Assembly: GCA_002245135.1 (NCBI GenBank)
Contig: NGBS01000010.1
Coordinates: 141,140-205,139 of the forward strand
Direction of reading: 5' to 3'
DNA length: 64,000 nucleotides
Source: Proteromonas lacertae
Lineage: Eukaryota > Sar > Bigyra > Opalinata > Proteromonadidae
Shown here: piece after piece, positions 1-64,000 of the stretch
How positions within the stretch are numbered: position 1 is the first letter of the stretch
How the letters are laid out: each line of letters begins with the position of its first letter
Position numbers and translations under genes: made by a program
Notes under the pieces: model-generated
Databases searched by the model: none
What the model was told of the DNA's origin: nothing
The model's input: the letters and a program-made list of their open reading frames with translations, nothing else

Positions 1-1
1 C

Positions 2-2404
2 ATTAAAGAGGAAACAAATGAACAGAATTATTCTTCAATTGTATTTGAGAAAAATGCACAAATTATGAATTTAAAGATGGAGAATTCTCAATTGAAAGAT
101 GGTATAGAATCAATAAAAGAAGAATATGATAACAAAATTCATGAATTAGAAACTAGAAATATATTACTACAAGATAGTATGGAAACATTAACAAAGACTA
201 ATTCAACATTAAAAGAAAAGATAAACGAGCAATTGAACTTAATATCACAGAATCAATCAACTGATTATGAATTACAAATGTTACGAAAAGAAAAAGAAAA
301 GAATATGGAGATTATTAGCCAACTACAGAAGACAATAGAAACAATCGAATTATTGAAGAATCAACCTGAATTATTAGCGAAATATATTGATCAAACAGAT
401 AGAATAAAAGACTTGACTTCTTTATTGGATGAACAAACAAAAAGATATGTTATAGAAATATCAGAAATGTCTAATTATGTGAATGAATTAAAGAGTGATA
501 AATCACTCTTACAACTTGATTATGAGACATTATACAGTCAATATTTGAATGAGAAAAAGAAGAATGATGAAGAGAATTCTGATAAAATACATCACTTGAA
601 AGAATTGGAAGATGAAATAAAGAGAATAACAAAAGATAATGATTATGAAACATGTGAATTTCTACAATCATATGCAAAGAAATTAATAAAGACTGTTGAA
701 TCAGATATGGAAGTTGAAACTCATTTATATAAAGACTATATATCACAGAATTTGTCACAAATCATAACACTACTTCAAGCATTATATGATCAATTAATAA
801 AGAAAGATGGAAAAATGCCAAAGTCAAAAGAACTTCGTAATAAATTAGAAGATATTAGAATTTTAATTCAGCAATATCCTGATGCAATGACAAGTGCATT
901 ACAGATTTCTAAGAAAGATCGAAGAGATATCAAAATATTGAAACGAAATGGCAAACATTTTGAAGAATATTATAAGAAAGTAAAGAATGAAAAAATGAAA
1001 CAAGAGAAAAAATTCAATGAAGAAAGAAGAAAGTGGAGATATGATTATTATAGAAAATTGAGAATAATTCAAGAAGAATGTGATCAAAAAGTGGCAAGTC
1101 TTTGTTCTAGACTACGAAAAATAGAAGAAAAGCATAATAAAGAAGTTAAAGAATTAGGTAAGAATTATTGGGATAAATTCTTAAAAGCTGAAAAGGCTAA
1201 TCGTAATAGATTATTGAGTTTGAGAAGTAATGATACTTCCTATCAATATAATGGTAAAGATTATGGAAGAGCAAGAAGACAGTCAACGCTGTTATTAAAA
1301 GCATTAGCTCCATTGCCAGAAGAGAAAGAAGATGAAGAAAAGAAGGGTAATAATACAATAAAGAGTAGTAATGCAAATAATAATAAAACAATGAAAAATG
1401 CAGTAAAGAAAGTGTCAAATGGTATTAAAACTACAAAATTAATGAAACCAACAACAAAGACTAATGTAAAACCAATAACCAAATCAGCTCCAATTGCTAA
1501 AAGAAAGGTAAAAGAAGATAATAAAAAACCTCTATATAAAACACAAATGACTAATAAACTAAGTAAATATGAAAGTAAATTAAGAAAACCGACTGTAAAG
1601 GCAGTAACATTAGCAACAATTGGATTTAGTAAGAAATCTAATAATAAACCAAAAACACAAAAAGTAGAAGATGTTCCTGTTAAAAAGACAATTAGATCAA
1701 CAATTCCATCACATATTATACCTAAAAGTAAAAAACTTTTGAAGAAAAAAGTGAATGAAGATAGTAATGATGAAAAATCAAAAATACCAAGAAGTCCTAA
1801 GATGAAGAGAATGAATAATATTCCAAATGAGAAAAATGAAAAAGAAGAAGAAGAAAAAGATAATGAAGAAACAACACACACAATGATTCCAAAACCTGGA
1901 ACTATACACTTCAATAAAGAAGATAATGACAATAATACTATAACCAATAGCAAATCATTATCAAACTCAAGAAGAATATCCAAAATCAAACCACCAACAG
2001 ATGTGAAATTATCATTTTCATCTAATGATAATGACAATATTATAAATAATCAGATGAGTATGTCAGTCGATGGAAGAAGAAGAATTTCAAAAATAAAACC
2101 TCCAACAAATCTTAGTAGTAGTTATCGAGATAAAAACAGTCAGAATTTGAAACAGTTTAGTAATAAAGATCTTCCTCCACCTAAACCTATTAATAGAAAC
2201 AAACAAATGAATGATTTAGCAAAATCGAAAGAAGAAAATGAATATGATACTCCAGAAAAGAGAAACAGAGTTAATTCAATTGAACCATTATTAGATAATT
2301 CAGATTCTGAACCATCAATGCTAACAAATTTCTTAAAACCTCCAAGTGAATATGCTAATATAATATCGAAGAGAAAATCGACTTTAAAGAAAGGTAATGA
2401 ATAA
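2..2404 (+). CDS. Coiled-coil protein, 3' part of gene
   Basis: The frame is open from base 2, so the gene very probably begins upstream and only the last ~800 residues are seen; the first ATG in the window is at 65. The first ~400 residues are charged, leucine-spaced, K/E-rich coiled coil, ending in a very basic stretch near residues 310-400. After that the protein is low complexity and probably disordered (N, K, P, S runs). A short element RRISKIKPPT occurs twice, about 40 residues apart, near residues 640-690. There is no signal peptide or membrane segment and no intron in this part. I do not recognise the family; a cytoskeletal or flagellar coiled-coil protein is possible but not shown by any motif. 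Confidence 0.75.
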   Translation: MKEETNEQNYSSIVFEKNAQIMNLKMENSQLKDGIESIKEEYDNKIHELETRNILLQDSMETLTKTNSTLKEKINEQLNLISQNQSTDYELQMLRKEKEKNMEIISQLQKTIETIELLKNQPELLAKYIDQTDRIKDLTSLLDEQTKRYVIEISEMSNYVNELKSDKSLLQLDYETLYSQYLNEKKKNDEENSDKIHHLKELEDEIKRITKDNDYETCEFLQSYAKKLIKTVESDMEVETHLYKDYISQNLSQIITLLQALYDQLIKKDGKMPKSKELRNKLEDIRILIQQYPDAMTSALQISKKDRRDIKILKRNGKHFEEYYKKVKNEKMKQEKKFNEERRKWRYDYYRKLRIIQEECDQKVASLCSRLRKIEEKHNKEVKELGKNYWDKFLKAEKANRNRLLSLRSNDTSYQYNGKDYGRARRQSTLLLKALAPLPEEKEDEEKKGNNTIKSSNANNNKTMKNAVKKVSNGIKTTKLMKPTTKTNVKPITKSAPIAKRKVKEDNKKPLYKTQMTNKLSKYESKLRKPTVKAVTLATIGFSKKSNNKPKTQKVEDVPVKKTIRSTIPSHIIPKSKKLLKKKVNEDSNDEKSKIPRSPKMKRMNNIPNEKNEKEEEEKDNEETTHTMIPKPGTIHFNKEDNDNNTITNSKSLSNSRRISKIKPPTDVKLSFSSNDNDNIINNQMSMSVDGRRRISKIKPPTNLSSSYRDKNSQNLKQFSNKDLPPPKPINRNKQMNDLAKSKEENEYDTPEKRNRVNSIEPLLDNSDSEPSMLTNFLKPPSEYANIISKRKSTLKKGNE

Positions 2405-2478
2405 TGTATTGTGTTTATAAATAAAATGTATTAAAGAATAATAATAATATATTGTAATTTTAACTTTTTTTTTATTTT

Positions 2479-2751
2479 TTAATAATATTTAATAATAAAA
2501 TTGATTATTCTAAATTGCAGAATTCTTTTTATTTCAATTGATGAAAATGTATTTAACAATGATTTTAATTCTGATCTATTAATATTTTCTTTTATTGTTA
2601 TTGATAATTCATCTAAACAATTAAAGACTTCTTCATTTTCTTTCATTATCTTCAATTCACCTCGTTTAATACATTTCCTGATATATCTATCTTTCTTATT
2701 AAATCTACTTCATTAGCATTTTTTTCTATACCGCTCTTTTATCATTTTCAT
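2479..2751 (-). CDS. Small basic protein, two exons, unrecognised
   Basis: A hidden gene that a plain ORF search misses. Exon 1 starts at the ATG at 2751 and is only about 20 nt long. A 27-nt intron (2705-2731, GTATAG to GTAG with a CTAAT branch-like motif) joins it in frame to a second exon ending at TAA 2479. The product is ~81 residues and lysine-rich, with amphipathic helices in the second half. The intron matches all others in the window in length and donor sequence, which is the main support. It lies in the gap between two convergent or tandem genes. No family recognised; it could also be the 3' end of a longer gene. Confidence 0.4.
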
Positions 2752-2917
2752 AAAAATGCATATAATACTTCTAAATTTGATAAATTATTTTAAATATATG
2801 TTTCAATATCAAGATTTTGAGAAAATGAAATAATGAAGAAAGCATTTATGAAGATATACATATTAAAGTATCTATCCTACTAGAAAACAGTTTAGAATCA
2901 AAATAAAGTAATATGCT

Positions 2918-3369
2918 TTAGAAATTATATATTAATGCGTTACCATCATCACCACTAGCCACTAAACAGTTTTCAGTTGCAGCTATGCAACGAACTGCAG
3001 CTTGATTTGCTCCTAAACCATACAATAGTTTACCTTCTTTCATATCATGAGCCATTAACATACCTCTTCCATCTCCACTTAAACAAATATCACCAACTAA
3101 ATGCAATGAATAAATAAAGTCAGTATGTTCTGTAAAAGTGTATAAAGGGTAATTGGCATTTCGAATATCCAGAACATGAACTTGATTATCAGCTCCAGCA
3201 GTAGCAACAAAAGGTATACCATTATAATTTGTATACTATACACACAATATACAATATAATAACATATATATACTTCAATATTACCAACAGCTCCACATCC
3301 ATGTAATGGCAAATTCTTCACACAGTGTTTTGTATCTCGTGGATCCCATATTTTAACACAACCATCCTA

Positions 3370-3409
<40 letters not shown>

Positions 3410-4668
3410 GTGCACCAGTGTATAATAAAGGTGTATCAAATACAACAGGTGGTAATATTCTTACTGCAGTAACATGACCTTTATGACCACTTAATTTAGC
3501 AGTATTTCTTCCATTTCCTATATCCCAAACTGCAGCCACACTTCCTCTATCTCCTGTCAATAAATAACCACAATTCCAATCCATACATAATATTGGAGCA
3601 CTATTTGAAACATAATTATATATATATACTTATGACCAAATAATCTATCACTCATTGATTTACTTCTAGTATCCCAAACAATTATAGATTTATCATAACT
3701 TGTACTGATTATATACGATCCAGTTTCACTAGACATTACACACGATACTGATTCACTATGACCAATCAAATCAAAGCAACGAGTACCACCACTTGGCCAT
3801 AAACAAATCTTCTTATCCATTGCTCCACTGGCTATTCTTCCATCAGGTAAATAACATACACAAGTAACCCATTCTTCATGTCCATGATGTCTTTGTATAT
3901 AAAGTTCTTCTCTTTTTACCTGTTAAATCATATTCATATAATGCATGATCTGCGTTACCAAGTACAAATGTATTTTTAAGTAAATCCATACATAAAACAT
4001 TTCTGTCACTTGAATCACATAATATTCCATCAGGATTGATTGGTTGTTTATACCATTGTCTTGCTATTTAATTATATTATATATTATATATATATATATA
4101 TATACATAATATTCCACTGATATATCTATGGAATCCATCACCATATACTCCTGATTGAATATGAATTTGACTTGGATCTTGAATATTTGGTAAATCGATT
4201 TTTTCACCATGACTATTTATATTATTAATCTATTATAAATATATACGCTCTTAATATATCATCAAATTCTGCCATATATGCATCATTTGTTTCATGAGAA
4301 TTAGCCATACTGCCTTTTGGAGCACCTGATACAGTTTTAGCTTTCTTTGCTGCAGCTGCTGCTGATGCTCTATATATTACAATTACTACCACATGAATCA
4401 ATACGTTAATCTTTTCACAGAGGATGGTTTAACAAATAATCCTCTACCTGGTTTGCATTCAAAATATCTAACTCCTTCTAAACTTCCATCATTTTTGCCA
4501 GTATCATCATCTAGTTCAACACCAATCCAAGTTCCTGGCTATGAAAATTACATCAAAAAGTCTTACCTGACAATATGTATCTCCTATATATCTCACTGTT
4601 CCAACTCTAATTGGTTTACCTTTAACTTCAACTGAAACTCTTTCTCCAATATCAACTAAAACAGGCAT
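2918..4668 (-). CDS. CAP-Gly domain plus WD40-repeat protein
   Basis: Multi-exon gene on the minus strand. The N-terminus (ATG at 4668) encodes a CAP-Gly domain: it opens [13 protein letters not shown], continues [13 protein letters not shown], and after the first intron reads [11 protein letters not shown] and [20 protein letters not shown]-Gly domains bind the EEY/F tails of tubulin and microtubule tip proteins. After a short Ala/Lys linker come about seven WD40 blades (for example [26 protein letters not shown]) that end the protein at 2918. At least six introns of about 25-50 nt, starting GTAT or GTAA, separate the exons; one carries an AAT repeat and one a TA repeat. A microtubule-linked scaffold is a reasonable inference. 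The start is shared with a divergent gene only 110 bp away. Confidence 0.8.
3368..3405. repeat. TA then AAT microsatellite in an intron
   Basis: A short (TA)n run followed by about nine AAT units, lying inside an intron of the CAP-Gly/WD40 gene. Similar TA runs fill the intron near 4077-4105. Confidence 0.8.
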
Positions 4669-4778
4669 AAAAGTGAAAAGAAAAACAACATAAAACGGCT
4701 GTATTTTTTATTTAAAACATTTAAATGCTGTTTTTCTCAATAAGGAATTATTTTAAGATATTTGTAAATAAGAGATCA
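4669..4778. promoter_or_regulatory. Divergent intergenic promoter region
   Basis: Only 110 bp separate the start codons of the CAP-Gly/WD40 gene (minus) and the next gene (plus), so both core promoters must lie here or overlap the genes. It is A/T-rich with no motif that I can name with confidence. Confidence 0.4.
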
Positions 4779-5741
4779 ATGTCAGATATAGTATTAACAC
4801 CTAAAGGGTTCATCAGAAAAAGAAATACTGAAGTATAGAAGAATTGTTTGTAATTATAGAAAATATATCTTCCATACTACTTTCCTTTCAAATCAATACC
4901 TTATGATCCAAAGATGCATGATGTATTTCCATCATATTATACTGATTTACTTTTACATCAAGTTCTACAAACAAATAAACTAACTCCTTTAGAATTAAAC
5001 AATAGTATTTAATATAATTATGTTGTTAATAGTGTTTTCACAAAGCATTATTAAAATATTGACAAATATGAATAAAATTAACAGAAAACTAAGGTCACTC
5101 ATGCATTTGAAATTATTTAATTATTTTCAATACATGAACAAGAATTGTATATATATAATATATCTATTTGCCAATGTATTTAGTAAGTGATAAAGGGTTT
5201 AAACTAGAATATGGTTATAAAGATATAGACTATTGTTCTTTTTATGATATAAAGTTTCTATTAAATGTTTTTCGTAATTATAATATCACATCAGAGAAAG
5301 AATTACCCCATGTATATATGGTTAACAAAAAATATCCTATTTGGGTTGAAAAGAGTATGAAATTATGGTTAATTTTATGATTAGAATTTCTAGAAGCTTT
5401 ATCTCCTGAATCACTTAAGCCACAAGAAATATTTGATCAATTCCAAGGTGGAACATTAGTAATAAAGATGAAAATAATAGGAAATGAGAAATTTAAAGTA
5501 ATTGCAGATGATAACAAGACTATATTGGAAGGAGATGATAATGTATAGAAATATTAATTATAATGTAATTGAATAGTATCATTTAGGATATCATATCTTT
5601 CAATTTGAAGTTGAATTAGATAAAAACCAACTGTTTCCTAGACCAGCATATGTATCTGATATAAATAGTGTATTAGGGGGAAATTTAATAAGTTTACCAC
5701 ATAAGCCAGTATTAGATAGGAATAAATTAATATCTTCTTAA
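4779..5741 (+). CDS. Unrecognised six-exon protein (~268 aa)
   Basis: Six exons joined by five introns: 4833-4859 (27 nt), 5005-5032 (28), 5147-5183 (37), 5355-5384 (30) and 5543-5576 (34). All begin GTAT and end AG, and removing them gives one continuous frame from ATG 4779 to TAA 5739-5741. The N-terminus reads MSDIVLTPKGFIRKR. The protein has no signal peptide or clear membrane span, a helical middle and a mixed C-terminus with LFPRPAYVSDINSVLGG. I do not recognise the family. The gene ends 83 bp before the end of the convergent proteasome gene. The consistent intron grammar makes the gene itself convincing although its function is unknown. Confidence 0.65.
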
Positions 5742-5824
5742 TTTTGGTGTTAAAAGATACTATCTCTTTTTAACAAAACAGAATAATAATAATAATAATA
5801 ATAGCAATATTTATAAGTATTACT

Positions 5825-6545
5825 CTATAAATTTGGATGAACACCTAAAAATTGTGAATCTATTTCTCTAATTCCGTTTACATCAACAACTTTAGTTATA
5901 AAATTGGTTTCGTTAATAAATGATCTAGTGTAAAGTGCATTAACACATGTCTTTAATAGTGATTTAGCTTCATCTAAATTCATATTATCCTAAATAAAAA
6001 ATAAAAATATATATATTGTATATCTAATACTTTGTATTGTTCATCGCATATAGCTTGAGTGAATGTACCGGCTACTCCTTGCACCGTGTATTTCATTGGA
6101 CGTAATGCTGCCATATAGTCAAGATAGTAGAGTGATGGACCACAATCATCATCATAACCTGCAATAAGCATATCACATTGATAAGGTCCTTTTCTCAAAG
6201 CTTCGGCCAATTCTTTTCTGATGAAATGAGCTGCTGAGTGAGTACTTGATTCATATGAATTTCTGAGTCTGAAAAGTGTTAAATTCTTTTGTATATATTC
6301 TGAAAAAACGACTCTATCACCTGCATCTCCAACTAAAGCAAGCATTTTTCTATTATCAATTGAAACAATCTATTTCATATAGAAAATGCAAATTAAAAAA
6401 TACTTTATCTTCATCTTGTTTATAGTTCAAAAAAGAATAAGGAGCATTACTATCAGCGGTAATTATAACAAAGCTACATAAAAAAATAGGCAAATGAATA
6501 ACTTATAGTATACTCTTTGCCTTTAATTCCGATAAGAGCTTCCAT
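5825..6545 (-). CDS. PSMB2: Proteasome subunit beta type-2
   Basis: Core-particle beta subunit of the 20S proteasome (the non-catalytic beta4 position). Four exons are joined by introns at 6474-6513, 6370-6403 and 5990-6030. The spliced product is 201 residues, the same length as the animal protein. It begins MEALIGIKGKDFV and contains VGDAGDRVVFSEYIQKN, LIAGYDDDCGPSLYYLDY and a C-terminal VVDVNGI, all typical of this subunit. There is no propeptide and no catalytic N-terminal threonine, as expected for beta4. The gene is divergent from the giant gene (235 bp between start codons) and convergent with its other neighbour. Confidence 0.95.
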
Positions 6546-6780
6546 ATGCGATTGCTATGTCAAAAATGCAAAGAAGTAAAGTTAGAATTTATGATGTTTT
6601 CGAACACCAATTTTAATTGGGAAGAATAAAGTGACTTTTTTACCACTTTTTGGCGGTCAAACCAAGCTTTTTGTATTACGTTGGTAGGATCATTTTTTTG
6701 ACTATAAATACATTTGTCCAACGTATAAATATCATTTTATTCATTATCTGATTATAATTGTATAGGGTCTACAACTAAAA
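6546..6780. promoter_or_regulatory. Divergent promoter, PSMB2 and giant gene
   Basis: 235 bp between two divergent start codons. It includes a slightly more GC-rich patch around 6640-6690 inside A/T-rich DNA. No specific factor site is identified. Confidence 0.35.
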
Positions 6781-9700
6781 ATGCTTACTTTAAGGCCAAT
6801 GATTAATTTGATCCTTATTCCTTCATTATTATTTATATTGGTTCAGTGTTCAGGTATAAAAATCGTATTAATTTGTTTAATAGTAGTTCCAGAATCTATT
6901 GTATTTATTGAACCTGTATCAAGTTCTTCAGCTGATTTGAAGTGGAATTATCCTGATATAGAGACTGTTAATGATTTAAAGTCTATAACAGCAATGTACA
7001 CAATAAATAAAGGTGTAGATGAAGTTCAAAAGCTTGAAATTAGAGTAAATGATGATCCAGGATGTGTTGATACAATCGAGACATATGCAAAACATATTGA
7101 TGAAGTACAGGCAATAGTGGCTTACATATCTGAAGAAAATAGAGAGAGTGAAATACAGATTATTACATTAATCCCACCATCAAGAGTTGAGTTGACAGAA
7201 CCATTTATTCTTCAGTACAGTCCATCAGACGAAGTACAATATCAAAGTGATTTATTACCAGTCAATATAACTGAAGAAGATTTAAAAGTGGAAATAGAAA
7301 AATTTCATTTAAGTGTAGAAAAAGTTGTAAAAATATCAACCAACGAATCATCATCATTAAACACTTTAATGTGGGAAATTACATATAATGAAACAATAGG
7401 TAATATACCACAGTTATATATCTTTTCAATGCAGGATAATACCAAATCAATCAGTACTACTAAGATAAATGGTAGTTCATTAAATATCAATTTTCATATA
7501 CAATATGGTAATGAAAATACAACTACAGTTTTAAATGCAGAAACAGCTACATCTTATGATATTCAGTCTGCATTATATTCATTACCATCTTATCATATTA
7601 TATCCACTGTCCATATGATTCAACCTGATTTGTTTAGTAAGATATGGATGATAACATTTGATGATATGAATTTGTATGGAAATATAGAGAATTTAATTAT
7701 CCATACTGTTGATGATATAAACAATGAAGATGTTAATATGACAGTATGTAGTGAAGATAGTAATGATTTATTATGTGAAAATATCGATACTATTAATGGA
7801 AATGAGATAGGTGGAAGTTTTGATATAATCATTAAAGATCAAACCTTGTCAAACCTATCATCAAAAATTACAGCAAATGAATTAGAAGAGAGATTATTGT
7901 CATTAAAAGGTGATAATAATCAAACTGTAGTTGGCGCTATCAAAGTTGAAAGAGAATTAATTTCCAGAGAATATGGTTATAAATGGACTATATTTTATAT
8001 TAATAATTCAAATCCACCAAAATTAGAGATTAAATCACATTTAACAGGAGTCGAAGCAAAAATATCATTAAGAAGTGAAAATGGAGAAGATCGATCAAGT
8101 GGGTTATATGAAGTAGGTGATTATCTATTTGGTGAATTTAGAATAGGATATAAAGGAAAATATACAGATTATTATGATTTAAATAGTATAGATTCAACTA
8201 TACAAATTGGATTAAGATCTTTATTTCAAAACGACAATATTAAAGTTGAATCTGATGTTAATAATAGAATAATGAATGAGAATTATGTATGGTCAGTCAC
8301 ATTTCCATCTGAAATGGGTATGATTGAAGCATTAACAATTGATACATCATTAATATATAATGGAACTGCATTAGGAATATCAACTATTAGAAACAAACCA
8401 GAAAAGCCATTATTTGAAGGAGATAATAACCATATTATAATGATCAATGATATAAGTGCAATGAAATATAGAATTAATGATTTAGAGAGTAATAAACCAT
8501 TATATTTTAAAGTTAAATTCAATACAATATCAGGTAATAATGAATATGAATATGATTTGGGTAGAATAATATGTAGAAATATGAAACCTTCTCCACCTGC
8601 TAAAGTATCATTAAAACAAGAACAACCTAATCAATTAAGTATAATTATTACACCAGGTAGTACCGATGGAGGATTACCAATCAATTTTATTGGATTAGAA
8701 ATGATGAAAGTTCCATTCGAGAATGAAGTTCAAATGATTGAATTAATTGGTAATACAAAATCAGAAATTCAAATGGTTCATATTACATATAATGATGATA
8801 GTAACAATGATTATTATTACTTGAAGTTATATGGTTATAAGACAGGAAGAATTTTACCTTCAACAATGGAAAATGGAATTAAATATCAGTTAGAACAATT
8901 GCCATTTATCAATACAGTGAAAGTGAGTAAAGTGTATGGTTCAAATAGAAAGGATATTAAATGGTATATTACATTTACATCCTTAAGTGGTAGATTTCCA
9001 ACAAGTAGTGGTAATATTGAAGAATTGAATTATGAGACTTCACCTTATTTTAAAGGAGAAATTGAAATACAAACAGTTGTAGATGGTCAAAAATCGATGG
9101 GTGGAACATTTAAATTGAATTTTGGTGGACAAATTACTAGTCCAATTCCATGGAATGCCTCTCCTTCCTATTTGAAATTAACTTTAGAAAAATTATCAAC
9201 AATTGGTGTAGTTGATGTTAGTTTGTTAGAATTCCCATCATCTAGACAGTTACTAGTAACATTTGTTGGATGTAGATTAGATGAAATTAGTGATGTTATA
9301 GTATGTAATTCAGGTCCACAATCATTATTTACTACAGATGCAAATCAATTAATTGGAGGAATGGTTAATATCGAAAGAATAAAAAGAGGATCTGGTGCTA
9401 ATATTGAAAGATATTCAGTCGATTCATTAGAAAAGAGAGAAAAAGATTTAGTTAAAGTTATTTCAATCACATCTACAGAAGAATTTATTATCGTGTAGCA
9501 TTAGAGAATAATATGGGATTGAGTTTACCAGTCATATCTACACCACCATCATTTTCCATGAAATCAAGTTTACCTGGTGAATGTAGTGAAATATTTGTAA
9601 AAAGTAATACTGTTACATCATTGTTTTTAGGATGGTTATCACCTATTTTGAATGGTCAATCTCCAATATTAGGTTATTTATTATATATGAATGATATGAG

Positions 9701-12700
9701 TGATAATAGTAATGATAATAATAATGGATATGAATTAATTGCCAATACAACTGCAACTGAATATAATGTTGATGGTTTAATAGAGAATAATATTTATAAC
9801 TTCAAAGTCCAAGCTTATAATGAATTTGGTGTAGGATTAATGAGTGGAGAAGTAACATTAGTACCACATCTATCATATACACCAGAAACACCATTTCCAC
9901 CACAATTAGTGACAATAATAAAAGATAATAACAACAACAGCAACATGATGATGATGATGAGAATAAAGTAAAAGCAAAGATAAAATGGAAAATTTCAATT
10001 AATTATGGTCCAAATATAATGAAATATTACATATTCAATAGAGATATGAATAATAATAATAAAGAGACATTATTAAAAGTTTATGAAGTTAAAGATATTA
10101 CTTTATATTATACAACAATATTAGATGATATGATATATGGTGAAAAATATAATGTATTTATTCAATCTATCAATGAAAGAGGTGTTTATAGTCCAAAGAG
10201 TTCAATAACAGAGATAATAATAGATACAATCCCATTAAAACCATCACAACCAACTATTAATAGAATTTCTAGCACAAATATAACTGTGAGTTGGAATAGA
10301 AATAAAGAATATGTTTTACCAGTATTAGGTTATAAGTTATATCAATTTATGGATATTGAAACAATAACTCCTGAAGTATATCAATTATCTATTAGTGGTT
10401 GTACTGGAGGTACATTCTCCTTAATATTGAATAATGATGATAATATAGCAACTAAAGATATAGGTTGTAATGCAAAAGCACAAGATATTGAAGAAGCTAT
10501 AAATGAATTACATAAAATACCAATTGTTAAAGTATCAAGTGATTTATCATCTTCATCTTCATCTTCATCAACAACGTTTCTTATTACATTTCCAAACCAA
10601 TTATCACCTGCTATTCCATTAAAAGTAGCATCTGGCAGATTAATAGGTGATAATGTTATTGTTAAGAATGAATTATATCAAAGTGGTTTTGTAGGTAGTT
10701 TAGTTTATAATGGTGTGAATAAACCAATGAAATTGAACACAAAGTTAGAAATACAACAAGGACATACATATTTGTATGTATTACAATGTTATAATGAATA
10801 TGGAGAAAGTGAATGGAGTATATCATCAGAGTTATTGACACTCTATGATAAACCATCTTCAACTTATTCATATGTCGATATTAATTCAACTATTCTTCCT
10901 ATTTCTACTGGATTTGCTGGTTATAGTTATGAAAAACAGAAGATTACATTGAAATCATATGGAAATATTGAAGGTAATTATACTGTATCAATTGGTAAAA
11001 ATGGTATTGGAAGTATAATGTTGAATGTTAATAGTAGTAAAAATGAATTAGAAAATTCATTAAACCAATTACAATTAAGTAATGGCGAATATATTAATGT
11101 ATATGTATCAAAAACAACCAACAACTTTATTACAGATTATATAATTACATTTAATGATTATGGAGATATACCATTATTATATATTATTAATAACAATATA
11201 ATAGGTGGAGAAATAGAAATAAGTGAAATAAATAGAGGTAGAGGTAATGAAGTATTAATAGTTCCAAGAAGTGAAGATAATAAACCAATCAATACAGTGG
11301 ATAGAGATGATGATAATACTGTTTATATTGGTGAAATATATAATAATAATAATAATGAATTTGTTACATCTACATCTTATTCTAGAGTAATTCAACCAAT
11401 AATGAATATACAACAATTACAAGTTTATAAATGTAATTATGATTCATATGAATATATATTATTATATAAAGATACAAAAGTAACTGGTGTTAGAATTGAT
11501 AGTGTAGAATCTATTAAAGAAGCAATTCTTTCTATTCCTTCTATTAAAGATATTGATGTTTCTTATGAAGTAATTGATGAAGATATGTCCTATTATACAG
11601 TTACATTTAACTCTAATTTTGGTGAAATGGATTTATTAGAACTTAGTTATGCTAGTGAAGATAGAGATTCAGTTGAATGTACTATAAATACAATATTATT
11701 ACAACAAAATAAACCAGAAATACAGAAAGTACATATACCAAAGAGTGATAGTTATAAATATATAAAAGTCACATTTGAAGATGAAGAACAATCAGCTATA
11801 ATTGAATCAGAATCAAATGTAGAAGAAATAGTTGAAAAAATAAGTTCAATTCCTTCAATTAAAGAAGTACAAGTAACAATTGTTAGTAGTAAAGAAGATG
11901 ATTCTTATGATTGGTTAATTACTTTTACACAGTTGAAGGGAAATGTCCCATTATTAAAAGTAGAACCTTCACCATCACTTATACAGAAAATAGAAATAGA
12001 ATCACAATCAACATTAACTGGTTCATTTTCATTTTTATATAATAATAAGAAATCTGATTCAATATCATTAACATCTACAAATGCAAATGATATGATTAGT
12101 AAATCATTAGAATCAATAATAAATACTCCAGTAGAAGTGAACAGGTTTATAAATAATGGAAATAAGTTGGAATTGTTTGTTACATTTTATGTAAGTAATA
12201 ATGATAATAAAGATGACATTTATAATTTATTATCAATAGATGAAACAGGTTTAAATGGTAGAAAAATACAATACAATATAACTACTGTTAATTCAAATAT
12301 AGAAGATTCATCATTCTTAGTTGATATTAATGATATAATCGTTACAGAAATACAATATGGAAATCCTAATTATCTATTAGACTATCATGTTGATAAAATA
12401 GGAGAATATAATATACATATATACCAATTAATACAAGGAGGATTATTAGGAAAATATTATAATAATATATACTATTATAAAGATCCAATAGTAACAAGAG
12501 TAGATAATGAATTGAATTTCAATTGGAATAATGGTATTGTTGTTCATAGAAAATCAGATTTAATTGCTGTTGAATGGCAAGGAAGATTAAAACCACCACA
12601 TTCTGATGAATTTATATTGTATTTAACATGTGATGATAAATGTAGATTATTTATAGATAATACTCTATTTATTGATATTTGGGATAAAGGTATTAATCAA

Positions 12701-15700
12701 GGATGGAATTATATTACATTAAATAAAGAGAAATATTATAAATTAAGAGTTGAATATATTGAAATGAGTAGTAATGCATATGTGAAATTAGAATGGAGTA
12801 GTTCATTATTCCATAAACAGATTATTTCAACAGAATATTTATATTATGATTCTGAGATAGTGAATAGTCCATTTATAGCAAATATAATACCTAATTATCC
12901 ATTTTATGTTTTCAGTAATATAATGAATGTTAAAGAGAATGGAATTGCAGGAATTGAAGATTCATTTATTATTCAAGCTTTTGATCAAACTGGTAATAAT
13001 ATAATAGAAAGCAATAATAATAATGTGAATTATAATGTCAGAATAGTGATGAATAATAAAGAATATCCAAGTAGTATTAAATATACAGAAAATGGTAAAT
13101 ATGAAGTAACTTATAATTTAACAATAGTTGGTGAATATACAGTATATGTCACTTTAGATGATAAAGATTTACAATGTGGAAATATAGATATTAATAATAA
13201 TAATAAATGTAGTCCATTTAAAATAACAATATCACAAGCTACAAGTTCATTAGAATATTCAATAATTGAAGGTTTAAATCCAACATACAACTACTTTGCT
13301 GGTTATAAATACTCATTTATATTTACAGTCTATGATTCATATCAAAATGTAATGAATAAAGGAGGAGATGAAGTAACATTAATGGTTGAGAATATTGAAC
13401 ATCCTATTTATTATTTAGCAAATACAACTGATTATAATAATGGAAGTTATGAATTATCATTTTCAATCAAAGAAGTTGGTCCTTACAGATTAATACTCAA
13501 TTTGAATGGTAAGAAGTATAACCATGAGTTATTAGATGAATATTTATACTTTATAAGATCAAATGTTGTTTCTCCATCTAATTGCCTTGTTAATGGATTA
13601 GATAATTATAATAATTACTCAACAAAATATTCATTTAATGTAATATCTATGGATGAATATGATAATATGAGAGATGGTAAATATGGCTGTATATTTGAAG
13701 ATAAAGAATGTACTGATGGTAGTATTGATACATTTAATGTGGAAATAACACATGTTGAAAGTGGTAATAAATACTATTCAAGTTCAGCTGTACATGTTTT
13801 ATCAATTAGTGGTATTAATTTGAGAGGAACATTTACATTAACATTCTATAATAAAACAACAACTAATGATATTCCATATAATATTACAGCTTATTCACTT
13901 CAAGCAATTATTAATAGTTTATATTATGATGAATATAGAGTATTAGTTGAAAGAAAAACAACAGAAACTGGATTTATTTGGATTATTACTTATTTAGATC
14001 ATTTTGGCGAGTGGTTACCCACAGTATTAACAATTAATAGTGATAAATTAGAAGCAAATGATGAAGTGAATGTAATAATTGATACTAGAGGAAAAGGTGG
14101 AATTTATCCAATATCATATGATTTACCAAATAAAGGATTATATTCAATACAAATCTATTATCATGGTAATAAAATCAATGAAAATCTAATTATCATCAAT
14201 GTGACTGGATCTACAATGTCAAGCCATTCTTCCTATGCTGAAGGTAATGGTTTATATTATGGAACAGCTGGTGAAAAAGCAATGTTTTATATCCATTCAC
14301 AAGATGAAAGATTACCAGGAGTATATCATTATTATCTTGATTATAAATTAAGTGAAGAAGAAAAGGAATTATTTAAACCAACATCACATACATTCGAGTG
14401 TAATGCTGTAAATGGTTTATTCTCATTGAAATATTTTGATTTCTTAGTGATTGATGTTGATTATAACACTACAATTGATGATTTCGAGAGAATATTAAGA
14501 TCTAATGATGTGTTGGGAAATGTAAATATTAGATTAACAGGTAATAACGGTAATACAATATGTTCTGGTGAAGAATTAACTATTACATATTCTACCTATA
14601 TATCTCCATTAGAAATACCACGAATTAACACTAATGATTTGAATGGTACAGTTGAAATGACAATGAAAAGTGAAGGATGTTCTGGTATAATGGGTGATTA
14701 TAAAATATCAATAAATGGAATAGAATCAATACCAATAAGATTTGATGCTAGTAAAACAGAATTAGAATATGCATTATCTAAATATACAGATTATTTATTC
14801 AATTATGAAGTGGAAGTTGATTATTTACACTCTACAAATACATCATTATATTCATTATATAAATTCTATACAATTTATTATTATGATTCTCCAATACCAT
14901 CTCAAAGAAAACCTTTTACATTATCAATGGATATTTCCTCCATAATAACGTCAAATGATATTAAACAACCAATATTGTATTTATCACATTTAAGAAATGT
15001 ATCTGCAGGTAATCCAAGACCAAAGGATGTAGATATCAATACATTATATTTGAGTTTAACTCACTTAACTCACAGAGTTCACAATATAGAGTATAAAATA
15101 AGTGATAAAAAGATACAATTATTGTATTGCACTGCTACAAGCGGATCATTTTCTATAGTTTATGATGGTTATTCAGAAGTTGAAATTACACCAACAATGA
15201 ATGGAGTGGAATTCTTAGAAATATTGAATGATCATTTTGGTTTAAGTGATATGACAATTAGTAATAAATATGATATATTATGTAATGGAATTGATAGTTT
15301 TATTTCTTCATTAAATAATAAGACATTCCCAACATTATTAATATCAAAGAATAACTTAAAGGATGGAGAATTATATTTTGATGTAATTCAAGAAGGAACA
15401 TTAGAATTAAAACCATTAGAAGAAAGTGATGAAGGTATTTATGAATATAGTTATATACCATACATTTCTGGTCAATATGAATTATCATTGAAGATGAATA
15501 ATTTGAATTTATATTATCCAAATACAACTTATATTTTAGTTAATTCTAGTAAACCATACGCTCCATACTCAATTCATGATTCAAAATCAATCGCATTTCA
15601 AGGACAAACTTATACATTCAATTTAGCTTTGTATGATGAATATAAAAACAAATATGAATCAAGAATATTAGTGAAATATGAAAAAATAACAGCTTATTTG

Positions 15701-18700
15701 TTAAATATAAATAATAAAAATAATGATAGAGTTATAGCAGATATTGAATTATCAATTCCATATACATTTGGTAACTATACAATATCATATATTCCACCTG
15801 ATCCAGGTAGTGGTGATTATTTATTATATGTTAATTTAATTCAAAAAGGAGGATTATTGAGTTATTATTATGGTTCAATAGATTTCCAATTCTTAAAACT
15901 AGGTGATTTATATCATTGTCCAATTGGTACAATAATATGTGATTCTACAAGAATTGATAATAGTTTGAATATGAATTGGGGTTTATCATCTCCATTAGTT
16001 GGTTTTCCACCTGATTATTTCACTGTAAGATGGGAAGGATATATTATTGCACCAGAAGATGATATTTATACATTAACATTTGAAGGAGGAGATAAGTTAA
16101 TGATTTATATTAATAACACTGTAGTATTGAATGATTGGATAGAAAACATTGAATCAAAGATTCATGTAGTGAATGAAATTCAATTAAGTTCTACTGAATT
16201 AATATCTATTAAAATAGAGTATTTAAGTTTAAGTGGTGATTCAGAAGCTAAGTTATATTGGAATTCAAGTGTTATAAATCCAAAAGAAATTATTCCATCA
16301 GATTATTTATATTATGAACAACATATTCATAATATTCCATTAGGTATTACAATTCTACCAGGTAATTTATCATCAGAAACAACAACAATAGAAATAGACA
16401 ACGAGAAAGAATATATAGCTGGAAATATGGTAGAATTTGATATAATATCAAGAGATGAAAGTAATATGATATTATATAATCAAGGAAATATTAATTTTGA
16501 TATTGTTATAAAAGATTCAAATAATAAAGTGGTAGAAAATACAATTATTCCATATGATTGGAATTTATTATGTAGTAAATGCATTCATGCAACTTACAAC
16601 AGTACCACATTGACTGTATTTTATATTGTAAAAGATAGTTTATTAATTGGTGATAGATTATCAATAAACAATGAAATTGTGATTGTTTCAGATATTTCTA
16701 TTAAATATATTACCATATCAAAACCATATCAAAGTCAATCCATTGAATATACTGATTTATATAAAGTAGGAAATAACACTGGCATTTATCATTCATCATT
16801 TATACCAACAGTAAGTGGTAGATATGAAATAAATGTAAATACTCCAAGTTTGAATGAAGTTCAAGTATTTACATTAACATCTAAAAGTCCAATTTATGGA
16901 TTTATTTCATTTATTAATAATGATAAAATATCTGAAGATATATCTGTTGATGGTAGAATAAGTGTAATGGAGCAAATGCTTAATAATATAATAGATAATG
17001 GTAAAGTAGAAATTGAAACAAATAATATCAATGATAATGAAAATGATAATTACCAAAAACAATGGATTATTACATATTTAATGAATAATAATGAAAAAGC
17101 ACCATCTTTAGTATTAAATACAGAAAGTACATTAGGAAATAATCTAACAAGTACATTTGAAGTATTACAGAAACAACAGTTAAATATCCCAGTAAAGAAT
17201 AGTCCACAATATATTACAGTTATTCCAGATATTACATCATCCAAACATTCACTTGTTAGTGGTAGTGGTTTAGGTAAAAGTGTTGCAGGAAATGATTTAT
17301 TATTATATATCCAATCAAAAGATAAATATAATAATAACAGATTAGATTCACAAGAAAGAGATTTTTATGAAGTTAATATATTCTCTATTAATCCAAATAC
17401 TGAAGATGAAAAGGTAATCACATTACCTGTAAGTTATATATCGAACGGAAGATATAGTACAAATTATACATTGAATGAAACTGGTGTATATACAGTAGCT
17501 GTATCATTATCAACACAATATTCAATACAACAGATTATATCACCATTAGCACAGAATGAATCATGGTGTGTAATGTTGAATAATAAGACAAGTGCAATAT
17601 TATCACCATTTATAACAAGTGATGATTTATCAATAGCAATAACACAATTGAATGATAATAAACATGTTGATGTGTCATTTGATCTTCAAGAGAAAATATA
17701 CACTATTACATTCAGTTCAATAGTAGGAAATACACCATTATTATCTGCATTTACATATGATAATAATGAAGCAATTATATGTAAAGAAATACAACCAGGC
17801 AAATCAGTGTTAGTAGGTAATGCAGATTATATAAAGTATGAAACTCAAGTAATAGCAATAGATTGTGCTAATATGAAAGGATATTTCAAATTATCATTTA
17901 AACATTATACTACAGAACCATTATACATAGATAATGTAACTGATGTAGAAATATCCACTGCTTTGAACAAATTAAAACCAATTAATAGTGTAACAGTAGA
18001 AAATGTAATAAATACAGAATCAATAAAACAATATAAAATCATATTTAATCCTATTGAAGATGACAATATAAAGTTAATCACAAATGTTGGTAATTTACCT
18101 ACAATTCAAGTAGATAAATCACATTTAGAATGTTCATCTTATCATCCTATAACCTCAACATTTGAAACTAATGGTGAATATCCATATTCAATAGAAATAA
18201 GTGCATCTGATGCTGTTAGTAGTAGTAAAACAACAATTTTCCAAAAAGAGAATGGTGGATTAACACAAACAACAGCTAATGAAACATCATCATTTTATAT
18301 AACATTAAGAGATGAATATTCTAATTTAGTGACAGTTCAACCAAGAAATGAAATACAATTATTACATGTTCCATATTCCAATTTATTCCAATGTAATTAT
18401 ATCATTACATTTAATAATGAAAATAGTAGAGATATTGCATGTAGAGCAAATGAAAGTGAAATAGAATATGAAATTAACAGAATACCATCAATTGGTTATG
18501 TGAAAGTAGAAGTATATGATAATAGTTCAAGTGATGAATATACACTTTATGCAATAACATTTATTACTTTATTAGGAGATATACCAACATTATCAGTGAA
18601 ATCAGTTGAATTAGGTGGTAGTATTAGATTATATGGATGCAATATCAATAATGTACAAAAGATAAGTATTACTGGAGATTTAGGAAATACAATAACTGGT

Positions 18701-21700
18701 AATTATTCAATATTATATGGTAAGGATGAAATTAGATCTATTTCAATAGAAGCAAGTATAGAAGAAATGAAAGAAGAAGTAATGAAGTTCAGTATAGTGA
18801 AAGATGTAAATATTGAAGTAATAGATATTCCAAATTGTATTAATTGTAAAACATATACACTTACTATTATACCAAATGCCAATAAAATCGAATTATTTAA
18901 TTTGGATATAGCAACATTAGATGGTAAGAATATCAAAGGAAGTGTAGAAGAAGTATGTCCAAAAGGAACACAAGCTGGAGTTATAGGTGAAGAATTTGTT
19001 ATATTAATATCAAATGTAAATGAAACAATTTATGGTGATTATGATTATATTAATCCAGGATTAATACAAGTTGACTATATGACTAAATTGACAGGAACTT
19101 ATGATATTAATATACAAATGTCAGAAAGAGGTGGTTTAATTGGCAATTATTATGATAATAAGAATTTCTATTATAGTCCAATCAAAACATCAGTTGTTGA
19201 TAGCTTAATTGATTTTAAATGGGATGATTTTATTACAGAAACTGGTAGGGAATATGTAAGTATAAAATGGAATGGTTATATTCAAACACCATTCAGTGAA
19301 GATTATGTATTTATAGTAAAAGCAGATGATGGTGTTGAAGTTACATTTAATAATGAAATTATCATTAACCAATTAGATTCTGTAGATTATAATACATATG
19401 AATCAAAGCCAATTTCCTGTTTAGAAAATCATATTTATCCAATAGAAATCAAGTATAGACAATTAAGTGGTAATGCTGAAATTCATTTATATTGGAGAAG
19501 TAATAGCCAATTAGAAAGTATTATTCCATCCAATAGATTATTTACAAAACTCAACAAAGTAGATAAAACACATACAATTACAAGTTTCCCTAATCCAAAA
19601 ACTACTAAACCAATACCATATATTCCACCTGATGAAATAGTAGGTAAACCAGCAAGACCAGGTTATGTGAATGTAATATTAGCACCAAGTGAAGCTAATG
19701 CATTAGTGGTATATTATTCAAAACCATCAGAACCAGAAGGTGGTAATAATGGTTCACAGATTACAGCTTATATGATTGAATGGAAAAGAGAACCATTTGA
19801 TGAAAATGGAACTATTTATTTCATTGAAATTCGTCCACCTAAATTTACACTATTATCATCACTTTATAGACATAAAATAACTGGTTTATTACCTGGATTT
19901 AAGTATTATATAAGAGTAGCTGCAATGAATCATTATGGTATTGGTGAATATAACACATATCCAAGAGCAATTATTCCAATGTCATCTCCAGAACCAATTC
20001 AATCAAATCAAGTAACTTTAGAAGTTGTTCCACATGATAACATCCATTCTGTGAATATATCATCAACATCATTACATTTATTCTGGTTGCCTTCCTTGAA
20101 TGATTATGGTAGTCCAATTACTGAATATAGAATACAATATTGGGAGAGAAAAGATGAATTAACATATACAAGATATAATGTTAAAATTGATAATAAAGAT
20201 TGTACTTCTTATCGATTGAAATTCCTTAATGAAATAACAGATTATATTTCACCAGAAAGTACAGAACAAGAGATTCAATATGCTATTCAAGCATTAACAA
20301 TGATTCCAAAAGCTACTGTTAAATATGCAAGTAATTTAAATCATTATGAATATAACATTTACTTGGATAAATTATTTGATGAGAATATTATTGATGGTAA
20401 ATTTGAATTTGTTCCAAATGAAGAAACAGTAGCAAATCAATGTAAATTAACAATAACAGGACCATCAGAAAAACCATCAGTAGAATCATATAATTCAATA
20501 TCAATTCCAGCTAATCCAGAAGCAACTACATATGATAGATTATTATTCAATTTAAAGAATGGTGTTGAATATAGTGTATGTGTATCACCGAAGAATATAT
20601 TAGGTTATGCAGAACCAGAATTATCAACACCTGTATCTTTAGCACCACCAAAACAAAAACCAGATAAGCCAAGAAATGTAACTGTTGAAGTAGCATCAGA
20701 CTCATCATTACTAGTAAGATTTGAAGAGCCAGAATCAAATGGAGGTAGTGAGATATTATTCTATAGAATAGAATGGGATACTTCACCTAACTTCAATTCA
20801 GGAGAATTAACGAATTATTATTTGAGTGATAATATTTCATATGAATATGAAATAAAAGATTTAAGTAGAAGTGTGTATTATTATATTAGAGTATTTTCAT
20901 ATAATTTCTATGGTTATTCAAAAGAAGCAGGATATAGTACACCATCAAAATTAGCACCACAAACATTACCAAGCTGTCCAACCAATATAAAAGCATATGT
21001 TCAAAATAGTACAACAATCTTAGTAACATTTGATGAACCATTAGATAATGGTGGTTCAGAGATTCAACATTATCTAATACAATGGGATGTACAATCATAT
21101 GTAGCATTTGAATATGGTAATGATGAACCAGCAAGATATAATGATTATGATATTTATATGTTAAAAACATCATCTTATGAGAATGATATAGAAGGTGAAT
21201 TTTCATTAGATTTTGAAGGATATACAACTGAATTGATGAAATATGATGTTTCTGCTGATGAACTACAAAGAAAATTGATGAAATTACCAACTGTTGGTTC
21301 AGTTAGTGTTTTAAGAAAATCCAATTTCCCATATGGTTTTATATGGATTATTCAGTTTGATACAAATAGAATAAAAGACTATGACAATGATTTTGTTATT
21401 AGTAATAATGAAATAGAAGGATCAAATGCAAATATTACATTGGAAGTTGCAGCTAAATATATGTTTGGTTATGCTTATCAAACTGTAAGAATAAAGAATA
21501 ATGTAAAGAAATATAAGTTAACATTGAATGGCAATACAACAAGTGAATTTATTGTTCCAACATATACTACTCCTGGAACTTCATTGATGGATATAAGAAA
21601 AGAATTATCTGATATATTTGGAACAGATGTATTTGTTACATTGACTATAGCAAATGATACTAAAGATGTTTTATTGAAAGTTGTGTTTTTAACTCCATTA

Positions 21701-24700
21701 GAAGCTGTTGATCCTATGATTCCAACAGTAATAGATCCAACAGATGTAAAAGAAGATGATGTAGAGAAATATATTACAGTTGAAGTATATAATGGAAGTT
21801 ATCCTGATTTTACAACACCTTTACTCTTACAAGATACAGTGAAAGCAGTTGAAGGCAAATCACATTATGTATATTACATAAACACTATTCGTAATGATGC
21901 AATGTATGTTATAAAAGTATCAGCATGGAATGGTTATAATAATGAATATGGTAAAGGATGTTATGCATCTCCAGTATTATCAAAACCACAAAGAAAGCCA
22001 GATAGACCAAGTTCAATATCATTAGAACCACTATCATTGACAAGCATTAATGTGTCATGGACAAGACCTTATAGTGATGGTGATTATCCAATACAATCAT
22101 ATGTATTAGAATATGATGGACATGAGAGTGTACCTGAAGTTCAGGATATTATATTTACTAATGTAGATAGTGGATATTTCAAAATTAGTTTTAAAAACGT
22201 TTCAACTGAGAAGATATTCTATCCACCAAATGTTGAATTATTTACTGAATTATTAAAGAATATGTCAACTATCAGTAATGTTAATGTAACAAGAAGAGTA
22301 TCTGAAACTAATAGAAACGAATTAATTTATTCAATTACATTTGTTAATCATGTTGGTCCTCAGCCATTGTTTGTAATTGATTCATTTGGTTTAAAAGGAT
22401 ATCATAAGGATGTAAAAGTTGTTGAAGTTCAGAAAGGAACATATCCATTATTTGATCAAGGAACAATTGATACAACAATTTTACCATTGAAAACAGTTGT
22501 TTTAACATTAGGAAATGAAGTTCAAGAAATATTTATAAGTGCAGATACTGAAGATATTCATGGTGAGTTTACAGTTAGATTTATGAATGAAATATCAGTA
22601 CCAATTAGCTATGATGATAGTGATGATATTGTTAAAGCGAAATTAGAGTCATTATCAACAATTAGCGTAGTTAATGTTACAACAAAAGAATATTCACAAA
22701 GCACAATTCCACCATTAACAAGATATGGGAAATCATTTATTATAAAATTCGTTGATCAAAAGGGTGATATTCCATCAATATTAGTAGAAACAAATACTAA
22801 TTTTATACACAATATTACAGCTAGAGGTTATACACTGAGAGGAACAGCTCCAGTGGTTGAAGTGAGAGAAATAGAAAGTGGAGGTATTCCAACAAGTTAT
22901 ATAATGAATGATCTTGATCCTAAATCAGTGTATTATGCAAGAGTATCAGCAACCAATTTAGCAGGTCAAAGTGAGAAATTATTAGTGAATTATAGTGAAA
23001 CTGCTAGAAGAATGCCACCATCTCCACCAAGAGATGTTTATATATATTCTTTCAATTCTTCATCAATCTCTGTATTTTGGAAAACACCATCTTCATTTGA
23101 TTATGAAAGAATTACAGCTTATGGTATAGAATATTCATCCGAAGATGCAAATTATAATTTCATATTTTATAATGGTTCAGAATTTGATATTAATTCTACT
23201 ACACAGCATTATACAATTCAGAATTTAAATACTTCATTAAGATATTATATTAGAGTTATTGCTTATAATGTAATTGGTTATAGCATTCCAGTGAAAGCAG
23301 TTCCTTATTGGAATTCATTAGGATCTTTGTACAAAGTTAAACCATCAGCTACATTGAAATTGAATGATAAAGAAATTGAAGTAAAAGAATATACATCTGC
23401 TTTATCTCTACAAACAGTAATTCAAAATGAATTTGAAATACAAAATGTGGATGTACAAATCATTTATACAGAAGATAAAGAAATTGATTATTATTTGATA
23501 TTCTTTTTCAAGAAAGTAGAGTTAAATAAGAATAGAAATAATGATGTTGAAGAAATAGTAAATGGATATGAAGATGATAAATCAATAACATTACAACCAA
23601 ATAATAACTTACCATCTGGTCCAAATAAACCAATTGTAACACCAGTATCAAAGAAAGCTGTTGGTTTGACATGGTATAAACCATTATATGAAGGTGGTTC
23701 AGATATAACAAAATATTATTTACAATATTCAAATGAAAGAATCTTTAATGATAATGATACAACAACAATTATAATAGAAGCTAATGAAGATACGAAATAT
23801 TTACATAAATTTGATAATCTTAATGAAAAGGATTATTATTTTAGGTTAAGAAGTAGTAATGATTTAGGATATAGTTCAGCTGTTGTAGCAGAAGGATCTC
23901 CAATTATTCCAACCCTTCCAACTCCATATTATTTATCAGTTACCAACATCACTTTAATACCAACAACATCGAAACAAATGTTATTAGTCTTTTCATCACC
24001 GAAGTTCAATAAAGAAGGATTTAAAGTAACTGGTGAAGAATTAGAAATTAGTGATTATGAAATAGAATGGTCATTAAATGCAGATTTCAATGAATCATTT
24101 GTTTATAAATACATACTAAGAGATGAAGATGAATATTGTGATGAGGAATGTATGTTTAATATAGGAGCTGAAGTAGTAACAATAACAATGAAATGTAGTG
24201 ATAATGATAATGCTATTAATTATCATTTTGCTGATGATAAAGACAAGAATATCTTTAATTGTACTTCCAATGAAGATGATATAGAAAGTATTATTAATAA
24301 AGTGTTAATGAATGTAGAAGTACTACCAGATGATTATATTGTTAAAGTATTTGATAATAGTGATAAATCAAAAAGAGAAATACAAATAATAGGAGGAACA
24401 AATTCTACATCATATTCAACTAAACAGTTAATTGATTATCTCAACATAAAATCAACAATAACTGAAACAGCAGCTGAATCAAATGAAGAATTAGTAAAAT
24501 CAGTTATTCCATTTAACAGTCTAATTCCAGGATATAACTATTACATAAGAATCAGAGCAATTAATCCAAGTGGAAATGGAACATGGACTGAATCAACTCC
24601 ATATCCAATCAAAGCATATGGACCAACAGAAAGACCACAGAAAGTAAAAGCATATCCAGTAAGAAATAACAAATATGCATTAAATATTCAATGGAGAAAA

Positions 24701-27700
24701 TTACCAGAGGAAGAAACTAATGGCAGTCCAATTTTATATTATAATATAAAAGCATGTTTAGTAGGAGATGAAAATAACTGTACATTTACACAAGCTTGTG
24801 TTTTCCACCATGGTGAAGTAGATAATACAACTTGTGTTATTGGAACTAAAAAGCCAGTATTAATCACAAGAATAATAGAAGGTTTAATACCTGGTAGAGA
24901 ATATACTGTTCAAGTAGCTGCTGTAAATGAAGCTGAAGTATATTATTATTCAAAGAATGCAGAACCATTATGTGAAAATGATTTACCATATTGTAAAGCA
25001 TTGATGATTCCAAGACAATTACCAGATACTGTAAAGAATTTAACAATAAGTAATATTCATAATTCATTCTTATTTACATATAATTCATTGACAGTTGCTT
25101 GGAAATATCCTGATTTATATGAAAGTGGAGTAATACCAACCACATTCTTAATAGAATGGAGATCTAAAATCATATCATATAATAGTTACAAATATGAAGT
25201 AAATGAAACAAATGTTGAATCATTATTAGAATTATCAAATGGATATTTCTGTTACAATATAACTAATCTATATCAAGGTTATAATATCAATATATCAGTA
25301 ACTGTATTGAATAATTTAGGATATGGAAATTTGACTTTTGAACTTGGAACAGCATTGAAATCTCCATCATTAATTGAAGGAATTAAGTTAACAGAAATAC
25401 CAAATTCAGAGAGTAAAAAAGATGCCAGTAATAGTCTTGATTTAATCATTCCATTACCTATTGACAATGGAGGATCTCCTGTTACACAATTCTTTATTGA
25501 ATATGCAACAGAGTCGTTTAATGATACTGAGACAATGTTTGAAATTGATATATCTGAATGTAAATCAGGAAGTAGTTATAGATTAATGGTTAATAATGAA
25601 TATGAAACTGCTTATTTATATGCTGGTAATAATAATATTGATGATTTAGATAAAGTAAGAATTGCACTTGAGAATATATTAAATATAAGTACAGTAGAAA
25701 TATATAATGATGATTATAATGATGATGATGATGATGATAATACATATACTAATAGTAATGATGTTTATAATGTTTTTAATTTAACAATAGTAGCTCCAAT
25801 TAGTGAATATACATTGAATTATACTTCAGATAGCAGTTGTAAACCAAAAATTACACTCCTTACATCAAATATAATAAATATACCAGAAAATTACATTTCA
25901 AAATATGTAGACGTAGACTCTGAAGCTTCATTACCACCTTATACAATTAGATTTACAAATTTGACAGTTAATACAACTTATTATTTCAGAGTTGCAGCTG
26001 TAAATGAGATCGGATTAGGAAAAATATCAATTCCATATCCTGACTCATTAAAACCACCAGTACAACCTCCAGATCCACCAATATCACCATATGGTTGTGT
26101 TGAAAGATTACCAATCTTAACAGTAATAAATGAAACATGTTTATTGGTTGAGTATGAAGAGCCAATCTATAATGGTGGTGCTGAAATAATTAGTTATATA
26201 ATACAATGGTCACAATATAAACAATTCACTTATATAGAGAATACAGCCAATACAACAGAGAAATATTATTATATTAATGATTTAATACCTGGTAATGAAT
26301 ATTATGTAAGAATTGCAGCTGTAAATGCAAGAGAAGAATTACCAAATAGAAGTCCTTATGCTAAGACAAATCCATTAAGTGAAATACCTAGAACAATTCC
26401 AACAAAACCAATTAATTTAGCCTATGAATCAATAGGAGATAATTCTGTGAATATTACTTGGGAAAATGATAATAAGAATGGAGGAATTATTGATAAATAT
26501 ATTGTTGAATATTATGAGAAATTATTAGTTGAACCACATCATGGAAGTGGTCAAAAATTCTTATTTACTTTTAATGAAAGTATATTAAATGATACAGAAA
26601 ATGAAAATGACAAATTTTATATCTATTATGGTGATAATTACAATGAATTTGAAGGTATAGTAAATGAAACTTCATTAACAACATTTACAATAACTGAAGA
26701 TATAATGAGATATATTGATGTAGGAGATATATTATTAATTGATAATGAATATAAAAGAATTATTAAATCAATGGCAATAAATGAATATGGAAATATAACA
26801 ACAGTTGAAGTTACTGAAGATTTTATGAAATATACAATAGATAGTGTATCAATGAAACCAAAGACATATGCAATATCAACATCAAGTAGTGAAGATGAAA
26901 TAAAAGATGCTTTACAACAATTACCAGGAATAAGTTCAATTAGTGTGGAAATATTAAGTGAAACTAGTTTAGTGGTTGAATTTAATAGTGATTATTATTT
27001 AGATGAATCATTATTTGAATTTAATTTATATAATACTAGTGCAACAGGTTGTATTGTTACAGAAATGGAAAAGTCAATAATTCCAACTAATTATTACTTC
27101 AATATAACATCTAATAATGATACATTCTTTATAATATCCAATTTGACACTTGGTGAAGAATCTTATATTAGAATAATTCCACATAATGATAAAGGATATG
27201 GTGAAAGATCAGAACCATTAAGAATAATTCCAGTAGAAACACCAACAACAGTAGTAAATGCAGAATTAGTGTTATATAATAGAACATCATTGAAGTTGAA
27301 GTATGATGAAAATGCTGATAATAGTGGTTCATCCTTAACATCTCATGTAATTGAATGGAGTTATTCTCCATTGTTTAATGAAATAATAGGAAAAGCTGAA
27401 ATACCAATAAATGTAAATAATCAGAAAGTACTAAGTGAAAGTGAATTAAATGGATTAAAAGGTGAATATTATTTGTATTATGGATCTTGTAAAGGAAATT
27501 ATAATTATGATGAACCATTGTGTTATAGTTGTGCAACATTAGAAAAAGGAAATAACTATATTACAGTATTAAATGGTTCACTTGTATTTTACAGTGGTGA
27601 ATTTATACATGTTTCAGGTAAAGAGTTTAGAATATGTGAAAATATTAATGATAATGATAATAATAGCAAAATACCAATTTGTGAATTAAGTGATGCAAGA

Positions 27701-30700
27701 ACACCTCATATTATAACAACAGAAGAATCAATAAGTGATGGTTATATATTGAAAATGGATACTTTAGTAGGATATGTTAAAGAAATGAATATAACAGAGA
27801 AAGGATGGAAGTGTATTTAGTTTTAATGATGATGGATATGAGTTAGATAATGGAGATTATATTTGTGTAGGTAATTCATTAAATGATGCTCAATTCAGAG
27901 TTAAAAAGATGAATAATAATGAATATGAATTGGAAGATATTAAACATTATCAACCAATATTATTTGAATTAGAAGATTTAGATAAATATAACCATAGAAT
28001 ACCAATTTATAGACCTCAAAGAACATCAGCAATTGATATAAATGAAGAAGCTGATTCATTGAAAAAGAAATTAGAGAAATTATATCAAATCGGAAGAGTA
28101 GATGTTGAGAAAGAGAAACAAGGATATGGCTATTTATATACAATGAAAATAACACAATATAATAACTTAACAAAATTACTAGTAAATGATTTGAATATAA
28201 TTGGATTTAATAATGCAAAATCATCCGTTACAACTTATACATATAACGAATATATTATTTCGCCATTAGATGATAAGAAGTTTGTATATGTTCGAATTGC
28301 AGCTTGCAATATAGTTGGATGTGGTAATTATTACCAAATACCCATACCATTACAGCCAAAGAATACTGTACCAAGTGAAGTAACTCAAACTAATATAAGA
28401 TATATAACTGATCATAATGTATTATGTGAATGGAATAAAGCTAAAGAGAATGGCGGTTTGAATATTGACAGTTATACAGTTGAAATAGAAACTGGTACAT
28501 CATTTGGTAGTAATTCTAATAAAGAAATTATTGAAGTGAATGATACAAAACCAACTAAACATATTGAAAGAATTACATTGTCTTATAATAACCATACAAA
28601 ATGGAATACATTTTTAATTGGTTTTTATGGTCAATACACCAATCCATTACCTTATGATATATTATCTGAAGATATGGAAGTAGAATTGAATAGATTATGT
28701 ACAATTCAAAAAGTGAGTGTTTATAGAACAATATTGAAGAATGGTTTTAGTTGGACAATTACCTTTGATGAAATGGAATATGGTGGTGATTTATCCAATC
28801 AATTAACAGTAAAATCATTAGGGTTAGGAGAAGAATCACAAGATCAAATAATTGTTGAGAATATTCCAGTCAAAAGAGGAAATTTACCATATTATATAAT
28901 AGTAGAAAAACAATATGCAATTAAATCACCTCAATCTTGTAGAGTATATACACACAATTCATTAGGTAATAGTAAAGAATCAATTAGAACAGTAAATCAA
29001 TTGAATGATGATTATTCAACAATATATCCATTAGCTCCATTAGATATTAAAGTGGAGAATTCAGGTAGTACATCATTAACAGTGGAATGGCTAAGACCTT
29101 TCTATTATAATACTTATAAATATAATATGATGAATATGAGTTATACAATTGAATGGGATATTATAAATACATTTAATAGTGAATGTAAAGAGAGTAATGA
29201 TACTGAATGTTATCCAGATGATTTACAGCCAAAAGGTAGAAGTAAATTAGTTCCATATACTCATTCAACAAATCCAAAAGCAAAGAATAGTTATATAATT
29301 AATGATTTAATACCTGGTGTGTCTTATTTCGTTCAAATATATGTGTATAATGGTAAATATAGAGGAGAATCTGTTATATCAACCATGAAAGTATATCCAT
29401 CAGGAAAACCGAATTTGCCATACAATATTAACTATTATAATTACAAAGTGAATGAGTTCTTATTAGAATATGATGTTCCAGACAGTTTAACACCTTATGG
29501 AAATAATGGAGATGCAATAGAAACATTTACAATTGATATTGGAAGAAGATATATATCAAAATATGAATTGAAATATGTTCATATTCCATTAGACACAACA
29601 GAGAAGTATAAATTGAAATATAATAACTATGAAACTAATGATATTGATATATATTGTGAAGCTGAAATTATAAAGAAAGAATTAGAGTTATTACCTGATA
29701 TAGATATTGTTACAGTAGAAAGAATAGATGATGAAACTTATTCTATATTATTGAATGGTAATAAGATGAATATACCAAAGGAATTAAGTGTAAATGTTGA
29801 TGTTATGATATTAACAAAGTTACAAGATGGATATCCAGAGATTGTACCTCCAATAATGAGAATTGAATCAAAGTCGATGAATAATAAAGAAGTTAGTAAC
29901 AGTAATGGTTTTTTAATTGGTTTGAATCATATAGGAAATTATAAGTTCTATTCAGATATTAAAGTTGTTAAACCAAATGTTATTCAATTATATGATGATA
30001 ATGATGAAAATGGAGAGTTATATATTGGTGAAAGAGTAATGATAAATAATACTGAAGAACATATAGTAATTAATAAGATAAATGGAGAATATGTTTTAGA
30101 TAGTCCAATATTAATGAAGAGTGATGAAAATAACGATTTAACTCTCTATACATTAGCAACTGTGTTAGGTGAAGGAAAATGTGAGTTTATTAATAATACA
30201 TATTACTTAGTAACAGGAATTAACAATTTGACTGAATTGATTGTGTATAATGAAGATGAAATAATAAGAGTTGAGAATAAAACTGGTTATGGTTACATAG
30301 TCAACAAATGTTCAAAATTAAATGAAAATAGAGTAATTAATTCAATACAAACAACTACAATATCCTGTAGATCAGAATCAGATGAAATATATAAGAAGTT
30401 AATGAAAGATTTACCAAGTTTAGGAGTAATAGAAGTAACAAATACAGGACCATCTTTATATTATGAATATATATGGTATATAACATTTAAATCATATGTT
30501 GGAGAAATTAAAGACTTTTATTTTGAATATATTCCAACAGATAGTAATGTTGAAGTAACTTATAGTTTTGTTTCAAAAGGTGAACCAAATGATAATTCAT
30601 TATTACACTATGAACATACACAAGAACAAGAGAGAAATAGACAAGAGAGTCAAGAAATATTGATTTATGAAAATGATTTAGATGAATTCCCAAGTGGTTT

Positions 30701-33700
30701 AATTCAATCATTAGATTGTGAATTTTCATTAGATGTTAAATCAACTTCTGATGATTTGGTTTATTATTTAGAGAATGTATGTCAATTGGGTAGAATTAAT
30801 GTAGTGAAACAAGATATTTATAATGAATATCCAGTAATGATTGGTTATAGATGGATTATTAACTTTGAAACCTATCCAGGTGATTTACCATTGTTAAGAT
30901 TTATGGAATTAGAAAGTTTCAAAGGTTATTTTGAAGTGAATGAAATAGAAAATGGATATTTAGCAAAGAACAAAACAATAATAAATTATGAAAATATAGA
31001 AGTTGGAAATAACTATTTCGTGAAAATATCTGCAAATAATTCATTGGGTAGAAGTGTTGAAACTACAATGAATAAACAGAATATAGGTGAAGGTGTAAAT
31101 CCAGTAGAATTAAAAGCACATTATCGACCAGAATCACCTGTAATTGATAATTATTATACATTAAGTCCAAGTGAAATAGAAATATCCTATCATCCAAATG
31201 GAGATAGAGGAAGTGGTATAAGTGAATATAAAATAGAATGGTTTGAAGAGAATTATAAATTGTCAGTTATTTCTTATACAATTGAATCTAATAAAAATGA
31301 TAATTTAGTATTTGGTAAATATCAAATACAATATAAAACAGCTCATACATGGTATTTAGAGTATAATTCAACAGCTGAAGAAGTAGAAAATGCATTAAAT
31401 ATGTTAACTACAATCCAATCAACTGTAAGTGTAAAGAGAGAAGATATAAAGGGATTATTAGGTTATAAATATACAATTACATTTGATTTGGATGTAATAG
31501 ATGAAAGAAATATCAAAGAATTTAAAGTATTAGATTCAAGATTATACAATCATAAAGTAGTAGTATTTGGTATTGAACAGAATAGTAGTTACAAGTATTA
31601 TGATTTACAGAAACTAACAATGGATAGTAATCAATGTGGAGGATTAATTGATAATCAAATAGAAAGTGGTGTTTGTGTTTTAGGAACTCCAGATATACAA
31701 TCAATTGTATTAGAATATTACAAAGATGATTCTATTCCAACATTAAGTGGATATTTCACATTGTTTTATAATAATACTGAATCATCACCAATTAAACCTG
31801 ATATATCATCATATGAATTAACTCAGTTATTATTTAATGATTTTAATTTCAAAGTGAAAGTACAAAAATCAGAAGAAAAAGAATATAAGAATGGAAAAGA
31901 AAATGATTTCTATTATAGAAAATTGATGGTTAGAGTATGGTATATTGAAGTATTAGAACCAACAGGAACAATTGATTTATTAGTACCAAAATATAACCAT
32001 TTAAGAGGACAATCAGCAACAGTGACAATAATGAGAAGTGTATATTCATCAATGTCAGATTTAAAGAGTGAATTAAATTGTCAATTCAGATTAGAATTTG
32101 GTGTATATCAAACAGAATTAATATCGTATGATGTATCTAATGATTTGTCAAAATTGAATAAAAATATTGAGAATAGAGTGAATGAATTAGAGATTGTAGA
32201 TACAACATATGTTTCAGTATATCAACCAAAGATGGAATTACCAGGAAGATCTTTTATTACATCAATAAATCCATCAATTATAGTATCACATACGTTAGAA
32301 TGGGAAATACAAGAAGGTGAAAATATCACATTTTATGATGATGTATATACAGTTGTTGAATGTAATGTAACAACTGTTACTATTGAAAAGATAAAGGATA
32401 ATGATAGTGATGATGATGAGGAGATAATACCACAATATATACTTAATTGGTTTAAGAATAAAGAAGAGTTTAAAGTGAATAAACTAATCAAAGGATTTTC
32501 ATTTTATATAATAGCTAAAGGTAATAATTTGAATATAAATTCATATAATTTTAAATTGTACAATTATGGAGGTAGAAGTATGACGTTGAATAATAGATTA
32601 AGTTATGGTACAAAACCATATACATTTAGAATTGGATCTCCATTATTTAAATATGATGTAACATTTGATCCTGCAATTAAGGACTTGAAAGAAACTAAAT
32701 TAAAGTCAATAATGATTGGAACTAATATGAAATCTCAAGTATGTATAAATATTGGTGAAGATAAATTGATAGATGAAAAGGATAATTATGTTAGTTTTGA
32801 ATGGAATAAAGTGTATGATGAATATATTTTGAATATTAACTTTTATAAATATTATGAAACAGTAGTGAAATATGTAGTTGTTACAGGTAATTATACAAAA
32901 ATCAATTGTCTTAATGTTGAAGAAGAAGAAGAAAGTGAAGGATTAGTTGAAAATGATGAATATGAAAATGATGAACTTGATGATATTGAAATAACAATCA
33001 AAGAGAATCTAAATAATAGAAACATGAATGAATTTAATCACTATTTCTTATCTCATTCCTATTCATTTTTATTCAATAAGAATAATTATGTATTACGTTT
33101 ATCAGCAAAGAATGATTATGGATATAGTAAACCATATTATATGAAATTAGAAAAACCAAATCTTAATACATTACCATCAAAACCAACATCATTAACAATC
33201 AAACAACAATATAATTCATCATCTGTAGAAGTATATTATCAACCACAATTATACGATGGAGGTGAAAGAATATCTAAATATCGAGTGGAATATGATATAT
33301 CTCCATATTTCAATACTTCTGAAAGAAAACAGAAAGACATTTACAGTATTCCTGAAATACAAAGAATTGTAACTAATTTGAAAGAAACTGATAGTTTTAT
33401 AGTAAATTGGAATGGAAATAGTGTTAGAATATTAAGAAGTGATAATTTAGAAACAATTAGAAACAAATTCGATGAATTAATTAGTAAGAATACAATTCAA
33501 AATGATATAACAATATATGTTGATTATGAGACTAATTGTTACTATTCTACTTATACAGTTACATTCAATAAGATATGTGGAAGTGTAGGAGTTATGGAAG
33601 CTGAAATATCACCAATAACAAATGATGGTAATAGAAATAGTTATATTTATGTTTATAGATTACAGAAAGGAGAATGTAATATTGTACCTAATGATTATAC

Positions 33701-36700
33701 ATATGAAAAACAAATGTTGAGGTTTAACAGTCACAATAGCTGTAAATATAAATTATTATTTGAAGGTGTATTAACTGAAACTATAAAATATACTTATTCT
33801 AATCCAAGAGATAATAAAGAGAATATAGAAAAAGCCTTAAAAGGATTAATTACATTATATAAGTTTGATGTTAAATATGAATCAATGGGATTATATTCAA
33901 TCAATCTACGTCATTTAAATCATGAAATAAATGAAGGATATGGTGAAAATGTATATATTATTCCATTTATAGAAGATGGAGGATGTGATATAACAACTTA
34001 TAAACAAATACAAGGATCTTTACCAAAGACAATAATTATTAGTGATTTAACTCCATATATTACATATTATTATCGTGTTCAAGCATTTACAAGAAGAGGA
34101 TGGAGTGAATTCTCAGAAGTACAAAGTTATACAACATATGATAAACCATCCACACCAAAATCAATAAATGTTACAGTTACAGAAACATCATTATTAGTAG
34201 AATATGAACAAAGTGAAGATAATGGAAATTCTGAAATTACTCATTATGAATTTGTTATTTATGAATCTGGTATATATGAAGTACAAAGAGTATCAATTGG
34301 AAGTGGTGATTTAAAGGTTGATGAAAAGAGTATTTATACTGAGAAACAACGAGTATTATTCTATTATGATGATAAAGAAGATGATTTATTAAGTGGATCG
34401 TTTATGATTGCCTATAAGAATGAAATAACTCATCCAATATATTACACAAAAGATAAGGATGAATTAGCAAAAAGAATAGAATATTCAATTAATCTATTAT
34501 ATATTTTAAGTGGTTCAATAGTAAAATGTTATAATGATTATGATGAATTAAAGTATGTTGAATGTGATATTGATTTCCACTCCAATTTTGGTTATGATGA
34601 ATATATAAATGTAACAACTTCTCATGATTTTAAAGGACATATTGGTGTTTCAAGTATTAGAAAATCAATACCAACAATTGGAGGATATTTCTCCTTATGT
34701 TATTTACCAAATAATGATATAACTGAATGTACTTATAATTTACCATATGATGTAGAAGCTGATGAAATGAAAATAGCATTAGAATCATTGAAATCATTGA
34801 ATGAAGTGAAGATTAATAGGTTTAGAAGTGGACATGGATTTGATTGGTATATTACGTTTAATGGTAATTGTGAAGAAACACCATTATTGTTATTAAATAC
34901 AGTTCATTTAGCTGGTGTATCAACGAATGGAAAAGTAACAAGAATTCAGCAAGCTAAGTTTGTTGGATTGAATAAAACAAATTTAGAACCATCCAATAAT
35001 AGATTTGAAATTATTAATGTAGATGATGATGTGAATTATAAAATAATGATTAGAGCCGTTACAGAGAAAGGATTTAGTTATTTCAGAAAGAACTTCAATG
35101 ATAATAATGTTATTGCTGGATTAATACCAACAAAAGTAACAAATCTAACAACAATTGTAATGTCATCTAGAATGTTGAAAGTAGTGTTTAATTCACCATT
35201 AAAATCATTTGGATCTGATGTAAATGCTTTTATTATAGAATGGGATTATGAATATGATTTTAGAAACGTTGAGAACAACAGTTGGAGTTTCACATTAACT
35301 AACTTAACCAATTTCAAGAATTATGATAAGTATTGGTATAATATCTATTTACCTGATTCAAAGACATATTATATTCGTGTAGCTGCAGTTAATAGTTTTG
35401 GTATAAGTGAATGGGATAAAGTATATGATACTCCAATGAACAGAGCACCAGCAAAACCAAAGGATATTATATTGACAGTTGCATCTCCAACTCAGTCATA
35501 TGTTACATGGATGAATTCTACAATAGATTCAGATGTATTTGGTGGAGATGGTGGTAGGCCAATATTGTATTATAAAATAGAATATAGTAATGAAACATCA
35601 TTTAAGAATGCAATATTATTGAATGTATGGGATGATAGTAATAAATATATAATTGGTAATAGAAGTATAGAAGATGGAAGTAGTTCAGAATTCCCAAAGA
35701 ATGTATATGTTAGAATATCTGCAGTAAATGATATTGGTATTGGTGATGCTGGTAATGGTAAATGGGAAGATATCGATTTAAGTGTTAGACCTCCATCTAC
35801 AATACAAAATATAACAATAAGTCCAAAGAAAGAGAATTCATTCTTTATTGAGTGGGAAAGTCCATTTACTGATGGTGGATCTCCAATAGTTGGAGTTTTG
35901 ATTAAGTATAGTCCAAATAAGACATTCCCATATCAACAAACATATGAAGTTCATTTGCCAGTTACATCTCCTGAAAGAATTGATCTTGTAATAAAGAAAA
36001 AGAAAGATCAAAAATCATCATTTACAATAAAACCAACAAATTTAGAAGAATTGTTAAATGCTAGAGAAAGTAGAACTAGAAGAAGTAGAAGATTATATAG
36101 AATAAAAGAAGATCAATCTGATGATGATGATGAAATATTAGTAAAAAGACAAAATAGAGATAAAAAATACACAGAAGATGATGTTTATACAAAAGATGAA
36201 TTTATAACAGAAGATTTCTATACAAATGATGATAATTATACTGAAGATGATAATACAACTGATGAAGATGAATTTACAGATGAAACAACTGAAGAAGAGA
36301 CATATTCAACCATTGATGAAGCAACAACAACTGAACCACCCATCCTTCCAGATTATCCTGATGAGATTGAAATAACAGTTGGTGATAATGATTCATATAT
36401 ATTAAATATAACAGAAATAGAGGATGAAGAAGGAAGAGAGAGAATAAGAAAGAATTTAGAAGATTATTTGAAAGAAATATTTGAAGGAGATGGAATGTTG
36501 GTAGAAGTAAGAATAGAAGTTGTGTATTTAAATGATATGAATGTATTGCCTGTAGTAACAAACACTTATATATTAGGATATAAGTTTATCATCCGATTCT
36601 ATCATTTTAAGAATGGTTATCCAGATGGAACTTGTTATTTTTATCCAACTATAAAAATTACAGGAATGGAAGTAGAAATTGAATCTTATTGTACAAGATC

Positions 36701-39700
36701 TTTGAATTCATTATACATGTCATTATATTATGGTGAAAATGGTGATAATATCAATACTAGATCAGTTGTTGATGATGAAAATCTTGAACATACTGAATCA
36801 GAGGAAGAAGAGGAAGATGAAATAGTTGATGGAGTATTTAAGATTAATTTCAATAATAATAAGAACTTCTTGAAAGAAGTAAATAGAATATCTAAATATG
36901 GAAGTGCAACAGTGAATGACAAGCCAGAATTAATATCATCAACATTGATTGAAGTAAATTCAAAGTTAATTAAATCAAAAATGAGTAATATTACAGAATC
37001 TGAATTCTATATTGATGATATAACCAAATTCTATGTTGGTCAAAAGATAAGAATATTACCTAATAGTCAACAGATAAATGATTATAATGATATCTTATTA
37101 GGAACTTACAATGTAACATCTTCACATTCTTTGTTATTAATATCCAAAGAACCATTATATTATATTACATCAATGGATGATATAGTTAGAATCAATGGTA
37201 GATTATGTGAAATAATAAGTTACACTAATATAACAATTGAAATAGAAGAGAAATGCAGTTTCTTAGTTGGTGAACAACATATAGTCAGTAAATTGCCTAG
37301 AATTTACACAATTAAATCAGTAAGAAAAGAAGATGAGACTGTAGAATCAAATAAAAGAGGTTTTATTGTATTAGATCAATTATTGGATATAAAGAGAAGT
37401 GATAATGATAATGTGAATTTGAAATTAGCATTTTATGAAATGGATGGAATAAGATTCTTAATTCATTATGATAATCCTTATCAAAAGATGGATCCAATTC
37501 AAATAAGAACAATTCCTGATTTATCAGAAAATGAATTACATAATTTAATAACAATATCTCATGGTTTTATATCCAATTATACTTTAGAAGTGATTTATCC
37601 AAGATATTTGAATTATTTATATTATTTCCAAATACAAGCTTATTCAATCTACAATGATGAAGTGTTGTATTCTGAACCGTCTTTACCATTACCAACCTGT
37701 TATTTAGTTGCAACACCTCCAAAACCATTGAATTTTGAAGTGAGTAGATCAAATCATGTAGATGAAATACAAAGAATTACTTTATCATCAAAATTCATAC
37801 CAGAAATAAGAAATATCTCAGTAACAGCTCCATTTATTAAAGAAATACAAACAATACATACAACTGCTAAACAAGGTATGAATCATACATCAGATTTTGA
37901 TATTTATTTAACACTTCCAGAATCTCCTTACAAGAAAGATAAAACAGATGATGACAAAGAAACAATAAGTGTTTCAATGAGAAATACTATATATCAAGTG
38001 AGATTAACAGATATAGAAGGAAATTTACCAACAGGAAGATTTTATTTAATAGAAGAATCGTTAGATGATGATGAAGAAGAATTATATAAAAGAGAAAGAA
38101 CAAGAAGAATGAATGAAGATACAACTGAAAATGATGATAATGATAATGAGGTTCAGACTCCAAGTGATATTAAAACTACACATATATGTGTTGATCTTGA
38201 GGATGATAATAATTTGAATTTATTATATGCAAAAGTATACAAAGAAATAACCAAAGAAAATGAAATTGTTTATTCATTTATCTATGATAATCCTTCAATG
38301 ATGATAAATGTAACTAATCATGAATTTTGTGTATTAAATGAAGGAAGTAATTATGAAGTAGATTATAATTGTAGAGATTGTGATTATTTATCATCTGATA
38401 TAAGTGAAGAAGATTTGAAATATCGATTTGATTTTATCCCTTTAATAGGTGATATAACAATACATCGTAGTGTAGAAGATATTTTTAATGGTTATTTCTG
38501 GACAGTTTATTTTGATAGTTATGTTGGTAATTTCGATGATATGAAATGTGAGGTAAAAGATAAAGAAAATACTTCATGTGATGTTAGAACAATACAAGAT
38601 GGTAATGAAATAGGAGGTAACTTTAGTTTATCAATAAAAGATGAAGTTGGAGCAGTTACAACATGTAATTTAGATAGTAATTTTGATGTGGATGAATTGA
38701 TTGAATGTTTACATTATAATATTGAAGTATTTAAGAAAGAAGAAGATGAGAATATTATGGGTCATACATGGTTAATTACATTCATAGATGATAATATTGG
38801 TGATATTGAAGAATTTACATTCAATTCTTACAATTTGTTAGGTGTAAATGTAACTCTATCAATAGAAACAATTCAAAATACAAATTATCTAAATGGAAGT
38901 TATAATTTGATATATAATGATGAATCAACAGTAGATATAGAATATGATACAACATCTGAAAGAATAAAAGAAGCACTAGAATCATTGGAGAGCATTAATA
39001 GAGTTGATGTATTATTAAAAGAAGTCAAAGTGAATTATAGAAGTTATGATATAACATTCATAGACACTAAAGATGAAAGTGAAGATGTGGAGTTATTAAG
39101 ATATAATAATAAATTGAATGGAATTGATAGTTCAATATTAGTTCAAGAAGTAGTGAAAGGAGCATCACATAATGGAAATGAATTAAGTGTAAGTTTTGAG
39201 CCATCTTCAACATTAACATCATTATTGAATGGATATACAATTAATTATGAAGAAATTGATTTAAAGAATAAGAATGTACTTAGATGGAAAGAAGAACCAT
39301 TAGTATTAAATGATACTGAATTTATGTACAGAATTGAAACAATTGAATGTAAAGGAAATAGTCCAAAATATCCTTGTGGAAAATCACCATCAGATACATT
39401 CCAATTACAATTCGGAGATGAAATGACTGAAGAAATTCCATATAATGTTGATGTGATGAAATTGAGATTAATTTTAGAAAAATTAAATGGAATAAAAGCT
39501 GTATCAGTTAAGAGAAGATCAATCGGATTAATGTCTGAAAGAATTGGTAGATTAGAATCATATAAAAATAATTCAGATATTCCTAATATAGAATTGAATG
39601 AAGGTTATAATCCAAGTAGAATGTGGATAAATGGACATGAATATTGTATGAGAGGAAGATATTTCACAGAATGTAATTATCCATATGGTAAAAGACATCC

Positions 39701-42700
39701 ACCAGAAAAGACTGATATTTATATAGATACAGGAATAAGATGGGAAATTACCTTAATAGGAATATCATCAGAAATAATAAACAACCCATTAATCAAATTA
39801 TTCTCTCATATTGACAACGAAAATACTCAATTGAGATTATACCATCAGAAGTGTAATAAATGTTATTATATAAAATCATTAACAGCTGGTAGAACATATA
39901 ATGTATCATTAACACCTGAAACTGGATATTTATCAGGTATTCCAAGTTATACAGTAGGAATTCCAATGCAAATACCTGATAAGCCAATCATAACATCATT
40001 TGATGTAATATCAATGAAAAGATTAGAAGTATATTGGAAAGAACCAGAATCAAATGGTGGATCAAATATAACATATTTTGATGTTGAATTATGTACAAAT
40101 GAATATTTCACTAATTGTGTTTATCAATTGAGAGTGAACTATAATCAGAATATATCAGATTATCATTCAGTATTTTATGAATTGAAAGAAATCAATTATT
40201 GGGTAAGAATAGCAGCAAGAAATGAAGTTCCACCTGAGAAGATAGTAGTAAGTAAAGAGAATGAAATAGATAATACAAATTGGGCAGTAGAAGGACCAAT
40301 AATGCCAATTAATATATCACCATTTAAACCATCCAAAGTAGAAGCATTTAATATAAGAAATGATACAATTAGATTAATGATAAGTGAACCATTTAGAAAA
40401 GGAGGATTAAAATTAGAGTATTTTGATGTAAAGTATTGGATAAAAGAAGATGAAGATAAAGTAAATCCAATAGTGAATGAAATAAGCTTAAAAGTACCAA
40501 ATATAACTAGATTTAAAACAAAATATCATTATAGACAGTATTTATATGACATTGATGGTTTAATACAAGGAAAGAATTATTCATTTATAGTAAGAAGTGT
40601 TACAAATAGAGAAAATGGATTTATTAGTAATTATACTGAACCAATATATGAAGTACCAAGAAATGTTCCAGATATTCCAAGAAATTTAACCGTTTTATCA
40701 CATAATTTAAATGATGAGATAGATCCATATTCGTTGAGAGTTAGTTGGAATAAACCAGTAAATGATGGTGGTTATGAAATAACTTATTATGTATTACAGT
40801 ATTATAAATCAAATATAACAATACCAACCAAACATTCAATATCTTGTACAAGTGATATATTATTTAATGTTACTTATTATCCATATGTGAATGAAACTGT
40901 AAAAATAGAAAATCTGAATGTTAGTAATAATCCATATCATATAAGAAAAACAATTATGAAATCTCATTCATATTTTAAACCAATTGAAATAGTATATGAC
41001 TCGTTTAACCAAATTAATATAACATATGAATGTAATACAAATATAAGTGGTGGAGTAAGAGATATTAAGTTAGAAAGTAATGATTTAAGATATAAATGTT
41101 CATTTAATAGAATTAATAATGGAAGTAGAGCTGGAGGTTATCATCGAATTAATTCATTTATATTATATGGAGATAAAGTAAACAGTTGGTTTAGACCAAT
41201 CATAGGAAATAAAAAAGAAGAAGGTAATTTAGTGAAGTATGAAAATTGTAAAGAAAGTGGAAGATTATTAGCTGAATCATTAAGTCATATGAAGTTAATA
41301 GGTGGAGAAGTAAATGTAAGAACTAAGACTTTAGAAGAAGATGAATTATCATTGAAATGTTATTTTGAAGTAGAATATGTAAAGAATTTCGAAGATGTAG
41401 AAAGATTAGATATAGAAGTAATGGATTATATGTCATTAAGATATGTAGAAATACCTGTATTAGATATATGTAATGATGAAGTTGATATGAATGAATTATG
41501 TAGTAATAATCATCCAAATGCACATTTTGCAGAAGTTCCTGAAGGTTATAAAGAAATAATTATAAAGGAGAGAGATGAAAATGATGAACTTATAACAAAA
41601 TATGAAATAAAAGATTTAATCGTAGGTCAACCATACAGAATAAGAATATTAGCTGTAAATGATGAAGGATCAAGTTATCCATTAGAAATCAATAAACCAT
41701 ATATAATACCATTAGTTAGACCTGATCCACCAATGAATATAAGATTAAATTATACAAAGAGAAGAGATTGGTTATATTTGTATTATGATGAACCAAAATC
41801 AAGTGGTAATTTACCAATAATAAAATATGAAATAGAATGGTGTTATGATAAGATATTCTATAATAGTCATTTATTTAGAGTTAATATAAGTAATGTAGTT
41901 TATGATAGTAATGATATAAGATGTCCAGAATATAATAATCCATTGGTTTATATCTTAAATACAACAATAATTGCTAATAAACCTAAATCATTATTGATTG
42001 ATGATGATGATTATGATAATTACATGGATAATTCTTACTTTACATTAGAAATAAAGATGAAAGATAATGATAAAATATATGAAACAAAACCAATTTCATT
42101 AAACAAAATAGTTGGTGAATCAAATGAAGAAAATGGTGATAATATATATGATTCTGAAGATGAAAAATCAATTGGATCTTTACAATCAATATTATATGAT
42201 CAATTACATTTATCCAATATAAATGTACAAAGATATAGTAATGAGAAGAATATGTATTTTGAAATAACATTCTTGGAAGAGAGTAATATTGAATATTTCA
42301 TAGTAAAGAATGTAACAAATAAAAATATTCATTTAAATGTAAAGAATAACACTGGAGTGTATTACAAATATTGTGTTGGTAAAGAAGATCAACCATTATT
42401 GTTAATAAATATAAATAAGAGTGTATTATACTATGTTAGAGTTAGATCAATGACAGTATTAGGATATAGTGATTATGGTTATGCATTGGAAGGAATAAAA
42501 CCCAAAATAATCCCATCAGCACCAAGTGATGTTAGAGTGAAAGTATATAATGGAAGTAGATTAATATTGACATATAATAGTCCAGTAGATTATGGAAGTG
42601 ATGATATAGATTATTATGAAATAGAAATTGATAGAAATCCATTATTTAATTCTGAATCAATGAGAATAATTAAAAATACTGAGTTGAAAGTGTTGAAAGA

Positions 42701-43538
42701 TAGTTTTATAACTTATATTGACGATATAGAGAGTGGTATCAATTATTATATAAGAATAAGATGTCATAATAGTGTTGGTTACAGTGATTATAGTGAAAGT
42801 TATCCTAATACAATAATAGCTTATAATAAACCATCCAAACCAATGAATTTATATATGAATACAACATCTGATAGTATAATAACTGTTAGTTTTGATAAAG
42901 CATTATCTAATGGAGGTGATGTGTTATTATATTATCGAATTGAATGGTCAAATAAGAAAGATTTCCATCCAATCATTGGAAGTGATAAAATAATTGATGA
43001 TGGTAGTAATACATATCATTATTTAATGAAGAATTTAGATGTAAATAAATATTACTATGTTCGAGTAGTTAGTATTAATAAAGAAGGTGAAAGTAGTTAT
43101 TCAACAATAAGAAATAGTTTAAAACCTCATTTGTGTGTTCCAGGTAAACCAATAATAAAATTATTAGAAAAAGTGAATAAGAATACAATTCATATTCGAA
43201 TATCAGGTCCAAATTTACCTTATCATGAGATAGAATGTGGTAATAGTGATAATAAAGTAGAATCTTGTGGTTGTAATAGTAAAAATGAAATAGTGAATAT
43301 ATGTAATGGTGGTTCTAGAATATTATTTAATCGAATATATTTGAGTGATAAACCATCTTTTGAAAATGTTCGAGAATTTGATAGAGAAGTAATAACAAAT
43401 AGTGAATATAGTGATGTGTATATAGAGAATGTGTTAAGTGGAAAATATTATTTGAAAGTGTCTTGTCATAATTCAATAGGAGGATCAAAATCAAATGATA
43501 AAGATGAGAATAATAATAAATTGGAAATAAAAATATAA
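6781..43538 (+). CDS. Giant secreted FN3/PA14/filamin-type protein (~12,200 aa)
   Basis: One gene of 36.76 kb. The first ~22 residues are a signal peptide (hydrophobic LILIPSLLFILVQC), and an in-frame 30-nt intron at 6854-6883 (GTATAA to ATAG) follows directly; no other intron is evident. The frame is broken at ~9484, ~9950 and ~27,805, each repaired by a one-base change, so four open stretches (6781-9498, to 9971, to 27820, to 43538) read as one protein. Domains: tandem ~85-residue modules and FN3 (residues 1-1800); three PA14 domains (about 1875, 3010, 4105) alternating with filamin-like repeats; then FN3 domains to the end, many holding nested modules. NxS/T sites are abundant. No C-terminal membrane span is seen, so secretion or a cell-surface matrix/adhesin role is inferred, not shown. 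Confidence 0.85.
7150..8360 (+). repeat. Tandem copies of the ~85-residue module
   Basis: About four degenerate copies of the module follow one another between the first FN3 half-domains of the giant protein. Each copy shows a GxFxLxF-like strand, a helix of the AxxLxxxLxxL type, a V-x-V strand and a WxITF-like core (seen here as WEITY, WMITF, WTIFY and WSVTF). Confidence 0.6.
12433..12850 (+). other. PA14 domain 1 of the giant protein
   Basis: About 140 residues opening GGLLGKYYNN, with the PA14 hallmarks VEWQGRLKPP, a YLTCDDKCRLFIDN core and KLEWSSS near the end. PA14 is a beta-barrel often found in adhesins and glycan-binding or glycan-processing proteins. Confidence 0.85.
12950..14215 (+). 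other. Filamin-like repeats, one with a nested module
   Basis: Three Ig/filamin-like repeats follow PA14 domain 1, with motifs such as FIIQAFDQTGN, NGKYEVTYNLTIVGEYTVYV and NNGSYELSFSIKEVGPYRL. In the third, a complete module (RGTFTLTFYNKTT to FIWIITYLDHFG, about 13,790-14,100) sits between the filamin N-terminal strands and its closing GLYSIQIYYHG strand. Confidence 0.65.
15841..16320 (+). other. PA14 domain 2 of the giant protein
   Basis: Opens GGLLSYYYGS and contains VRWEGYIIAPEDDIYTLTFE, a LMIYINNTVVL strand and AKLYWNSS, closing with IIPSDYLYY. It is slightly longer than domain 1 because of an insert near its start. Confidence 0.85.
19129..19545 (+). other. PA14 domain 3 of the giant protein
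   Basis: Opens RGGLIGNYYDN and contains IKWNGYIQTPFSEDYVF, KADDGVEVTFNN and AEIHLYWRS, closing with IIPSNRLF. It marks the border between the PA14/filamin third and the FN3-rich remainder. Confidence 0.85.
35985..36350 (+). other. Polybasic then acidic low-complexity linker
   Basis: Interrupts the FN3/module array of the giant protein. It starts with KKKKDQK, then has an Arg cluster (ESRTRRSRRLYR, about 36,064-36,100), followed by ~60 residues rich in D, E and T with repeated TEDD/TDE elements. It resembles an exposed hinge with possible dibasic protease sites. Confidence 0.7.
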
Positions 43539-43545
43539 TTTGTTT

Positions 43546-43566
43546 TATATATATATATATATATAC
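43546..43566. repeat. TA dinucleotide run
   Basis: About ten TA units starting 8 bp after the stop codon of the giant gene. Confidence 0.85.
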
Positions 43567-44027
43567 TATTTTTTTGTAGATTTGTAATTCATACCTTATA
43601 AATTAATTAATTTCTTAGATATTGCATATATGAGATATTCTCATGAATAAAATAATAAAATTTATATTCAATTATCATTTATACAACTAAAAAATATCAT
43701 TCGAAAATTATGTAACGACTATATTTTTAGAATTACAAATTTGCATTTCTAATAAATCGCTAATTAGATTATTTTATTATTAGATATACAAATATATATT
43801 ATATGGCATATCATAAGCAATCGATTGATGTAGTTAGATTTGATTTTTGTTTCATAATCAAAGATGATTTAGATTGTTGCCTGAAATGAGATATTGATAT
43901 AATTGAGATGGGTATATACCCTAGTAAGTATATATAAATTATAGTTAGCTAAAGTCAATTCGTTTTGTATCAAGAGTACATTATAATACTCTGTATTAAG
44001 TGTATTAATACTATATTTATAGAAACA

Positions 44028-44114
44028 ATGAATCAACGCATAGTATACTTCAAAGAAATTCCTAACCAGTATACTGAGAAGGAATTTGACAACATTCTCT
44101 TTAATGAGCAATAA
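44028..44114 (+). CDS. Very short ORF, possibly a gene fragment
   Basis: 28 codons (ATG 44028 to TAA 44112) reading MNQRIVYFKEIPNQYTEKEF and onward. Codon use is richer in G/C and more protein-like than the surrounding DNA, and the pattern (V-Y-F-x-x-I-P followed by T-E-x-E-F) recalls the first strand and helix of an RRM domain. No continuation was found on either side. It could be a relic exon, a microprotein or chance. Confidence 0.15.
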   Translation: MNQRIVYFKEIPNQYTEKEFDNILFNEQ

Positions 44115-44730
44115 TTCAAAGACATATTAGAGATTGCAGTAGATATAAGTATATTATATATATTATATATATTTTAAATATCATTTAACATAATTTATGT
44201 GTTTCTGGGATAAGTTAATAATGTCAAAAAAATTCATTTAGCATTTACAATGTATATCAATACTTATTTAGAAATATTGTAAGTAAATTAAATATATTAT
44301 GTATATATAGCTATATGATAGTTCCATTTTGTTTAGATTCTACAACTAAATCTACTTAATTAACACACTTTTCTATCTTATTTTCTTTCTAAAGATATCA
44401 ATTAACAAATACTTTTGTACTAGCTGGTAAAAGTGAAATTAATTCATCGCCTAAAAGAAATATAAAACAAAATACCTATTTCATTTAGAAATTTAGTCGT
44501 TACATTATTCATTTTTCTCTCCTTTTTCATAAAATATACTATGAATGCGAAGTTTATCTTTCATTTTGTTATATATGCACTGCAATCTATTGATTTAAAA
44601 CAAAAACAAACATTACATAATTTGATTAAAAAGCTATAAATAACAGATTAAAAACCATATCATGTCAAAATAAACTATACTTATTTTTCATTTATCTATA
44701 AAATTACAACCCAAAACAACAACTGCACGA

Positions 44731-44782
44731 GAAAAACGAAAAATTCGATATATAAAATTCGATATATACGGGTTTGACTGTA
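44731..44782 (-). mobile_element. Lone terminal-repeat-like end of a pogo/mariner-type element
   Basis: On the minus strand the sequence begins TA, then CAGTCAAACCCGTATAT, then two copies of a 14-bp unit containing TTCGATATATA. DNA transposons of the Tc1/mariner-pogo superfamily often have ends of the form TA-CAGT(C/T)-AACCC followed by A/T-rich CGA-containing repeats. The element body would lie to the left. I found no matching inverted copy or transposase in the window, so this is a solo remnant at best. Confidence 0.3.
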
Positions 44783-44914
44783 CTTTTATTAACTTAACTC
44801 TGTTATATTAAATGTAGAAGTGAAACATTATTATTTCCTATTTTTTTATTCATTATGACTTATTCTCACTTTAAATTCAATCTAAATCTCAATAAATATT
44901 AATAATATATACCA

Positions 44915-45233
44915 CAAATTAGTTTTAGTAATCACTTCTGCATAATTCAGTGGGAAATAATTTCTTTGTTGACAAAAGGGACAAATCAATAACTTACTTC
45001 TAAAATCAATTCTTTAAAACACAACCACAACTTGCTCCTTTGCATCTGATGGGTTGATAAGGTAATATAGCAGGCATGTCTTCTAGAATCTTAAATGGTG
45101 AGTATCTAGCAATACATAAATAACAAATAGATAAATACAAACAATTAGATGGTACATGAATTATTCTTACTTCTATCTTAGTTGAAGGCCATATTCCCCA
45201 CAAAAAACGAAGTCCGTCCTTATCTTCAGTTGA
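44915..45233 (-). pseudogene. SEC23: SEC23 N-terminal fragment (broken)
   Basis: Matches the N-terminus of the COPII coat subunit Sec23. It reads EDKDGLRFLWGIWPSTKIEV, then after a 33-nt intron with good GT/AG ends CLYSPFK, then LPYQPIRCKGASCGCVL, and in another frame [13 protein letters not shown] and [11 protein letters not shown]. All four zinc-finger cysteines (C-x4-C and C-x2-C) are still visible. A TAA lies directly upstream of EDKDG, several codons are missing with a frameshift after GCVL, and nothing Sec23-like follows after ~110 codons. The retained intron points to a DNA-level duplication or decay and not to a retrocopy. Confidence 0.7.
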
Positions 45234-45392
45234 TTATGTGTCATCAATGTTCATTCAAATTTTTATACCAGATTTTTTTCATATAACAATATACTTACAG
45301 AGAAAAAAAGGATTTTAAATTAATACAATTAATACAAATGTATTAAGTGTATTTGTTTCAAATTTTCAAATTCTTCATTAATCGGAAAATAA

Positions 45393-47000
45393 ATGGATTT
45401 GAAATGTGGAATAGATTTAGGATCAAACTATTTAGTGTCTTCATATTTTCGAGATAGTTGTATTGTTTTAGAAAATGAGTTGAGTAAAAGAAAGACTCCA
45501 GTAGGTTTAGTATATAAAGACATGCATTTACTGCTTGGTGATACAGGTAAATCAAGTGAAAGACGAAATTATAATATGAGCTTTTATAATATAAGCGATC
45601 TATACAGTTGTGTTTTTACCGAAAAATATAAAGAAAATCACCCTAAAATTGAGTTGGACAAATATATAAAACACGAAAATAATCAATTTGAATACATAGG
45701 AATAAAGATGTTGAAAGAAGAAGAAGTCTACCCTGAAACAGTATTGCTAATACTAATAAATAATATTCAAAAACAAATAAAGATGAAAAACAAAAATAAA
45801 TCTCTCAGTTGTACATTTGCAGTTCCTCCGATTTATAATGAAAAAGAAGTAAGATATTTATATGGTTTGTTTAAAGAGATGAAAATCAGTTGTAATAACA
45901 TAATATCTACTTCATTATGTGAAGCATTATCCTATGGATATGAAAATAATATAAAATATAAAGATAATGATAAAGAATATGTGATGATAGTTGATTGTGG
46001 TTATTTATACTCTTCAATAAGCTGTATAGAATACCAGAAAAATAGGTTGAGAATGGTGTATGAAGAGAGTTATATGTATAGAGCAGGTGAAAAAGAAGAT
46101 TTTCATTTGTTAGAAATATTAAATGAAAAAATAAAAAAGAGTGAAGAATTTAAGAATATAGATATTTATTCATCTTCAAATTATTATTTAAAATGTAAAG
46201 AATCAATAATCAAAAACAAAGAAAAACTATCTGCAACTGGTGCTGATACTGTAAGTATAGAAATATCTGATTTATATAAAGATGAAGATTTTAGTACAAC
46301 TCTTAGTGTAGAAGAAATAAATAATAAATTAAGAGAAAAGAATATAATCAGTTGTTCTTTAGCAACTATGATATTTCGTGGTTTTAAAGAATATGAAAGA
46401 AAATGTAAAGATTTTAACATTAAGCAATTTCAAATAGTTATTCAAGGAGGAACTTGTAGAATTCCATTTATACAAGAATCAATCAATGGAATATTGGAAG
46501 GAAAAGGTGTAAAACCAAGTGTAATAAATCAAACTCTAAATCTGGATGAGAGTGTAGCAAATGGATGTTCTTATTATGAATTAATAAAAAGTAAAACATG
46601 GAGATATGAAATAGAAGAGTTTAATCCAAATAGCATTACTAATAAAGATAAAAAACATAAAAATAAGCAATGCAGTAGAGATATAAAATTAGATAAATCA
46701 ATTGAACTGAGTGTTGAAGAAATTAATCATATAAAAGAAATAGTAGATCAAGCAAATAATATGATAAATAAATCAAAGGAAATAGATTTACTGTTGATGA
46801 AGAAAAACGAATATGAAGCAGAATTATATAGTATTCAGAATAATGTAAAAGGTACAGACATATCATCTGAAGAAAAAGAGAATATATTAAAGGATGTTAA
46901 TAGGTTACTTAACGAATTGAAAGAATTGAAAGTAGTTCCAGGAATGAATATGGATTTTGAAAGTAAAATTAACGAAATTAAACATAAATTTCTTAAATAG
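45393..47000 (+). CDS. Divergent Hsp70-superfamily protein
   Basis: Single exon, 535 residues. The actin-like ATPase fold of the Hsp70/Hsp110 group is recognisable: CGIDLGSNYLVSS near the N-terminus (phosphate-1), FAVPPIYNEKEV (compare the VPAYF segment), ALSYGYE, IVDCGYLYSSIS (degenerate phosphate-2, normally DLGGGT), GGTCRIPFIQ (adenosine motif) and NLDESVANGCSYY. The usual substrate-binding beta domain is missing; after residue ~410 only a charged helical tail of ~120 residues remains. Loss of glycines in phosphate-2 suggests weak or absent ATP hydrolysis, closer to Hsp110-type or non-canonical members. It is cytosolic by default, with no signal peptide and no ER-retention tail. A co-chaperone or nucleotide-exchange role is an inference. 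Confidence 0.75.
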   Translation: MDLKCGIDLGSNYLVSSYFRDSCIVLENELSKRKTPVGLVYKDMHLLLGDTGKSSERRNYNMSFYNISDLYSCVFTEKYKENHPKIELDKYIKHENNQFEYIGIKMLKEEEVYPETVLLILINNIQKQIKMKNKNKSLSCTFAVPPIYNEKEVRYLYGLFKEMKISCNNIISTSLCEALSYGYENNIKYKDNDKEYVMIVDCGYLYSSISCIEYQKNRLRMVYEESYMYRAGEKEDFHLLEILNEKIKKSEEFKNIDIYSSSNYYLKCKESIIKNKEKLSATGADTVSIEISDLYKDEDFSTTLSVEEINNKLREKNIISCSLATMIFRGFKEYERKCKDFNIKQFQIVIQGGTCRIPFIQESINGILEGKGVKPSVINQTLNLDESVANGCSYYELIKSKTWRYEIEEFNPNSITNKDKKHKNKQCSRDIKLDKSIELSVEEINHIKEIVDQANNMINKSKEIDLLLMKKNEYEAELYSIQNNVKGTDISSEEKENILKDVNRLLNELKELKVVPGMNMDFESKINEIKHKFLK

Positions 47001-47124
47001 TTATGTCTTTATAGTTTTTTCCATTAACTGTGATTAAATTACATACTTATATTCATAATAAATACAAAAAACAACTATTATTTCTATTACTAACACAAAA
47101 TATTCTTATTATTACTATTTCATT

Positions 47125-48381
47125 CTACGCTTCTGTAACAATTCTTAATTGAGGTCTTTTCTTTGCAGGAATAGGTTCTTTTGGCGCAATTGGTATACTA
47201 CTGGAACTAATGGATTCACTCTCTCTAATCATATCAATTTTAGTAGAAGTTGTAGAAGAAGTTATACTCTTCTTAAATTTCAAAGGTTCATGCTTCATTA
47301 GTTTTTTCTTCTCTTCATTATATCTATTTCTTAAAATAGCTGTCACTTTACTAGACATTGACATATCAATTGCAGTAAAACCATTCTTATCTGTCAATGA
47401 AACTAAAGCTCCTTCATTTATTAATGTTTTTATAATTTCATAATTATCAGTTCTAACAGCAAACATTAAAGCAGTCATATCATCTTCATTTTGAATATTC
47501 ACATCCATATCATTGTCATACATTGCTAATAATTTCAACACAACTGAATTTAACCTATTAAAACAAGCTATCATTAAGGGAGTTTCAATTTTATCATTCT
47601 TTAGATATATATCAGCTCCATTTTCTATTAGATATAATGCAATGTCTGGTTGTCCACTTTGACATGCTATTAATAAAGGAGTATTTCCATCAGCTGTCAT
47701 CATATCAATATTATCTTTTGTTAATAACAATTTCAAAATTTCTAAATGACCAAATTTTATTGATAAATATAATGGATGGATAATAATATATTCATTATTT
47801 ATTATTTCATCTTTATTATTTACACATGATAATAATAAATTGAATATATTTATATTACCGTTTATACATGAAGCTTCTATTGGTGTTAAATCGAAAAAAC
47901 AATTAAGGGCTTGACAATATATATGACCACTTTTAATAATTACATTAGCTTTCTTTTCTATTAGTTTTTGAGCCATTATTTCTAATCCTTCTAAACAACA
48001 ATATAACAACGCAGTGCAACCATCATCATTTACTGCATTTGGGTCTGCATTATGTTCTAAAAGATATTGACCAATTTCTTCCTAATAAATAGAAAATACA
48101 CAGTTACATACATTTTTATATTGACATGCTAAAATAAGAGGTGTATTATTCAACAGAGATCTTTGATCTACAAAAGTGCCGTTTTCTATACTCTCCTAAA
48201 TATTGGAGTTAACATAAAGAAATACTTTCAGCATATTTAAATTACCTGATTTAACAGCATTAGCTAAAGGTTTTGGTCTAACTGGTCTTTTTATTTCTTT
48301 TTTCTTATTTTTCTTGACCTCTTTTTTCGGTATTAATTCTGGTTCTATTAAATCATCGATTCTGCTATTCTGACATCCCAT
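47125..48381 (-). CDS. Ankyrin-repeat protein with lipidation N-terminus
   Basis: Three exons with two 30-nt introns (48196-48225, 48082-48111), giving ~398 residues. I chose the ATG at 48381, two codons inside the longest frame, because it gives MGCQNS, a classic N-myristoylation site (Gly2, Ser6) with a palmitoylatable Cys3. A Lys/Pro-rich linker follows, then about seven ankyrin repeats (for example TPLILACQYKN, GNTPLLIACQSGQPDIALYL and MTALMFAVRTDNYEIIKTLI), and a Ser/Thr/Lys-rich tail ending LRIVTEA. It is probably a membrane-anchored protein-interaction scaffold. It converges with the Hsp70-like gene (124 bp) and lies 121 bp downstream of the end of the CSA gene. Confidence 0.8.
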
Positions 48382-48502
48382 AAACACAAATTCTTAAATC
48401 AAACCGTTTCACAAAAAAAATCAAACTAAACATTCAAGCTTATATATCTATTTTACATTTATTTAATCACATATATCGATTTTATGAATTTAAATCTTCT
48501 CA

Positions 48503-49804
48503 TTAATCTTCTTCTTCTTTTTTTTCTTCTTCTTCTTCTGTATCATCTTCATCATTTAACTTTGGAGACCATTTCAAAATCATATTATCAAATGCAGAAG
48601 AATATCTATTCAATAATAAAAAACAAACATTATAAATACATTTCACAATGATTTTGCCTTACTGCAATAGAATTAACAGATCCCATATGTCCTTTCAACT
48701 GTATTTCATCATTTGGATTATTCAAATTAATAATTCTAATAATAGAATGACTTCCAATCACTATATAATCATCATTATCATAATTATTAATCATATCTAA
48801 TGGTATTCCATAATATTCCTGAATAACACTATCAATTACAACTTTTGGATAAATTATATCAATTCTATTTCCACTGTATAAATCCCATTTATGTATTTCT
48901 GTTCCAGTATTATTAATACTATATAATATATGTCCATCAGTTGATATTAGTATTTTATTAATGGATGAACTGTGAGATTTGTTATTCGTTTTTAATATTC
49001 TTTGATTATATCCTTCATCACGCTTATAGAATGATTTATCTAATGGTGTGTATAAATGTTGGTTAAATATATATAATTGACTTATATTTCCTGGTTTTCT
49101 AATATCCCACACTCTAATGGTACAATCTTCACCAGCTGTACAAATGATGTTTGGATTTATAGGTGACCAAGATTGGCATCTCAAACATCTCTCATGACCA
49201 ACGAATTGTCTAAATTTTCTGCTAATTCGAACATCTACAAGATCTAATACCTTATCATCAGTTATTACTATTTAAAAAAAAAATGAATTAATATGTGATA
49301 TATATACCACTAATCAGTGAATTATTGGGTATATTACCAAATTTCACATCTAATATTGGATGATAGAATTTAATTTCTTCAGCTACAGCAAATTCATTTG
49401 TATCCCATATTTTTAAAGTTTTATCTGATGAGCCTGTTACGAACATACCAGTATCAACATGATACCAGTCTATTGAAGAAATCCATCCTTTCACTTTTGT
49501 TTTCTTTGATTTAACAATACATTTTTTGGGATAATTTACATCAAATAATGACATACCTGAATTTGAATAACCACACAATAGACTATTCACTAAATAAGAT
49601 TATATAATACTATTGGTTATCTGTATAATCCAAATTAATCACTTTTGCATCATCACTAAATGGTTTTTTAAACATCACACCTGTAAATTCCAATTTTCTA
49701 AATTCTTTGGAGAAATAGTATTTGTATGCTCTATTTTTAATATACACACCATAATACTGCTGATATTCCTCATATGTAGACTTAAAATTCAATAGATGAA
49801 GCAT
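48503..49804 (-). CDS. ERCC8: DNA excision repair protein ERCC8/CSA-like WD40 protein
   Basis: Substrate receptor of the CUL4-DDB1 ubiquitin ligase in transcription-coupled repair. Introns at 49583-49610 (28 nt), 49268-49307 (40) and 48606-48639 (34) leave 399 residues, close to the human 396. Matching segments include YLLCGYSNSGMSLFDV, the strongly CSA-like VDTGMFVTGSSDKTLKIWDT, WSPINPNIICTAGEDCTIRV, ISTDGHILYS, a LKGHMGSVNSIAV blade and a final SSAFDNMILKWSPKL followed by an acidic tail, as in CSA. Seven blades are likely. Other DDB1-associated WD40 proteins are less likely given the colinear match. Confidence 0.8.
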
Positions 49805-50147
49805 AAAAATGATTTTAAATAAGTGTTAAACTTGGGGAGAATCCAAGCCTACTTAACATTGTATTAATTTTTGAGCTCATTTATAGTTAAACAAAAGAAA
49901 TGATATGATTATTTATAGTATGTTACAAAAATACATACAGCTATGGTTGAATCAATCATTTGAAATGAAAAACATGTGTTTTTAGTATTATCAAGATCTG
50001 AGTTTTGAGATTTCTTTCAAATTCTTTTTTTTATATCTAGATATATAATGAATTTAGGTAGTCATATACGATCTATATATAAATGTTCGTATAACTACGT
50101 GCATATATATATTTTTTAGTGTTTCTAGATCAGTTGTTTCACCAATT
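49805..50147. promoter_or_regulatory. Divergent intergenic region, CSA and presequence protease
   Basis: 343 bp between two divergent start codons, A/T-rich. It has several TATA-like stretches (for example near 50037-50050 and 50105-50115) and no motif I can assign to a factor. Confidence 0.35.
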
Positions 50148-53100
50148 ATGAAGAGAGGAATAACTACATCAAATTTATTACCTCATCAAATCGCTAGACA
50201 GATGTATTTTATTTTGGTATATTATTTGAATAGTTATTCAAAGAAAACACTAAGAGGAGTTAATAGATTACCCATCCCGATAAATGTAGATGAAAAAATA
50301 AGTGGGTTTTGTTGTAAAGCTATAAAGAACGTTCCAGAATTAAATATGACAGCATATCATTTCATTCATGAAGAAACCAAAGCAGAATACATCCATATCG
50401 ATACACCTGACATAACTAATTTTTTTAGTGTAGTATTTAGAACACCTCCAATTAATTCAACTGGTTTAACTCACATACTAGAACATTTAGTTTTATCAGG
50501 TTCAAAAAACTATACCGTAGGAGGTGATGTATTTACATTAATGCGTAAAAATAGTGTGAATACATATATGAATGCTTCTACCTACTGTGATAGAACTGCT
50601 TATCCATTTGCAACATCTGTACCAATTGATTTTGCTAATTTAATGGCAATCTATTGTGATGCTGTTTTTCATCCCAATTTAAACCCAATAGATTTTGCTC
50701 AAGAAGGTTATAGATATTCATTAGTCGACAATAAGAACCCACAAAGTGATTTTCAAATAACAGGTATAGTATTTAATGAAATGAAAGAATATTTATATCA
50801 TCCTGAGAATTTCATTGAATCAAAATTAGCTCAAAAATTATACCAGAAAACACCGTATGCTTTTACCTTTGGTGGTGATCCAGATCAAATACCTGAACTA
50901 ACATTACAAACACTCAAAGATTACTGGAAATCACATTATCATCCAAGTAATTGTTTATTCTATACATCAGGAGATATATCACCATTATTTCATATGAAGT
51001 ATTTAGGCGAGTATATATTACCTTCATTTAAATTCAACCCTGAATCATATAAAATATCCATCAATCGTGTGAAAAGATGGAGAAACGAAAGGACTGAGTG
51101 GATGTCTTGTCCACTAGATCCATTGTTAGTTGATAGAGAAAGAGAATTACAATTCTGTAGAGCATCTTTGACTAATGATGCTTCTGATCAATATAGTTGT
51201 AATATAATGCATTTATTATCATTATTATTATTACAAGGACCTAATACACCGTTTTATAAAACTCTAGTTGAAACAAACAAAGTGAAAGATATAGCTAATA
51301 ACAGTGGTGCAAATGATGACTTTTTAGAATCATCCTTTCGTATATTTTTGACAGGAATAACAGAGAAACAATTGCAAGATGTAGAAAATACAATAAAATT
51401 AACTTTAAAAAAGGTGGTAAAGAGAGGATTTAATCCTCAACAAATAGAAAGTGCATTAAATCGAATAGAATTAGATTCTAGAACAATTCAGTCATTTAAT
51501 GAAAATATTTATTCACAAATGTCAAAATTTTGGACTTATCGATTAGATATATTCAGCCCATTACAGCAGTTTGAAATATTGAATAGAATAAGAGAAGATT
51601 TAAAGAAACCTCATAATAAACTATTAAATAAATATATTTATTGTGAATTATTACAGAATAATCATACTTTGAATCTTACAATGGTTCCTGATGATAATTA
51701 TTATAACCAAATAGTATATATATATATATATAGTTTATTATTATTATTATTATTATATAAATAGAACAGTGGTGAAATAAAGAAATGTAAAAAAGTTAGA
51801 TTATTATCATCACCTGACAAAATAAAGAAATGTATAGAGATAAATGAAAAGATAGAAAGCAGACACAAAATACCCCCAAGACGAGAGTTATTGCCAAGAT
51901 TAAACTTATCAGATATATCAACAACAGAATGTCCAAGAGATAAACTAACAAAGAAATCAATAACAGTAAAAAATGTAAATATACCATTGAATATTATACA
52001 TACACAAACCAACAGTATTGACTATATTAAGTATATAATTAATTGTAATGCTTTACCTAAAGATTTATATTTATATTTACCATTATATTGTCAAGCACTT
52101 GGTGCAATGGGAACAAAGGATGTTCCATATGACAAATATTCAGTTTTACAGGATTTATACTGTAGTGGTTATATACATGATCCATTTGTTCGATTTAATT
52201 TAGATGATAATGATAAATACAATCTATCTGTATTATTCAGTACAAGTTGTTTATCAAAGAATATACAACCAGCAATGGAGAATTACCAAAAGTTGATTGA
52301 AAAACCATCATTTGATAATTTACAGAGGTTGAAATTCTTAGTTGATTCATCAGTAATTGCATTAAGTAATTCAATATCAGATACATCTGATCAATATACA
52401 TTCTCCTATTGTGCATCAAAATTTGGTGATCAATATCAACTGAAAGAACAATTAGATGGATTTAGTCAAGTGAAATTTACAAGAGAGTTATCATGTTGTT
52501 CCTCCTCAGATGAAAAGAATTTGAAGAAGATTCGTGATAAGTTATATGAAATACATCATCATATATTCAATTCTCAAGATATTGAATTATTATGTGTTAA
52601 TAATAATAACCAAAATGATGATCAGAATATAGCTAAATGTATGACTGATTTATTCTCAAATTTACCAATGAAAACCAAAGTAGATCATTTTTTAACGAAT
52701 CAAAATAAAGAAATAAAATATACAAATACTTTCTTTGGTCATAATCGTCCAGTTTGTACAACTGTTCGAAATATGCAATGTGTTTCAAGATCCAATCCTA
52801 ATTATATAATCTTATCATTATTAGGTGAAATAGTGAATAGTAATTATTTACATAGTGAAATTCGAGAGAATCAAGGTGCTTATGGTACTTCTTGTGGTAT
52901 TAGAGATGGATTATGGTGTATGAGCTCTATGTCTGACCCATCTCCTTTATTATCAATCCAGAAGTATGAATCAGCAATGAAATGGATTAGTGAAGGTAAA
53001 TTTAATCAAGAAGATATGAATGATGCCAAATTAGTATTGATAGGAACAATCGATCAACAATATGTGCCACAATATAAAGGATTGAGAGAATTATTATTCT

Positions 53101-53291
53101 ATGAAACTCCAGAATTATTAGAAAAGCAAAAACAGCAGATAATTTCTTGTACTAAAGAAGAAATACTACAATCTTATAAAGAGGTATTAGAACCAAATAT
53201 AAATCGTTCTTCACATGCAGTATGGGGTACAAAACGTAATTGCCCTACATACAAAGCATTAAATTGGGATGTGTTGGAGATTTCGACATGA
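50148..53291 (+). CDS. PITRM1: Presequence protease (M16C metalloprotease, PITRM1/PreP type)
   Basis: Degrades cleaved mitochondrial targeting peptides in the matrix. Two introns (50204-50233, 30 nt; 51714-51764, 51 nt) leave ~1,020 residues (human 1,037). Splicing the first gives a basic, Ser/Arg-rich N-terminus suited to mitochondrial import. The inverted zinc motif HILEH is at spliced residues 99-103, followed by the family signatures NTYMNASTYCDRTAYPF, GIVFNEMKEYLYHPE and SHYHPSNCLFYTSGD. The C-terminal half carries the REIRENQGAYG-type segment (HSEIRENQGAYGTSCG), which forms part of the substrate site. It is complete, with no frame break. The gene is divergent from CSA and followed in tandem by a PIG-Y-like gene 168 bp downstream. 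Confidence 0.93.
51711..51764. repeat. TA and TTA microsatellite intron
   Basis: The second intron of the presequence protease gene is almost wholly a TA run followed by seven or eight TTA units. Confidence 0.8.
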
Positions 53292-53459
53292 GAAATAAAA
53301 AAGTGATTATAATATTATATTATTTAAGTTTTAATTATTATTAATGATATATATATATATATATTGATGTGTTTTTGTCTTTGTTTTTGTTTTAAGAATG
53401 TAATTCCAAAATTATAGTCGTTTCATTATTTTTGTTTTGCGTTTTTAGAGATAAAGGAA

Positions 53460-53743
53460 ATGAAATACAAATCATATGGAGTGTTATTCATAGTAATAGC
53501 ACTAATATTGTACATATACACATCGTATAGGTTCTATAATTATTTAAGTAGTTTTGTATGGTTAGTCATCTATTTTGTACCTCATTCACATAATAAATTA
53601 TTTCAAGCACTACAGAATAATCCAATTATGGGGTATTATAGTATATTATAGTTGTTAGACATGAACATTTGATATTCATTCCATCATTAATGCTCTTGAT
53701 GGGTTTATCTTGGTTTAGTTTGCGTCTTTTTAGAAATAATTAA
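53460..53743 (+). CDS. PIGY: PIG-Y-like subunit of GPI-GlcNAc transferase
   Basis: Small ER membrane subunit of the enzyme that starts GPI-anchor synthesis. The simple ORF stops early; removing a 26-nt intron (53633-53658, GTATTA to TTAG) restores an 85-residue protein. It has a first membrane helix (VLFIVIALILYIY), a middle stretch LFQALQNNPIMGHEHLIFIP and a second helix ending LSWFSLRLFRNN. The tail matches the family ending of the type W-(x)4-(I/L)-KLF-(R/K)H-(N/A), and the N-P-x-x-A-x-(Q/N) like spacing before it resembles the plant form. The match is by memory of short sequences, and the protein is small, so some doubt remains. No other GPI gene is nearby. Confidence 0.65.
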
Positions 53744-54789
53744 GTTTTAAAGAAAGGTGTTCATAATACGTAAGTTAAAATTATGGTTTTGTTTGTGAAG
53801 AATGAAAATATGTTGTTTAAGAGTAATTAATTTGTGAATTAATATAAATTAGACATAATTATTAATACAATTTAGCGCTTAGAATAATATAACCGTTGGT
53901 TGAGAACATTTTGTTTTTATCTTGTCTGTGCAATGCATCTATGTATTAATTAATTCAATTTTATATATAACATTAACTGTATTTATATATCTACCCATAT
54001 TCATATTTCTTTTTAAAAATACAATAATGAAGGTTATTAAAAGTTCAAATCATATATATTTTAGTATATGTTTATCTAATAGATTATTTACTACATTTTA
54101 GACAACTATAAAGCAGCGACTTCCTAAATCAAAAAGATGATTTACTAAATCAATACACTCTTCAATTAAAACAGTATAGTTGATAAGTAGTATAAATCAT
54201 AAAAAGAATGTAACAAAGTTTTCAAGATATAATATCACTTTACATATAGTCGTTTCAGATTCTTATAAAGTTAACTTTCTGTTGCTGTAAATAATATTTT
54301 TAATTTGTTATTTTATATATCTAAGTAATATGTTATAAACGTATTTAATAATGGTTAAAAAAGTTCTAAACTACATAATTTCACTTAAATGATAATCAAA
54401 AGAGGAAACAATAAATATTATGTATATTACAACTGAGATATATCAGCATAAATAGAGCAAATAAATTGCAATTTAAATATAACCATAATTAATCAACTTG
54501 ATCTAAATGGCAACTGTATTTAGTAATTTAGAAAAGAATTGTGATATATCAAAGCGTTGAAATAATTTTAAACATCATTGGTGCAATATTGTTTGTTAAT
54601 ACAACTACTATTATGTTACATACTATGTAATATGAGTTAATTAAGTAAAAAATGCAATATCAAGGAAAAATATAGTTATGGATATGAAAATCGGTATTTT
54701 AATTTAAAATATCGGTTCGAAAATATTCTCAAGAATAAAAGAAGAAAAAGTAAGTAGTTCAACGTTTCTGTTAACTTAAATCGTATACA
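53744..54789. other. Intergenic, no gene seen
   Basis: About 1 kb of A/T-rich DNA without an open frame or a splice-joined coding signal on either strand. Near its right end (54,690-54,735) are imperfect repeats of ATCGGT and a small palindrome ATTCTCAAGAAT upstream of the heat shock factor gene. Confidence 0.5.
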
Positions 54790-55586
54790 ATGCAAACACC
54801 CTCACGTCCTCGAAAATCTGTACCCCAATTTTTAATAAAATTATACAAAATTGTGGAAGATCCTTCGACACAACATCTTATTCACTGGAATGACTTAGTA
54901 TTAAAATAATATAACTAATTACATTATAGGGAGATTCTTTTATAGTTACAGACCCAAATAAGTTTGCTTCAAATGTCTTAATGAGATACTTCAAGCATTC
55001 AAACTACACATCATTCACACGTCAATTGAACTACTATAATTTCAAAAAAGTAGACCAACAGTCAATTCCTCATCATAGGAATCAAAATGTCACATTTTCT
55101 CACCCTTTCTTTCAAAGGTGTCATCCAGAAGACATGAAAAATATTATGAGAAAGCATCAATCACCAGTAAGCCCACGTCGTATGTCTCCCACTACAATAA
55201 TGGATTTACAACATCCAAGATTTATGTCATTACAGGATACCATACAACACTGTGAGAATGAACGTTCACAAAATAGTAGTAATCAATTGCAAGAACAACA
55301 TGAACAATATCAATCTCAACAATCACACAATCAACAGCAGCCTCAAGGTCCCACTTATTTGAGATCTAGAGCACATGATATACGATTCAGTAATTTCATA
55401 GATAGTGAATTATACTACGCTCCACTATCTCCACCACCAGAATTCTCTTTTAACACAAGTCCTGTTGTTCCACCACTACTTGTACCACCATCATATGAAA
55501 TGTCTGATAGTAGTGACGACACTTTATTTAGCCCAGATGATTTAGATTTCCTTCTGGACGAAGATTCTCCTAATTCCAATCAATAA
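54790..55586 (+). CDS. Heat shock transcription factor family protein
   Basis: Two exons with a 32-nt intron at 54898-54929; 254 residues starting [20 protein letters not shown]. Residues ~10-110 form an HSF-type winged-helix DNA-binding domain: [11 protein letters not shown], then [18 protein letters not shown], the recognition-helix region [19 protein letters not shown] and [12 protein letters not shown]. The usual long leucine-zipper trimerisation repeat is missing or very short. Instead there is a Gln/His/Asn-rich stretch and a C-terminal acidic tail ([20 protein letters not shown]) that looks like an activation region. The missing zipper suggests monomeric or atypical binding, as in some protist HSF-family proteins. 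Confidence 0.9.
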
Positions 55587-56401
55587 GATGTGTTGCTTAC
55601 ATTATACGATTTAATATGTTTTTATAAATATTGGGATTCGCTATTACCATCAGAAACAACATAACTTTGGATATTATTATTTATAATGTATATCATGTTT
55701 ATGTGGAGATATATTCTATTAATATAACATAACATCATAGTAAATACAACTGCTTTAACACTTCTTTATTTATACCATTCAAGAGTTATGAGAATTATTC
55801 TACTTATATACTTTATTATTATTTAATAATTAATTGAAAAACATATACATTATGCCATTTTTATCATCAATCAACTTAATTTTCAATTATTAAATAATTG
55901 TTCTTATTTTATAAAAAATTCGGAATATAGACTTCGCCACATTATTTGAATATTCCTATTGTATTCATTTCACAGAGTTACGTTATTCAAATACATTCGC
56001 TTAACTACAGTAAAACTAATTATAAAACTACTTCACTCAAGGTTATTACTGTATATAATTGTCTATAACTACACACAATAGCATCATCCAGTATTCATAT
56101 TATATCGCCATATATTTTAATCTCGTTCTTCTGTGAAGTTATTAAGATGATATAAATATGCTGAAATATATATCTCAGTTTGTGCATCATTGTTTCATTA
56201 TTGCATTAAAAGGAAATTATTACCAAAATAGAGTGATTTGGTATAATCTCTGGATACAACCTTCTATGATATAAATTTCGTTATTTATTCATACTATCAA
56301 GTAAATTGATTATGTATAATGATTATTGGAGTATATTAATCATCACAACATGAGATAAACGAAAAAGATCAAAATAGATTTTAAAATATTTAAATTTTTA
56401 A
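55587..56401. other. Intergenic, no gene seen
   Basis: About 0.8 kb of A/T-rich DNA between the heat shock factor gene and the next start codon. No coding signal, RNA gene or repeat worth naming. Confidence 0.5.
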
Positions 56402-59400
56402 ATGAATAACACTATCATAGAAGTACATGATAAATTAATACAGTATTTATATACAATATTAATAATAGGGAGTACCAATTCCAAGGCTTGGATAATAAAA
56501 CTATTCTGTTTCTAGTTCCATTACAAATAGTTCGTTTAGATTATCTTCAATCATGTAGAGTCTTGTTTTGTATTAAATGAATTATTAATGATGATGTAGG
56601 TTGTCATTGTGAAGCTGTATATGTTTCTAATTCCAATGATTGTTGTTTTTCTGTTGATTGGTATAGTTCATATATACATTTATTACTTAGTGGTAAATTA
56701 TTTTTAGAAAAATCACACGAAATGAGTTTTTATATACAATCACAAGAATCAGCTTTTCTATCAGACTCAGATTCAATATATTTCTTCAAAAGATATGAAT
56801 ATTGTAAAATGAAAAACTCAAAAGAAGGAGAATACTATCCTCTATCAACAATAGTGTATGATTTAACAAGTACTCTAACAAAGAGATTATTACCACATTA
56901 TTCATTCATTCGTATATAATACAAATTTTTTTTATGTATATATCATTCTAGAACCAGGAAGTTATTATGATTATTCATCGCAAGAATATACAATAAATGG
57001 GAAAGAAAAAATAAGAGAAATATTCTATTATTTCGATAGAAATTGTTCAAACAAGTTAGAATTAAAAGAGATTCAAAGATTCATTCATAAATTATCAATA
57101 AAATTACCAACAGATGCTAATGAATTAAAAGAATCATTGATTTTAATGGACATTCAAATTAAAAATGATTCAGAAAATGAAGATAATTTCTGTATAACAT
57201 TTGATCAGTTTTATGTATTATATCAAAGATTATGTCAATCTCAATTTAATGAACATATTATTAAATTATCATTAAGTATATAATACATAATGTTATAATA
57301 TATACTTTATTAGACTATATGAATCACTATCCCTTATATTTAACATTACATAATTTAAGAAAACATAATGACAAATATCCATTAGTCCATAAATATACAA
57401 ATAAAAATGTAAATGAAAACAATGTAGGAAGAAGAGATTCAGATATATATGACAATTCTGAAGAAAATATAGATAATTCAGCAGCAAATGGCATCAAAAA
57501 GAGAAAAGAAACAAAATCATCTAAAATGAATAGTAATCACAAAGAAAGAGATGAGAAAGCTAGTGATAAAGATAAGAATGGGATTAATGATGAGAATGTA
57601 GTAAATGATGATGGATTTGATGATTCTGAATTTAATAATAATGAAGATGAGGATGAATCAAATAACAGTAAAGAAAAAGAACGAATTAATCAAACTCCAA
57701 ATGACTCATTTGATGATGATTCCTTTGATAATGATAATGATAACAGTGAAGATAAAGAAAGTAATAAATCCCATATAACTTCACTTTCATCATCAACAGA
57801 AGATGATTTTGATGAGAATAACAATAAGAAAGGTAGTGATGAAGAGAATGACAATGAAGATGATAAACAACAGAAATATATTGATTGGATTAATGAATAT
57901 GAAGATAAATTGAAGAATTCATTTTATATATCAGAAGAAGAGGAAGGAAGTAATAAAAATAGCAATGAGAATAAAGAGTTTGATAGAAAAAAATATCAAC
58001 AGTTTATGAAACATTTTTCAAAATCAAAAGCTACATTATACACTGATAAATATGATTTTGAAAATGCTTCAAATGATATAAATCTATCTATAAAATCAGA
58101 TGAAGTTGATAAATATTTATACTATATATACTGCAAAAAGATGAATAAAAATATATCATGTAATATATCAAAGTATAAATTAAGGCATAAAGATTTTGTA
58201 GATTATATAAACAAACTGATTCCTGAGAGTATAATGCCTATTCGAAGAATGATAAAATATGATGAAAAAGAAATGTGTGAATTTGAAAAGAGATTATTTG
58301 TCAAATTTGAATTAAGTAGAGAATCTTATTCATCTCCAAAATATATTAAGTTCAAAAAGCATTTCAATATTACTGAATATATGAAGATAAGAGAATGTAT
58401 TAAAGGTTGTTTGAAATGTATTGGATATTCAGTTAAATATAGTGAAATAATATATGATATAATAATAGATATGTATTACCATAATAGAATTGAAGAAAGC
58501 TTCTTTAAAGAAAAATTTGAGATGAAATGTGTAGAATATAATGAAAAAGAGAAAGAGAATCAGTTACTAGATAGAAGTAAAGAATGTTATATAGAAAATA
58601 AAAGAAAAGAAAGTCTATTATTCTTTATGATTAGTTTTATATTCTTCGCAAATCCTGGTTATATAAGATATTCAAAGTTAAAGGAAATATTTCAAAAGAA
58701 TAATGTTGAATTATATTCCAATGATTATATATATTTATTGAACTTTCAATCTCAGTTCAGATCTTGCCTTATGCATATTATCAAATCACTTCCATCTTTG
58801 TTGCTTGAAGCAATAAAAGAGTTAGATATGAAAGAAAATATTCATATGTGTGAACAGTATATTAGTTATATTAAAACATTTGATTTAATAAAATATATCA
58901 GTAATATTCTATTATATAAATATCCAATGTTACAGATCAATTTCGAGAAAAATGATAAAAAGAATTTCTTGGAATATTTATCAGGTGATAGACCTAATGA
59001 TATATCATTTGATCCTTATAAATTACTTATTAAATATTATAATTTAGCAGACAAATATATTGTTGAAGAAGCAATAATCTATGCTTATCGTTGGCTGTAT
59101 TCTAAAGAAGGAAAATGGTTTGTCCAACTACATAATAAAAGAAATAAATGTTCTGAAAAGAAATCAAAATTAGATATGTTTCAGAAATGTAAATTACAAC
59201 AAATAGAAAGATGAAAAATGAAATTCATACAGACAATTCTATACTAAAAGATATATACTATCAATATCTACTTAGAAATAATGGATCAAAACCTGTTTCT
59301 TCATTTGATAGTTTCTTAAGTGCAAGAGGAAAAAGAAATGAAATTGATAAAAATGTAGAAATTCAAGAATATATATATGCAATTGATAATGATCTATTAG

Positions 59401-59838
59401 ATGAAAGTGTAAGTATTAGTGAGTATTTAAAGAATCCTGAGAGTTATATAAAAGAAGAAGAAAAGAAAAGTTTTTAAATGAAGATGTAGTAGTCAAAGTA
59501 AAAGAAGTGTAAGACGAAATAAGGAAATAGAAAACCATGAAATAGTTAAACATCCATATCTAAAAAGAAAAATATATCCTGGAATTAGTAGAATCCCAAG
59601 ATTAACTAAAAGAATTGGGAAAAAGAGAATAAATAAGACTAAAAATAAAATAGAATTAGAAGAGAGAAAAGATGTTCAAAGTGTTGGTGAAGATGAAGAA
59701 AAATGGGGAGAGAAAGGAAATGATGGTGATATTCAGGATGATAATAATGAAGTATCAGAAGAAAATGATAATAAAGATAAAGAAATAGACACTTTCAACT
59801 TACCAGTTGAATTAGATAATAGTAATAGAGAAGAATGA
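56402..59838 (+). CDS. EF-hand-like protein with acidic linker, unrecognised
   Basis: Assembled from five exons using introns at 56443-56468 (26 nt), 56570-56599 (30), 56912-56951 (40) and 57276-57313 (38), all starting GTAT. The start is the ATG at 56402. An EF-hand-like loop (FDRNCSNKLELKEIQRF) with a second possible helix-loop-helix follows the third intron. Then come ~200 residues very rich in D, E, N and S, a ~380-residue globular helical region (58,060-59,200), and a Lys/Arg then acidic tail ending at TGA 59836. The frame breaks near 59,211 and again near 59,470-59,490; the coding character continues past both, so indels are more likely than true ends. No family recognised. Confidence 0.5.
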
Positions 59839-59949
59839 TAATATTGCATATTTATGTTCATTTTCACTTCTTTAAAAGTTTTTGAATGGGTAGCAACCTT
59901 TTCCTATCTTAAAAAATCAAACACATTCAAATCAGAATCAAATCTAAAT

Positions 59950-60841
59950 ATGAAACTTTTCTTTTTTGTTGTGTTTTGAGTGTAATATATTCATATCCAC
60001 AATTTATGAAATTAATTCCTAATTCTGATAAAGGTAGGACTGTTAAATTTATCTTTATTTAGTTCCATGTAACAAAGAAGCTCAATGTGGGAATAACAAT
60101 ATCTGTAAAGCTCCAGGTCATATAAAATGCAATGGTGGTGATTTAGATAAGTTTGGTATGAAGTAATAATATTATTTTTTAGGAAAATCATTCAAGAAAG
60201 GTGCTAAGCCAGATAAATCTGGTTGGGATATAATAGAAGAGTTTAAAAATAGAGGTGTAAACATTACTAGTGGGAAATACATATGGAGTGAATGGTTGTG
60301 TCTAATGGACAGTGATGGAGACGGTAAGACTAACGGAGATGAGTTGGGAGATCCATGCTGTGTATATAATCCAGGAGATGTTCCATTTCGAACAATGTTT
60401 ATATCAAATCCAGGAGATAGTACAAGTGTAACGAAAGAACCATCATGTTATTTAAATGGAGTTCCATCAACACCTGAAATATATAACTTAAAAGAAGAAG
60501 AAAATGGAGAAATGAAACTTGAAATAAAAGATAAAGAGAATGAATGTATATGTAAATACAAAATTTCAATAAATAAGATAATGAGTGAAATTAATAGTAA
60601 AGCTAAGATGATAGAATATTATTTATCCCCAAATGCCAAAATATTTGATTTATCTTTTCTCAATAAATCTATGAAATATGAAATTGAAATTGTGTCAATG
60701 AATATGAAAGGAGAATCACAAAAACTGATAAAAGAAATAGAGAAGAAATACAGTAGCAATATTATCAACTATCCATCGAGTTATAGTCCACTAGTATTAT
60801 TGATATATTTATTAACTAAATATAGAGAGCAGGGACTTTAG
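59950..60841 (+). CDS. Temptin-like secreted protein with FN3-like domain
   Basis: Introns at 60034-60062 (29 nt) and 60156-60182 (27 nt). The ATG at 59950 opens a signal peptide, but a one-base indel in the T-rich run near 59,955-59,975 is needed to join it to YSYPQFMKLIPNSDKVPC. The mature part shows a temptin domain: YPQFMKLIPN, a cysteine-containing middle, WSEWLCLMDSDGDGKTNGDE and LGDPCC. Temptin is a molluscan pheromone protein, and temptin-like domains occur in secreted or surface proteins of protists. An FN3-like segment (from PSTPEIYNL) follows, then a hydrophobic stretch SPLVLLIYLL at the end. That last stretch, and the reductase gene that starts 15 bp later, raise the possibility of one fused gene. 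Confidence 0.75.
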
Positions 60842-60855
60842 GGTTAGCAAAGAGT

Positions 60856-62591
60856 ATGAAAAAACAATCCAAAATGGTAAATACATTTTACACTCTTTTG
60901 CAGATACTAATTGTATTAGAAATTGTTAAATCCTTATTAAGAGTATGTTTATACTTTATTTATTGTATGTTAATAGAAATATAAATATAGATATTATCTC
61001 TATATAAAATCAGATATTTTATTGAAAGATATAAGAGTTAGTAAATATCATTTAGTGTTATATTGTTGTGTAATAATCAGTTCATTATCGTTATTATATA
61101 ATTCATTCTATAAACATGGTATATATGGAATAGGAGTTTGTTTTGGTAAAATTGCTATGATATTAATGGGATTTATATTATTACCTATTACAAAGTTGAA
61201 TATATTTAGTTATTTATTTGGTTGGTCTTTTGATAAGACAATTCGTATTCATAGATTATGTGGATGGGTATGTATTTGGAGTGTTGTTATTCATTTTCTA
61301 ATTATTATAGCATATAAACGAAGTATATTAAGTATATGTGAATAATATTGAATAGGTGTTGAATTTATATATTCGTGGAGTGGTAAAGTTCCTATATTTC
61401 CAGGTACAATTGCATATTTCATATTTGTATTTGTTGGATTATCTTCAAGAAATTCAGTTAGAAGAAAACATTATATGTTTTTCTATTTTGTATTGTTATT
61501 ATTGTGAATATATTAATTTATTAGAGTCATTTATCTACATTAGTTGCATTATATTTTGCATATCTTCATGTCACAAAGTTTATTTACATATTAATCCCTA
61601 GTTTGATTATTTATATAACTGACAAATTAGTGTATTTGTATCAACATTTTCAAAAGACTGAAGTTATTTCACTTAATGTTATTGATGATACTCAGTATAG
61701 AATACAATCTATTATATTGATTATAGATCATCCGTATTGAAAATGGTATTAAAAAAGAAGAATTTCAGGTATAAATCAGGTCAATATGTGTTACTTAACA
61801 TCCCAACAGTGTCAATAATGTCTCATCCATTTTCAATCGCTTCAAATCCAATCAAATACAATGATGGAACATTTGTACTGTATATTAAAGACTTAGGGAA
61901 ATGGACTCATCATTTGAATCAGTTGATATCCAATAATCATTCAAGTGAAGATGGTGAAGATTATGACAATATTACATCCAATACATCTCTAATAATCATC
62001 ATAATAATGTAAGTACTATTAGAATCAAAGATTTAGGTAGTAAATATGTAACAATATTATGGACCTTATGGATATCCAGCAATAGATGTATATATATTCG
62101 TTATTTTTATATTATTCAATAGATTCATAAGTTATAAAGTGATATTGTTTATTGGTGCAGGAGTAGGATGTGTTCCAATGTATTCTTTATTTAGTTACTT
62201 AGCATATCATTCAACAGGAAATGAAGAATATAAAAATGTAAGTTTAATATGGACATTTAGAGGTGACTGCTTATTTAAAGAATGGAAAAATGATTTGAAA
62301 TATATTGTAAGTAATAAAAGTCAATTTCATGTTTATTTGCATTGTACAAAAGGTTATGAAAGCTTAAAGAATGAAACAGATTTTACAATTAACTTTAATC
62401 GTCCAAATATTCAACATTATTAGATGAAATAAGATCTGAATGTATAAATCTAAAAGAAGATACAGTTGGAGTATATATATGTGGAAATGATGATATTGTA
62501 AAAAGAAGTAGTAAGATATACAAGAGAAGAAAATAGTAAAACATCAGGGAGATTTAGGTATGATGTTGATAATGAAACTTTTCACTTTTAG
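60856..62591 (+). CDS. Ferric reductase / NADPH oxidase family enzyme
   Basis: Transmembrane flavocytochrome that passes electrons from NADPH via FAD and two haems across a membrane. Introns at 60877-60903, 60943-60976, 61323-61355, 61490-61524 and 61695-61726 are clear; another is likely near 62,085-62,130. All four haem-ligand histidines are visible: IRIHRLCGW, VVIHF, FYFSHLST and YLHVTKF. The FAD motif is HPFSIAS, the NADPH-side motifs are FIGAGVGCVPM and VGVYICGN, and the C-terminus ends with the family-typical F-x-F-x-x-E/D-x-x-F pattern (RFRYDVDNETFHF). From ~62,000 on, about five one-base shifts break the frame although the motifs are in order, so sequence error is likelier than decay. 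FRE and NOX types cannot be separated here. Confidence 0.75.
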
Positions 62592-62662
62592 GTAATTATC
62601 TTCTTATTTTTCTTTTCTTTTTATTTAAAAGCAAAAACAAAAACAAAAAAACATATTAAAAA

Positions 62663-64000
62663 CTAATCTAACTTTTTCAAGCATTCTAAACACAATTCTT
62701 TATGAATATTATTCATGATTTTGGATGTTTTTATTAGTGAAGAATCTACTACACTATTACTGTTGTTATTCTTTAACAAATTAATTTCATTAGAAATATA
62801 TCAAACAATTATCGATGTAGATATTCTCTATCAACGTATATAAATCACATGTACAACTATCCATATATTTATTAATTAATAACAAGAATTTAGAATCATT
62901 AGAGTTATATTGTATTTTGAAACACTTATTATTCATCTTCATTATTCTTACATTTGTAAAACTATTTAAATCTCTTGGAAACTTTCTTTCCATAACAATA
63001 ATGTTTTGTTGTATATCTCTACTTTTTCACTTCCATTGTTTTGACTTAAAACCACATTCGATAAGTTGTAGTTGATTAAATACTCAATATATTCATTGTT
63101 CTATACAATAATATAAGTCAATATATATTATACATCAATTCTACATCAATTCTATATATAAAATAGATATTAATAAATGATGGTAATTTATTATCTGATT
63201 GATTCAAATTACAATCTATTTGTATATCAATACTTTGAGATGGTAAAATATGTTCAGTCTGTTGTTCAATATTATAAATAGTCGAATACAATACTCCATC
63301 ACTAATTATCATTATTTCACAGTTATTTAAATCATATTTACTACAATTATTTATTTTCAACTCTATAGCTACAATATTATCATATATAATTGATATTCTA
63401 TTATCTACAAGTTCACACTTCTTATTATTCATATTCTGATCATTTGGTGTTATAGAAATACTTTTCTCTATATTTGATAATGTCAATGTAGATGGAATAA
63501 AAGAATCAAACTTACTTCTATCATATTTTAAACTAATATGATTAAGGTTTAAAGAAATATCTCTATTGAATATTTGATTATCAAATCTACCTTATGCATT
63601 TCTACCTCATTGTTATTTAATATATTCTCAACCATCTCATTATATTTCAATGAAATTGATGATAAAACTTTACTCATAACTTCTCCATCATTATTTTCAT
63701 TTACCATTTTACTATCAATAGTTGAATATTGTTTAGTAATAAATGAATTTGTTATATACATACTATTATCATTCATTGTATATAGAATGCAATTAGATAC
63801 TTATAATAATTTCATTTATATTATCGATTTTCTCATTTGCAATCAATAACTGAGATTGACTTTTAGAATCAATATCAATTATTTCTAATGAATTAATGAC
63901 AAATCCTTTTTCTAATAGATTTGGTTGATAATATTTAATATGCCTCACATTCTCACAGTTAATCACAGTTCTGTCTATATAATTCTCTTGAGATATTATA
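62663..64000 (-). CDS. Unrecognised protein, 3' part, frame-broken
   Basis: Minus-strand coding sequence that enters from beyond the right edge and ends at TAG 62663-62665. It reads on in pieces across at least four frame breaks (about 63,790, 63,577, 63,000 and 62,780), most next to short homopolymers, with one likely intron near 63,083-63,115 of the usual type. The protein is rich in N, I, S and D, with beta-like alternation and no signal peptide, membrane helix or motif that I can name. Coding character is consistent across the breaks. It could be a decaying gene or an intact gene with sequence errors; the errors in the neighbouring reductase favour the second. Confidence 0.4.

What the first reader, a model, noticed from the sequence alone, without database searches (positions are those of the whole stretch)
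6781..43538. A ~36.7-kb single gene for a ~12,200-residue secreted multidomain protein
Four long open stretches join into one protein with a signal peptide, three PA14 domains, filamin-like repeats and FN3 domains to the end. It fills more than half the window and has one tiny intron just after the signal peptide. Size and domain mix suggest a giant adhesin, surface coat or matrix fibre. No C-terminal anchor is visible, so how it stays on the cell, if it does, is open.
Basis: partly seen in the sequence, partly recalled or inferred. Interest (0 to 1): 0.8.

Follow-up and report, generated by a model that had tools for sequence, protein, structure and literature searches.

The report
Giant secreted protein with phage-like domains
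A single gene filling more than half the window most likely encodes a roughly 12,200-residue secreted protein of an unstudied family known from water moulds and a diatom, and it carries about 40 copies of an uncatalogued domain that also occurs in the outer proteins of bacterial viruses, many of them inserted into loops of its rod-like modules.

The parts
6781..9498 (+). piece E1 of the giant gene: start codon, signal peptide, first two FN3 modules with six GSF domains
   Evidence: N-terminal part collinear with P0004, P0033, P0044
6781..6853 (+). signal peptide coding part (exon 1)
   Evidence: best 12-residue hydropathy 3.09, none of 6 later blocks of E1 reaches it; not SignalP
6854..6883 (+). 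30-nt intron GTA..TAG, in frame
   Evidence: same type as six flanking introns of 28-51 nt; P0004 and P0033 N termini have no counterpart by eye
9456..9498 (+). frame break J1 (frames overlap here)
   Evidence: all six listed GT-AG introns (18-109 nt) that restore the frame lose part of the FN3 segment YYRVALENNMG that relatives keep (by eye)
9456..9971 (+). piece E2: FN3 module and start of the next
   Evidence: Pfam fn3 E 6.7e-11
9932..9971 (+). frame break J2 near simple repeats
   Evidence: one-base break, or an intron such as 9909-9940 (32 nt); six options listed, not resolved
9932..27820 (+). piece E3, 5962 codons: GSF clusters, three PA14, filamin repeats, FN3 array with GSF inserts
27795..27820 (+). 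frame break J3
   Evidence: P0005, P0035, P0040, P0045 are open across it; twelve GT-AG options exist, but they remove residues that P0005 aligns by eye
27795..43538 (+). piece E4, 5247 codons to the stop: FN3 arrays with GSF inserts, acidic linker
12437..12847 (+). PA14 domain 1
   Evidence: (i-E 2.7e-45), Pfam
15848..16315 (+). PA14 domain 2
   Evidence: (i-E 2.3e-40), Pfam
19130..19543 (+). PA14 domain 3
   Evidence: (i-E 6.9e-47), Pfam
12941..13231 (+). filamin-like repeat 1
   Evidence: Pfam Filamin, and Ig_GEX2_N below its cut-off
13295..13516 (+). filamin-like repeat 2
   Evidence: i-E 1.6e-6
17279..17515 (+). filamin-like repeat 3
   Evidence: i-E 3.8e-19
7204..8361 (+). four GSF domains inserted in FN3 number 1 (halves 6901-7119 and 8428-8520)
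8812..9363 (+). two GSF domains between the halves of FN3 number 2 (8587-8796 and 9483-9551)
10409..12268 (+). five GSF domains; no FN3 C-half detected behind them
13826..15367 (+). four GSF domains between filamin repeats and PA14 2, no FN3 halves detected
16919..18934 (+). five GSF domains between PA14 2 and PA14 3, no FN3 halves detected
19667..27466 (+). FN3 array (about 14 modules by my reading) with six GSF domains
21992..23017 (+). modelled unit: one FN3 with two GSF domains in its loop (GSF at 22136-22444 and 22517-22855)
   Evidence: AlphaFold2 models
28008..35981 (+). FN3 array with eleven GSF domains
36072..36092 (+). basic RTRRSRR in an acidic linker, possible convertase site (pattern only)
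38352..39602 (+). four GSF domains
39975..43496 (+). C-terminal FN3 array; last module ends 13 codons before the stop
   Evidence: matched by P0008, P0012, P0013, P0049

Best explanation
One gene makes one secreted, membrane-free chain of about 12,200 residues: an extracellular fibre or coat protein. Shown by sequence or model: signal-peptide-like N terminus, extracellular-type domains, no second strongly hydrophobic segment, collinearity with single-frame relatives at both ends, GSF domains nested in one FN3 loop in at least seven places. Inferred: the FN3 modules form a long rod; loop-inserted GSF domains stand out sideways in groups, giving a side-armed ('bottle-brush') fibre with a large lateral binding surface; the PA14 modules, a class that often binds sugars (recalled), hold glycans of the cell's own coat or of a substrate; retention is by such non-covalent binding or self-association, which is why no anchor is needed. 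That other lineages appear to make the same parts as separate proteins suggests that the parts act together in one assembly.
Against: No expression, localisation or binding data for this protein. The Saprolegnia class A relative found here is SPRG_04153, not one of the proteins in that paper. No relative as long as the whole chain was seen. N termini were judged by hydropathy, not SignalP: later blocks reach the same value in P0013 (2 of 65), P0050 (4 of 66), P0004 (7 of 65), P0053 (13 of 66), P0048 (19 of 65) and P0043 (39 of 57); the P0044 model has no hydrophobic start. P0052 has a hydrophobic stretch at its C terminus, and P0004, P0027, P0040, P0044, P0048, P0051 and P0054 each have an internal one. 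Sequons (174) lie within the range of 100 shuffles (mean 156, maximum 182). Three large GSF clusters near PA14 show no FN3 halves, so not all GSF are side arms of FN3. Some metagenome gene ends may be intron edges, so some splits may be artefacts. Three frame breaks leave a small chance of decay. The nested model has pTM only 0.51.
Confidence: 0.66

Rival explanations
1. The frame breaks are real: the gene is a young pseudogene, or its product is made as shorter proteins.
For: Three breaks in 36.7 kb; the intron options at J1 lose a conserved FN3 core.
Against: Frames of 5962 and 5247 codons remain open; domain order is kept to the last module; single-base breaks in a 1181-contig draft are usual errors. 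The error rate in other genes of this genome was not measured.
Confidence: 0.12
2. Two or three adjacent genes: as in some relatives, the part from about 29.4 kb (E4 ~535) is a separate secreted protein.
For: Oomycete-type relatives start a protein there; J3 lies 1.6 kb upstream of that point.
Against: The frame is open from 27795 to 43538; no hydrophobic segment near 29.4 kb; P0005, P0035, P0049 and P0051 are open across that point.
Confidence: 0.1
3. The protein is not an adhesive or coat but a shed matrix, mucilage or house component, or a scaffold for polymer capture.
For: Acidic (pI 4.7), PA14, no anchor; relatives in a diatom and in oomycetes, which live very differently.
Against: No catalytic domain in Pfam at E 1e-3.
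Confidence: 0.22
4. A flagellar hair (mastigoneme) protein.
For: Stramenopile-type distribution of named relatives.
Against: [quoted passage not shown] no EGF match here.
Confidence: 0.04

Closest known systems
Giant oomycete and diatom proteins named 'Fibronectin type III domain', 'Titin' or hypothetical (P0004 Phytophthora infestans, P0040 P. nicotianae, P0043 Globisporangium ultimum, P0044 SPRG_04153, P0045 Aphanomyces euteiches, P0033 Thalassiosira profunda)
   Same: Order of GSF-bearing FN3, PA14, filamin repeats, FN3 array; about 20-33% identity over long blocks.
   Different: In the window the chain also includes the part that oomycete-type relatives make as a second protein; very long branch in trees of three blocks; about 470-830 residues where P0008, P0012 and P0013 have about 2,170-2,590.
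Class B oomycete-type proteins (P0013 Plasmopara halstedii, P0048 Pythium brassicae, P0008, P0050, P0052, P0053)
   Same: Collinear with E4 towards the C terminus.
   Different: Start as separate proteins, with hydrophobic N termini of varying strength.
Bxb1 gp23 tail-tip cage, major capsid and tail-tube domains (PDB 9d93, 9d9x, 9d9w, 9d94)
   Same: GSF domain: sequence profile (cage, capsid) and fold (all three), including the leading EVQ strand in the cage.
   Different: There part of a virion; here in FN3 loops of a eukaryotic secreted protein.
Insulin receptor FN3 with an insertion (8dtm and others)
   Different: The insert is not a GSF domain (recalled); a single case, not a repeated plan.
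Animal titin / twitchin
   Same: Giant FN3 chain; animal titin or twitchin proteins are among the hits (for example P0007, E 8e-100).
   Different: No kinase or I-set match in the window pieces; signal peptide here.

Membership tests
oomycete/diatom giant PA14-filamin-FN3 protein (class A) | three PA14 domains at collinear places | tested here: met
   three in E3, three in P0001, three in P0004 (the two relatives printed)
oomycete/diatom giant PA14-filamin-FN3 protein (class A) | collinear order over thousands of residues against a reversed control | tested here: met
   for example P0044 1296 vs 646 bits, P0004 999 vs 594; not beaten for P0046 (808 vs 818)
oomycete/diatom giant PA14-filamin-FN3 protein (class A) | N-terminal signal peptide followed by FN3 | tested here: met
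   window: (hydropathy, not SignalP); in relatives clear for P0033, weak for P0004 and P0043, absent from the P0044 model
class B giant FN3 protein | collinear C-terminal part and same C-terminal end | tested here: met
   (P0012, P0013, P0048, P0049)
class B giant FN3 protein | starts as a protein of its own with a signal peptide | tested here: not met
   window E4 is open through that point with no hydrophobic segment: here it is fused
GSF domain of phage tail and capsid proteins | sequence profile | tested here: met
   E 9.1e-33 (profile of 5 window and 18 relative copies); window-only profile 60.4 bits on SWU2 gp27 and 30.7 on Skog sheath, nothing on the neighbour gp28; best reported shuffle 2.6
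GSF domain of phage tail and capsid proteins | fold | tested here: met
titin / twitchin | Ig I-set domains and kinase | tested here: not met
   none at E 1e-3
stramenopile mastigoneme protein | EGF-like domains | tested here: not met
   definition from PMC12223298 passages
PA14/GLEYA wall-anchored yeast-type adhesin | C-terminal GPI or membrane anchor | tested here: not met
   no hydrophobic segment at the C terminus; feature recalled
secreted adhesive of spores or cysts | extracellular location and adhesion | not testable with these tools
   no experiment available for this protein

The most novel reading that the evidence does not exclude
A single mobile surface module, unrecognised by Pfam, is shared by tailed-phage virions, large bacterial proteins and stramenopile cell-coat fibres, and in these eukaryotes it was multiplied largely by insertion into one FN3 loop, so that phage and protist surfaces use the same building block through ancient transfer.
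Probability: 0.45. Interest if true: 0.78.

Novelty: new variant of a known kind. Interest (0 to 1): 0.6.

Why it matters
A secreted protein of over a megadalton, with relatives in oomycetes and a diatom, for which my searches found no published study. It names a concrete candidate for the little-known adhesive or coat material of such cells. The shared phage domain links virion proteins with eukaryotic extracellular proteins and would give a name to many uncharacterised repeats in giant proteins. Fusion in some lineages and separate parts in others predicts that the separate oomycete proteins form one complex, which can be tested.

Tried and rejected
Introns as the cause of all frame breaks: GT-AG options of 18-109 nt were listed (6 at J1, 6 at J2, 12 at J3). 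Those at J1 lose a conserved FN3 segment, those at J3 remove residues that P0005 aligns by eye, J2 stays open. Programmed frameshift: no clear slippery site seen by eye; opposite shifts at J1 and J3; not tested further. Mastigoneme: rejected. Titin membership: rejected. GSF as a named family: Pfam best E 0.0063 (an RRM model), PHROGs best 0.018 (tail sheath, with the consensus). GSF, FN3 or PA14 in 210 kb of other stretches of this genome: none, but that is 0.4% of it. tRNA and Rfam scans of the window: nothing. Papers: searches returned nothing; one search listed 2 and one search listed 4 papers with no bearing title; others (12 of 21 listed; 10 of 103 listed) gave the papers cited; one search listed phage papers. 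Passages of PMC12221091 and PMC3471859 hold no word on fibronectin, PA14 or filamin; passages of PMC13033339 did not bear on the domain. The Bxb1 structure paper is not held. Host taxonomy, paralogues and genome-wide frame-error rate could not be tested because the genome search did not complete.

Rows dropped: one search chained 16 of the 39 proteins; left out were 23: P0007, P0009, P0010, P0011, P0014-P0024, P0028-P0031, P0034, P0036, P0038, P0039 (animal titin/twitchin types and others that I judged outside the family). One search chained all 16 new ones. One search used 11 relatives. Alignment A1 used 8 of the 12 relative units printed.

Full report
1. What is there. The window (74% AT; G000, 50.2 Mb in 1181 contigs; a eukaryote by its introns and genes) holds four overlapping open frames on the + strand: E1 6781-9498, E2 9456-9971, E3 9932-27820, E4 27795-43538. 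Frames of 5962 and 5247 codons are not chance at this composition. The pieces sum to about 12,263 residues, 1.41 MDa, pI 4.7.

2. Gene structure. A 30-nt GTA..TAG intron at 6854-6883 lies just behind the signal peptide; six introns picked by eye in flanking genes are 28-51 nt, all GTA..TAG. Three frame breaks remain. GT-AG introns that would restore the frame can be written for each (6, 6 and 12 options), but at J1 they lose a conserved FN3 segment and at J3 residues that P0005 aligns, judged by eye; these two look like one-base breaks. J2 may be a one-base break or a 32-nt intron. Draft errors are the simplest cause; the error rate elsewhere in this genome was not measured.

3. One gene. With best collinear chains of BLASTP matches and a reversed-order control, forward order wins in 14 of 16 relatives (not P0026 and P0037) and 15 of 16 (not P0046, 808 vs 818 bits). 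Margins are small for P0035 (341 vs 322), P0006 (548 vs 498) and P0047 (199 vs 189). Eight of the 32 (P0001, P0002, P0004, P0006, P0033, P0043, P0044, P0046) match E1, E2 and E3 in order within one protein, covering J1 and J2; four (P0005, P0035, P0040, P0045) match late E3 and then early E4, covering J3. P0035 also aligns with P0005 at 39% identity over 2682 columns. P0004, P0033 and P0044 match near the N terminus; P0049 reaches residue 5246 of 5247 at the C terminus. No relative covering the whole chain was seen; candidates above about 10,400 residues were outside the range, and one search scored only 675 candidates.

4. Domains. Pfam reports fn3, PA14 and Filamin. PA14 lies at three places that correspond in P0001 and P0004. 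The FN3 profile gives 48 segments in the four pieces, which I read as about 35 modules, many split. A further domain recurs, here called GSF: consensus GTFTLSFNGETTAPIPVDASADELKAALESLPTIGSVSVTRSGSSSSNGYTWTITFLSNLGDVPLLTVDSSSLTGQKI. Of 149 strong copies in window and relatives, 70 have an EVQ-I-like strand within 18 residues upstream. In the window 41 copies score at least 5 bits (6 in E1, 20 in E3, 15 in E4) and 39 pass i-E 1e-3. No Pfam model recognised the three copies and the consensus tried.

7. Relatives. Named ones are oomycetes (Phytophthora infestans, P. nicotianae, Nothophytophthora, Globisporangium, Saprolegnia SPRG_04153, Aphanomyces, Plasmopara, two Pythium) and the diatom Thalassiosira profunda. 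FastTree trees of three blocks give the window a very long branch (1.6-2.5) outside the named oomycetes, with uncertain placement. The host is therefore perhaps a deep, AT-rich stramenopile-like lineage; this is inference.

8. Fusion and splitting. P0008, P0013, P0048, P0050, P0052 and P0053 begin near E4 535 with a shared (V/A)PGPP start, P0051 earlier, P0035 near E3 4554 and P0005 near PA14 2, whereas the window, P0005, P0035, P0049 and P0051 are open across E4 535. Hydropathy supports a signal peptide clearly for P0008, P0035, P0051, P0052 and P0005 (no later block reaches the value) and weakly for P0013, P0048, P0050 and P0053. If parts can be separate proteins in one lineage and one chain in another, they likely act in one assembly. 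Against a wholly soluble reading of the family: P0052 has a hydrophobic C terminus and seven relatives an internal hydrophobic stretch.

9. Function. The protein has extracellular-type modules, no anchor in this window, and PA14 modules. The nearest experimental hints: giant secreted FN3 proteins of S. parasitica (6547, 9440, 5297 aa) that rise from 0.02-0.04 in mycelium to 4.60-16.44 in cysts and are proposed as possible components of attachment hairs (PMC5771568; section 21 and passages), and anti-fibronectin staining between aggregated P. parasitica zoospores (PMC7409359; passages). Neither is shown to concern orthologues. I commit to a secreted side-armed adhesive or coat fibre, about two in three.

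10. Novelty. The family exists in databases under misleading names; my paper searches (listings, not all papers seen) showed no description of it. The repeated GSF-in-FN3 plan and its link to virion domains appear undescribed within those searches and Pfam.

Noticed in passing
6545-5800 (minus strand): A proteasome beta subunit gene (PSMB2-like, name recalled) with short introns, divergent from the giant gene, start codons about 235 bp apart.
   Followed up: partly
50058-53291: PreP-type M16 peptidase whose frame is interrupted by a 51-nt in-frame intron ending in TAG.
   Followed up: partly
60170-60841: Frame with a Temptin C-terminal domain (E 2.2e-15).
   Followed up: no
2-2404: An 800-residue frame without Pfam match, cut by the window start.
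   Followed up: no
36066-36400: Basic RTRRSRR and a long acidic low-complexity linker between two FN3 arrays; a second RTRR near 38097; possible processing sites by pattern only.
   Followed up: partly
L002 1484-3466 and PDB 9d93 chain Ma 270-610: In phage SWU2 gp27 and Bxb1 gp23 GSF N-halves precede C-halves, as if GSF domains were nested in each other; EVQ strands stacked in P0004 and P0012 hint at the same in the eukaryotic relatives.
   Followed up: partly
window 1-64000: The window is the last 64 kb of a 205,139-base contig of G000.
   Followed up: no
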